Source: Brachionus manjavacas (lineage: Eukaryota; Rotifera; Eurotatoria; Ploima; Brachionidae). From it: a DNA stretch of 64,000 bases. How positions within the stretch are numbered: position 1 is the stretch's first letter; the number at the start of each line of letters is the position of its first letter. The notes beneath the pieces were generated by a model, which was not told where the DNA came from, made no database searches, and was given only the letters and a program-made list of their open reading frames with translations. The stretch covers positions 682,001-746,000 of the forward strand of contig JAHQIY010000018.1 of assembly GCA_019054805.1 (NCBI GenBank), written 5' to 3'. The translations under genes were made by a program, and so were the position numbers. Shown here one piece after another: positions 1 to 64,000 of this stretch.

Positions 1-297
1 GAAGAACAATTTCAAAAATCCTCAAGTAAAACCAATAAACAAAATCAAGTATTAAACTTGGAGAACACATCTCCAGTCAATTATTTAATCTATCTATAAC
101 TAGAAAAGCATAAAAAAAATAATTTTTAATATTAAAAAACATTTTCATAATTTTGTTTGAATGGTCGCACTAAAAGTTGAAATATAAAAAATCATTTTTT
201 TAATATTTCAGAAAATTTCAAATAAAAATGATGCTCTAAAAATGATTTTTTGATTATTAACTCGACATTTAAACTTGGTTTTTTTATTAGTATCACA

Positions 298-410
298 CAT
301 TAATACCCAAAGTTGCACATGTAGTGCGTCGAGCCTTTAATAGTATTTTTTTAACATGGAAGGGGTTAATGTCTGTGCATGCACTTCACATATGACTTTG
401 GGTATTAATG
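298..410. repeat. Short inverted-repeat (MITE-like) element
   Basis: The left arm 298-327 begins CATTAATACCCAAAGT and the right arm 381-410 ends with its exact reverse complement. The inner 14 bases of the arms match only partly, and both arms end at GTAGTGC/GAAGTGC. The loop is about 50 bp. The arms stand out by containing CCCAAAG in very AT-rich DNA. No clear target-site duplication is seen, so a foldback structure of other origin is possible. Confidence 0.55.
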
Positions 411-486
411 CACGCGTTCCCCAACACGGAATTACGGTAATATCTTGATCAAAAATTGAAGATTCTTATTAAAATAAACCAGACTT

Positions 487-647
487 GTTTTTAAGTCACA
501 GTTTTAAGTCTAAGTCACAAAAATTTAAGTCAAGGTTATGACTTGACTTAAAAAAAAAAAAAAAAAATTTAAGATATGACTTTGACTTAAAAAAATAAAA
601 TAATACCAACGGTCATTGACTTGACTTAAGACTTGTGACTTAAAAAC
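487..647. repeat. Palindromic element built from AAGTC/GACTT units
   Basis: The left end reads GTTTTTAAGTCAC and the right end GTGACTTAAAAAC, an exact inverted pair. The interior repeats TTAAGTC and its complement GACTTAA many times around an A-run, so the whole 160 bp can fold on itself. This looks like a small non-autonomous DNA element or an inverted microrepeat array. No coding content. Confidence 0.6.
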
Positions 648-843
648 AACGCTGAAATAATCCTTAAAATAATTGAGACTTTTAGCCAGTCTTAATGCTT
701 AATTCTAGTATACACAATTAAAGACGAAAAAAAATTATAATTCATGTAAATTTAAATTATGAAATTTTATTAAATAATAAAATATAAACCAAAATTTTGA
801 TATAATAACTATTTTCATCTAGTCGAAAGAAAAGATAACTGCT

Positions 844-3800
844 ATGAGTAATAAACAAGCGGCATCTTCATACACATCGCCAAGCCATCTCTATGATACA
901 AAAACCCTACTATGCAAGAACAAATGCGGATTCTACGGCAACTCAATGCAATATGAAGGCTACTGTTCCATATGCTACCGGAAACTAAAGACAAACAAAT
1001 CCAACCATTCTTTTCCAACATTCATGACAACATCTACGTCATTTGACGACTCCACTTCGCTCTTAAAATCATCCCAATCTTTTTCCATTGATGAGAAAAG
1101 GTAATAAAAAAATTAAAAAAAAATTAATTAATTTAATAGAATAAAATTTGTTTGTTCGCTTTTTTACTTAGACTTAACAGCCAATATTGGAATGAGCACA
1201 CCAATTTGAGCAAGTTTTCGGCCAAGTCCGATAAGCGAAAAAATTCGGCTCTGAACAAAATATTCCGCCGGCCTTCTTCATCCACTGGGCCATCTGTGTA
1301 CCAACATCAGCACTCATCGCTCAATTTGGTGGACACCATGAGCAAAGTGGCCGACAAGGCCGTGAATTTAGTGGATCAGTCGCTCCAGTCAGGCATAAAC
1401 TCATTGAACACATCAAGTTCTTTTCAATTTTTGCCAGCACCCAGCTTGAGCAGTGAAAGTCTGGTCGACTTCATAAACACAATGAACCAGCTGCTTAGAC
1501 CAAGTCCGCCCTGCGCCGAAGTAAGCCCATCTTCTATTTTGCTCTCAAGCACTCTCAGCAAGACAAACGACAACAAATTCGCGGCACAAACAACCGAGAA
1601 CATACTCAAGGAGTTCGAAGAGAAATTTGGTCAAAATTTTCCTCAAGTGTACACTGACATGGTCAAGCAGATGAAAAGTTTTCTGGACAAATTTAAAGAA
1701 ATAGTTGTCAGGGACTCGGAGTCGGACTTGCTATCTGTGAACAGCAAGCACTCCGAAATGGTACAGGACTTCTACCGTAAAATAAACAAATATTTGATGA
1801 CCAGTGGATGGATAAAGCTCTACTTGGACAAGCTGTCGCTAGTCGCCAGGCCAAACTCTTTGACCAATGATTCAATTGAGGAAAATTCAGAAATTCACAC
1901 GAATGATGAGGATTCGGAGAAATTTTCCGAAGCTGTCATGATCATGGTCGAGTCTTACATAAACAATTGCATTTATGACCTGGTTTTTCCGTCTCTGATG
2001 AGCGAGTTCGAGGAACAGGACATTAAGCTGCAGAAAAAAATTCGCCGCTTCTACTGGATTACCAGCCAGATGATTGGCACTTGCATTGATGAAAATAGTG
2101 TGTTTTACAGAGACCCCTATGAGGAAGCAATAAATAGTAGGTTTTTATTTTTTTTTTAAATCAGAGATGTGTTAATAGTTCAGTTTGACTTGAAGCCATT
2201 TTTTAAGTATCTCTTCAATTTTGAATTTTAGAATTTTGGAATTTTTTCTCTTATTCAAAATTTTTATATTTTGAAAAAAGTTTGATAATTTTCTAACACT
2301 TTAAAGGAAATTTGAAGTTTACGATCAAATGTAAATATCAGATCAAAATTTATAATTTTTGATTTAAAATAAAGGTGTTTTTTATTAATTTTTTAGAACA
2401 AAAATTTTTGAACTTTATTTAAAAATTTTAAACCTTAAACATGATTTGTTTAATTTTTAATTAGGAAGAAATTTAGATGAATTTTTTTCTGAAGTAAAAT
2501 AAAATATTTTGAAATTTTGCAATTCAAAATTTAACTTTGTTTCGCTATAATATATTTTATAATATTAAAATATCATTTAAAGCCATAATTTGAATGTGGA
2601 TTTTAAATTGGTCTTAAATATTTTCAAGTAAAAATTTTTTAAAAATCAATTATAGATCAATTGGAAAAAAAAAGATTTTTGTTTTAATCAAAATAATAAA
2701 CATTTTGTGTTTAATTTAAAAGTTTGAAAAAAACTTTTTTCATCTTTTTTATTTAGATTTTAATCAAATAAATTTTGATCATGTAATCATGATCATGAAC
2801 TTCAAGTTGCCCACTTTAAATGGTTTTTGAAAGTAAAAAAGTTATGTTTGGAGAATTTCCTCAAGGATTAAAGTAATTTCTTAAGGCCGATATTAAAGGG
2901 AATATTTAACTCTGAAAATTGACCGTAAAAAAAATATCACACTAATTATTAAAAAAAAGACAAAAAAAAATTTATTTCCTTATCTAAATTACTTTCTTTT
3001 ATTTCATTCTTTTTTACACTGTAAACATAAAGCACCATTCATTTTTTTTTAACTGTTTTTAATTTTTTTTTGATTTTTTTGATTTATTTAAATCTGAAGA
3101 AGCATTAGCTCAGATTAACAAATAATAATTTTATTTGGGGTATTATAAATCGATCTCTTACATTACTTAAACGATCACTTAATAACATATATTATTATTT
3201 ATTTGTATATCTGTACCGAGCTAGAGCTCCTTCAGATTAAAAAAAAAAAAATAAATAAAAAATTAAAATAAAGTTAAATAAAATAAAATAAAAATAAAAA
3301 GTAAGAAAAAAATAAAGTTAAAATAATATAACTTAAAAAGTAGATAAATATTAAAATTAAAATTAGATAAATTTTGATAGAGAGTAACAGAATACATATT
3401 TTAATTATTTGATGATTCAGGAAAAAAAGAAGAAATAGTAAGGTAGCAAATTATTTTATTTTTTCTATTTATAATATTATTTATTCGATTAATTTGATTA
3501 ATTAACTGTCTCTAATAATAAATATTTATGTATCCTGAGTTTTTTTGTCACTAAATTTACTGAAGATGAGTATGATTATGATGAATATAGCTCTTAACTT
3601 AATTAATGAACAGTTGAAATTATCTCTTGATTTAATTTAATTATCTCCTGTGAGAGTTTTTTTTGTGGATATTTTTATTCAAAATTTCAAAAATTCAAAA
3701 ATTTTTTAACCAAAAAATGTCTAACCAACAATTGATACTCAGCTCTTTACCAAGACATTTGACTAGCTAGTTGTTCCTGTCCTTCCTTCTTTAAAGATCA

Positions 3801-6800
3801 TATTTGTAAGCATCTTGTTGGCTTGAGTATCAATCAGAAGCAGACAAAGAAGAGAGAGCTGTCAGCTTAATCAAAGTTCTAAAGCGAAAGATAACAGAAG
3901 TAGAGGAAGAAATTCCACAAGAAACAGTTATACCAACAAAAAAAAACAAAAAAACAATTGATAAGGAAGCTGAAAAAGTAGTGCAAGCATCAACCAGCAG
4001 TGGTATAAGTAAGAAAGTAGAAGCTCCACTAAAGAGAGGTAGAGGTAGACCAAGAAAAAACTTATAAGATATTATTTTATTTGAAATTATTTGAAATCTT
4101 TTATAATTCTTTTTTTTTAAATCAATTTAATAAATAAAAATAAGAGATACTTTAAGCAAAATCAGTTGCTGTTTTATTTAATTTAGGAGACAGATTAATA
4201 AATATAAGTTAAGGGTATTTAGTAAAATAAGAGATAGAAAAATATTAGTGATCGATTAAATACCTCCCATTTTATTTTTGGAAAAAATATATTTTTTTCT
4301 CTTTTTTTAATATTTAGATTAAATTTAAAAGATGATTTTTTTATCATTTGACTCAATTAAAAAAAATCTTATTATTTTTTTATTAAATAATTAATCAAAT
4401 CTGAAGAATATTACAATTTTTAGACAAATTGAAGTTTATGATCAAATGTAAATTTTTGATTTAAAAATAAGATATTTTTTTGTAATTTTTTAAATCAAAA
4501 ATTTTTAAATTTTACTAAACATGATTTGTTTAATCTTTAATTAGGAAGTAATTTACATGAATTTTTTTCTTAAGTAAAATTAAAACTAAATCAATATTTT
4601 GAAATTTTGGAATTCAAAATTTAACTTTGTTTCGCTATAATATATTCTAATTAATAATTAATTAATTTGGTTGCTTTAATGTGGATTTTAAATTTGTCTT
4701 TTATATTTTCAAGTAAATATTTTATAAAAATAAATTAAAGATCATTTTGAAAAAAAAATGTTTTTTTTATTTAATTTAAATAATATACATTTTGTGTTTG
4801 ATTTAACAGTATTTAAAAAAAAACTTTTTTCATTAATTTTAGATTTTAATCTATTTGAGTTTTGATCATGTAATCATGATCATGAACTTCAAGTTGCCCA
4901 GCTTTTCAAGAGATATAAAAAGTAATTTAAATTTAACAAATTATCCTGATCCAAAATTTTCACAAATTTTGTTAAATAAAAAATAATTTTTTAAGAGATT
5001 AAGAAATTCTAAATTCAATTTTTTTTTATTTTGAAAAGCCGCATTTCTTTCACTCTGGAACTATTTTAAATAATAAGATAATAGCAGAAAAATAGCAGAC
5101 AAATACCGTGATAAAAGTGAAGCAATCTACTAACTTTCCAAAAAATTCCTAACCAAAAAGGCGTCTTTTACAATGATATAGGAACTCTAGTTTTAATTAA
5201 ATAAATATTTATTAAATCCCTGATTCATTTAATGATGAAAAGCAGACCTGGGCAAAAGTAAAAAAAAATCTTTTTTAGTTCTGTCCAAAGTTAAATCATT
5301 AGATTTTAATTCAAAATTTGAAGTCGAGAAGGATTTTACTCTAAAACTGTAATTTTTCAATAAATTAAATTTAGTCTTTTAAATTGCAATTAAAAAAGTA
5401 AATTTTATCGGTGATAAAATTTTCAAGAAACAAAAAAATTAATACTATCTTTGCTTTTTTAGATTATTAATTTGAATTAATGATTATCTACAACTTTTGG
5501 GTTAAATTATTTTTCACTCTTTTTTAAATTCTATTAATTTAAAAAAAAAAATTTAAATTCAAAAGACTTGACTTTATGACTTTTGAACAAAATTGTAACT
5601 ATTTAAAAAAAAAATTATCAGATTTTATTTTAATCAAAATAATACATTTACTTTCATTGATTAGAATTTATTTTTTATAATTAAAAAAAATAAAAAAATT
5701 GATCTAATTTTTTTCCTATATAAGTGTATTCCAAAAAAACTTAAATTAATATGGGTAAAAGGTTAATTTTAATAAAAATTAAAATATTATAAAAAAGACA
5801 GTTAATATACTTGTCAAAAATTTTTTAATATTTTTCACTGAATTTCTACTTAGATTAAGTAACTTTAAAATTATTTGAATTAATTAATTAGTTTTTATTC
5901 ACAATAATAAAGACTAATGAAATAAATATTTAGTAAAATGATCCTTTATTCGCTAGAAAAATTAAAAATTGATTAAAATAAAATCTTTCAAAAATAAAAA
6001 AAAAATAAAACGAATTATATAATTTGAACTTAAAATTAGATACAAATAAATCAAAATATTTGACATAAATTTTGTCCATCTTTTTAAATAAAATTTTTGT
6101 TTTTGTTTAGTCTTTTTTCTTGATATCTTAGATAGACATTTTCACTGTATCTAATTTTCTTGATTTATTTATAAATAAGTGAATATATTCTAAAAAAATT
6201 CAGAGTTCTTAAATTTATAACGTTTAATAACCGCAGGAGTTATTTGGCGAGACAACTTGGAATCAAATCAGTCTCAATAAAAAAATTAAACATAAAGTTA
6301 AATTTTTTCATTTCTAAAATTATTTCAAAAATTTCGATTCTTTGATTTTTTAAAATTATAAAAAATTGGGCTTTAAAATTTTTAGTTTTGTTTCTACTGT
6401 AAATTTTTAAAAAATTTAAAAAAATCTAAATGCATGTTAAAATTAAATAAAATATTTTAAATAAAGTTCAAAATTTTTACATCTAATTCAAAATTGAGAA
6501 AATATCATTCTCTTGTTTTAATCAATATCTAATGATTCAACCAAATCCTTTTTAAATGTAAATTATAATTAATAGCAAATTTATTAATTGATAAATGATT
6601 TTTTATAAATGATTCGGTCAGTCAAAAAATTGAAGAATGCTTTTGATTAAATTTAAATAATTTTTAAAACCTTTTTGAAAAAAAAATACTTGTGGTAATT
6701 AGAATTCGATCATATACCTCATGTTTACTTCATGAGCACCCACAATTTTGAAATTTAGATTTTTTTTGAAAAATTTAATTACTTTTTTTAAATAGATGGA

Positions 6801-7649
6801 AAATTTTATTTTTCTAAAAAAAAATTCTCTTAAAAAGTTACTTTAAAATTTTTTTTTCAAAAAAACCATCTCTATTTTTGATAAAATTTTTCCAAAGATA
6901 TAGTCCAGGTTGACTCGAAACGAACGTCATACGAAAAAATGTTATGCATTACTAATTGTAGTAAGAATTTGTTCAATGCCATTAATATTGCCTCGAATAT
7001 CAAGAACAGTGTAAATGAGGTGACAAATCTGGAGCAAAAAGCGAGCAAGAACAAAAATCTGGCCTCTGCCGATGACTTTTTACCAGCCTTGATTTATCTA
7101 GTTTTGAAAGCAAATCCGACCATGTTGTACTCTAATATAAATTTTGTGACCAGATTTGCATTTGAGAAGCGCATCCTTCAGGGTGAACATGCCTACCACT
7201 TTTGCTCTTTGGTAAATAAAAAATTTAGAAAAAAAAAAATTTATTTAAATACTTTTAATCAGAATGCCGTGATTGCTCATATTGAAAATTTAGACCATGC
7301 CCATCTGAACATGACCCAGGAACAATTTGAATTTTACTCGAACGGCCATAACGACACAGATAACATTGGAAATATTCAAAAAGTAATTGAGACCAATCTC
7401 AAGGTACTATCAGAGCTCAGGGACAAGCAAATTTTGATAAAACACGAAACTTTCAAGTTGCAGTCCGACATACACTTGTTTCGAGAGTTGATCAAAAAAA
7501 AATTGGAAAATTGCATCCAAAGCAGCACAGAACACAAACTAAACTCTTCATTTCAAAACAAAAGTGTCCTGGATGACAATCAAGACTTGGCTAGCTTTAA
7601 TTCCACTTCAACTAGCATCCTGATGCCTGTTCCGCTAAACAGTCAATAA
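844..7649 (+). CDS. RABGEF1: Rabex-5 / RABGEF1 homologue (Rab5 guanine-nucleotide exchange factor)
   Basis: Exons 844-1100, 1172-2136, 6898-7211 and 7263-7649 join in frame to a 640-residue protein. Residues 24-44 form an A20-type zinc finger (C24, C28, C41, C44, with CGFYGN), which in Rabex-5 binds ubiquitin. The VPS9 exchange domain lies across the 4761-nt second intron: KKIRRFYWITSQMIG before it, VDSKRTSYEKMLCITNCSKN and the catalytic SADDFLPALIYLVLKANP after it. Known family role: loading GTP on Rab5 at early endosomes. The donor GTAGGT at 2137 was chosen over GTTTTT at 2141 because it gives an unbroken alignment (EEAINNIVQVDSKR). The last intron is 51 nt, in frame and stop-free, so retention would add 17 residues. 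About 18 extra residues sit before SADDFLP compared with the human protein as I recall it. The Tyr of the human NIQYITRF motif is Phe here. The N-terminal Ser-rich linker is longer than usual. Confidence 0.93.
2310..2820. repeat. Long direct repeat, copy A (in Rabex-5 intron 2)
   Basis: This segment recurs in the same orientation at about 4425-4905. Shared landmarks are TTGTTTCGCTATAATATATT near the middle and, at the 3' end (2779-2815), the self-complementary ATCATGTAATCATGATCATG followed by AACTTCAAGTTGCCCA. The two copies have diverged by many substitutions and small indels. Between them lie a stem-loop element and the end of a MULE transposase. Confidence 0.7.
3195..3330 (-). repeat. Stem-loop-tail element, copy 1
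   Basis: The core at 3211-3236 contains GTACCGAGCTAGAGCTCCTT, preceded on this strand by TTATTTATTTG and followed by a long A/AATAA-rich run. Read on the minus strand this is a T-rich body, the stem-loop core and an AAATAAATAA tail, as at the 3' end of a retrotransposon. It is one of about eleven copies in the window. Confidence 0.7.
3740..4072 (+). pseudogene. MULE transposase C-terminal remnant (SWIM zinc finger, AT-hook tail)
   Basis: In one frame the sequence encodes ASCSCPSFFKDHICKHLVGL, a textbook SWIM finger (CxC...CxH) of the type found near the C-terminus of Mutator-like (MULE) transposases. After a frameshift, a Lys/Glu-rich tail ends in an AT-hook-like KRGRGRPRKNL and a stop at about 4068. 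No catalytic DDE core is visible upstream. It lies between two diverged long direct repeats inside the Rabex-5 intron. The SWIM call is firm; MULE membership is inferred from the SWIM plus GRPK-type tail. Confidence 0.65.
4425..4905. repeat. Long direct repeat, copy B (in Rabex-5 intron 2)
   Basis: Second copy of the repeat at 2310-2820, same orientation, about 2.1 kb downstream. It shares ACATGATTTGTTTAAT, the TTTCGCTATAATATATT block and the terminal ATCATGATCATGAACTTCAA. The rest of the intron, 4906-6897, is AT-rich and I see nothing codable or structured in it. Confidence 0.7.
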
Positions 7650-7825
7650 ATATAAAAAATTATTTTTCATAAGCTTATATCCGGTTAATATATTTTTTTG
7701 AATAAAAAAAAGTCCAAAAATAAAACTCATCTTTTTTTAAGTTAATTTTATTGCTCTCTTTTCTATAGAAAAATTATTTTTGCTAATGATATTTTCTTTT
7801 TAGTTTAGTTAAATTTTGATTGAAA

Positions 7826-10065
7826 ATGATAACTAACGAGGAAGCTGGTAAAAGTGATAATGCTGATCAGCAGATAGGTGAACCAGCCAAGACCAAAAAA
7901 AGACCAAGAAAAACCAAAGCAAACAATTTAAAAAATAAAAAAACTGGTAAAATTTTTTGATATTTTTTATTTGAAAAAATTTAAAAAAAAAAAGGTGTTG
8001 GGAAAAAAAGAGCTGGACGCAAGCGTCTAAAAAATAGAGCTAAAACTAACAATGTAGATTCGGATACGGAAAAATTTATAAAATCATTTAAAAATTCAAA
8101 TATATCAAAAAAAAGAACTCGCAAAGTTCCAGAGGGTAGTGACAGCAAACAAACGACTACTAATGGTCCAGTTGTTCAGAAAATAAATAAAAAAATTCAA
8201 TTAAATGAACATTGGGTCGAGTGTTCAAGTTATGTGGTCAAAAATCAAGCAATTAACGATGAAGATGACGCTGGCAAATACAAATTAGCTGTCCCTAGAG
8301 AGAAAACAGCACCAAAAAATCCAAAGCCAACTGATTCAGATTTAAAAATTTGTTCTTTTTGTCAAATGGCATCGAATGAAGTGTACGGACTTGGTGAGCT
8401 GTTTGGACCCTATTACAACCAAGAAAAAAACTATTCCGATTTGGATGATGAGGAAATTTTTGTCCATGAAGGCTGTGCAACATGGACCAAAGATATTTTT
8501 GTGTTTGAAAATAAAGTTTACGGACTGGAAAAATCAGTCTTTGAATCAAAAGAATATGTATTTTTTGAAAAATAAAATTTATTTAAAATATAATTTCATA
8601 TTTAAGAAATGCTCAAATTGTGACAAATATGGTGCCACTCTGATTTGTAAAGTATTGTCTTGTGGCAAAATGTTTCACTTTCCGTGTGCAGTTAAAAATG
8701 GTATTTTTTTGCTATTTATCAAATTCGCTCACCTAGGTCTTGGCCATTTATTTAAAAATATCCCATCGAAGCTCATATGTATTCTTCAAAATAATCTAAA
8801 AAATAATTGATTAGGTTTATTTAAATTTTTTATCATTAAGAAAATTTATAAAACTTTATTTTGTCTGGCAAAAAAGGTTCCATTTGGACAGAATTGAAAT
8901 TCAATTAAAAGAGAGAGTTGTAAATTTCGTAACCAGATAATCATAATTTTTCAAGGAAAAATATTCATATCAATAATTAAATCGTCATATAAAAAAAATT
9001 TGATTGTCGTATAAAAATTAAACTGGGTCCGGGGCAGAGCCCTGGTATAAGGATTCGGGTATTTTGTATATTAGAGAACTAATAGTTAAAATTAAAATTA
9101 ATAGAGAAAATTTTATAAAATTTAATTATTTAATTTAATTATCCATTTGGTGATTTTATTTATTTTCATATGACAATTTAATTATTGATATGACGGGTTC
9201 AACCATTTTTTTAACCACAGTTAGAATATTTTATATCAGTCTTTTCAGTTTCATGTCAATAACTTGACTTCATAAAATTTTTTAATTTTAAGTTAAATTT
9301 TTTTTCAACTTTAAAATTGGACTAGTATCTTTGAAATTGAGAATTTTAAAATTTTTTTACTGAAATATACGAAAAAATGAGTTTAAAAAGAACAAAAAAA
9401 CAAAAAGAATTTTATTAATCAATTTGATCATTACCGTGATAGCTTTTAGTGCCATCATAGTTAGAAATTTTGATTATTAAATTAGATAATTTGTTTTATT
9501 AATTGATTTTCGCGTTTTGAAATTTAGATTTTTTTAAAAAAATAATTTAATAACTTTTTTAGATAGATAAATCAATTTAAAATTTGAAATTTGAATTTTT
9601 AAATTTAAAATTTGAAAAATTAAATTAGTTTTTTTTAATTTTTTTCTAATAAAATATTTTACATTAAGTTCAAATTTTTTAAATTTAATTCGTAACTGAG
9701 AAAATTATATTTTTTTGTTTTAATCAAAATTTGATCATCATTGTCGGGAATTTTTCTTGTTTCAGACTTAATAGACAACTTTTCTTTCTAAATTGTGAAA
9801 AAAAAAGGTAAAAATAGCCAACAAAAAAAATTTTTTTCTTTCATTTTAATAAAATAGAAATTTTAAAGACTTGAAAGGGCTAAATTATTTTTAAAAAAAA
9901 ATACATAAGTCAAGCATGACCAAAATATTTTGAAGAATACATAAAGTACACTACACACGGCCAAAACCAAACATTCATTTCACCACAAATAAAATAATCC
10001 AATTTTGTCAAGATGTTCAATTCTACACAGAAAATTTCTTCATCAAATGCATCGACCACGAATGA
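7826..10065 (+). CDS. Small ePHD-domain protein, TCF20/RAI1-type
   Basis: Exons 7826-7946, 7995-8557, 8607-8700 and 10013-10065 join in frame to 276 residues. Residues 160-275 form a complete extended PHD finger: ICSFCQMASN, GELFGPYY, HEGCATWTKDI, KVYGLEKSV, KCSNCDKYGATLIC, MFHFPCAV and the closing FYTENFFIKCIDHE. The spacing follows the ePHD of vertebrate TCF20 and RAI1, where it binds nucleosomes. The N-terminal 120 residues are Lys/Arg-rich with AT-hook-like patches (KKRPRKTK, GKKRAGRKR), consistent with a nuclear chromatin protein. The vertebrate homologues are near 2000 residues, so this is essentially the isolated domain. The last exon encodes only 18 residues and was found by matching the missing C-x2-H end. 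It starts 177 bp after the Rabex-5 stop and converges on RNPS1. A longer transcript with other exons cannot be excluded. Confidence 0.82.
9055..9110. repeat. Dispersed repeat, copy 1 (in ePHD gene intron)
   Basis: The stretch TATTAGAGAACTAATAGTTA and its flanks recur at about 21236-21282 in the same orientation. The intron around it (8701-10012) is otherwise AT-rich filler with one GC-richer patch at 9027-9060 (GGGTCCGGGGCAGAGCCCTG), whose GGGGCAGAGCCC can form a short hairpin. Confidence 0.5.
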
Positions 10066-10230
10066 TCAATTTATTAATTCTTTATTTCTTTAAAAAATTT
10101 TTCAAAAAAAAAAAATTTTTTTCTAATGTTTATTGATAAAAACCAAAAAAAGAATAATTCATTTTTTATTTTTTTTCCAATTTTTTATTTATATACAATA
10201 TTCAATTTATTAATTTCTACTTTGAAATAA

Positions 10231-11091
10231 TCAATCCGACTTGGAACTGGCTCGGCTGCTGGATGAGCTTGAGCGGTCTTTTCGACCGGTCCTGTTTCTG
10301 GGCGACCTGGACGCCCGGGACCTGTTGATGGGCGACCGGGACCGTCTGCGAGCAGGGCTGGAATTTCTGGCGCCACCGGCACCGTTCGGAGTTCTTCTCC
10401 TGTCGGGGCTGCGCCTGCGCGGCGGCGAGCGGCCCCTGCGAGGCGAGTAGTTCCTTGCCCGGTCCCTGCTTCTATCGCGTCTGTAGTCGTACCTTGGTTT
10501 GGGCGGTGGCGGAGGCTGTGTTACACTCACCCGTATTTCCACGCCGTCCACCTGACCACCGTCCATGTATTTACAAGCTAGCTCGGCATTTTCCGGCTTC
10601 TCGTACTCCACGTACGCGTAGCCCTTGTTGAACATTTGATGCACATGATCGAATGGGATCTCCACATGCTTTATTTCGCCGTATGTGGCGAATATTTCAA
10701 TCACGTGATCTTTGGTCACGTTTCTTGTCAGCTTGCCTATGTAGATGCGGGCCGATTTGGTCGGCTCTTGTTTCTCCTCTTTGGCAGGAGACTTGCGGCT
10801 CGGGCTCCTAAAAAAAATTTGAATAAATAAAAAAAAAATTTTTTTTCTAAATTTTTATTAAATTTTACTTGGATTTTAGATCAGTTTGATCGGAGTTTTT
10901 TTTCGACTTGTCAGCCGACTTGCTTCTGGACCTGGAACTGCGACTGGAGGATCTTGAGCTTCTTGACGAGCCCGAATCTGAAGATTTTGAGCGTGAGCTA
11001 CCTGAGCTTGATCTAAAGTAAAATTGTTGAGTTAATTGTTGGAAATTGGTGAAGGCGCTTACTCTGAGCTGCTGCGCTTTGACTTGGGCAT
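10231..11091 (-). CDS. RNPS1: RNPS1 homologue (SR-related RNA-binding protein)
   Basis: Minus-strand exons 11091-11063, 11012-10869 and 10807-10231 give 249 residues. Residues 1-76 are a Ser/Arg/Lys-rich region. Residues 78-153 are one RRM with RNP2 IYIGKL and RNP1 KGYAYVEY, including the diagnostic LTRNVTKDH and MDGGQVDG. A Pro run and an RS-type C-terminus follow (RRRSPDRRR, SPARRRSRSP). This order matches vertebrate RNPS1 (about 305 residues). The family protein works in the nucleus as a splicing activator and a peripheral exon-junction-complex factor. Start: the ATG at 11091 opens MPKSKRSSS, and the first exon is only 29 nt. The introns are short (50 and 61 nt). The gene is markedly more GC-rich than its surroundings, and its stop lies 166 bp from that of the convergent ePHD gene, so the 3' UTRs may overlap. 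Confidence 0.95.
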
Positions 11092-12165
11092 TTTTTCAAT
11101 TTGGTGCTAACTTTTTTTTCTAGCTGATTAAATCGATTTTGTGATTGTTTTTTAAATGAACTAAACATTAGTGTTTCCATCATGACTTTAGTTTTAAATG
11201 CATGTGCAATAGGTCAAATTTGAAATAGTTGCAAAATTAACTTAACTTTCGGTTTAGTTTTTTGTTTGTCAGTGATTAAAGATCGGCCCATGATTTCTCT
11301 GACTTTTTGCTAATCAAAATATTTAAAAAAACAGTAATTTTTTTCTTTTAATATTTCTAAATTTACACAATGTGTATACATGATGTAAAAACGATAAGAA
11401 GAAAGATTCTAACTAGAAATAAAAAAATTATCTTCACCATTTAAAAGATACTGCGCTTTCTTTTAAAAAAGCAAGTTATGATATTCTATTCAATTTATTA
11501 ATTAATAAATATGTGTAATATTTTTAGTTTTATTCAGAGTTTAGAAGCGAGAGAAACATTAGAATAACATCGTGATATATTTAGGTAATAAATTTGAAAG
11601 AAAATGCAAAATCAAAAATTATTTTTTTTTTGTTATTAAAAAAATTCAAGTGTTAAAAAAGTTTGATTTTTTTTCTGAAATCTATCTAAATTTTTTTTAT
11701 TTTTAAATATAGAATTCTTTTTGAATATTAAAGAGAATATTTTTTTTTAAAAATTGATCTATCAAAAATTTAAAACTTAATTAATAATTAAGAGACTTAG
11801 GAAAAATCTTTTATTTGATTAAAGATCAAAAAATTAAATTTTAAAAGGCTTTTTGAAAAATAACTAAAAAATAAATTTAATAAGTTTTTATTTTTATTTT
11901 AATTAAATTAAATTTTATAACTAATCCTAAGCTAAAAAAATCTGGAAATTTTAGTTTTTAATTTGAATCAATTACATGCATTGAATCACTCCACATTTAC
12001 ATTTATTGTAACTGTCCTAAGTTGATTTTTGAAAATACGCTTTGCATATTTCTTTTGTTGCTTGCTGATCATTCTTTGATGATGACACCATTTAAACTGT
12101 ATTCTACTTTGAGTAAATTTTACTATTCTTTTTTTTAAGTTAACCCTTTCAAAGCCTAGAGTTCT
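11092..12165. other. AT-rich intergenic stretch, nothing recognised
   Basis: This holds the RNPS1 promoter side and about 1 kb of A/T homopolymer-rich DNA. No coding frame, RNA gene or structured repeat can be supported. Confidence 0.6.
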
Positions 12166-12169
12166 TTAG

Positions 12170-12530
12170 AGAATAGAAACGACTGGTTTTGTCGCAAATT
12201 TTTTGGTTGTGTTGAACTTTTGGTTCCGGTACGTTGACAAATCTGATTGATGACCAAACAAATTATTCATGTAGATGACGAACTGTCGAAGAGGGAAGCA
12301 ATCTCTTAAGGTTGCCTCGTCTTTGATAGCATGTTAGTTGATTCCAAAGCATTATTTGTACTTGGGTGACCATCAGCATACCCTTCAAACCAACACACGT
12401 GGAACTCAGAAAGCCAATATTTGTCATAATGATCGAACATTTTGTTTATATTTAACACGTTTCTTGAAGTCCATTTTGATTTAAAAAGATCATAAACAGT
12501 TTCAAAACGTACTCTTAAAACTGATTTTAT
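12170..12530 (-). pseudogene. MULE transposase remnant, frameshifted
   Basis: On the minus strand one frame reads FHVCWFEGYADG then HPSTNNALESTN, the W-E...PSTNN-ES-N signature at the end of the MULE catalytic domain (the Glu of the DDE triad lies in this region). A shift of frame then continues KDEATLRDCLPLRQFVIYMN and NTTKKFATKP. The coding match is therefore split across two frames and is not functional. The upstream end abuts a stem-loop-tail element at 12535. Confidence 0.75.
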
Positions 12531-12534
12531 TTAT

Positions 12535-12660
12535 TTATTTATTTGTTTTTCTGTACCGAGCATGAGCTCGCTCAGAATTAAAAAAAATAAAAATAAAAAT
12601 AAAATAAAAATAAAGTAAAAAAAAAAGATAAAAAGAGAAGATAAATAGATATGTAATAAA
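12535..12660 (-). repeat. Stem-loop-tail element, copy 2
   Basis: The core at 12551-12576 (GTACCGAGCATGAGCTCGCT) is flanked by TTTATTTATTTATTTG on the left and AAATAAAAATAAAATAAA on the right, as in the other copies. It sits exactly between a MULE remnant and a Tc1 remnant. Confidence 0.7.
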
Positions 12661-12667
12661 TGATTTA

Positions 12668-12893
12668 GGATTGACTCTGACCTTACTTAAAATGTACGAC
12701 TCATCTCGACTGCTAGGCTTTCGGGGTCTACCAGACCTTGGGTAATTTTTTGACCACGGATGTCTTGCGCTTTGTTGTAATCACACATTTTCTCTAAACT
12801 ACTACATCAGCTATTTCTTGTTGATATTTGGTCTTATCCTTCAATAGACCAATTATTTGCCACCTTTGAGCCTCAGATACTTTTTTTGCCCAT
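12668..12893 (-). pseudogene. Tc1/mariner transposase N-terminal remnant
   Basis: Reading the minus strand from the ATG at 12893, one frame gives SEAQRWQIIGLLKDKTKYQQ then EIADVV, RKCVITTKRK, SVVKKLP, and SRDE...ILSKVRVNP across several stops. This is the paired-type helix-turn-helix of Tc1-like transposases ending in the VR-NP motif. In-frame stops and a missing catalytic half show it is dead. Only this N-terminal piece remains. Confidence 0.7.
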
Positions 12894-13599
12894 TTTTATG
12901 GTAAAAACGCCAAAATGGTACAACTCAATAAAATGACCGATTTTAAAATCCAAAAATAATAAATCAAACGTAAAAAGTGCAAGCAAACAGTATGAAAAGA
13001 CATTCCAAGCATTGTGTGAAAAAAAATGGCCAGGGATTGTCAAGGTGTGGTAAAACTTTAGGATAAAATAATTGTTCTAAACTTTGAAGAATATTTTTTT
13101 TTGTTCAATTTTATCCGGTTTTTTTAAATGGGTTCTGGAGTGTTCAGAAATTTTTTTTTTGAACAATCTATTTATCAAAAGAAAGCTAATAAAATTATCT
13201 TTAAAATGATATAGTTAACATTACATGTAAATCGATTTAAATTTTAGATTTTTACACCTTAAAATATTTTTTTTAATTTTTTAGTAATTTTCTAAACTTT
13301 CTTGACATACTATAAATGGAAGAAGAATTGCGCTATAGTATTCACAAAATAAGGAATCCAAATTTAAAGATTTTATTGGAATATTTTAATTTTGAAAATT
13401 AGAATTCATTGTGTTCTTTTCTTTTTTTTTTATTTATTATTTTTTCAAACTAAAACTCAAACCTTACTAGGAGTTAGCATGAGCATTCCAACAGCGGTGG
13501 AAACTTTTTTCTGGGCAAAAACCTTAACATTTTTTTTTTACCAAGGTTAGTATTAGACATGCTTAAATATTTAATAAGTTAGGAAAATAAAAAACTACT

Positions 13600-13690
13600 A
13601 GGTAGCAATTACACAATGAAATTGGATATTCGATATAACTTGAATGGAAACCTTGTCTATATTCTTCTCTATATTCAAATGGAACATAAT
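13600..13690 (-). repeat. Coding-like repeat fragment, second copy of the sequence interrupted by the LINE at 58.25 kb
   Basis: On the minus strand this reads EYRQGFHSSYIEYPISLC. The plus strand at 58185-58250 reads EYKEGFESRYIEYPSPLC. The two also share ATTGTGTAATTGCTACCT once the LINE is removed from the 58 kb copy. The protein similarity with synonymous change suggests an old coding repeat, probably a mobile element, but I do not recognise the family. Confidence 0.55.
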
Positions 13691-13859
13691 TACTCAATTC
13701 TGCGCTGACATATCTCTATCTCAACTCAAAAAGTCGATTTGAAACTGTAAGTAGATTAAGCTTATTGAAAGCCTCTTGGTGCATAATATTGGAGGGGGTA
13801 TCAAATTTCAGTTTCAAAATAGATCGAACTGTGAATCAGGTTGTTACTTAAGTACTTTT

Positions 13860-14619
13860 ATTAAGAATTAATATATACAAAAGATTGTTACATTTTATAC
13901 ATGTGAAGAAACGCTTTTCGCTAATATCCGTCATATATTTCTCTTTTGCACTCCACTTTACATCATCGATAAATCCATTTTTAATTTCATCAAGACTCTC
14001 TTGTAAACTGTTATTTTTTTGTAATAATCAAACACTTTGGCTTCGCTCCTGGCTTTTGGAGCAATGTCCTCGCTTTCATTGTCCGTGTCGTCTACATTGC
14101 TGACAGCTGATCGTTGAATAATAGAAGTTGATGAAGTGTCAGATTCTGAATCTATAATTAATAATAATTACAAATATTTATTCATTCCTTTAACTTACAA
14201 AATTAATTTAATTTAGAAAAAATGTATTTATTTCAGTTATAAAGTAATTTTCTTTAACTAGTTTAAAAATAGAAGTTTACTTCACCAAAATAAATCACCA
14301 AAAAACATATTATTTTTCCGCCAGATTTATTAATTATTTTAAACCAAAAAAATAGTTTTTATCACCAACAATAATACAAATCAAACCAAAAATAATTACT
14401 GAACTATCAAATATTAATTTTATTGAGATCTTCCAAAGCTTCATCAATTAATTGAAAATTGTTGTGCACGTTGTATACTTGACCTTTGCTTCTTTTCTTT
14501 TTTCTGTGCAATGTTTCAGATTCAATATTCGAATCTCCTTCATCACTAGTATCTAGACAAACAAGTACGTTTTCACTTGATGACGATACTGTGTTATCTT
14601 GAATTACTGCTGTTGCCAT
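13860..14619 (-). pseudogene. Possible degraded gene or transposon ORF, acidic/Ser-rich with a C-x2-C
   Basis: A minus-strand ATG at 14619 opens a 70-codon frame that is acidic and Ser-rich with a basic patch (HRKKKRSKG). About 250 bp further on, minus-strand coding-like sequence resumes after an AG (14154) as SESDTSSTSIIQRSAVSNVD and DDTDNESEDIAPKARSEAK. After a frame change it reads DEIKNGFIDDVKWSAKEKY and FFTCIKCNNLLY. The frames could be joined only with an atypical donor and a 38-nt intron, so decay is more likely. The acidic start followed by a CxxC resembles BED-type transposon proteins only loosely. Confidence 0.3.
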
Positions 14620-15014
14620 CGTATCGATTGAGTTTCAATTGATTTTTTAAGGATTTGCGGTAAAATAACATTATGAAAAATATTATTTGTAATTTTTTTG
14701 GGGAATAAAAAATTGAACTGTTGAAGTAAAAATTAATTTGGTTTAGAAACCTATTTTGAATTTGGGTTTTTGATTTGCACAGGTAATTGTGATTTTTTGG
14801 TGTTAATTAAGAATAAATTTGCGACAAAATACACGAATTAGGTGTTAAATTTAGGTAATCGAGTTTCGCCTTTGATTATATTTTTTTGGTGAATAAAAAA
14901 ACATCATTGGTGAAAGATAATTGTATGCCTATCGAAATAGAAGAAAATTAAAAAATAAGTTAACTTTTCTTTTTTGATTAATTTTAAACATATGGAAATT
15001 TTTTAAATTTAAAA

Positions 15015-16544
15015 ATGGATAATTTAGAGATAATTTTACCTGGTTGCTGCTTGAGTACTACTTACCAAAAGATAAAGGATCAGCCACTAAAATTTGTCTG
15101 TGTTGAGTGCGGTGACCATGATGTCGACAAAACTGACTGTCTGAACATCAAGCGGAACCAAATTGCTTTTCGAAAAAAACAGATTGAAATCGAGCTCTCG
15201 AATTATGACCATCTTAATGGCAAACTTGATCACTTGGTCCAAAATGCCCAGCATCATTTCGAACAAGATTTCCAAGACTTGCTCAATTCTTTAGATTTAA
15301 GACGAGAGTTTCTTAAAAAATCAGTCGATGACTTTTTTTTGGAATTACTCGAAAAATTAGCACAAGAAAAAGACCAGATGATTGCCAAAGTCAACGAGCC
15401 CAGCTTTCACAAAAAACATTCAATCGACTTCTTCATGCACAAGTCAAACTCGTTGGAAATTTTGGACAAAAATCTGGACCAAATTAAGAAAAAAATGCAC
15501 TGTTTGCAGGAGAAAATAGCGTTTTTTGACTTTGGTCAAAATTATGAATTGGTCGTGCCGGAAAGTGTGGTAGATGTGAAAAAAATATTCGGCTTTTTTA
15601 AAAGAGACAAAAATAGCCTAGTAAAAGATTCCAAGATTGAAGTTAGATATGAACGCATTAAAAATTTTAACCACTGCTACCAAGCTCAAACAGAATTCAT
15701 AACTTTGCCAGACATAAAATTTTTCTCCGACCAAAATATACTGAGCTCTAATATGCAGCAAATAAAGCTGTGGAATAAAGAGTCTAATACTTGTTTAAAA
15801 CAGCTGAACACCCAAAGTGTAAAGTGTTTGTGCGTTTTAGACAAAAGCTTGGTCGCATGCGGATACTTGGACTCAAAAATTGGAATATGGTCATTGGACT
15901 CAAATTCTAATCTTTTCAATTTTTGTGGTTCAGTTATTGCTAGATATTTGTGCGGTCACACAGAGCAGATTGAGTGCTTAAAGCTTCTTAAAAGTGGCTA
16001 TTTGGCAAGCGGCTCACGAGATGGTTTGGTCAAAATGTGGGACTATAATCAATGCGTTTGTGTAAAAACACTTAAAAGTCGTTCTGGTGGGGTCTACTGC
16101 TTGGAAGAAATGGTAAATGGTAATATATTAAGCGGATCTATGGATGGAAAAATTAGGTTCTGGAAAGCTCAATTAGGCTCTTATTTTCTCATTATAGATG
16201 CGCATTCAAGCTTAATAAATGGTCTGGTAGTTCTAGATGGCGGGCTTTTAGTCAGCAGTTCATCTGATTGTGTAAAAGTGTGGAATTTGGAAACAAAAAT
16301 AAGTATTCATAAATTTGATATAAACTCGATTACTTGTATTGGTAAACTGTCTAGCAACTTGTTAGTGGTTGGTTTGTGGTTTGGAAAAGTAGAAATATGG
16401 GATGTTGAATCGAAAAGATGCGTTCACAGGTTAAATACTGATGAAGAGGGCCTTGGAAAATTGGCAGTCAATCAGAATGATGACATAGCAGTTATAGCTG
16501 TCAAAAATTGCAACATCCAAATGTGGAAAAATACCAAAGTTTAA
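15015..16544 (+). CDS. Intronless coiled-coil plus WD40-repeat protein
   Basis: A single open frame of 509 residues. Residues 1-45 hold scattered Cys/His (GCC, CVECGDHD, C) too irregular to call a B-box. Residues 50-190 are strongly helical and charged (ELSNYDHLNGKLDHLVQNAQ, FLELLEKLAQEKDQ), a probable coiled coil. From about residue 240 to the end are roughly seven WD-type blades, the clearest being IKLWNKES, IGIWSL, SGSRDGLVKMWDY, SGSMDGKIRFW, VKVWNLETK, VEIWDVESKR and IQMWKN. The C-terminal half is therefore a likely beta-propeller interaction platform. There is no recognisable catalytic domain. Coiled-coil/WD40 proteins of this kind are hard to assign by orthology, so I give no symbol. 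The lack of introns in a neighbourhood of intron-rich genes could mean a retrocopy or a lineage-specific expanded family. Confidence 0.85.
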   Translation: MDNLEIILPGCCLSTTYQKIKDQPLKFVCVECGDHDVDKTDCLNIKRNQIAFRKKQIEIELSNYDHLNGKLDHLVQNAQHHFEQDFQDLLNSLDLRREFLKKSVDDFFLELLEKLAQEKDQMIAKVNEPSFHKKHSIDFFMHKSNSLEILDKNLDQIKKKMHCLQEKIAFFDFGQNYELVVPESVVDVKKIFGFFKRDKNSLVKDSKIEVRYERIKNFNHCYQAQTEFITLPDIKFFSDQNILSSNMQQIKLWNKESNTCLKQLNTQSVKCLCVLDKSLVACGYLDSKIGIWSLDSNSNLFNFCGSVIARYLCGHTEQIECLKLLKSGYLASGSRDGLVKMWDYNQCVCVKTLKSRSGGVYCLEEMVNGNILSGSMDGKIRFWKAQLGSYFLIIDAHSSLINGLVVLDGGLLVSSSSDCVKVWNLETKISIHKFDINSITCIGKLSSNLLVVGLWFGKVEIWDVESKRCVHRLNTDEEGLGKLAVNQNDDIAVIAVKNCNIQMWKNTKV

Positions 16545-17299
16545 ATTGCTCTTTTTAAAATGATTTTTTTTTATTTTATTTTATTGCGACACATTTTGTA
16601 AATTGACAAAATAATTAAAAAATACTAATTTATTCAAAAAATCGTATTTTGAACATGAAATAACAAATCAAAGAAATTAATATTTCTAATATTTATATTT
16701 TAATAAATTAAAATAAAAATAAATTTTTCTTTTTTTTTTAACATAAATACCACAAAAGTTTTAATTTTAGATTAAATATTCAAATATTAAGATTAACAAG
16801 AAAAGAAAAAAAAAGAAAATTTATTTTAATATTTTAATTTCTTTAACATAATTGTAAATTAAAAAAAGGAAAACAAACTAATAAGCTTTTGAAAATATTA
16901 AAAAATAAGCTTTTGAGCTCATACTTTGTAATTTTTTATCCACATGTTAATCCATGCCAAAAATTTCTTTATAAGATTGTTTAGTTTCCATTAATTTTTA
17001 TTTATTTTAAATATTTTTAAATATTTTGTATAATTTTAGAAATCAAATTACTAAAAGCTCACCAAATTAAATAAAGAATTTTGATATTATCCTGAATTAA
17101 TTTTTATATATTTACAATAAAAATTTATTAACTTATAAACTCAAGCATTTTACACCAGAACTCGATAGGTTAGTTTGCAAGGTTTTACGCAATTATTAAA
17201 GAAGTTTTACAATCTAAAATTACAATAATGCAGCTAAAAAATTTTTATTGATTTTTTGATCGATTATTAAAAAAAATTAGTTAGATATTCAAATTAAAA

Positions 17300-17955
17300 A
17301 AGGCCATCAATTAATGGACTGAAAAAAAAAATTAAATTTTACTGACAAAAAAGACTAAATCTACTGACAAAAAAACTCCATTAGATGACAAATAAATTAA
17401 TTGACTGATAAAACAATTATTTGAGTGACAAAATATTTTTTTGACTAATTAATTATTTTACTACAAATTAATGATTTTGAGGTCACAATAAAAATAAAAA
17501 TCTTGAACTATAGCACCAAAATTAGAAGGAAGCTCCAGACAATTATGACAAACCGTTTTGTCCAAATCTCATCATCAAGCTAGAGTCAACTATGAGAAAA
17601 CGTCACAATTTAAGTTCATTCCTTACAATCTTAGAGAATTAAATTACTAAATAGCTTTCTTTTTTTTTCGTTATTCACTCCTTGTGAAGCATAGGGTCAT
17701 TACTTTTGATTTCCACTCAATTCGAACTAAATAGCTTATTTAGAACTAAAATAAAATAAAATAAAAATGAATAAAATTTTGTCAGTGCAAAATTATTAAA
17801 TAGTCATCTCAATATATATATATTTGTCAGTCGTTTAGTTTTTTTGTCAGAATAATTAGTTTTTTATTGTCAGCTAAAATAGATTAAATTAGTCACCACT
17901 TTTAGTTATTTTTGTCATCTTAAAAAAATTAAATTTGTCACCCCCAAAAAATTTA
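17300..17955. repeat. Two opposed arrays of TGACAAAA-type units
   Basis: From 17300 to 17470 the plus strand repeats (A)CTGACAAAAAA at irregular 20-30 bp spacing. From 17820 to 17950 the complementary TTTTTGTCAG is repeated at similar spacing. The two arrays are in opposite orientation, so the segment is a loose long inverted repeat. The LINE tail at 17671-17724 sits between them. Related pieces occur at 46620-46860 and 41980-42070. Confidence 0.45.
17671..17724 (-). pseudogene. LINE C-terminal tail fragment
   Basis: The minus strand reads EWKSKVMTLCFTRSE and a stop, nearly the same as EWKSKIMTLCSTDN and stop at 40145-40190. This motif ends the C-terminal domain of RTE/CR1-like LINE polymerases. 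Only the last codons survive here. Confidence 0.5.
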
Positions 17956-18514
17956 AGCCATTAAAAAATAGAATTTTCGGAATTTTTATAACTTAGGATT
18001 AGTTATAAAATTTGATTTAATTACAATAAAAAAAATTTTAAATTTGTTTTTTAGCTTTTTTGCTTATGAAATCAGCTAAGGGCTGTTACAAACCTGATAC
18101 CGGCGCTGTATATGCATTAAAAAAAACAAATCTTTCAAAAAAATTTTTTTTTAATTTTACAAAGCTATTCAAAATTTCTTCGATTATATTAATATATTTT
18201 TAAAATAAAAATATTTAAAATAAAAATGATTTTTAAGTTTTATACTTTTGAAAGATCAATTTTTAAAAATATTCTCTTAAATTTGGTTTATTTTTTTGTG
18301 TTTGAATTACAAAATGTATCCAATGTTGAAATAACATTGGAAAACTGCGATGTTTCAAATATTTTTTTTCAGTTTCAAAAAAAAATAATTTTAAGTTAAA
18401 ATTGCAAGCATTTTCATATTTGAAATTAAAGTCTTTGGTGAAATAGAACGAGTTTAATTTTTATTTGGAAATTTGAAAAATATTTTTGAAAATTCTTTTT
18501 TAAATTTCATACAA

Positions 18515-18660
18515 TTCATTTATTTATTTTTTACCGAGCAAATGCTCCTTCAGAATAAAAACATATGGAAAAACTAAAAATAAATTTAAATAATATAAAA
18601 TAAAATAAAAAATGAATTAAAAAAAAATAGATAATTCACTTAATGAAGAAGAAAGAATAA
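18515..18660 (-). repeat. Stem-loop-tail element, copy 3
   Basis: The core at 18532-18553 (TACCGAGCAAATGCTCCTTC) has TTTATTTATTTT before it and an A-rich run with AAATAAAATAAA after it. It lies inside the outer inverted-repeat element, so it inserted later. Confidence 0.65.
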
Positions 18661-18708
18661 ATAATAGAATAATATAGAATAAAGTTTTTATTCAATTGTT
18701 GAAAAACT

Positions 18709-19125
18709 GGGTCTAGTCGATTAGGTAAACCATAGTTCACTTATTATCCAAAAAATCCTTGTTCTTAGGTTTTGTGAACAATTGGTTCACCCAATTTTTT
18801 TGTTCAAAATGGAATTAGACGAACAATTTTTAGATTATGTGAACAAATTGAATAAAGCTATTTAATCGAATTCATATTTCTCGAAACTAATATAAAAATT
18901 AGTAAATAATTTTTTTTTTAATTTGAAGGAACTTTAGAAAAAGCATTTGCTCTGATCTGATTGACATGGTATTACTCTTTCAACAATCCCAAATACCCAA
19001 ATGCGCTCTCTACTTAAATCTTTAAAAAAATACTTTACTTCCTTAATACTTTGTTTACTTTAGTTAAAAAAATTTCAATTGTTCCAGTAACAGGTGAACC
19101 ATAGTTTACCTAAGCGACTAGACCC
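18709..19125. repeat. Nested 417 bp inverted-repeat element (inner MITE)
   Basis: The termini are 32 bp inverted repeats differing at three positions. Left 18709-18740 begins GGGTCTAGTCGATTAGGTAA; right 19094-19125 ends CTAAGCGACTAGACCC. The interior is AT-rich without a coding frame. It sits within the loop of the outer element at 18285-19425. Confidence 0.8.
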
Positions 19126-20699
19126 GACAAACTTTGTTTTTATCCTTTTAAATTTTGACTTTAGTGATAATTTACTTTCATTTGGTGCCTTTTAACAAAT
19201 ACTTAATTAATGAAATATGAAGAACAGAGCGAAGATAGTTTTTAAAACTTCAAATATTATCTTAAGGATCATCATATTACAAACACAAAGTTTTTCATGT
19301 TTGCAATATTAACTTAAAATTATTTTTTTATTTGAGACTGAAAAGATAATTTGAAACATCGCACTTTTTCAATGTTATTTCAACATTGGATACATTTTGT
19401 AATTCAAATACAAAAAATTAAACCATATAAAGTCTATTTTTATGACTTTGAGTGGCTCTATATCGAAATAGAATCAATCAAAATAAATTAATTAAAATAG
19501 CTTAATTGATTAATTGTTTATTTCATAATAGCTTAAAATATAATAAACGATTCAAAATATCTTTTTGTTGAGAAATTTTTGTTCAAAATAGCTAATTGTC
19601 AAAAAAAAGGTAAGAGTTAATTAATCATATTTTAATACTAAAGATAAGTTTTCATAAAATTCATCGAACTTTGACTCATCATATTGAGATACAATTTCTT
19701 TAATACGATCATCCAATTTAATGTATTTTGACTTTCTTTGAGTAATGAAACTCTTTTAGGAATAGTTCATATAATAATGAAAAAATTCGGAGAGATATAA
19801 TGTTAAAGAATTTTTATTGTATTTTAAAGAACCGTCAAAAGGCCTTAAAAAAATTCGGTTAGCCTAAAATTCAGGTTATAGATTTTATTTTTAGTTATTC
19901 AATTATTTCAAGACTAACACATGTGTTAATTTTTCTTTTAGACGTTTTTGGTCTAAAAATCGTTTATAATTGTAACAAAATCAAAGGGACCTGAATAGTA
20001 AGTCAAGGGATGGGTCGCTGAACAGATCAATCTCTCTTTAAAAATTGAATAGATTTTCTCATGGAGCTCCTTAAACTTTTCACAATCCTCTTGTTATACA
20101 ACAATTCTGATTTTTATCTGTTATTTTATCATTAAACAATTTTCAAAGCTAACCCGATTTTTTGGTCTGAATCGGCTTGTTTTGCCTTCAACAAAATTCT
20201 GTTGGACTTTTCCCCCCAGCCAAAAATTAAAAAATTTCTTTGAGTAAAACAATGCTCCAAATTCAAAAATTTTTTCAAAATTCTGAAAAATTAGATACCA
20301 AAAATTGGCTAAATTTTAATTTCATTATTGAAAAAATATAAAGAATCCTTTTATTTTCTCAATTTATTCCAATATTAATTGCTAATAATTTTATTAGAAT
20401 TTACTTCTCAGAAAATGAATCACAAACCAAATAGGATAACAAAGATAAAAATGAACAGCACAATATCAGCTCCATCTTGTCCAAGAACAAGTGAACATAG
20501 CCAGCAATATTTACCAAGTTCCTTAATAAATTCTGATACAGCTTCTGAAAACCAAGCATTATAATCAAGTTTAAATTGTGGAACAAATTTAGACTTTAAC
20601 ACAAACTCATTTTTTTAGAAAAGTCCCATTCATTAAAAAAACAGCTCAACTTTGAAAGCTCTGAAAATTAATCTGACGAAGACTAAGAATCAATTAATA

Positions 20700-20881
20700 T
20701 TAAAAAAGAGCTCAATGAATATAGAAGTAATAATAATGTATTGGATTATTGGAGGTTCAATAGATCCCAATTTCATTTTCTTTCCAGTTTAGCTTCAGTT
20801 GTTTTAGCAGTCCCAGCAACAAGTGTTCCAAGTGAGAGATTTTTCTCACATGCATGCTTTGGGACCGAAGGAATCGGCTGT
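20700..20881 (+). pseudogene. hAT transposase C-terminal remnant
   Basis: One plus-strand frame reads LNEYRSNNNVLDYWRFN then LASVVLAVPATSVPSERFFS. This is the hAT dimerisation region (D-L-WW...LA...L-IPATSVPSER-FS), the best conserved part of the family. The frame ends in a TAA at about 20873 shortly after FSHACFGTEGIGC. The rest of the transposase is absent or unrecognisable, so the copy is dead. Confidence 0.85.
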
Positions 20882-21235
20882 TAAAAAAAATTTTGAAAAG
20901 ATAATGATATTTTACGAAAATACAGCCATTTAAGATTAATTTAAAATAGATTAATTTAGCACATGAAATTAAACATATTCCTTTCAATTTTCAAATTATA
21001 CATTTTTTTTTTAATTTTATTAATTTTTTTAAAAATTTAATCTTGAAGAATCCTATTCAAATATTCAAGACTAATACGAGTTTAAGTTTAAAGAAAGACC
21101 TTGTAATGTACAATTTTGGTCGGAACATCATATTTTGGTTTAAGAATAGACCAATATTCTGAATTCTGGATTACTTGTATTCACTTTTGGAAAATATTCA
21201 TGATAATTGATAAAATGAATTTTTTTAGGAATTCC

Positions 21236-21282
21236 ATTATTTTGTAGATTAGAGAACTAATAGTTTAAATTAAAATAAATAA
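21236..21282. repeat. Dispersed repeat, copy 2
   Basis: It shares GATTAGAGAACTAATAGTTT and its flanking TTTTGTA/TTAAATTAAAAT with 9055-9110. It is too short to classify. The surrounding 21-22.4 kb shows no supported gene. Confidence 0.45.
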
Positions 21283-22479
21283 TTTAAATATTAATTAATT
21301 AAAAAAGCAAAAAAAAAGTACAAAATTACATAAAAGACTTCTACTTTTTAATATTCTCATTGTCTATGCTTCAAAAATCCATAAATACTTAAATACTGGG
21401 CAATCTTTTTAAAAATTTAGTTAGATGAATTTTTTAATTTTCCATAAACTAGCAACAAGTGGAAAAAAGTTAATTAAAATTCGACAATTTTGAAAATTTA
21501 AATGTTAAAGAATTTTCTTCATATTAAAGAAGAAAGTTTGAAATTTTTTTTAAAAGAGTGTGTCGGTTAAGAGCCCAATTGCTCGAATTCTGTCCAAGAG
21601 TCAGAAGACATATTATAGCTCATTTTGACAATGATCAAAAACTCATTTTATTAAATAAATTTAGAAAAAAATTCAATCTCCCAGTGAATTTATTTATTTA
21701 CATTTTGATCCAGCAAAAAAAAATACTATTTATCATTACTATTGCTTTAATGATCGGAAATTTATTTGATGTGCCTTACTTTGATTGTTTTTTATTTCAG
21801 AAAACTTTCTAAAATTTAATTTTAATTGATTTCCTGGATGCGTTCCGCAGAAAAACATGTTTTTTTCACTTTTTTTAGAGCAGAATTTTTATAAAAATGA
21901 GAGTATAATTTTGAAATTAATCAAGTCAAAAGATTTATTTGCTGTGGTGTCACTACCTAATATTGAAACTTTTGATACTATGAAATAAATTCTTAATTTT
22001 ATTATTTAGCAAAAAAATTTTTGTTTGCTGAGCAAAAATAGTTTATTTTTGCAGTAACTATTCCCATTTGAACAAGATAAACCATCAAATTAAAATAAAT
22101 TGGAAAAAAAATTACTAAATATTTTTATTGAATTAAAATCTAATAAAGCAAGATTAGCAAATTAAATTTTAAAAAATGTTATTCCACCAAAGAAAAAACA
22201 TTTGCCAGGCTTCGACTAAAATAACTTTTTGTTTCTTTAGAATTTAAAATTCATTAAAAACTAAAAAAGCCAATTTCTCTTACTCAGAAACACTTTTAAA
22301 TCAAGAAAATATAAAAGATCTGTTGCCTATTTTGCCAAACATCTATCACAAGCAAAATACCTTTCGTTTAAAATACGAATACTAGGCAAAATGAATTTAC
22401 TTTTCATACCAATAAACAAAAATCAAATATTAAATTAATTTAAAATTTAATTAAAAAAAAGCAAAAAGCAAAAAAGCCA

Positions 22480-22555
22480 GCTTGGTTTGGGTTGGCATTC
22501 CCGCAGTTATCGCTCGGCACTTGTTAGGATATCACGAGCTCAAAATCAATAAAAT
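22480..22555 (+). other. Candidate 5' UTR exon of the gene at 22796
   Basis: A patch of normal base composition (GGTTTGGGTTGGCATTCCCG and following) ends in a good donor, AAAAT/GTAAGC at 22556. Acceptors are available at 22757 (GGCTCAG) and 22778 (GATTTAAG). Splicing to the second leaves the ATG at 22796 as the first start codon. Splicing to the first would add an upstream out-of-frame ATG at 22761. The coding role is therefore doubtful and the 5' UTR reading is preferred. Confidence 0.4.
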
Positions 22556-22795
22556 GTAAGCTCAATTTTGTAATCATAATCATTTGATTCCATAGTTATA
22601 CTAAACTGTAGGTGATTTTTGTGAATTTGTTTTTTTATTTAAAATTCTTTAGAAAAGAAATAATAAAAACTAAAAAAATATTTGTTTTCCTTATAAATGT
22701 TTCTTATAATCTCAACTGAGCCTTTTAAAAAAATCTTTCTTTAAGCTTTCGGCTCAGACCCATGCCACTCGATTTAAGCCTTGTTTGCTCTAATA

Positions 22796-23752
22796 ATGTT
22801 CTTGAAGTCCACCTATGATCTCAAGCCAAAGATTACCATCACCAACTCGCCGCTGTTCAGCAAGGGCGACAGACAAAAGCTGAGAGACGACTCAGTTCGC
22901 AGGAAAAAAATCGAACTCGAGTACAAGCAGACAGTGACGCGGAGTCTTGATGATGAGGAGCTGAGCAGAAAAGTGCCCGACAATCTGGTCGACAAAATCC
23001 TGGCCACTTACCACACAAAAGCGGCCAAAAGCACCCGCAAAAACCCTTTGGTCAGAGCCGGCGAGTTCAACTCGGCCAGTTTCTGTGTGGAGAACCGGCA
23101 CAAGATGGTGCATTCGGCGCCCACCGCCCGCAACCAAGTCCACTTTCAGACCAAGGCTTTTTCGGATCGCGCCGAGCACTCCCAGTACACGTTCAGGTCG
23201 GCTCAGTCAAGCAACACTTATCTGAAAAAGGCCAAGAAACCAAAGGAAAACGACGCCCAAAAGAAAATAAATTGGAACTTTAAACATAGACAAAACGAGC
23301 TGAAGACAGAATCAAAGTCAATTATGAGGAGCCAGAGACCCATTGTGGCCAAGTCCATGAATGTGGAGAAATGGATCGGCATTCATCGGCGACGCAGTGC
23401 CAACACAGTGCTCAATTTGGCCAGTCAGACCGACTCGGCCAGTCAGGATGAGGATTTTTTTGACAAGTATGAATTTTTGTCCGAGCCCAAGCAGAAAAAG
23501 TCGCGTTCCATTCGCGAGCTCAGCGAGTTGACCATGCTGGACAAAGTGCAGGAAAGGATCAGGAGAGACATCAATGAGAAAATAAAAAATTTGAGAAAAA
23601 TCGAGTCCAAGAATGAGTTTAACGCCATTGTGAATAGAATAAAGGCGTTTTTGGACGAGCTCGAAAATCCCTTGGAAACAAGCTCTTTTGTTTCCTCTGT
23701 TAGTACTTTGCGCAATGAAAAAATTACTCTATACGAGCTAGCTTTGGCTTGA
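22796..23752 (+). CDS. Unrecognised basic protein with a C-terminal coiled coil
   Basis: An open frame of 318 residues from the ATG at 22796; the frame is open five codons further but without an ATG. Composition is Lys/Arg/Ser-rich and hydrophilic, with no signal peptide or membrane segment. A helical, charged stretch lies near residues 30-65 (DDSVRRKKIELEYKQTVTRS), and a clear heptad-like helix near residues 245-300 (LDKVQERIRRDINEKIKNLR). The middle contains WIGIHRRRSANTVLN and an acidic SASQDEDFFDKYEF. The coding region is much more GC-rich than its flanks and uses codons like RNPS1 and ARHGAP20, so it is a real gene. I do not recognise a family. A cytoskeletal or ciliary structural protein would suit the composition, but this is only a guess. 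An AATAAA lies about 15 bp after the stop. Confidence 0.8.
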   Translation: MFLKSTYDLKPKITITNSPLFSKGDRQKLRDDSVRRKKIELEYKQTVTRSLDDEELSRKVPDNLVDKILATYHTKAAKSTRKNPLVRAGEFNSASFCVENRHKMVHSAPTARNQVHFQTKAFSDRAEHSQYTFRSAQSSNTYLKKAKKPKENDAQKKINWNFKHRQNELKTESKSIMRSQRPIVAKSMNVEKWIGIHRRRSANTVLNLASQTDSASQDEDFFDKYEFLSEPKQKKSRSIRELSELTMLDKVQERIRRDINEKIKNLRKIESKNEFNAIVNRIKAFLDELENPLETSSFVSSVSTLRNEKITLYELALA

Positions 23753-24036
23753 CGCCTTTTTTTTGATAAATAAATTTTAAATAATAATACACTCTTATTT
23801 ATTTACTAAAATATTAAAAGTTTATTTTGGGATCCAAGTCTCGACATCACTCTTCTCATGCCAACTTTCGTTCATAGAGTCTTTTTTTTTTCTCACGACT
23901 TTGGAATGATTTTACCAAGCTTCTGAAAAAAAAAATTTTGACTAAATTAAAATTCATTTTTATTCTCAGCTAATATGTAAATTGGAACTAGAAAAAAAGT
24001 TTTCTTTTCTTTTTAATCATACACTTTTTAATAGTG

Positions 24037-24172
24037 TAGGAAGACGGCCAACTTGCGGTCCAAATCTGGCGACCGCATGTCCGGCCATTAAAATACGGTC
24101 ATTTAAAAATAAGAGCTTTTTTTCTTAAAAAAAATTTGGCCGCGACCGGTCCAAAAAACGGCCGGTAAAAAA
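24037..24172. repeat. GC-rich CGGCC/GGCCG patch, probable MITE end pair
   Basis: In AT-rich DNA this stretch has GACGGCCAACTTGCGGTCC, GCGACCGCATGTCCGGCC, GGCCGCGACCGGTCC and ACGGCCGGT. The units GGTCCAAA and GGCCG(C)GACC recur in both orientations around an AT-rich centre (24090-24138). This looks like a small foldback element. No target duplication is evident. Confidence 0.45.
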
Positions 24173-24481
24173 ATACTAAAGATACTAATGATACTCAAGT
24201 TAAGTTTTCGGTTATTTCATTTTAAATAATTAACAGAATAAATTCGTGATCTTAAAAAATTCTATAACGCCTTATATTTTATAAAGTACCAAAAAATAAT
24301 TAATAAATACCAAATATGTTTTAGTCATGCCTAATTAAATTTTCTAGTACTTAAAAACGTTTTAGCCATTTTTTAAAAAAATTGTAATTTTTAACCTTTT
24401 ATAAAATTTTATTTTATTTATTTAAAAAAAAGGAAGGTTTATTAACAAAATTTAAGAATAAAATGAAAATTAAACAAATTT

Positions 24482-24945
24482 CTATCGAGCTGATCTTTTA
24501 GCAATAACATCTTTATTTTTACCTTCTTTGTCCTTCGTTTTTGGTTGTGATACTTCTCGTGATGGTTGCTGATGTTCTAATGAGTCTAATAGTTTTTCTG
24601 ATGATGTATATGATTGTATAGACGATGTTGATGGTTGTACTGATGAAGCAATTTTTGATGTATCATTTTCAGGTAAATTGGATGGTTCACTTCTCATCAA
24701 CTCTGGCTTTGCTTTCTTTAAAGATCTCCCTTTACGATTGCCTTCAATTTTTAAATCAACTTCGAGGAAATCACAAATATTTAAATTAAAAGCAACTGTA
24801 ATAATGTGTATGCAGATCTAGTTTTTCTGCCTAAACCGACAATTTCAAATACTATTTTTCCATTCTTGATTTTTAATTGAAATTACATGAAGACTTATAA
24901 TGTATTTGAAAAATGAATCAAAATCAGTTTGATCAACCTATACTG
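24482..24945 (-). pseudogene. MULE transposase C-terminal remnant (degenerate SWIM)
   Basis: One minus-strand frame with two in-frame stops reads FDSFFKYIISLHVISIKNQE, WKNSI, a degenerate SWIM (CRFRQKN-stop-ICIH), VAFNLNICDFLEVDLKIEGN, RKGRSLKKAKPELM, and a Ser/Pro-rich tail ending at 24482. The order SWIM, GR-KKAKP, low-complexity tail is that of MULE transposases. The last 72 codons, from an ATG at 24700, are open, but the rest is broken. Confidence 0.65.
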
Positions 24946-26039
24946 AATTTACGTATTCTTTGCAGTATTTCTTTGATATTGTTTGACTATAAATAATTTA
25001 ATTTATTTTTAGATTAAAAAATACAACAAGCAAAATTTTATTTTTTTCGAAAACTTTATCCTTAAGTTTAATTTTAACTGAACATTAATATAAACATTCC
25101 TTTAATTTCCATGTATTTTTCAATGTATTTTTTGCGGTTAATGGTAACATTTAAATTATTCGGGAATTTTTCTCTTAATTTATTTTGTAATCCTTGAAAT
25201 TTAAGCAAATGTTAAAAAAATTGATTGATTTCCAAATTTTACTGAAATTTACCGTTTCAGAATTCGATTTTATGCGTAAATTTACGAAAAATTGTGTAAA
25301 AACAAAATTTCTATTTTTGGGCCATTTTTTAACTTTTTTAAACAGATTCAAAAAATTAAAAAAGAAATTGAAAAAAAAATTGCCGGTTTTTACGTAAATT
25401 TACGCAAAAAACACTTGTATCAAATCATCGCTGTAGCTTTATTTTTCAATTAAAAATTTTAGGTTACAAAAAAATTTCCTATTTTATTTCTATATTTTTC
25501 GGTTTTGATATAAATAATAAATGAAAAAATATTTTATTGAATCAAAAATCATTAATACTTTATTTTAATTCAACATTAATTTAATATTTAAGAAAATACA
25601 AATAGAAAAAAAAATTTGCAGATCATTTTTCACATTCTGGACTTGATTACATATTCGACATTATTCCAATACTCTCCACTTAAACGAAAATTAATTGAAA
25701 AAAATTAGGCATCTTTAGAAAATTTTTAAAATAAATTAAAAATCAAGAATTTTTGAAATATAAAAAAATATTGTGTCAGAGGTTAATTTTAATCAGCCGA
25801 AAGATTCCAAAACAAAGAGGTTTTAATTCTTTCTAGTCTCGATTTACTTAGAGATCAGGTTTAAAAAATAGAAAATTTTAAATTAATCTTCAGAAATCCT
25901 TTTAAATTTAATTTAATCTTTTTTATTTTTAATTAATTTTCACAATCAAAGGTCGATTTTTCTCTTTTAGGCTAAGGACTAAAAAGAGTTCAGAAAAATC
26001 CTAAAATCCTTTTAAAATAAAATAAACTCCATTTTTTTT

Positions 26040-26543
26040 AATTCTACTAGTCTCGTAAGACAACACCTTGAATACGCAGTGAGTATGTGGAGTTCTGCTA
26101 AAAAGTCCGGCATATTAATTTTGGAAAAGGTGCAAAAAAGGTAAAAAAAATATGTCAAATCGTTGAAAAACGTTTCATGTGAGAATAGACTAAATACATT
26201 GGGACTCACAAGTCTAGAAGATCGTAGAACTAGAGGAGACCTCATTCAAATGTACAAAATAATAAATGGCTTTGAAAAAATTAATTAAGTGAATTGTATA
26301 AATTCTGATAAAAGTTTGGCACTAAATTTAAGAAGGGAGAATAATATAAGGCTTACAAGAGAATTGACCAAACGCGGCTCATACAGATACAATTTCCTTA
26401 CAAATCGAGTAGTGTCAAAATGGAACGACCTGTACCAGGACAATGTCAGTTCTAAATCAATCAACAGTTTAAAATCAAGTATGGACACTGAATTGTTAGG
26501 CAATCGGAAAAACAAGGGAAGAAAGACTGTCAGAGCTCTCTAG
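26040..26543 (+). pseudogene. LINE reverse-transcriptase C-terminal remnant
   Basis: A single frame with two in-frame TAA codons reads SLVRQHLEYAVSMWSSAKKS, LEKVQKR-stop, LNTLGLTSLEDRRTRGDLIQ, MYKIINGF, LTRELTKRGSYRYNFLTNRV, VSKWNDLY and ends RKTVRAL-stop. This is the C-terminal (thumb and beyond) region typical of non-LTR retrotransposon ORF2 proteins (HLEYA..W, RR.RGDLI..YK). The element is 5'-truncated: no RT catalytic motif precedes it. A related copy is on the minus strand at 61310-61630. Confidence 0.85.
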
Positions 26544-29500
26544 CGGCTAAATGCTGACTAGCGTTAGTATAGCATAGCTATCTCAATAGTCTCAATACCA
26601 CTACTACTCCTATTACTATTTAATTAAAATATGATAAAAAAAATTAAGAGAATTAAAAATTAAATGTATTTACTTGTGAATTATAAAAAAATAATTTTGA
26701 ATTTTAATTTACATATAAAAAAGATAAATTTTTTCAGCTATTTTTTTGGCACAATCAAACTAAATTTAAGTTTTATTCTTTTTATTTAAAATGTTTTAAA
26801 TTTAAATTTTTATTTTGAATAAATGAAGTGTTAATCGGTCTTTTGTTGACAGTGGCAATAGCCTGTTGATTAACCTTGAAACTCTATAAAAATTTATTAT
26901 TTAGTTTTTAGAATAATTAGAGAACTATCAGTCTCTAAAACATGTCGTATTTTTTGTTCAAAACTCAATTTTTTGTTTTCGCAGGTTTCTAAATACTTAC
27001 GACATTTTTTCAGCAGTTTAGCACTCTCAATCAGTAATTGAAATAGAGTAATTGTTACTCTTACTCATTTTGAGGTCTGATTGAACTTTTTTTTTAATTT
27101 TTCAAATAAATTTTTAAATTGATCTATCGGACTTTAATTTTTTATTGAATTTTTTAAAAAAATTTTTAAATAGAATAAAAATCCAATTTTAAATAAATAC
27201 AAAATAATTTAAATTTTTTATTAAACTTCTAAAAATAGTTTCAAAACAAATTGAATTAACCAAATTAATCGCAAAAATTATGTTTAAATTGGGGTGCTAG
27301 AAATGAATTAGGTTTGAAAAATGAAGAAAATATTTATCTGGCTGGGGATGGTGAAAATTTTTGTTTTAGAATATAAAGATGGTAGAGATTCAATTTTTTT
27401 ATTTCTAAAAATAGTATAAGCAAGGATTCATTTAATTGGAAAAGTATATTCAAAATCAATTTAGACTTTTATTTAATCATGTAATTTTATAGCCCGAAGG
27501 AATTTAAATTAGAAAAACTCAAATGCTTTGCATTCATCTATAAAAAATAAAAAATAAAATTCAAACAAAACAAATTTTTTTAAATTATAACATATTTTCA
27601 ACAAAATTCCACAATAAAAAATTCTATTGATTAATTGGAATAAAATTGACATTCCGGTTAGATGCATTTTAATATTTCGATACAGATTTATAATTTGAGA
27701 TGAATACAAATTACATATTTGATATGAACTTTTAAAGTAAATAAAAAATTCATAAATTTTATCTTTATTTGTCTTTTAAAAAATAAATAAATCAAATTAG
27801 AAATTAAATAAGAAATTTTATTTTCTAGATAACAGTGCACTGTTCTTCAAAAATTTATTAAATAATCTATAATTAAAATAAATTAAATTTTGTAATTTAA
27901 TTTTTAAAAAGTAAGTGTTTCAAAATTAGTGGTAATTTGCATTATTTTTTGAATGCTGCCTATGAATGTGTCGCCAAAATTGACAGATTAGAACATTTTA
28001 TTTATTGAAATTTATTGAATATTAATTTTTGAAAAAAATAACATTTTTATGATGTAGCATTTGTGTTCCTATGATAAATAAAATATCAAGTTTATTCTTT
28101 CTTAACACTAATAAATTAAGATTGAAATTTTTTTTTAATTCTTGAATAATTTATTATTGGTATAAAGAAGGATACTTAATTTTTTGCTTATTTTTGCCTT
28201 GTGTTTGCATATTTTCATTTTTCAAAGTAGCTGATTAATTTAAATGAACTTAATTAAAATAATAAAGCTGCATGGAAAAATAAATTACTGATATAGTCTC
28301 TGGTGTGTATTTTAAGTTTTTTTTTGTTAATTTAGTAAAAAAATTGTATTTTCAAATATTTATTCTTTTATTTTTTAAAGATAATTAGCTAAAAATAATT
28401 TTTTTTTTAAAATTAACAATTTAACTTAAGGTAGATTTGTGTGAGCTTACTGCAAGTCAGAAAAGCACTTTGCGACTCGAGTGAAAAATACATAAATTTT
28501 TCAAAAATCTAGGATTTTTTCTTTTAAATTTTTTTTTGAATAATTTATCAGGCAAATAGTTACTTTTTTTTACTTAAAGTTGATTTGAAATAAATAATAA
28601 ATTAAAGAAAAAGGTATAAAAAGTATTCAGTTGAAACATGCTGTCGATACTTGTGAGAGTTTGCTTCAAAGTCTAGTAACTCTATCCAAAAAGATCGACC
28701 AAAACTTCGTATTTTTAATTAATTATAAAATATACTTTTAAAAATTAAAAAGATCTAATACCTTAAATTTATGTTAAAAATGACAGAAAAATTTCAAAAC
28801 AATTTTTTATATATTAAATTTTTTTAGATTCAATTAAATTAGTTGAGTCATTTTTTGTAAATATTTAAATTTATAAAAAAAGACATGAAAGTACTTTATT
28901 GATTTTTTTGAATAAATTTATCTAAGCTCCATTGGCAAATTAATAATAAAAAGCCAATAAAAAAATAAAAATTTATAAAGATTTAAAATAAGTGTAATTA
29001 ATCTTTAAATTTTTTTTTTATTTTATTTAAAAAGTCTTCTTTAAACATATAATTATTCAAAAATTTTAAATAGGTAGAAAAATTTGATAATTTAAAAAAT
29101 AAAATTCAATCATTATTTTAAATTTTGTTTGCTTAAAAGCAATACTTTTCTAAATAGCTGTTAGTATCATTTAGCTTTTTTCTCCAAGCTAAAAGCTGTA
29201 AAGCTTGAAGATATAAATTTAATTACCCTCTACTAATTTAAAAATTGCTATCTTTTTTGAAAATCAATATATTTATGAGAGAAAAGTTTTTTTGGCAAAA
29301 ATCTCGCACCAAATTTTTTTTTAGAATTTGAGTACTAAATTAAAATTAAAAATCAATCACAAAAAAAATTAAAAAAAAAAAGAATTAAAAAATGAACAAC
29401 CCTTAGTGACTAAAATATAGTAAACTATTTAAGTTATAAAACTTTATTGATCTAAAAAGAAAAACCGGGCCCGGTTGTCGTCGTAGACTGAACACCGGGC

Positions 29501-30584
29501 GGAAATATAAATCACATTATATATAAAAGAAATATGAGGAAAAATGAAATAAATAAAATAAATAAATATAAAATATAAATATGAAATACGAGTACATGCA
29601 ACTGCACAGCGAACCGAGTACATACACAGTGATGTCTTCATCACAGTGACAATTCCTTAAATTCTGTTTTTGACAGATAATCTTTCGAAATGATTAGCCA
29701 GGGCGTATTAAAAAAAATGATATAAAAATTTTGAGTGAGGTGATCGAGTTATGAATGAACTTATTGGATTTAAAAAAAAAATTGTCTTATTGATCATATG
29801 AAAGATTTTATTGTATAATTATCGTTAAATACTGAAATATTAAAAATTAAATTATTTTTTATTTAGTATCTTTAAGTTTTTATTAAAAAAAAAGCAAACA
29901 TAGCAAGACCAACTTTGGAGGTTTCCTGCAGTAGCTTTTCGTAGCTTTTATCATTGTTGTGGTAAGCATTTTTTTCTCTAAATAATTTTGATTACTTTTT
30001 TTTCAATTCTTGATTTACAGACAAAGGAATTAAAATTTGGAAAATTTCAATTTTTATTTTTTTCTTCAATTACTTAATCCGCGACACAGAAAAAAAAAAA
30101 AAAAACTAGCCATAAATTTTATTTTTATAAATATTAAAATTGGGACAAAAAAATAAAATTGGAAAAAAATGAAATTAAACTTTAATGTTGAAATAAATAC
30201 AATAAAAAATCTAAACTAAATAACATGAAAAAAAGAAGGCAGAATAAAGGATATGAATAGACACAAAACGATGGTATGTGCTGACATATTCGGAATCATA
30301 TGAACAATTCACAAATAAAAACAAAATGAGCAATGCCACTTAATTATTGTTTCCATTTAATTTACAATAATTAAAGCAGTTTTTTTTTCACACATAAACT
30401 CTTCCATTCTCGGCCGATCACTGGGTCTTTTGGGAAAAAAAAACACTTTTTTGCTTTCAAAAAAATAAATAAAATTTATTCCAACAAAAAAAGAAGGAAA
30501 AAAAAAAGAAGAAAAAACTCAACATTGGAATTGTGGACCACACATCGAATGAGAAGAAAAAAAATTAAAGCTTTTTGTTTTAAA
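26544..30584. other. 4 kb AT-rich intergenic stretch including the MEF2 3' UTR
   Basis: No coding gene is supported. At 27299-27372 a short plus-strand frame (RNELGLKNEENIYLAGDGEN) looks coding but is isolated. At 29458-29645 a patch of higher GC has a perfect palindrome ACCGGGCCCGGT and a CAGTGATG...CATCACAGTG hairpin. The last 400 bp (30100-30584) follow the MEF2 stop on the minus strand and are likely its 3' UTR. Confidence 0.5.
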
Positions 30585-33500
30585 TTAGAAATTTGCTATA
30601 TTCAAATACGAGTCATCGGTTTTAGTCGCGGTGAGCACGGGCGTTTGCTCGTGCAGCCTAGGCCGTTTGGTTGATGAGATGAGCGCGGAAGGCGATATTT
30701 GACTTGTGGAACTGTTCGTTGCTTTATTCGGACTAATGTTCTTGTCACTATTTACACCAAATGGAATTTCAATGTCCAAGCTATCGGTTTTGTTGTTGCC
30801 ACATGGAGAACTAAATGCAGGCTCATTGGCAGCTGTGGAACTATTTACAAAATTCTCTTTTATAAGTTGCTCATCGTCGCTTTTCTTGAGGGCCTTGGTG
30901 AGCGGCTCGTCGATGGCGGGCGATTTCATGCTTTCTTTGGCAGCCAGATTGGGCGCCGGGGATGGCGCGGGGGTCTGTGGCTGTTGTTTGACGACGGGGC
31001 TGGGCAGCGCGTAGTCGCCGCCCGACAGGAGATCGTGGTGCGATGGAAATATCTGGTTGAGGATGTTCGAGCTGGACGGAGGCTCGCCAGTCGGGTTGCC
31101 AAGGGAGGCCGCCGAGAACGAGGGCAGCTGAGCGCCAGAGGAGTTCCAGTGCAGAATGGACTGCAGCTCGTTGGCTTCCAGAGAGTTGGTGAAGTTTTTG
31201 GGCGAGCTGTACTGGCTGGGGCGCATGTAGGGCATTTTGAGAAAGTCGGAATTGCGCGCCGACGATGCCGACGCGTACATTGGCGCGCTGTGCAGCGAGG
31301 CTATCAAATTGGCTTTTTGTATACTCGGCTGCTGCATGTGGTGGCCTATTTGCTGGTTGGAACTCAAATGCATTGGCTGAGCGCTAGAAGAGCTCGGGTT
31401 TATCAAGTGCTGGCCAAAGCTGTTGTGGTACGATGCCGGGCTGCTTGACGGCAACTGGCTCGGACTCTCCAAGTGCTTCATGCCGCTCTTAAAATGGTTC
31501 GATATTAAACTGTTCATGTTTGGACTGTTCATGGCCAGCATTGACTGCTGCAGGTTACAATTTGACCCTTCGCGATGAAAAATTTAGATTTTTTTTTTTC
31601 AAGTAATTTTTAGTTTTTGATATTTTAATAAAAATAATTTTTTTGAGAAAAAAAATTAAAATTTTTTTTTTTGTTGACTGTTTTTCTTTTTAAATGTTTA
31701 TTCTTCGTTTTTGATGAAATTATTTTATGAATTTATTTAAAATACTTAAAAGAATTTTCTTTGATTAAAATATTTTTTTTAATAAAATTTTTAAAAGACT
31801 TAAATTAAAATAAATTTAATTTTGAAATAGCTAATTTTCAATTTAATTAAATTAACTGTTTCTCTTTTCTTGATATAAAGAAAATTAAGTTTAATTGCTA
31901 TTTTCTTTTTCTTTTTAAATGTTTATTCTTCGTTTTTGATGAAATTATTTTATGAATTTATTTAAAATACTTAAAAGAATTTTCTTTGATTAAAATATTT
32001 TTTTTAATAAAATTTTTAAAAGACTTAAATTAAAATAAATTTAATTTTGAAATAGCTAATTTTCAATTTAATTAAATTAACTCCTTCTCTTTTCTTGATA
32101 TAAAGAAAATTAAGTTTAATTGCTATTTTCTTTTTCTTTTTAAATGTTTATTCTTCGTTTTTGATGAAATCATTTTATGAATTTATTTAAAATACTTAAA
32201 AGAATTTTCTTTGATTAAAATATTTTTTTTAATGAAATTTTGAAAAGACCTAATTTTTTTATTACCTATTTTCTCAATTTATTTTCTATTTTGAATCTTT
32301 TTCAATCATTTTTTTACTCTTCAATCTTGGAATTTGAAGAAAAAAATTTTAATTTCTGTAAATCATCAAAAAATATCTTTTAAATATTTAAATATTAATC
32401 TTTAGAATTAAATGTAATTTTGAAATAGCTAATTTTAAATTTAATTAAATTAACTCTTTCTCTTTTCTTGATAAAAGGAAAATTAAGTTTAATTGTTATT
32501 TTTCATTGATTTATTAGTGTGTTCTCTTCGAGCATAAAAAAATTAATTTTTCCCTTTTGTTTCATTTAAACCTAAAAGAAACTAATTTTTTTTCAAAATA
32601 CTTAAAAAGTTAAATGTACTTAGAAATTACTATTTATCTAATTTAAATTATTTTTTCTTCTTGATCGAAAGAAAAAGAAAGTGAAAATTTATTTCCTTTC
32701 AGTTTTTGAGGTAAATTATTTTTCAATTTTCAATTTTTAAAAAAAAATAAATTTAATTTTTTTCTATTTTAATTTAAAAAAAAATATACAGTAAAAATTA
32801 TTCAAATTTTTTTTATTTATTTTACAGAGACGATACCTGAGTTAAGTGAATTGGTGTTGTTCCGAAGCTGGTGAATAAGCGATGGCTGGAGAGAACTGTG
32901 GTGGTTCAGGTGGGCTGGATCGATCATTGAATTGGACAATTGCAGTGAATCGGAGTGCAAGCGGTTGAATTTTGCTTCTTCTTTTTTTTGCTGTATAGTG
33001 TCCGGTGATGCTTGTGACGAGTAGGAAGACGACGAGGTCGATATACCGTCGTTGTCTGATCAAGAAAAGAGAGTTAATTTACAACAGAAGATTCATCGAA
33101 TTTTTACCATTGAAAGTTTGCTGCTGGTGGTGCTGATGATGGTGGTGGACTTGATGCTGGGACTGCTGTGTCTGACCATGCTGATGATGATGCTGTAGGT
33201 GATGTTGGTGCAAGCCAGCATTGTTTCCGTTCATGTGCGTCTGCATCGGGTTCATGGACGGCATGTTTAGGAGACTATTGTTGTTCAAGTCATAACTAGA
33301 CAGCTTTAAACACAAAATTAGAAAAAAAAAATTTTTGCTGCACCGGCACTTACCGGGTTTTGGTACGGGTATTTGTTGTGGTCGGGCGAGACCGGCATGT
33401 CATCATCGCCCGAGTCATCGTCCAGTCCTTTGCAATCTCCACCTTTTTTGTTCAAAATCTACAGCAAAAAAATGAAAAAAAATGAAAATTTTTTTTTTAG

Positions 33501-33833
33501 ATTTTATTAAAATACATCTAGAATGTCCTCGTTGGTTTTGGTCTCGTTAGGCTCGTTGTGCTCGGTGTACTTGAGCAAAATGCTGTCCACATTGGAACTA
33601 GCATACTGGAATAGCTTGTTATTGCTGTTGAATATGATGATCACTATTTCACACTCGCACAAAACGCTCAGCTCGTAGGCTTTTTTCATCAGACCAAATT
33701 TCCGCTTAGTAAAAGTCACCTTGGATAAAATTTAATAAAAATTGAAAAAAAAAAATTTTTTTTTCTCCCAAAAGTTTACTTGTCTGTTACGTTCATCGTT
33801 TATTTTAGAAATGGCTATTTTTTTGCGTCCCAT
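30585..33833 (-). CDS. MEF2: MEF2 transcription factor (MADS box)
   Basis: Minus-strand exons 33833-33780, 33719-33516, 33458-33354, 33303-33108, 33055-32826 and 31547-30585 give 583 residues. Residues 1-57 are the MADS box ([38 protein letters not shown]). Residues 58-86 are the start of the MEF2 domain ([35 protein letters not shown]). Family role: DNA binding at YTAWWWWTAR as a dimer, in muscle and neural differentiation. After ILNKK the vertebrate stretch (CDSPDPD...EEKYKKINEEFD) is missing and an acidic segment ([16 protein letters not shown]) follows. The remainder is low complexity: His/Gln-rich (residues about 145-180), Ser/Asn-rich, ending in a basic TKRPRL. Exon/intron junctions are all GT-AG. 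The 1278 bp last intron holds a recent 225 bp tandem repeat. The last acceptor could be 3 nt further on, changing one residue. Confidence 0.95.
31686..32502. repeat. 225 bp tandem repeat in the last MEF2 intron
   Basis: Units start at 31686, 31911 and 32136 with CTTTTTAAATGTTTATTCTT. The first two are almost identical (one visible change, CTGTTTCTC against CTCCTTCTC). The third is interrupted after about 115 bp by some 150 bp of different sequence and resumes at about 32405 to 32502. The near identity of units 1 and 2 points to a recent duplication. Copy number may vary between individuals. Confidence 0.9.
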
Positions 33834-33955
33834 GCTTACCAATTTGTTGTGTGTCTATACGTCAACTAATTCTGTGGATGTTTAGTTTATCTAAAGCCAA
33901 ATGGAACAATTAAAAGGTGCTGACTAATTGTTTGACAAGATCCTAGTTTAGAGTT

Positions 33956-34030
33956 CTAAATTTAACTAAATTTAAATTTGTAATTTAAGGAATTTCGTTC
34001 CAAATAGAATAGTCTAAATTCTAAATTTAG
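33956..34030. promoter_or_regulatory. Cluster of three MEF2-type sites upstream of MEF2
   Basis: CTAAATTTAA occurs at 33956-33965 and again immediately at 33966-33975, and CTAAATTTAG at 34021-34030. All three fit the MEF2 consensus YTAWWWWTAR. They lie 123-197 bp upstream of the MEF2 start codon, in the 5' UTR or promoter. Autoregulation of MEF2 genes is known in other animals. In DNA this AT-rich single matches are expected about every few hundred bp, so only the clustering is suggestive. Confidence 0.4.
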
Positions 34031-37000
34031 GCGAACAAGAAGGCAAAAATAGAATGTTGCTTGAATGGAATTTTTGTTGGCCAAATGCAACTCGTGCTAG
34101 AAACGTGTCTAGGTCTAGGTGTAGCCGTGCTATTAGTGAATGCAGTGCAATCCTTGCCAATTGTGAAATTTTCTAATCCAACCATCCGGCACAGGAATAT
34201 AAACAAAGCAACATTTTTAATAAAATTTAAATTTTTTTCTTGATTACCATAATTTATTTTGAACTAAAATAAAAAAAAAAAAGAGAAAATGTAATTTTAG
34301 AGATTATTTTTCGGCTGCCTGCTTATAAAGTTACATAATAAATTATGATAAAAGCGCACAGCCACCCCACTTAGATTGGTGAGCCAGCTCCTAGTTTGCC
34401 AACGCCTGTTCTGCAGCATAATTAAATCTAAATATTTATTATGAAAGAAATACTTTGTAAACTAGTTCGAGCCCTATCTGGGTCTCGATCATGTCACTAG
34501 TTGCCAAAGCTAATTTATTGCAACAAAAAAACACAAAACTTATCTTCTTTAAATAAAAATCTAGAATAGATCAAGACAACCCTTGGCTCCGAATTGGTCC
34601 GATCTATCAGAACTTGGTGCTCCTATTACGCAACACGTACAGACACCGATCTTTGCTGAATTAGCATAATGAAACAATGGCAGAATGTAAACAAGCACTG
34701 ACGCTCAAGTCAATAGATTTACCGTAGTTTAAGTTACATGCAAGTTTGGCTTTTTAATTGCGCTTTTTTTTCCAATTATGCTAGATAGCTTACATAATTG
34801 CGTCAGACTAAAAAATGCTCGAAAAATTCGGCTACTTTTTCGGCACTTGAAAAATTAAAATTTTTTCAAATAAATTTTTTATCATCTATTTTTTAATAAA
34901 TAATTATTTCAAATTTTTTTTATTTAATGCACAGTTAACCCATGACTTTGGGAAAATTTCAAATTTGCCATTTATCAATCCAAATTTTGCCTCGAAATCA
35001 ACCTTGGTGACTAAATTATAAAATAAAAATGGACTGAAAAAATTCATCGTCTTTTTTTGGTATTTAAGAATTTTTTATTAAAATAAAACTTTGAATTCTC
35101 TTTTAGAAATTAATAATTTTTTTTATCTTTTAACAAAAAATTTAATAAATTAGTTTTTACTAGCTTAGAATTAAAATTTCTTTAGATTTAACACTGAATT
35201 AACTTGGTTAATAAATTATTAACTAACTTTTTTAAAATAAAATAAAAGCCAGGCTTTAAAATATTTTAATTAAATAAAAAACAAATTTCAATTTTAAAAG
35301 TTAATAATTTTTCTATTTTTAATGAATTAAAATCTTTTGAAACGCTCATAAAATTTTTAATTATTTTTTCTTAGATGAAACCTGCTTCGTTTTCGGTATT
35401 TAGAATAGTTAAAATAATTAAAATACAACTTTATAAAATTAATAATAAATCCCTAATTTTACTATTTTTGTCGATTTGAAGGAAAAGATTGATCCATTAC
35501 TTGCCCAAATTATTAATTAATATTTTAAATAATATAGAATAATTAAATGTATTTAAAATTTAAAAGTTAATTACTAATCATTACTATTTTTTGTTGCCCG
35601 GATAAAATATGAATCCATTTAATTGATCCATTATCTATCATTGAATTAATTAATTTTTGATGAATTGAAATAAATTTAAAACTTTTGACTTAAATAAATA
35701 AATAAAAGAAAATTTAATTTTGAAAAATGTTTGCTTCTTTTGACCCGATGTTGCGTTGTCGAGAGAAAAATTCTCAACCTATGTGACTAAAAAAACTCAT
35801 GGAGTAAATTAGAAATAATTTTTCATAATCAAGCTCAAGGCTGTCATAATAAAAATTTCATGCCTCGCTAATTAACAATTGAACTAGAATGCATGAATTA
35901 CATGAATTAGTAATATGAATTCCAAAACAATATATCATCTTTATAAATAATTTATTAGACTCTTAGATTTAAGTATGGATTTATTTTTAGTCGATTATTT
36001 TGGGAAAGATAGATAATTAAAAATAAATTTTTGAAAAATTTTCAACCAGGTAGTGAATAGTACAATTGGATTTTATTCTGACTCTGATTTCCAAGATCAA
36101 TTAAATTACTAGGTTCGGAGACTTATTTGGTGCCGATTGAGGCCTCCTGTCTAAAAAATAATTAAAAAAAGGCTTGAAAATTCCAACGAGTCTGCCACCA
36201 ATTGCTTATTATCATAAAAATTGATAGAGTTAGATAGATTAAGCGGTTTTTTCGAGGTAATTTTTTGGATAATCGATAACTAGTGTATACATGGATTTTT
36301 TCTAAATTTTAAAGAAAAATTAATCGGAAAAAGCTCTTTTTCCAATTTAAAGAAAAAACTGCTTAAAATTGGCTTCGAAGGAAAAATATTCGGATGCTTT
36401 TTTTTTCTACCTTGAACATGAATTTAAAATTTTTTAAATTTTAATCACTTCAAGAAGAGGAACCCTGAATTTCATCATGAAAATTGACACCGGATGCTTT
36501 TAATCAATTGAATAAAGAATTGTTATTTTTTTACACCATGTTGTTTAATTTTGCAAAGTCCCATGATAAATTCAAAAATAAAAACTCTTTGACTTATTTT
36601 CTTAGGAAAAATTAATCGATTGTTCACTATTTTTAGAACATCAGATTTAAAATTAAATTCTTTGAGCAAAAATTACAGATTAAATTGTTTTTGGTTCCAA
36701 AAAAAATTTTTGATACAGCTGCCACGAGTTTTAATGAAAAAATTTAAATTATTTTATCATAAATCAGATGTATTTTTATCTCAATTTAAAATCTTTGCTT
36801 TAAACTAAAAATCAATGTTAATGTAATTAGATCATTTTTGATGGCAGTGATTTTTTTAAAAGTATTTTTTTCTCTGTTTTGAGTAAAATAAGAAATATTT
36901 TATTTCAAGCAATTAATATTATTTATCATTTTTTATTCAAAAAATTTATCATATTTTTATCAATAAAATTTTTGCTTCAAAAGGAATGCTTTTGAGCACC

Positions 37001-38744
37001 AAAAATCAATATAATGACAAAATTAGTTTCTGGGAATCTTCTATTATTTGTTTTCTTTTGATTTTTAAACGATTTAAGTTTCAGTAATCTCTTCGAAGAC
37101 ATTAATAATTATCATAATTATGAAAAGAATACAAATAAATGACTTAACTTAACTAGTTTTTAAACAAGCTTAAACTTTAAAAATGATGTTATTTAATTAT
37201 AAAAATAAGGTCGGTGACCTTAGAAATTATTATCACGTATTCCTTTTTGATTCAGTGTGTTATGTAATTGAAATAAGAATCTAGTTAAGAATTTATCATT
37301 AAAGAGAATTTGTTGACAAAATATTTGAAATTTGTTTTTGAGGGAGATTGAACTGAAAAAAATGCCATCTGTAATTTCTTGATAAAATTTAGCATTTAAA
37401 TGAAAGATTAAAATTTGGATAAAAATTGCAAAAAAAAAAAATTTTTTTTACATAAAAAAATAACCTCTTTTCTTTATATGAAAAAACTCTGATTGTCTCT
37501 GTTGTGTTGACTTTTGAAAGGCTGAAAATATGAAAAATTGAAAATTGAATAAATTTTATTTCAAGTACCTTTTTTAATTTGATTTTAAATTTAAGATTTA
37601 GATCATTTTAAATTATTCAAAAATTTTTTTTCAAAATTTAAAATAAGCTTTTGAATTTCTTCTAGAATAATCTAAATATCAAATAAAATTGTCTTTTTCA
37701 AATTTTAATTTACTTATTTAACAATGTAATATAATAAAAATTTTAATTTTTTTTGGATTTTTCAAGTTGATTATATAAATATTTCCACAAATTGAATTTA
37801 AATTTTCTGAGCGGACCCAGTCTCTTAAGATTGGGACCGAAATTGAGACTCGGATCAGACGGAATGAATGAGAGTCGGATCGGTCCATTTCCTCAAAACA
37901 AAATTTGTCAAAATTTAAAAAGTATTTAAAGGATATAATTTTTTTTTCCTAGATTTTTTAAAATATTTTTCAATTTTAAATAATTAAATGTAATTAATTA
38001 CAATGATTTAATTTAAAAATAAATTTTTTTTTCAATAACCTTTAAATATTAAAAAATATTTTTTTTAAATTAATAAATGTAAGCCCAAATTGAGAGAAAA
38101 ACAAACTAAAACTCAACATGGGACCCCGATCAGACCCAGTCCAAGTCTACAAGACCTTTATTTGAACCAAGGGACTTCTACCAAACACTACTTTTAGATT
38201 AAAAATCATTATTTTAAAATTTATTTTTTCAACATCATTTGAAAAATCAGTAACTAATATTTACCTTTTTTTTGGTTGAAAAATTCATGATAATACATAA
38301 AATTACTAATATTCTTAAAATTTTAAAATAGTAAAAATCCTCGCTAAAAGAACTTCCAATTAAGCTGAATGCAGTTTGAAATTGTTATTTTATTTTAGTT
38401 AAAATTTTAATTAATTTAATAAAAATTTAATAAAATTTTTTTTTAAATTTTATCCAAAAGAATAAAGAATTAATTTAATAAAACTTATCTCAATAGGAAG
38501 AATTTAAATTTCATTTTTTGTAAATTATTATTTATCAAACAAAGAAAAAAAGTTTTTTATGATCATTATGGTCATTGTGGATCTTTAATCGGCATTTTTT
38601 TAATTTAAAAATTAATTGTGCTATTAAGATACATTTTTTCGAAAAAGATTTATTTATTTTTTTCTTAAAAATAAAGAAGATTTTTTCTCTAAATATCTAA
38701 ATCAAATTTCAGTTAATTGATTCAAATTAAAGAATAATCCTACC

Positions 38745-38830
38745 TTTTGCAAAGCGAGAACGCAGATGATCGTTTGCTGGCAATGAATGGATTTACCAGC
38801 AAAGCTGAAGAAAGTCGAATTATTGAATTA
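38745..38830 (-). other. Candidate distal 5' UTR exon of MEF2
   Basis: An isolated 85 bp patch of normal composition reads on the minus strand TTCAGCTTTGCTGG, CATTCATTGCCAGC and GTTCTCGCTTTGCAAAAG followed by a donor GTAGGA at about 38747. No coding frame continues from it. Far-upstream non-coding exons are common in MEF2 genes, and the MEF2 ATG has an AG (TAAG/CATGGG) directly before it. The link is inference. Confidence 0.25.
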
Positions 38831-40144
38831 AAGAAATAAGAAAAGAAAATGAAAAAAAATTTAAATGAGATAAAATGGTAATTAAACTATTAAACACCAA
38901 AGGTAGAATGAAAAAAAATCATTCTTCAATAAATGAATCCTTTCTTTTGTTTTTCAAATACCTTAGTGCAATAAAAAAATATTTTTTTAACAGAGATTGT
39001 TTTCTTTTTTAAAAAATCTCTCTCTAATTTGAATATAATTTTTTTTGGCATACCACTTTCAGAAATTTATTTTCAGAGCATAATAAAAAGACGTCATTTT
39101 GAGAAACACTTTTTGTTTTCAAATAAATTTCCAAGAGCACTCAATGTTCTTATCAAGAATTAGTAATTAATTTGATTTCTTTTTAAATTATTTTCTATTT
39201 TATAAAGGATTTCAAAAGGAATCTATTTTAAAATAAAAAAATTGTAGATCTAAGTTTTTGATAAAATTTAAATGATCAGGCTCAAAAATTTTCAATAATA
39301 TAAAGCAATTTACAATTAAGTAACTTTTGGTTCAAATTCTTTTGCAGAAGCATATTCTCAAAGTGAATGTTTGTCATAAAAATATATCTTTGCATTAATT
39401 TTTTAATAAAAAATGTATAAAATTTTTTTTTTTAAGATAATTTTTGATCATTAACTTCAGTTAAAAAATTTCATAACTTAAGTTGGTATTAAATTTTACA
39501 CCTCTTGTAAAATTGTCTTGACACCATTTGAAAGCAGTATTTAAATCTTTTTGAATATTAAGGACACACTTATGTAAGGCAATTTTTAATAGATTGTATT
39601 ATCGGCATAAGCTTCATCATGAATCATTAAAATTATGAAAATTAAAAAAAAATTTTACTAAACTTAAAACTTGCGTTTTTTTAAATTAATTTTTATATAA
39701 AAATAATTTTTTCTTTCTTTGTATTGAATTTCACCAATCGTCCTAATAAATGCTGTATTTAATGTAATTAAGTCTTTTAGTAAGCTTTTTATAACAGGTT
39801 GTCAAAAAAAAATGTTCAAAATTTTTACAAGTAATAAATACATGTTCTTATTGATCAAATTTGACCAAAATTTGTGCAAATATTTAACTTTTATCAGACT
39901 TTAACAATTAAGAAAATTAAAAATCTGAAAATCATGGTTAACTAAATACCTTTGCCTCAGCATCTGTCCTCCAATTTTTTCTAGATAATTAAAATTTTTA
40001 AAACTTTATTTTGAAGAACAATAAAAAAAGCCTTTAATAATTTTTTTGGACCTAAAGTTCAAAAACGTTTGGATAAAATGACTAAAATTTTACTTTTTTG
40101 AGTAACTAAAAAAAAAGTAAAATAATTAATTTTAATTTCAATTA

Positions 40145-40640
40145 ATTATCTGTGGAGCATAAGGTCATTATTTTTGATTTCCACTCAAGTATATCTTTTG
40201 CATTTGACCTTGCTTCTCTTCATGTCATTCTCATTTCCTCTTTCGTGATTGTTGACCTCCAAGATACCGTCACCCTTGATGTTTCCATTGAAGTGTATCC
40301 TTTTGTTAGACCTGTATCTTGACACCACTCTTCTGCTTCTCTCTAGTCCCTAGTTGTTTAAGTTATGATACATCTGAAGCACATGTTCTAGGTGCTAAAT
40401 AAACCACTTACACTTTTGTTATAACTTCGGATTCCAAATAAAATATTTTTAAAAAGATTTTGTCTTCAGATTAAGCTCAGACTGCCCAAGCCATCGCTGT
40501 CATTTATTCTTGATGCATTGATTTAATGGCTCTGAATTTGTTCTTCTGAATAGGTCAGCATTTGACAATGTCTCAGGCCAATGTATCCCAGATTTTTCTT
40601 TTTTGTAGTATCTCACATCTGGATGACATTGAGACACGTT
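40145..40640 (-). pseudogene. LINE polymerase C-terminal remnant
   Basis: The minus strand reads IHWPETLSNADLFRRTNSEP, LNQCIKNK-stop, then 150 bp on, TSRVTVSWRSTITKEEM, REARSNAKDILEWKSKIMTL and CSTDN-stop. These are the hallmarks of the end of RTE/CR1-like LINE ORF2 proteins (W-...IsN-DL--RT---L, W-EA---A-DR-EW---V--LCS). At least two stops and frame changes are present. The RT core is absent. Confidence 0.75.
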
Positions 40641-41899
40641 ACTTGAATAAAATGAACATTGATCCTTTTACGAAAAGATAAAATAGGACCAGAGTTGTTT
40701 ATAAGTCTCAAAATAAAGTCCACTTTTTTTTATCAAAAAATTTATACTCTTGGGTTGTTTAATGCATAAAGATTTGCCATAATTCAGAATTCTCATGCAA
40801 TTTTAGCACAAAAGTCTTCACAATTCTTCTTCAGTATTCAAACTTTTAAAGCCCGGACATGGACTTGGGACTTTTAAACAACTCTGAATAGGACTCATCA
40901 TCAATGACAAAGCATTTTAAAAAGTTTCTTTTTTAAGTATCAATCAAATAGAAAATTGAGCCTATTTTTCGTAATCAGCATCAAAAAATACATACACTAG
41001 GGTTCTTTGTTCACGTTTTTACCAGTTATCAAGAAAGTTTTTTTTTAGGATCGACATTTTCTTTTAAGTAATGAAGATAAATCTTTTGAATGAAATAAAT
41101 ATTCTTTTTTATTATTATTTTTATTTTTCAAAAATACGTTCTTTATTTAAGATGATAAGTTATAGTCATTCAAAGAAGAATTCACGGTTTTACCCCATTA
41201 ACTGTTCAACCCTGAATTATTATATGGTTTATGGAACAGAAAATGGTGTGGAAGCAGGCATTGTGAAATTTCATACAAACCTTCCCAAAATTAGAATTCA
41301 TTTTCATTAATTTAAATTGACAAAATTGAGCTTTTTAAAATTTGATGATGAAACAACATGAAACAAAATATATTTCATTAAATTCAACAAAAAAGATTAG
41401 TTTTTAATAACAGGAAAATATTAATGATTAAAAAAAATCAATATTTTGGAATTTATTTATTTTTTGTTTCTATGATCTATTCAAATTAGATTTTTTTTTG
41501 CATTTTGTAAATTTATTTTAGTTAAATGTTTAAATTCTGTCATCGTTACAGTTGTAAAAATTTTATTTTTCATTTCTTAGTTAACCTACAATTTTATTAA
41601 AAAAAATAAATTTATTGGGAAACATTTAATAAATTTTTTCTTAAATTGGACTGTTAAATTAAACATTGTTTGTTTCACCTTTTAAAAAATCTAGTTGAAA
41701 AATTACGGAAAAATCTGTAATTCAAAAGCCATAATTTTATTAAAAATTTAAATTTTGTTTTGGAATTTTTGTATGAAAATTCATAATGCCGTGGAAGAAA
41801 AGAACTTCAAAGAATTTAGTTATTTTTACAACCACTACTCCTACTCCTACTAAGTATATTGACTGTAATTATTTAGCTTTTAAAATCAAATCAAAGATT

Positions 41900-41970
41900 T
41901 TTTCTATTTGTTTGCTGTACTGAGCTAAAGCTCCTCAAATAGAATAAAAAAATAAAAATTTATTTTAACA
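41900..41970 (-). repeat. Stem-loop-tail element, copy 4
   Basis: The core at 41915-41938 (GTACTGAGCTAAAGCTCCTC) lies between TTTCTATTTGTTTG and AATAAAAAAATAAAAA. A diverged, short copy. Confidence 0.55.
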
Positions 41971-42067
41971 GTTCAAAAATAAATTTTTTAGTTGATTGGT
42001 TTTTTTTTGCATTTCAAAAAGCTTTAATCAAAACTTTTTCAAGGAAAAACAGATGGTTCATTTCAAC

Positions 42068-42130
42068 TGTTATTTATTTATTTCAATGAACGCCTTAAAG
42101 GCGATGTAAAAAAAAATTTAAAAAAAAATG
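42068..42130 (-). repeat. Second stem-loop-tail family
   Basis: TTATTTATTTATTT is followed by CAATGAA, a perfect palindrome CGCCTTAAAGGCG (42091-42103) and an A-rich run. On the minus strand this is an A/T-rich body, a stem-loop and an AAATAAATAAATAA tail: the same layout as the GAGCT family but with a different stem. Confidence 0.5.
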
Positions 42131-42335
42131 TATTAAAAAAGACAGTTTTAGTGTTTTCAAAAAAATTTAATAAAATATTAAATCTTTTTAATTTCAATAG
42201 TTATTATTCATTTTGTGATCTCTTTTATATTCAATTCTTTTTTTTCCTTTTTTTAATTTTGCGAGGAAATCCACTATCAAATCGACTAAGGAGCTTAGAA
42301 GAGAACATTTCAGCATGGATGGAGACTTTCATTGA

Positions 42336-43045
42336 CAGTGGTGTTCCGGATTAAGTGATTTACGATGATTTACGTAAAAAATAGTAAATTTACTAATGAT
42401 AAAAAAAATTTTTTTTCATAATTTACGTAAATTTTGGTAAAATGTCAAAATTACATTAAACATTTATAAAAGGTTAAAATTGAAAATATAAAATATAATT
42501 ATAGTTAATTTAAATAAAAATACAGATAATCATTAAATTAATTATAAAACTATTTAAGATATTTTTTCTAACGTAAAAAAATGTAAATAAAACTTTTTTT
42601 CCATTTTTTACTATTTTTACTATTAAATTGATTACATTTTACCAAAATTTACGTAAATTATAAAAAAAATTTTTTTTACTAAATAAATATTTTTATTTAT
42701 TTTAAAAATAATTTGGGCCGAGGGCCCAGGCAGTTCAGAACGGCGTAAACCTTCTTTTCGGCCTGCATTCTTTAGATCATAATTTAGAATATAATTTTAC
42801 AATTGACTATAGAAAATATAAAATTGTGAATAAAAAATTATTGATAGAAGTTTATAAAAAGTAAAAAAAAAAAAAAAAAAGTAAATGATTGTAAATAAAT
42901 AGTTTTTATTGTGTGAAAGTGCAAAATTGTGGAAAATTTTTTGGGCATTTCTTTTACATAAATTTACGTAAAATCTATTTAATTTACGTAAATTTACAAT
43001 GTATTACGTAAATTATCGTAAATTACTAAATCCGGAACACCACTG
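42336..43045. repeat. 710 bp inverted-repeat element with TTTACGTAAA motifs
   Basis: Left 42336-42380 starts CAGTGGTGTTCCGGATTAAG; right 43001-43045 ends CTAAATCCGGAACACCACTG. The arms match at about 39 of 43 positions. A second inverted pair lies inside (about 42402-42450 and 42632-42679, around AATTTACGTAAATTTTGGTA). The motif TTTACGTAAA or close variants occurs at least six times in both arms and interior. It contains no transposase, so it is a non-autonomous DNA element. A related TACGTAAATTTACG motif pair occurs at 25275-25405. Confidence 0.85.
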
Positions 43046-43229
43046 TAGGTAAAAAGTTTAAGAAATATTTAAGTCCTGTTTAAATAAAACAATTAGAAAA
43101 AAAACTGTCAATAATTAAACTAATTTTATTGGAATTTAATTATTTGCGATTAAAATTAATTTAAAAAAAAAAGAAAATTTACCAAAATAAAATAAAGTTA
43201 CAAAAAATTGCCTCTTTTTGTTCAGTTAC

Positions 43230-43251
43230 GTGTGTGTGTGTGTGTGTGTGT
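43230..43251. repeat. (GT)11 microsatellite
   Basis: Eleven GT units follow ACAGTTAC-type sequence and end in a T-run. It lies about 260 bp past the ARHGAP20 stop, probably in its 3' UTR. Confidence 0.9.
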
Positions 43252-43506
43252 TTTTTTTAATTTTTAATGAAATCTTTATCAATAAAACTATTTTAACAAA
43301 CACAATAAAATCATTTTTTTGATCAAAAAAAAAATAAAAAAAAATAAAGGTGTTTTTTAGTTCAATAATTAATCAATTATTTAAAAATAGAGAAAACTTT
43401 AATTAGATTAAAAAAATTAGCATGAATTTTTGTATGTTCATGGCGCTTTGTACACCGGGGCGTTTCAAATGAATTGTCAAAAAAAAGAAGAAAAGTGTCC
43501 ACTCTC

Positions 43507-46500
43507 TCAAATATAGGTAGTCCTGTGCGTCACAAACCTGTTCTTATCGGCCAGGCCCGACTCTATATTAATAGTCTTGCGCCTGCCGCTGACCAAGCTC
43601 TCCACCCGCTTGCTCTCACTAGGCCTCTCGAACTGCTTGCGTATATTAGGCACACTCCACGTCACCCCAGCCAACTCCAGCTCGTCCAAACACCTGCTCC
43701 TCGAACCACTGTCATTATTATTGTCGTCCATGCTCCCCCCTTTACCACAGCCACCAGTGTCCACACTCGGCCTATGCTCTTCAACAACAGGCGCCACTCT
43801 CACTCCACTCACGGCGCTCTTCTTCACACCAGCAAAACTCTGCTTGGTAGAGACAGCAATCTTCAGCGGCTTGGACTCCTCTTCATCGTTTTTTAGCGAC
43901 AAACTCCTCTTGACCATGGAGCGCACCGGACTGCTCTCCTCACTGAACAAATTGGCAACCAAACTCTTCGAATTGAACTGCTTGCTCTGATTCACAGTCA
44001 CGTAGACCATGGACGAGTGTCGCCGCTTGGGCGACTCGTCAGCACACCGGCTCAAATTGCCCACCTCACCACATCCAACCCGCACACTGCTCTTGAACAA
44101 ATGGCCCTCAATGGCCGCTTGGTCAAAGGTCACCTTCACTATTGACTTGCGGCTGGCGTGCAGCCGGCTCTTGGTCTCGGCCTTCTTGGTCTCGGTCACA
44201 GTTGACTTGGTGCTCGAGTGGGGCAGACTGTGGCACTGCTGCTCGTCGACTTTGTGCGGCGCCAGCGGAGCCATCGACTTGAGCGAGAAGCGCTTGGAAT
44301 TCTTTCGCAAAAATGTGTCCATCAGCTGCTCGCAGTTGGGCTGGCTGTTGGAGTGGCCGTGGACGGTGAGGTCGTAGCAGGCCGTGTGGTCAGTGTCCGG
44401 GTGCAGAGCGAGCATGCGCTTTTGCCGCTTCAGCTGGCTTTCTTCGGGCTTTTTGAGCGATTTCTCGCTCTCCGGGTCGCTGTTGGTCGTGGTCGGCACC
44501 GACAGGCCCGAGTCCACGCTCAGCGTGTTCGACGACAAGTCGTGTTTGCTCGCCTTGGGCTTGTGGAAGTTTTTCGAGTTCGATTTTATCTTGAACAGGT
44601 TTCGTTTGGTGAATGGTTTGTTTTTTTTGGCCTCGCAGACAATATCTTGGTCGTCGTCGTTGTAGTTGTCGTCGTCGTCGTCGCTGGACGCCTCGTACAC
44701 CGAGGACTCGTCGGCGTCGAAGACGAACTGGTGTGTGGTGGTGGCGTTGATGTCGCTGGTGGACTGGCTGGTGTGCGAGCTGACAGCCAAGTTGAGCGAG
44801 TGGGATGTGTTGCGCTTGGGCTGGCATAGGGACTCGTTGGACTTGGACACGTCGCTGTTTATTTCGATGAGAATGTGGGCCGGCTTGGTGAGCAGCGAGA
44901 GGGTGTCGGCGCCGAACAGCTCGGCCACGCTTTTGATCACAAACTCGACGAATGCGATCGACTTGAAGTTGGTCTCGACGTCGCTCGGCTTCTCGATCTT
45001 GTGGAATATGCTCGGTGCCACGCACACCGAGATGTTGTGCACGTCCATTTTGTTTACAGACGAGTTGCACGAGATCAGGTGGAATAAACACATAAAATGT
45101 TTCAGGCACACATAGTTCCATTTTGGCAAACGGTTCAGAATTCTTAAAGAAACAAAAAGATTAGTTTAAAAGCAAAATTTGTTTGTGTTTGAAAATGTGA
45201 TGGCAAGCAAAAAGCAACAACAAAAAAAAGTTAGACAAGTGACCAGTGGTCATCATCTTAAAAAATGACCAAACAATGGAAAACTTTATTTTATTGAAAA
45301 AATTACTTTTATAAAAACAAAATTAAATTTCGCTTGAAAAAAAAATATCTTTTTTTTCTGAGCCCTAAATATTGATTAAATAGATACAGAAAAATATTAT
45401 AATGGAAATAATATTATTTGGTCATTATTTAATGAGGTGACAAAGTTAATTTTTATTTTTTATTTTTTAATTTGCTTATCTGTTACGATCTAAAGACCTT
45501 TTAGATTTAAAAAAAAATTACATTTATTTTTAATTACTGGTCAGAAGGCTATTTTTATTGAAAAAATTACTTTTATAAAAATTGATAATCATTTAAATAA
45601 TAAAATCTGTGACGAGCTAAAGTTATTTCAGATTAAAAAATAAATAAAGTAAAAGATAAAAAAATATTAAAAAAAATAAATTTTGGATTAACTGTTTTCG
45701 TTTTTATGTATTTCCTCTCTCTTTCATTTAACATTTGGGAAAATATCCGAAAACACTCTAAATCTAATCCGCTGAAATAAATCATTTTTTCAACTACATT
45801 TTGATCATTTAAGGTAAATGTGAATAGATATTTAAGTTATGAATAATATATTATAGTTAACACCAGACTTTATTCATATGTTTAATTAAATTAAATTTTT
45901 AGCAAGTTAACAATCAAGATTAAGATGATTAAAAAGACTTCAGACAACCTTATATTTCGACTCAAAAAATATCCGAGTCTTTTTGGTCTTTTTTTGATTT
46001 TACCAAGGCCTTTAATAGGAAATGGCATGAAGTTCTCTCTAATAAACTAATTAAAGCTCCAACACTTGAATATCTTATCTTCTGGATTCGCTCATTTTTG
46101 TCGAACAGATCATTCTAAATAAAAATTAATGACTTCACATTTCTTTCACATCAGGTGTTCCACAAGGATTCATAATAAACGCCTTACTTTAGGATTTGTG
46201 AATTTAGGGACAAAGTACAAAAACAAAAATCTTAAATTAAATAAAATCAAATAAAATAAATCTTAAATGAAATAAATTTTTTACTTTGAGTCTAAAATTT
46301 TTTCTGCAAAATGTTTCAGCTGATACAAGATTTATACCACCCGAATTTGGTCTCTGCAAATAACTCTGCATTTTAATTTAAAATTTTTTTTGATTCAGTG
46401 CTTTTCAGACTTACAGAGTTTTTTGCAGAGACTAAATTCGGATGCTATTTTTTCCTTATGATGACGACCTGGCTATATTCTACATTTTTTGAAGAGAAAA

Positions 46501-49500
46501 GAAATCAAACGATTGATTAGGAAACTGATGCGGATTTACCGAGAAAACGAGGAAGGTGAATGAAGTTATCTGGTAGAAAACCTAAAAATAAGTAAGTCGC
46601 TATTATTTTTTCTCTCATTTTTTAATCAATTTTTTTTGTCAGACAATAAAGCCTTTTGGTCACACTAGTTTTTATTTTTGTCTCTTGAAAAAAAGTTTAT
46701 TTAATCAATAAAATAAAGTTTATTTATTTGCTTCCTTTACCAAGCTTTATAAATTATTAAAAAGTCTGTTCAAAAAATAATTTTGTCAGTTGATTAGTTT
46801 TTTTTGTCATCTCAAAAAGTTTTAACTCAAACTTTTTTGTGGAACACAAACAGTGCATTTAAAATGAAGCCATTACCATAAATAAATTGATTTTGTTTGT
46901 AGAAAAGTTGAGAGTCAATGCAGCATCCGGACCTGGTCAAATTCAAAAACTTAAAAAATTGATCCCAAAATTCTTTAGACGATATAATTCAGCTTTTAGT
47001 CTTAGTCTTAGGCAAGGTAAGATTTCCAAGTGTGGAAAAGTGCTAACCAAACTTGACTTAAGGCTAATGACTTAAAAAAAACTTTTCTGTAAACATAACT
47101 TTGATCTTCTACACCGCAATTAAAAATGATACCATGAAAACACTTTAAACATTCAAAAGTTATCATTTCAAAGTAAAATGCTAACATTAATTTAAAGAAA
47201 AAACATAAAATAAATTTTTTTTAAATAACTACTGTTATACCGTAAACTCGTGACCATTGCTCTTGGAACAATGTCAAAATTTGGGTTTATTCCATACGGA
47301 ACTAATACCATCGAAACCATGTTATAAAATTTTTTTATTTTTTTTTAGAATAAACCTTGACGTCTGACTTTAAACTAAGAGTAAGCGCAAAAGCTTGATT
47401 TTATTCTTAGAATAATTTCGAATTTATTTTTTGAATAAACTTAAAAAATTGTACTCTTAGAATAAATACAAAAATTAGAATAAAGTTTAAATTTTTATTT
47501 TTTTTAATTTCGAATTTAACTCTACAATTTTTTAAGTTTGATGGTATTAGTTCCGTATGGAATAAACCCAAATTTTGACATTGTTCCAAGAGTAATGGTC
47601 ACGAGTTTACGGTAATTGTTTTTCAACTTTATTAGACAAATTTTTCATTTTTTTTATTTTAAATTTTTTTTCTTAAAAATAGAAAATCTACAAAATAAAT
47701 TAAGATTTTCTCTAGCAAATAGTCTTATTCATTTATTTGTTTATCTGTACCGTAAAGCTTATTCAGATTAAAAATAAAAATTCAAAAGAGCAAATTAATA
47801 AAAGTAAAATACAAAAGAAAAATTTAAAATGAAAAATCTGAACAAGGAATGACCGATTCAAGTAGTGAAAGGAAAAAATAAACAATTGAAAAGTGTTTAC
47901 TCAACATTTTTTGATTAAAGTCCAAAACTTTTTTTTTACTATTTTCTTTTAATTTTGGTAAATTTTAAATATAACCTTTTAGCGGATCTGTTCTTTTGTT
48001 TATTAAAATTTTTTTTGTATTAAAAAATAAAAAATTCAACTCAAATATTTTAGAAAAATTTGAGAAATAAAAAATAGCAAAAATTATTTTCAAAATTTTT
48101 AAATTAAAACCTCGTTCAAAAAAACTAAAGTTTAAAATTTTTTTCATTGCCTCCAGATCCGTCATTAATTTATTTAAAACTAAAAAAAAAGGACAAAAAG
48201 ACAATTTTTATTCAAAAAAAAATATTCATTACTTACACTTTAATGGCTTTTAATTGTTGATCTTGACTTTTTACCGAAAGTGTTTTAACACAATCGTTAA
48301 ATAAACGATAGTCAATAATTCCGTCCGGGTAATCTCTTAAGAACTCCTTGGCACCGAAAAAAAAATAAAATTCCAAATAGAAAAAAATTCAAAATTACTT
48401 TAAGTAGAAGGGCAGCAATGTGAACATTCATTTCATCATAATCAAAAGCTTGATTGGAGTCTATTTTATCGCGATAGGTCTTTTTAAGTTTGGCACTGGC
48501 CGACTTGCGAAAAATCATCAAAGCATTGATTCCTTCTGCAGCCACCTTTTCCATTAGACTCATGATAGGCGCTGGCAGTCGGCAATTGGTGGCCGAGTAC
48601 GGCCCGCATATTTTCTCCAGTTTAACGCCAAACAAATGCGCCCTTTTCAGCTTGTGATACAGTGGCCTGAGAGTGGACGTAGCTATGCTAGAGCTAGTCG
48701 AAATGCTTTTCTTGGAAGATTTAGATGTCTCAGTAATTCCTTGGTGCACATGATGCAGGCTGTTGCTTCTGATCGAATTGATGTAAGTTTTACTTTCCCT
48801 GTTCTTTTTGGGCAACAGAACTCCGTCCAGATCCAAGAGTGAGTCCAGATTGCGGTTCGAAGACGAGTTCTTGCTCCAGAACATTTTTTTCCTAAGCCTG
48901 TACAGCTTGTCTGTGTCTAGCAAAAATTACTTTAGCTTAATCTTGAGCCTGATTGTTGACTTACCATTAGGCGCAGCACTGGCGCCTTTGACTGGTGCAC
49001 TTGATTTTGTCTGCATTTCAGTTGAATACTTTTTGTTGTCAATTAGAACAAATTTGTAGTTGTTGTCGTTTTCTTCGATCAAAGTGGCTCCGGTTTCTCT
49101 CAACGAGTTCATTTTAATGGCATAGGGAAACTCGTGTCCTGCAAAAGAATCAACAATTAATTTAGGATTCAAAAGAGTCAAATGATCGCACCTATCAGAG
49201 GTATTAGGGGCTCATTAGCCGATATCTTGAGCCAAAGTTGATGCCTATTGTCTCCAATGTCACTTTCTAGATTGAACAAACTTTTGCATCTGGCCACTAG
49301 CTGCAGCGCTGTTTCGTCTGGCTTCACTTGGACTGTTTTGGTCTAAAATGACCAGAAAAAAAGGTAAAGAAAAGATGGGTGGAAATGAGAGTTTAGTACA
49401 TAGCACTGGGAAAATTGGGTGGGAGCTGTGGTGCCCGAGTTGTCCGTGTTGTAGCTGATTTTTATGTTCAAAATTGAATTTTCTTCTTTTTCTTTTTGAA

Positions 49501-52500
49501 TTTGGGTGAGACTTGAATTAATTTGAGTAAAAAAATTTCTCTAGTCTCCAATTTAAGTACTTTTTCAGCTTGTTCAGCCACAGATGTTTGTCTTCGGCGT
49601 TCCTGAAGTCCAGTATGTAGTTGGTGGCAGGTGGCCAGCCTATCACTATCGATGTATTTGCCTTGTATTGCCAATAAATTGCGTCGAAGCAATCACCTAG
49701 CCAGATATCACTGAGCCAAACTCTATGCTTTATCTTAAAATTGTGTTCGTTCCTTTCGAAAATGACATAAAAAAGATTAGATTTTTCTTTCAAACCATGA
49801 TAAGACTTTTAGAAAAGTGTTTTTTAGGCTATTCGTGATATTAACTTTTAGTTAAAAAAATAATCCTTGATAAACAAATCAATAAAAATTTTAAAAATTT
49901 ATTTTTATAACTCATTAAACTTTGATTGAAAATTTTTTTTTAAATGTTTGGGCAAAAAATTAGTCCTTGATAAATAAATCAATAAAAATTTAAAAATTTT
50001 GTAATTTATTTTTATAACTCATTTAGCTTTGATTGAAAAAAAAATTTTTAGTAGCTAAAAAAAATTAAATTGTTTTTTTTTTAAAATAAATTACGCCACT
50101 ATATTAATTTTAATACTATTAATTTAATAATAATTCAAAATTTTTAATGAATATTTAGAAAAGAGTCTAGATTGAAAAGATTATACCAAAAATAAGAAAA
50201 ACAGCTTCGGAAAATTTTTTTTATCAAAGGTAAAAAAATATTTTTGACCCTCAGAATTGATAAAGCCAACATATATCATCTGGTCTCCTTAATCTGATTT
50301 ACACAATGGAATGCAATTAAAAGCTATTACTTTACTTATTTACCAAGATTTTGAACCAAACATGGAAAATTTTGATATTTTTCGGTTTTTTTTTGTAAAT
50401 ATTCTCCGATTTACCTAATAACACCTTTTTTACCGAGTACGAAACTTCACAAAAATCTTGACAAATTATTTTTTTTAATTTATTTGTTTATCTGTACCGA
50501 GCTAATGCTCTTTCAGAATATAAAAATATTTAAAATAAGATAAAGTAAAAAAAGATAAAATAAAATAAAAAAGATAAAAATAAAATAAAAAAGATATATT
50601 GTAATAAATTAAGGTATAAAAAATGAGTATCCAAATAATCAGATTTTCTTTTATTTTAGGTAAAACTTACAACAATAGAAACTTTTTTTTTCTTAAACAG
50701 ACTTTTTTTTCTTTTTTAATTACTCTAAACTTTAAAAAGGGAAAATTAATAATTTTATAAATTAAAATAAAACACAAAGACCTGACCACCACTACAACAC
50801 TGTTACTTCATTTGGACATTTTGAAAATATATTTAAAAAAGTGCTAGTAACCAAATATCTTCATCAAGTCCTTAATTTTGAATTAAGAGCCTATGGTTAA
50901 AAACAGGTCTAATTTCATTTTTCAGACACTAGCATTAACTTATAAAAGAGTAATTTTATACTTTTATAAATATGAGGGTATTTATTATGCTCCAGTTAAA
51001 GTCAAAGATCTAATAATTTCTATTATTGATAAAGATAACCAAGAATGGCCAGAGAGTGCTGAAGAGGAAACAATCAGTCTCGAATTTTTTTGAGAAAATT
51101 AAAAAAATGTTTGATAATTTTTTATTTTAAATAAAACTGAATATTTTATGTCTAAAATGAAAAAAAATACTGAATTTAATTTTAACCTAGTAATTAAAAA
51201 TTTATATTAGACATTCATGGCTCCAGTATTTTTATCTGAGAACAAGATTTTAAAAAAGGCGTTCAAATAGAATTCGGATAAAAAAAGATGAGAACTCCTG
51301 GACTTAAGTGATGTTTAAATATCAAATAAAAGATGAACATCATTCATTTTTTATCAATTTTTTGATAAACATTTAAATTTAATAGAAATGAGTTTAAAAA
51401 AAATAATTTTCTATTAAACCAAACTTTTTATTTTTAAAAACTTTAAAAATGATTAAATAATTAGTCGGCATAATGAATGTTGTATTGAATTTAGACTTTG
51501 AATTCCTAAGTAACCTAGTATATTTGATTTAAAATAATGTGCACCATTGTCATCTGCAAGGCAAGGAATTTGACAAATTTACTTTAGTAATTATTCTTGA
51601 ATATCTAACCTTGAAGTTAAATCATTAAAAATCTAGATTTTAGATGATTCACAGACCTTGGGCAAAAATAATTGAAAATTTTTAATTAAATTTAGAAAAT
51701 AAGACAATAGAATTAAAATATCATAATCTGAAGGATTTATTGTTAAGACATTATGATGGGTCAGCGTTTTTTTCATTAAAAAAATCAATTCATGCTAAAG
51801 TAATCTCAAAGTTGATCACTTAATTATTTTCTTTAATTTTGACAGATTTTTCTACCATCCTTCTAAGTTGATTCACCTTAAGTGTTCTTAACAGCTTAAG
51901 AATTTAAAAAATCACTATTTCTCATGGGATTTTTTTCAATATTTTACTAATACAAATAAAAAATGTTTACGATTGATTAGATTGACAATTGAAATCACTT
52001 TACTTTGTATAAAGACTAGATCAACATATTTTTTTTTGCTAAATTAACTTAAAGCTCTAATTAAAACACCATTTAAATTGAATTTTAATCAGCCCTTGTG
52101 AATCTCTGATACCCAATTTTTTTTCGCTAATCTGAGTTTAGCTACAAATAATTTAAACAATAAATAAAATTATTTGCTCTACCCAAAACAAGAGATAAGA
52201 AATACATTAACAAAAAATATTTTGAATTAACTTTTTAATAAAACATGCAATTTTTAAAAAATAACTTATTTAAAAAAAGATTTGAAAGAAATGCTTGTGT
52301 TGACCAGTTTTGTTAAAATTTCTTTTACCAAATTTAATTATTAAAATGTTCAAAAATATTTTTATGACTATTTTAAATTGAAAAATTCTAATAAAAATCT
52401 TAAATTTTATCTCGCCAAATTATTTTATTATAATATTATTTATGCTTTTTTTTTAAATTTTTTTTTGTTTTTTTTCTATCACATAAAATACAATAATAGA

Positions 52501-55500
52501 TATCAACCAAAAAAAATGTTTTTAGGGCTTCTTCAAATTATGAAAAAAAGCTTTCCGGTGTTCGTTGCCCATGCCATAAACCTTGATCACATAGGAGACA
52601 AATAAAGTTAGAGAAGATAATTAGTAATATATTGTAAATTTTTTGAATAGGTTAATGGGCATTTTTTTCTCTCTTTTTCATCGAAGGTAAGCTTTCTGTT
52701 TAAAGAAAAAAATATATTATTTTTTACAAAAGCAATGATATAATCGACGTATGACTGTATGAAATTTTCTACGATTAAAGCGATGAATACTGGGCTTAAT
52801 TTTGTTTAAAAAATAGTGAGTGAGAAAATTTTATTTACGAAGGGATTAAATCAATTACACAAACTTTGAATGGGACACTTATAGGCGAGATTAAAATAAA
52901 TTATAATATAATAAATGAATGTAATTTTAGACAAAAAAATTCAGTCCTTATCCAGAATTTATTTTAGTTATTTATTTGGAATTTTCTTAATCATGTGGTT
53001 TAAATTAGAACTTGTTTACAAAGTAACACAATATTCCACTACTAATTAAAAAAAGATCACGGAAATGTGAATCACAAATGGGGATTAAGTCTCAATTTCA
53101 AAAATATTTACTTTTGTTTGGCTATTATCAGTAGATCGGTGAATAGAAATAAATGTCTCTCTTGCTTGCCATATTGCTTTGAAAAAACAAATAAAGTTTA
53201 AATCCGGTCAAAGAAATGAATCTTACATTCAGAAGAAGAACACTTGCTTCCATTAGCAAGTCTCTCGACGCCTTCAAACTACTCCACTCGTCCAAATCTA
53301 AATAAAAATTTTGAATAAAAAACATATTTTTTTAATTCAATAAAATTTAAAATTTAAAATTTTTTTTTTATTTTTTTACCCAGTTTTTTGTCCGAAGAAA
53401 TGGACGAAGACAGAGATCTTTTGTCATATTTTTTAGGCGAAGAGGAATTTATGATGTTGCTTAGTAGATCCAAATTTATGATGTCATGAATAGTCCGGCG
53501 TCTCTGGACCAACAGATGCTTGTTGACAAATGAGTTTTTGCCGCTGGACACGACACCGCCTCCACTGTTGCTGGTAGTCGGTCGTTTGGATATAATGGGT
53601 GTTTGCTGCACTGCGGAATTCAGTCTTTCGTTGATCAAATTAACATTGCCAGTTGACGAAAGTTCCAAGTTTGAGCCGAATAAATGAGATTTGTGCGACT
53701 CTGATCTAAATTGCTTAAAAAAATAAACATTTTAAAAGTTCACTTAAAAAAAGACTCATATTTTATGCAGCTACTAAATTTAATTTATTATTATTTTTTT
53801 TATTAGTTTATCTGTGCCAAGCTAAAGCTCCTTCGATTTAAAAATTAAAAGTAAAATATTAGGAAAAAAATGCAATAGAAAATAAAACTTGAAAAAAAAG
53901 AAATAAACAATGACAGGTACAAGATGTTTAAGTATTCCAGGGTTTGGGCAAAAAAAGAAGAAACTTTGTAACATTACATTTTTAATTGATATAAATAATT
54001 GAAAACTTAAATTAATTATTTTTATATCTAAGTTTTTTCGAAGAAATAATTAAAAAAAACAATGAAAAAAAATATTCTGCCGTAATTCAAACTCTTAAAT
54101 CACAATTTTAGTCTTAAAAACCTTCACATTAATTAATTCAAGTCATATGTATTTATTTAATTATTTTTTTAATTATTAAATTTCAAAAAATCAAAGGATG
54201 ATCAAAAAAAAAATTCCATCTTTGAAGAATTTGAATTTTTCCACAGTAACATTCTAGTTGATTAAAATTAATATCAAATTTTTTTATTATTTTATTTTGA
54301 TTTTATTTTGTGATCAAGCTCCTTCAAATAGTCAAGTATTACAAAAAAATGAAAAAAATAAAACAAATTTATTCCTTCATTAAATTAAAAAAAAAATACT
54401 AAAATAAATTTAGTCTTAAACCGTCTTGAATACTAAGCATAAAGTCCAAAACAACAAAGATATTTTTTTTAAATTTTTATGAAAATTAAGGGATTATACG
54501 AAATCACAAAACTTAATAATATATAGCTTTAGTCTAAATTTTGCTTTTTATTCGTAAAATAAAAGAATAAGCTTAATTATTAAAAAATTGAAATTTTCTA
54601 CACTTTAAAAGCAAAAAAAAAGATTTTGTAATTAAAAAAAATCAAAAAAATGATAAAATTTAGTAATTTTTTCGAAAAAAAATAAAAAATTTACCAAATC
54701 ATCATTTTTTTGCACAAAATTAACAAAATTTAATAAAATTTCAATTCATCATTTTATCAATTTTCTAAATGAAATTTCCTGAAAAAGTTAGTAGTAAAAT
54801 TTTGATATAAGCATAATTAATTTCATTAATTTTCGCCAAAAATTTAAAAAATATCAAAAAAGCCCACAAAAGAAGAAATGTTTAATATTTTTTAAAAATT
54901 TTTATTTTAATTTATTTTAAAAAGCCTTATTTTTATCAAATTGTAAAGTGTAAATACAAATAATTTACAACAACAAAAAAAAGGCCTCCGTCTTTTCACG
55001 TAAAATGTTCGAAAATAAATAGTAAATTTCTTTTTCATTTAAAAAAGCTCCATAGCAAACAATTTTTGTTGAGCTTTTAAAATTTTTGACTTTAATCATT
55101 ATTGTCAAATTGGTTCAGCATTTCCAAGACCTTAATTTTGAATTGGTTTAAGACACAAATAAATTTGATGCAAAAATTAAAAATTGGCTAGAGAGGTAAA
55201 ATTGGAAGCTTTCAACTTGCTGCACCAACTTGATTAAAATTTTCATTTAAACTCACTTTTTTAGCTTTGATTTTAGATTTGACAAGCTTACTAGAGAAAT
55301 TCTTATACTAATCCAAAGCCTGGTGTTGCAAAAGTATTTTTTTAAGGAATAAAAATAAATTTTAAAATTAAGTTTATCATTTTTATTGTTTTGCAGACAT
55401 AAATTTCAATGAAAGCAGGCCATTTATTTTTGAAAGGAAATGAATATCCGGTAAAGAAAGATGACCAGAAGAAAAAAATCTAGATTAAGTAAAGTGGAAA

Positions 55501-55645
55501 GTGTTTGAATGCTTACCTCGGTAATGCTCGAGAAAAGACCCTTGGAGTTGAGCACTGGCGTGGTATCGTTTTTGTTGAAAGGCTTTTTGGTGAGCAGCGA
55601 AATGGACGGTGATCGAAATCGGTTCGAGTCGGACCGCTTGGGCAT
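43507..55645 (-). CDS. ARHGAP20: ARHGAP20 homologue (PH, RA and RhoGAP domains)
   Basis: Eleven minus-strand exons: 55645-55517, 53713-53380, 53297-53227, 53176-53112, 49752-49561, 49511-49400, 49342-49192, 49138-48965, 48916-48399, 48346-48237, 45142-43507. All join in frame to 1163 residues. PH domain about 162-265 (KQERHLFLFTDLLIIAKQK, VWLSDIWL, IGWPPATNYILDF). RA domain about 266-370 (TKTVQVKPDETALQLVARC, LIGHEFPYAIKM). RhoGAP about 504-690 (LFGVKLEKICG, ALMIFRKSASAK with arginine finger R546, FLRDYPDGIIDYRLF, NISVCVAPSIF). The order is that of vertebrate ARHGAP20, a Rap1-responsive RhoGAP. The 470-residue tail is Ser-rich with an acidic run (DDDDDNYNDDDQD) and no known domain. Six introns are 48-53 nt; three exceed 1.8 kb. 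An acceptor at 55661 suggests a further 5' UTR exon upstream. Confidence 0.95.
45985..46180 (+). pseudogene. LINE reverse-transcriptase fragment (RT motifs 3-4)
   Basis: One plus-strand frame reads FFDFTKAFNRKWHEVLSNKL then IFWIRSFLSNRSF-stop-IKINDFT. After a frame change, SGVPQGFII follows. These are the FLDF-KAFD--WH, W---FL--R and GVPQG motifs of non-LTR reverse transcriptase. The YADD box is missing and the copy is broken. Confidence 0.8.
46890..47020 (+). pseudogene. LINE fragment upstream of the RT core
   Basis: The frame reads EKLRVNAASGPGQIQKLKKL then IPKFFRRYNSAFSLSLRQGK. The N-A-SGP--I---LK--IP pattern marks the start of the RT region in LINE ORF2 proteins. Isolated and truncated; it may belong to a different insertion from the fragment at 45985. 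Confidence 0.5.
47240..47612. mobile_element. 373 bp Tc1/mariner-type MITE with 73 bp inverted repeats
   Basis: Left arm 47240-47312 begins CCGTAAACTCGTGACCATTG; right arm 47540-47612 is its reverse complement with one mismatch seen. A TA dinucleotide flanks each end (47238-47239 and 47613-47614), the target-site duplication expected of Tc1/mariner elements. The 227 bp interior is AT-rich without a coding frame. The almost perfect arms suggest recent insertion. It sits in ARHGAP20 intron 10. Confidence 0.92.
49861..50045. repeat. ~100 bp tandem duplication in ARHGAP20 intron 4
   Basis: TCCTTGATAAAcAAATCAAT at 49864 recurs at 49964 (with one base changed), and both copies continue to TTATTTTTATAACTCATT and TTTGATTGAAAA. 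Two diverged units. The rest of the 3.36 kb intron (49753-53111) has one stem-loop-tail copy and a short isolated coding-like frame at 50920-51090 (VKVKDLIISIIDKDNQEWPE). Otherwise I see nothing in it. Confidence 0.7.
50470..50620 (-). repeat. Stem-loop-tail element, copy 7
   Basis: The core at 50492-50517 (GTACCGAGCTAATGCTCTTT) is preceded by TTTATTTGTTTATC and followed by about 100 bp of AAATAAGATAAAGT-type repeats. One of the best preserved copies, in ARHGAP20 intron 4 and in the sense orientation of the gene. Confidence 0.7.
53714..55516. other. ARHGAP20 intron 1
   Basis: The 1.8 kb intron contains stem-loop-tail copies at about 53793-53870 (core 53812-53837) and a degenerate one at 54308-54330. 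Nothing else is recognisable in the AT-rich remainder. Confidence 0.5.
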
Positions 55646-55659
55646 TTTGTGAATCGTAG

Positions 55660-56580
55660 ACTTGAAAAAAAAGAAAGAAAATTTTTTTATTAAAACCTTT
55701 ATTCAAAATGTTTTTTATCCGAGTCGTAATGCTAGATAGAAAATTTACGACTCGTGCTACCATGGTCGATAAATACCGATTTGTCACTCATTTTCATCAT
55801 CGATTTTTGCTGATCATTTTTATCTACAAATTCTAGTTTTAAATTTAGAAAAACTGATCAAAAGTTAGAGATTTATGTGTTTAATTAAGTTTAATTTCAA
55901 AATAAAACAAACAAAATTTGTCGAATTAGCAAAACGGTCCAATGCTGACACTTAACAAATGTTTGCTTTAAATTTATCTTAATCCCCAAGATTTGCGGCC
56001 AAAACAAACTCAAACAAATGTACAACTCCTTTCTAAACCGGCCCCTAAGCCAGCTCAGCTCTTAGTCCAAATTTAGGACAGTTTTAATTTATTTTGTCAG
56101 GCCAAGAACTATTTCAAATCAAGCAAGACATAGTGACCATTTGTTTACAAGCCATTAGCGGTCTAATTCTTTGTTGCTAAGAATGTTGATTCCACTTGAA
56201 TTTTGACCGGTCGGCCCAAGATTGCCAAAGTGTGTTTATTCAGAGATTTTTAAATTGGATTTTCAACCCAAGTTTTTTATTAGTGTTGTCATTGTTGTTG
56301 TTGTTGTTGAAATTTCGTGATATTTGAGTTTTGAAATCAAATATCTGAGCTTTAGTTTGGAGAAAAATAAAGTTTAAAATTTTAAATGATAAATTCAATC
56401 ATTTAACTTCAATTAAAAGTTATGTAATAAAGTTTATTTTGGTTTTTTTTCGCATTTTAAAGTAAATAGAGAAAACTTTGAAAATCAGCCTACATTAATT
56501 TGATCCTATTTGGCTTGACAAAGTGTTTAATTAGAGTAGTAAGCGCATTTGGAGGTATTGCAAACGGTGAGTTCTCAAAT
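55660..56580. other. Upstream region of ARHGAP20
   Basis: An acceptor (CAAG/TCTACG) at 55661 lies 15 nt before the start codon, so a 5' UTR exon is expected here. The stretch 55920-56240 has gene-like composition (AAACCGGCCCCTAAGCCAGC, GACCGGTCGGCCCAAG) and is the likely promoter or first exon. No coding frame is supported. Confidence 0.35.
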
Positions 56581-56589
56581 AGGTCAACA

Positions 56590-56805
56590 AATGGTTGAAA
56601 GTTTGGATCTCCTAGGGACAGAAAAAAGAGAGCTATTTTTTTAAACTTTTATTAACAAAAAATGAATGGATTTCTAGTTGAATTTTCCATTTGTTCTTCT
56701 AGTCATAACTTCCGGAGCCTTTGAGCTCGATTTGGATCGGCTGGGTGTCCAAAAATTGACTCATCGAGATGTCTACTTTAATGGCTTATGTTGTGCCTCA
56801 AAAAA
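56590..56805 (-). pseudogene. Decayed copy of the ASH-protein last exon
   Basis: On the minus strand this copies the terminal exon at 62601-62730 and its 3' flank. The coding match is CCGATCCAAATCGAGCTCAA then GGCTCCGGAAGTTATGAC (PIQIELKGSGSYD). About 5 bp is missing upstream and the start of the exon reads into a stop, so it is not usable. Downstream similarity includes the GGATCTCCTAGG-like sequence also at 62514. Confidence 0.75.
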
Positions 56806-57214
56806 TGCTTAATTACCTGATAAAATATAATGATATATTGCTTGTAGAAGCATTAATTCAAAGTAAACATTGTGACTAAACTTAATCCGAACTCTTAAGC
56901 AATTTTTATAAAAATATTTGTCCACTAAATCAAAGTGTTTTTAGAAGTATTTGTTTGAACGAAAATTTCGACTACTAATCACTCAGAATTTTAAAAATTC
57001 TTTTTATGACAATATTTTGATCTTACATAATAGTTTAATGTTAGATCAAATATAAAAAAGTAAACAATTTAATTGCTCAAATTAAATCGATGAAAACTTG
57101 GGGATAGTTTGGTAGATTAGATTTATACACAGCTAAAATACTACACTTTTCACTTTTGCTCAAAAATCCGCAAATTTATCAGCTAATGAAGTTTATAATC
57201 AGGCTTAAATGATC

Positions 57215-57440
57215 ATGCTCAAAGGATCTGTCCTGGGTCCACTGCTATTTCTTATTTTTGTTAATGATTTACCATTTTTATTTAAAAATTTAAGTATCAA
57301 AATGTTCGCAGATGATTCAACAATAAGTATCTCTGAAAAAGACCTTCAAACAGCTTTGATAAAATTAAATATTACAACAAAAAGTTAAAATGAATGGTGT
57401 ATTTTTAACAGAATTGATATAAACTGGTCAAAAACTTTTT
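57215..57440 (+). pseudogene. LINE reverse-transcriptase fragment with FADD box
   Basis: The frame reads LKGSVLGPLLFLIFVNDLPF then FKNLSIKMFADDSTISISEK and DLQTALIKLNITTKS-stop. This covers the GSVLGPLLF-I-INDLP and F/YADD catalytic motifs of a non-LTR reverse transcriptase. The copy is truncated on both sides and carries stops. Confidence 0.85.
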
Positions 57441-57723
57441 GCATGATTTTTGAAAATAGGAAAAAATTATATCCAGATAAGATTAGAGAGGGTAATGAAG
57501 ACATTTTAGTTAGTTGTAAAGGAAATTTGTTTATTAGGTTTCATAATGGGTCTTATTTTTCGTGCTATAATAATTTAATTGTTTGCTATAAAAAAATAAT
57601 GCTATAAGAATATTATATTTATTTTATTATTTTCTGCTATAATTCTTTATTTTTCTAGTATAATAAAAATACAAATGATATAAAAATAAAAAAAATAAAA
57701 AAAAACAAAGAAAAAAAGGTCAA

Positions 57724-57930
57724 CTATTTTCTTTTTGGTCTTTTATGAGTATTAGACCCGGTTGATTGATCTTTTGGTTTATTTTTTGAGCCAGCTGGTC
57801 TTCCTCTTTTTTTTGCAACTACAATAGGATCAATATTTTCTTCATTATCTGATACTGTTACAACAAAATCATGACGATCGCTTGAGTCAGTTTCTGTCAT
57901 AGTTTGGTCAGTTAAATTCTTATTATACAT
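57724..57930 (-). CDS. Small AT-hook ORF, possible transposon-derived
   Basis: A 68-codon minus-strand frame from an ATG at 57930. The first half is acidic (SDRHDFVVTVSDNEENIDP). It then has an AT-hook core KKRGRPAGSKNK and a basic end HKRPKRK. I see no partner exon with certainty. AT-hook tails also end the MULE remnant at 3.7-4.07 kb, so this may be a transposon terminus rather than a host gene. The flanks repeat GCTATAAT several times (57555-57660). Confidence 0.35.
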   Translation of the reverse strand: MYNKNLTDQTMTETDSSDRHDFVVTVSDNEENIDPIVVAKKRGRPAGSKNKPKDQSTGSNTHKRPKRK

Positions 57931-58139
57931 GTATCTTGTATATAAAAATTTTTACTCAGCTTAATTTATCAATTAATTCAAAATTGAAACCAAAATTCAC
58001 TAATTATTTAATGCTCAATTAATATATTGTCATTACATATAATTTTATAGCATCGGTATTTTTATTTTATATCACAGGTATTATTTATTATATCAGATTG
58101 TGTCAATTATATATCAATTTTGTTTTTTTAGTTTATATA

Positions 58140-58250
58140 ATTTACGTTAATTTTAAATATGTTGGGACAGGACCATTGGTTGAAAGACTGGTGAAAGAAT
58201 ACAAAGAAGGTTTCGAATCAAGATATATTGAATACCCAAGTCCATTGTGT
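58140..58250 (+). repeat. Older coding-like repeat interrupted by a LINE
   Basis: The plus strand reads VGTGPLVERLVKEYKEGFES then RYIEYPSPLC up to the LINE insertion point. The sequence resumes after the LINE at 59794 (AATTGCTACCTTACT). A second copy without the LINE is at 13600-13690 (minus). Family unrecognised. Confidence 0.55.
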
Positions 58251-59682
58251 TTCTATTTCAAACTGCTTTGCTCAAATCCTAGAAAAACTTATTCTAATTA
58301 ACTCCCCTGATCTTTACAAAGTTAGTAATAACCAATTTGGTTTTAAGAAAAATACCTCATGTAACCATGCCATTTTTGTATTAAAAGAAACAACTCTTAA
58401 CTACATCAATAAAGGCTCTGGATGTAGGATAGCATCTTTAGATGCAGAAAAGGCCTTTGACAAAATATGGCGTGATGGCTTATTCTATAAACTATTAAAG
58501 AGACTGCATACTTCCTACTGGGTATTGCTTAGGATTTATTATAACTCAGCACTAGCTTTTTTATCTCTTCCAAATAATCTAACAACTAAACCCTTTAAAA
58601 TTGAAACTGGTGTAAAACAAGGAGCTATTTTATCTTCTTTTCTTTTCAACATATATATTGATGATCTTATAATAGAATGCCTTAACAATGAGCTTGGAGC
58701 TCTTTATAAAAATCTTAATGTTTCTATCATTGTCTACGCAGATGATATAATCTTAATAAGCCCAGTTGACTCCCATCTACAAATGCTTTTGGATATTTGT
58801 GGATCTTATGGGAATAAATGGAGAATAAAATTTAACCCTAATAAAACAAAAGTTGTTAACTTTGGCACTCAATTATTTAAGTCGGTATTTCACCTTAATG
58901 GATCCGAACTTGAAGAAGCAAATCAGTTAAAATACTTAGGATTCATTATAGATTCTAATCTTAACCTTAATACACAGGCAGTTATAAATTTTAAAAAGTT
59001 CAGAGCAGCTTTTTTGGAATTTCATATCTTCTGCCTAAAAATAGTCCTACCTCTTCACCTAAATTCAAATCATTTATATACAAAACATTTTGCTTATCTA
59101 AATTCACATATGGTCTTGAGGCTCTTACTCTTAATTCGACCACAAAGGATTCAATAAATAAATTACAAAACAACTTAATTAGACAAATGTTTGGTTTAAA
59201 AGCCTACTGTCACATGTCACGAGTCTTAAAAGTACTAAAATTATTCAACTTTGATGAACTTTATCTATTTTCAAAACTAACTTTTATTGATACAATTAAA
59301 TATAATTATCTATCATCACAATTTTTAAAATATATGCTAAGTGACCCCCTTCTAATAAATCTTTTTCTTCCGACTTAGTACTTATTTCTAAGTACTTTAA
59401 AATTGAAACCTCAAAAATTTCAGTAAATATAAACCAACTTAAAGAAAATCTTAAGTTTAATCTGATTTCTAATGATGGTATATCTGATTCAATTTGGTTA
59501 TGTCTTTGCAATTTAAAATTAAAACATTACAAAACTCTCCTAAATGAGCTAATTCAAAATAAAAGAAATTCATGAATTTTGGTCCAAATTATCTTGCTTT
59601 CTAACTTTCATGCCTTTTTCTATTTTCGAACTAATGTTCCCTTTTTATTTTTGGAATTTTATTTTTAGGTAATAATTTTTCA

Positions 59683-59719
<37 letters not shown>

Positions 59720-59786
59720 ATTTATCTCTATTTTCTTTTACTTCTCCTTAAAGGAGGTTAATTCAATTCAATAAATAAATAAATAA
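58251..59786 (+). mobile_element. 5'-truncated LINE with target-site duplication
   Basis: ATTGTGT occurs at 58244-58250 and 59787-59793, a 7 bp target-site duplication. The body encodes a reverse transcriptase from FAQILEKLILINSPDLY and NNQFGFKKNTSCNHAIFVLK, through SLDAEKAFDKIW, GVKQGAILSSFLFNIYIDDL and the catalytic YADDIILISP, to LKYLGFIIDS. Two frameshifts follow (near 59025 and 59350). The C-terminal frames continue FTYGLEALTLNSTTKDSINK and end KTLLNELIQNKRNS. The 3' UTR has a 30-nt A run (59688-59717), a palindrome CTCCTTAAAGGAG (59744-59756) and a tail of AATA repeats. The endonuclease domain is missing, as in 5'-truncated copies. Clade: CR1/Jockey-like by motif style. Confidence 0.92.
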
Positions 59787-59939
59787 ATTGTGTAATTGCT
59801 ACCTTACTATCTCTTCTTTTTTTCCTGAAACTTGAACTATTTAAAGATGTGCCACATGTAACAATCTTTTCCAATTTATGTTTTCAACTTTCATTTTTTT
59901 AGCTTATTTACTCTATTTTTATTCTTTTTTTTATCTAAT

Positions 59940-60034
59940 TTTATTAACTTTAATTTTAATTTATTTTTAACTTATTCTGAAGGAGCTCTAGCTCGGTACA
60001 GAAAACAAATAAATAAAAAAAATAAATAATTATA
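59940..60034 (+). repeat. Stem-loop-tail element, copy 10 (only plus-oriented copy)
   Basis: Read on the plus strand: a T-rich body, TTCTGAAGGAGCTCTAGCTC, GGTACAGAAAAC and the tail AAATAAATAAAAAAAATAAA. It lies 150 bp after the LINE end at 59786 and is clearest as a retroelement 3' end. Confidence 0.7.
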
Positions 60035-60074
60035 TCATTTTATTTATTTTTATTATAGCAAAGAATTAAAATAT

Positions 60075-60640
60075 TAAAGCACGAAAAAATATAAGTCTTT
60101 CATAATTGATCAAGATCTTAATTTTACTAAATTCAAGTTAATAGGAATTATATTTTCTATCAAGAGAATTTTCTATCTTGCTACATCAGTAAAGATCCAG
60201 TTTTTTAAGACCTTTATCCTCCCGTATTTTGACTATTGCTCTGCGCTTTTATGCTTTTTTTCAAAAGAAGCAATAAATAAATTAGCTAAGAGTTATTATA
60301 TCTCTATCATAAAACTTATAAATGTTAAGCTTGAAGCAAACAGCTTTAATGTGATAATAAAACGCTTTAGAAAAGTATGGTCTTTATTCATTTCAACATC
60401 GAATTTTTGAAAGGATGCTAACTTTTTCTTATAAATGTCTATTATGGATCAATTCTCCGCTAAATCTAAAAGAAAAACTAAAGAAAAATGACTCAAGAAA
60501 TTTGAATTATATTTAAGGAACAAAAATAACCTTATTATATCAAAAAGTGGAAAAAAACATTTGAACATTTTTATTCAAGATTAATAAATTGCTTTGTGAT
60601 CAAGAGATCAATATTGAAGTTTTCAACGATTAAGCTTTCA
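60075..60640 (+). pseudogene. LINE C-terminal remnant
   Basis: The frame reads IIDQDLNFTKFKLIGIIFSI then KRIFYLATSVKIQFFKTFIL and PYFDYCSALLCFFSKEAINK. Stop-interrupted and frame-shifted coding-like sequence follows (FSFQHRIFERMLTFSYKC, NLRNKNNLI). The KIQFFKTFILPYFDYCS block is characteristic of LINE ORF2 proteins just after the RT domain. Broken and 5'-truncated. Confidence 0.8.
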
Positions 60641-61309
60641 ATTTTCAATAACATAAATTTAATTTACACAGATTTTGTTTCAAAATTTGAATTATTTAAC
60701 TTTAAAAGCTTGTTAAATTTTTTCAAATAACTATTAAATCAAAAACTCTGTTCGATTTTTATAAATTTTTTTATATTTTTTATATAAATTTTTTTTTAAT
60801 AATCAATTAAAAATATTAGCCTATTGATTAACCTTGAATCTATGTCTATTTTAACTCTGAAATGAAGGCGCATCAGCTCAGAAAAGATAAGCAACCAAAT
60901 TAATTTTTAATTTGTTTAATTAGTATTTTTAACTGATCAATCAAATAAAAAAAACAAATAAAAAAAATATAAACTTTAGGTAATAACCTAAAACAAGCTT
61001 TTTTACGTTCACAAAATTTTAGCAATTTTAAAAATTTTAATTTAGACTTGTAAACTCTTTTAGAAATATTATTTTTTTTAAAAAGAAATCAATTGAGGAA
61101 TTTATATTTATTTTCGTATTTTCTAAAGTATTTTGATTTAATTTCTTGTAAAAAATTTTCATCTAAGACTACTAATCAATAAGTTTTCACTATTTTTTAT
61201 GGCATTGCAGTAAGGTTTTTCTAAAATAAATCTTTTGTGATATAATAAATTTTTACACATTTATTTATGATATTAAAATAAGTTGGACAGCTTCATTTGC
61301 CATTCAATT

Positions 61310-61630
61310 TCCAATTTAATTCGTTTAGAAATTGTAGCGATACCGTCCTCTTTTGTTTATTTCCCTTACCAACTTTTTATCAATTGATCTTCTTAAATTT
61401 AGAGTCAAACTTTTAGCATAATTCACATCATTTACCAGTCCTATATTCTCAATCTTATACATTTGGATCAAGTCACCTCTTAATCAGCGTTGCTCTAAGC
61501 TAATCAGATCTAAATCTCGAAGTCTTACTTCATAAGGCTTCTCTTTAACCGATTTAATCAATTTGGTTGCTCTCCTCTGAACCTTCTCAAGAATATTTAT
61601 GTCGTTTTTTAAATATCTTTGAATTCATCA
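61310..61630 (-). pseudogene. LINE C-terminal remnant, same family as 26.04-26.54 kb
   Basis: The minus strand reads NILEKVQRRATKLIKSVKEK, RLRDLDLISLEQR-stop-LRGDL, IQMYKIENIGL, and KLVREINKRGRYRYNF-stop. It shares LEKVQ-R, RGDLIQMYKI, LTLNLRR and R-INKRG-YRYNF with the plus-strand fragment at 26040-26543. At least two stops are present. Confidence 0.8.
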
Positions 61631-61794
61631 AACATTTTATTGCATGTGAAATTTTTCTACTTTCTATTCTGAGGCTTCAATAATATCATTGTTTGATAGA
61701 GAATCTTGAAATTCGTTTTATTGAATCTCAGTAAACAGTAATTCATCACTTAAAGAATTCATCTTTAAAAATCTTTTTTAAAGGTTTTATTTTT

Positions 61795-61910
61795 TTATCT
61801 GTTTATTAATTTGTACCGAGCTAATGGTCCTTTAGAATAAAAATATTTAAAAAAAATTAAAATTAAAGTTAAATAAGATAAAATAAAAAAAAATAAAATG
61901 AAAAGAAAAT
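61795..61910 (-). repeat. Stem-loop-tail element, copy 11
   Basis: The core at 61811-61835 (GTACCGAGCTAATGGTCCTT) follows TTTATCTGTTTATTAATT and precedes AAATATTTAAAAA and AAATAAGATAAAAT repeats. Confidence 0.65.
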
Positions 61911-62600
61911 TTAGAAAGGAACTATTCAGAAAGGACTTCAAGGTGAAATTCAGTCTTTCAATTTTTAGTTGATTTAGTCTGATAAATATATTACTAATAA
62001 TAATATATTACTAATAATAAATAAATATATTACTGGACTCATACTGTTGAAAAAAATGTTAATCTGATATTTTTGATATATTTAAAAATGGAAAATAAGA
62101 AATGGAATACACTACTAGATATGAAGTAAATTTTTTGAATTTCATTTTAAAAATTAAATAATTTTTTTATAAATAAATTTAATATTTCATTAAAAAAAAA
62201 CGATGAAAAACTTATTTTGAATAAAAAATAAATGGCTTAAATTTTAAGCAACAAAAGATATTTTAAATTTTAAAACCACTGTTTTTTTTTTTAATTTTTA
62301 AAAATTGATTTTGGTCTGGAAAAACTTTTAAATTTTATATTTAATCATTTAACTAAGAGTAAAATAACATATAAACTTTATTTTATTTTTTCGCGATAAA
62401 TAGTAAATAAAGATGAATTTGAAAACCAGTGTACTATGATGTGATTCATTTCATATAATATTTATTAGATTTGCTAAATGTTCCTTCTAGAATATCAATG
62501 ATTGAAACATTGGACCTCCTAGGTTAGAACTAAAAGTATTATTTATTTAATAAACTTTTATTAATAAAAAAAATGAAAAGATTTCTATTTAAATTTTCTC

Positions 62601-63920
62601 TTAAACATTTAATATCGCTTCCTGCTTTTGGTCATAACTTCCGGAGCCCTTGAGCTCGATTTGGATCGGCTCAGTTCCAAATAATGGACTTATCGTGATG
62701 ATTAATTTTGAACTGTAGCTTTTGTTTTGCCTTAAAAAATATTTAATTATCAAAGATAATGTAAAAAAATCAGCATTCTTTCATTATTTATTTTGGACCA
62801 AAATATTTGGGTCTCTTTTTCAAAATGAAAAAATATTTAAAAATAAGAAAATGTAAAGCTAATCATTGTCAAAGCAAGCTTACTTAGCATTAAAATAGAC
62901 ATTGATTAATTGCTCGCATTTGTTGATGTTCATTCGTCTGGAATCAATAAAGCCTTGCGTCAGATCACATTGAAACACCTCATCGGAATCATCAACTTAA
63001 TTTTTTTTAAAATAAATTAAATAAAATCCCTAAATAAATAAAACTAAATCTACTTATAGTTATTTTCCAGATTGCCGATGAAAATGAATGATTTCGTATC
63101 CAAAACTGAAGCTGTCTTTGTTGGTGGATGAGAATTTTTCCAAAATTAATTGTATTAGCTGTGACCACAAGCCGAGGCGGATAAGTTTTTACCGATATTG
63201 GAATTCGTTGTTTTAAATTGTTGGCAAAATTTAGCCATAGAGAATCTTCATACAAAACTGGATCATTACCAGAGCCAAAGTTTAGTCTTGACACAAAATC
63301 AAAATTAAAGTCAAAATTAATTGAGCACTTAAAAAAAACCAAAAATTTATCTTTATTAAGAATATTAAGAAAAATTTACTTGAAGTTTAGCTTTTGATTT
63401 TAGCTGATGTGATCTAGTAGACAGAGTTTGGTCACTGAATGAAAAAGGCTTATCAACATTGGTATTGAAGTCCACGGGAGACAACGAATTGTTCAATAGC
63501 CATATTTTGCTGTTTAATTTTAAATTATCTTTTAAGGTGTTCTTATAAATTTTATCATTTAAGAAAATTGAAAAACATTTATTCAAAGTTAATTACTGTC
63601 TCAGGGTCAATTAAATCACCTGTTGACACCACAAAACTAAGATCTTCATTTTCATATTCGACTAATAAATTTGGTGACTGCAAGCAGCCAGTAGCTTTGA
63701 AAATGACTGGTTCTTTTTCGAAGCTTATTTTTCGACTGAATCCGTCTCCTGATGTCAACTTAAAAATAAATTAAAAAATTTTTTCAAATTTTTTCCAAAT
63801 TTTTTTTACATAGTCAGGCAGGGTTAAATAGCCCACAAATATTGCTTCATATGAATCGCATTTGTCTGCATACGTATTAAATGTGATTTCTAGTTGCCTT
63901 TTCTCTTTTGCATCAAGACT
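62601..63920 (-). CDS. ASH/MSP-domain protein, C-terminal part (cilium-associated type), 5' end outside window
   Basis: Minus-strand exons 63920-63810, 63758-63597, 63541-63380, 63327-63054, 62995-62884 and 62730-62601 join in frame to the last 316 residues. At least one complete ASH-type immunoglobulin-like repeat is visible: YPPRLVVTANTINFGKIL, QLQFWIRNHSFSSAIWKITI, DSDEVFQCDLTQGFID, NKCEQLINVYFNAK and PIQIELKGSGSYD. An earlier one ends RQLEITFNTYADKCDSYEAI then FVGYLTLPDY. This pattern (P-LVV--N-INFG, L-N-S---W-I, I-L-G-G) is typical of HYDIN, CFAP47, CFAP65, DLEC1 and similar axonemal proteins. I cannot tell which from this part. The stop is at 62603-62601, 18 codons past the domain. The introns are about 48-58 nt except the last (153 nt). 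Confidence 0.88.
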
Positions 63921-64000
63921 CTAAATATTAAAATAAAATTTATTTAAGTTTGAATTCCTTCAGTTGTAAAAACTGTAATTTAATCAGTTGTTTGATTTTT

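Follow-up and report, generated by a model that had tools for sequence, protein, structure and literature searches.

The short core scattered through the window, the 64,000-nucleotide stretch of Brachionus manjavacas DNA analysed here, is in our reading the hairpin at the 3' terminus of a family of LINEs, LINE-A, which comprises several subfamilies and is currently, or was until recently, very active in this genome; we give this reading a probability of about 0.85. The inference of LINE 3' ends made in an earlier note on the same DNA is borne out by the joining of the motif to a LINE ORF2, by a common 3' end, by 5' truncation and, in the cleaner copies, by target-site duplications. LINE-A, as we call it here, is a putatively new family belonging to a familiar type of element.

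LINE-A coding capacity and 3' end

LINE-A is approximately 4.3 kb long and is made up of ORF1, which carries two CCHC motifs, ORF2, which encodes an APE endonuclease and a reverse transcriptase, a T-rich 3'UTR, the hairpin motif and an (AAAT)n tail. The reverse transcriptase was assigned through PF00078 (4.8e-43, L019:3043-4866) and also matches PDB chains of R2 and L1 ORF2p, with E values from 4e-19 to 5e-15. Upstream of it lies the APE-like endonuclease (PF14529, 5.6e-16; PF03372, 1.7e-10; L019:1961-3115), and the ORF2 pieces that were scanned gave no match to an RNase H family. The combination of APE and reverse transcriptase, the CCHC motifs of ORF1 and the style of the reverse transcriptase motifs are similar to those of the Jockey and I groups of APE-type LINEs.

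A scored genome search located at least 122 ORF2 places with 91-100% amino-acid identity. The join to a LINE ORF2, proposed earlier as a check, was found at every listed place on contigs C1-C3, the hairpin lying 160-250 bp downstream of ORF2 at 19 of 19 (7/7 on C1 and 12/12 on C2-C3). Five of the C2-C3 places have a hairpin with E <= 1e-12, and none of these five belongs to the training set of the hairpin model. In L037, a copy that bears ORF2 has lost most of the 3' arm of its hairpin.

The sense strand of the element is the reverse complement of the core as it was printed in the earlier note. The conserved body is found on the A-rich side of the printed core; on the TTTATTTGTTT side, a variable run of (ATTT)n abuts unique DNA. 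Since conserved body and variable tail are correctly placed on the complement alone, the complement must be the sense strand. Read in this direction the order is T-rich 3'UTR, UUCUG-AAG-GAGC-NNNN-GCUC-GGUA-CAGAA and then a ACAAAUAAAUAAAU tail. The order described previously, with a T-rich body, a stem, about 10 nt and a AAATAAATAA tail, fits, but the strand on which it was printed is antisense; it fits either strand because the motif is nearly palindromic.

Copies in the window

Scanning the window with a hairpin model of 43 positions at a cut-off of E <= 2e-5 yielded 11 sites, and the pattern GTACCGAGCTAGAGCTC, allowing up to 3 mismatches, gave 7 matches compared with none in 100 shuffles. 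Nine of the 11 sites were part of the training alignment, so their scores are partly circular; the two outside it are 47733 (E 2e-5) and 3088 (E 5e-6). A scan of the window against Rfam at gathering thresholds gave 0 matches.

One of these copies, a 5'-truncated one of subfamily A2 on the minus strand, spans 3185..3449 (outer boundaries approximate) and includes the tail, the hairpin at 3199-3241 and 3'UTR; it was identified with the hairpin model and by alignment, and matches the 3' end of L007 at 98.8% identity. Also on the minus strand, a hairpin with the start of the tail was found at 12539..12581 (a LINE-A 3' end with the sense-strand loop TCAT, E 5e-10), 50480..50522 (loop ATTA, E 5.5e-13), 53800..53842 (E 4e-10) and 61799..61841 (E 3e-9). 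The copies at 18517..18559 (minus strand, E 1.5e-9) and 41903..41945 (minus strand, E 6e-7) are diverged and likewise show hairpin and tail start, the second with no alignable LINE-A body. Diverged hairpins are present on the same strand at 45595..45637 (E 3e-6) and, with an internal deletion, at 47733..47772, and a weaker match to the model lies at 45468-45510 (E 0.008). On the plus strand, the degenerate hairpin at 3088..3125, which had gone unrecorded in the earlier note, stands in opposed orientation to its neighbour.

The remaining site belongs to a nested insertion. A truncated LINE-A copy on the plus strand begins with a 5' piece at 58173..58250 that contains the end of ORF2 and is 94.9% identical to L019, and resumes at 59787..60030 with 3'UTR, the hairpin at 59971-60013 and an AAAT tail. 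Between the two pieces, at 58251..59786 and on the same strand, sits a LINE-B copy whose insertion produced a 7-base target duplication, ATTGTGT. The reversed copy reported at 59976 was thus located on the opposite strand, as described, but the reverse-transcriptase frame 5' of it belongs to the inserted LINE-B. This frame (58195-59157), the start of which falls in LINE-A sequence, was considered as the LINE of the core and rejected: LINE-B ends at about 59786 with a different short hairpin, its 3' end consisting of CTTCTCCTTAAAGGAGGTTAATTC and an AATA tail (59741-59786). The same LINE-B 3' end is seen in 10/10 loci where a 3' end is visible, among 15 LINE-B loci.

Of the eleven copies listed originally, ten were recovered with the hairpin model and one, at 54308, is not recognisable: it gives no match even at E <= 1, and a AAGCTCCTTCAAAT stretch alone is present there. 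At least 10 of the 11 scattered repeats are thus accounted for as one thing, and the copy at 3088-3125 comes in addition to them. The flanks described for them, TTTATTTGTTT-like on one side and an A/AATAA run on the other, were confirmed by eye in 8/9 window copies inspected, the exception being 45609. The bias towards one strand has a binomial p of 0.012 in the original counts (10 to 1); with 3088 included and 54308 removed it becomes 9 to 2 (p 0.065).

Throughout the 114 Mb genome the 20-base core occurs at 2,512 places with up to 2 mismatches (control 0), and the hairpin with fixed flanks at 1,829. Strands are close to even for the core (1208/1304, p 0.058), from which we take the bias in the window to be a local accident; fixed-flank places divide 882/947. 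On C1, in a hand-compiled list of fixed-flank places, runs of one strand were no more clustered than in shuffled lists (P 0.14).

Hairpin conservation and putative recognition

The predicted hairpin has an outer CUG/CAG stem, an asymmetric internal loop AAG/GGUA, an inner GAGC/GCUC stem and a variable loop. It was predicted in this form in the three A1/A2 copies tested (3/3), which fold modestly better than their shuffles (z -1.9 to -2.7). Its sequence is identical between A1 and A2 at 25/25 positions, around which the subfamilies are ~76% identical; the corresponding figures are 975/1271 for ORF2 and 179/241 for the 3'UTR outside the hairpin. Among the places listed, the letters of stem and internal loop are nearly invariant and the apical loop varies in sequence; five listed places have a 5-base loop. 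No inner-stem pair has changed on both sides among 100 places listed, and pair measures were not above shuffles. The conserved 3' stem-loop and repeat tail of stringent-type LINEs are present in LINE-A with a pairing that is predicted, covariation adding no backing to it.

Separately, the A1/A2 alignment contains two further exact runs, one of them, at 41 bases, longer than the hairpin, which is accordingly not the sole stretch conserved between the two subfamilies.

From this arrangement we infer that the stem-loop serves as the recognition element for the reverse transcriptase. The ORF2 protein would bind the hairpin on its own RNA and position the AAAU tail at the nick in the target, where reverse transcription would begin within the tail (target-primed reverse transcription). 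Slippage could then generate the variable number of tail repeats, and frequent early stops by the enzyme would leave hairpin-bearing 3' stubs across the genome. Tentatively, the features recognised may be the invariant double stem and the asymmetric AAG/GGUA internal loop, with no constraint on the sequence or even the length of the apical loop, a mode of recognition that would mirror that of the L2 type. If so, subfamilies with different loops would remain cross-mobilisable.

UnaL2, ZfL2-1 and ZfL2-2, stringent-type elements of the L2 clade, resemble LINE-A in having a 3' stem-loop followed by a short repeat tail. For the ZfL2 LINEs, deletion or swap of the stem-loop abolished retrotransposition, binding between the ORF2 protein and its own stem-loop was observed, and the loop was essential, with a stem swap partly tolerated (PMC4176376). 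LINE-A differs from the ZfL2 elements in that its loop is variable and its stem and internal loop near-invariant. Plant L1-clade LINEs and SINEs also share the 3' stem-loop and repeat tail; their stem letters vary, which the author takes as confirming the structure, the loop is always UCU with a constant 3' CGAG flank, and the I element is mentioned as ending in TAA repeats (PMC3747384). In LINE-A the loop varies, and compensated stem changes were not seen among the places listed. The 1,829 fixed-flank places constitute an abundant natural variant series of a presumed LINE 3' recognition hairpin, one that directly reveals which positions are near-invariant and which are free, and the question of what a LINE reverse transcriptase recognises becomes testable in a lineage apart from L2 elements.

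Conservation of the motif could also reflect a need at the DNA level or a signal at the transcript end. The latter explanation, in which the hairpin marks the 3' end of the LINE transcript (termination, 3' processing or export) and is conserved through the requirement for a defined RNA end, agrees with the position of the hairpin at the 3' end, adjoining a tail with AATAAA-like repeats. The copies L008 and L011, in which 26-31 bases of body are all that is found beyond hairpin and tail, fit tail priming under either reading, and we regard the transcript-end signal as unlikely.

Truncation and target-site duplications

LINE-A copies share one common 3' end and are mostly truncated at the 5' side, at many positions; L017 and L019 have an identical 5' start and different flanks. 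That 35/46 aligned copies are below 500 bases might suggest that many are a SINE with a borrowed LINE tail. Against this, the LINE-A 3'UTR can be aligned to 46/47 copies, whose starts are scattered. No SINE was seen among the 47 inspected (of ~2,500 places), and we consider such an origin for many of the copies very improbable.

Target-site duplications, for which the earlier note had suggested looking, are in excess over permuted controls in a filtered set of 14 copies (>=85% identity and a clear junction, a filter set after the unfiltered result was known): the mean direct-repeat length is 7.9 compared with 5.7, and 0/300 permutations were as high. The signal is weak in the unfiltered 46, where repeats of >=10 bases occur in 8 (17%) compared with 8.2% in controls, some of them being tail-like AAAT runs. 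In L012, a LINE-A insertion into LINE-B shows an overlap of 7-10 bases; this case and the nested LINE-B of the window both define element boundaries.

A core belonging to a longer DNA transposon with terminal inverted repeats had been named as a finding that would overturn the LINE interpretation. Opposed hairpin pairs do exist, for example 4992/5040 in L026 and, within the window, 3088/3199. Such a transposon, or a MITE, of which the core would form one end, can be practically dismissed, given that a LINE ORF2 lies upstream of the motif, that the bodies are LINE sequence and that the spacing differs in each of five opposed pairs no more than 700 bases apart: 111 (window), 48 (L026), 333 (L048), 507 (L045) and 685 (L016). 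A MITE formed by the pair 3088/3199 was rejected on the same absence of a fixed spacing.

LINE-C

We also considered whether the hairpin is common to LINE-C (41% amino-acid identity), which lies upstream of it in L044, and rejected this. The hairpin is at position 1120 of the LINE-C query, and no place but the query's own extends across to it. Since 33/59 matching pieces end at query 854-880, LINE-C stops before the hairpin. At C13:1188193, a hairpin piece located 80 bases downstream of a LINE-C end is probably a separate insertion.

Distribution of the core motif

The dispersed core repeat described in the earlier note was confirmed in the window (G000:C18:682001-746000; G+C 22-34% in 4 kb steps), where the 17-mer core, allowing up to three mismatches, occurs at 7 sites versus none in 100 shuffles, far above chance expectation. 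A covariance model built from 30 hairpin copies recovered 11 window sites at E ≤ 2e-5; nine of them had served as model input, which makes their scores partly circular, and those at 47733-47772 and 3088-3125 were outside it. Ten of the sites noted earlier were among those recovered and the site at 54308 was not, while 3088-3125 is an additional copy. Across the 114 Mb genome (61 contigs), the 20-mer core was found at 1208 + 1304 places with at most two mismatches (control, 0), and the fixed flanks CTGTACC and CTTCAG with 12 free positions at 882 + 947 places (control, 0 and 1), 676 + 728 of which retain GAGC-NNNN-GCTC between the flanks. The window also holds a 225-base tandem repeat at 31681-32253 (2.5 copies, 98% matches).

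The core lies at the 3' end of a LINE

When copies were printed and compared, similarity was seen to extend on the A-rich side of the core, whereas on the other side an (ATTT)n stretch of variable length leads into unlike DNA. The printed core is therefore antisense, its reverse complement being the sense strand, with the AAAT side as the 3' tail; because the motif is nearly palindromic, the order T-rich, stem, A-rich can be read on either strand. The earlier reading as a LINE 3' end is supported, with its strand corrected. In an all-against-all comparison of the A-rich side, the longest shared stretch was 4,376 bp (98.7%) between loci L017 and L019, followed by 2.7 kb (L010), 2.5 kb (L021) and 2.0 kb (L028); many others are shorter.

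The L017 and L019 copies, which align from a common first base with unlike flanks, represent an element that we call LINE-A for this analysis only. Their ORF1 carries two C-X2-C-X4-H-X4-C motifs, read by eye, and gave no match in a Pfam scan; ORF2 encodes an endonuclease (PF14529, PF03372) and a reverse transcriptase (PF00078) whose nearest PDB relatives are R2 and L1 ORF2p. The ORF2 query scored at least 122 genomic places (91-100% identity), and the hairpin was sought downstream of the 19 on contigs C1, C2 and C3. It lies 181-235 bp downstream in 7/7 places on C1 and, from the core match listings, 160-250 bp downstream at 7/12 places on C2 and C3. As these listings hold exact cores only, 400 bases at each of the other five were searched with the covariance model, which found the hairpin in all five (E ≤ 1e-12; loops UUUA, UUUA, CCUA, CCUA, UUUU). 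The junction of core copies with a LINE ORF2, proposed earlier as a check, is present at 19/19 places on these three contigs. In one LINE-A copy, at about 2940-3200 on the reverse complement of L037, the hairpin retains little of its 3' arm, although the tail is kept. On C3, four exact cores from the 20-mer match list are spaced 878-882 bases apart (330087-332746), which suggests a tandem array including a LINE-A 3' end.

Conservation and predicted fold of the hairpin

The sense strand reads UUCUG AAG GAGC NNNN GCUC GGUA CAGAA, then ACAAAUAAAUAAAU. Four copies gave predicted fold energies of -9.4 to -10.6 kcal/mol (z -1.9 to -2.7); copies from subfamilies A1 and A2, three in all, were predicted to fold exactly as this scheme, and L010 retained the CUG/CAG and GAGC/GCUC parts. 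Between A1 (L019) and A2 (L007), whose ORF2 products share 78% amino-acid identity, the hairpin is identical at 25/25 positions, compared with 975/1271 in an ORF2 stretch and 179/241 in the remaining 3'UTR; against the more diverged L013 copy the values are 23/27 columns, 738/1000 and 146/234. Among the first 100 fixed-flank places listed, a non-majority base occurs in 1-5 at each of eight stem positions versus 6, 10, 40 and 30 at the four loop positions, and in none of them are both partners of an inner-stem pair altered. A loop of 5 bases was listed at five places, one of which is part of an A2-type LINE copy (L051). The fifth is the sole outer-stem pair seen as both U-A (9/29) and A-U (7/29), with 13 unpaired, and covariation overall is no better than in shuffles. 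On these figures, purifying selection on the motif is well supported; its RNA structure is a prediction drawn from folding and from which positions vary and which stay fixed. A further 41 bases around the ORF2 end (L019:4756-4796) are identical between A1 and A2, a run exceeding that of the hairpin; this may point to conservation of the protein C-terminus or to an additional RNA signal.

On the model of stringent-type LINEs (PMC4176376, PMC3747384), the hairpin would probably be the mark by which the ORF2 protein selects the RNA that encodes it, and priming would start in the AAAU tail. An unusual point is that the loop determines specificity in ZfL2 LINEs, according to PMC4176376, but is the free part in LINE-A.

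Other LINE families

LINE-B ends in CUUCUCCUUAAAGGAGGUUAAUUC or a close variant plus an AATA tail at all 10 of the 15 fetched loci for which the end was covered. Its short end hairpin, CTCCTTAAAGGAG with the AATA tail, occurs at window 59741-59786 and at L030, L032, L033, L035-L039 and L041. This end provides an independent example of a comparable arrangement within this genome, and its fold was no better than shuffles (z -0.6). LINE-C shares 41% identity with LINE-A over 145 ORF2 residues, and its 3' end lacks the LINE-A hairpin. Judged from these two families, the LINE-A hairpin looks lineage-specific.

Insertion marks

A truncated LINE-A copy in the window lies in two pieces (58173-58250 and 59787-60030), interrupted by a LINE-B copy whose insertion left a 7-base duplication, ATTGTGT. 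At L012 a LINE-A copy sits within LINE-B, the two LINE-B pieces overlapping by 10 bases, 7 of them identical. Target-site duplications, also proposed as a check, were partly borne out. Direct repeats of at least 10 bases flank 8/46 aligned copies (17%) versus 8.2% in mismatched controls, a weak signal. A filter chosen after that result, requiring a clear junction and identity of 85% or more, kept 14 copies (of 61 aligned, of 64 found); their direct-repeat mean was 7.9 versus 5.7 in controls, with 0/300 permutations as high; repeats of at least 9 bases occurred in 4/14 versus 11.5% of controls, and the longest, at L023, was 19 bases. Two LINE-A 3' ends form a tail-to-tail pair with 48 bases between them at L026:4992-5082, and by alignment L008:1499-1523 and L011:4999-5023 are near-bare hairpins with a tail and a body of 26-31 bases.
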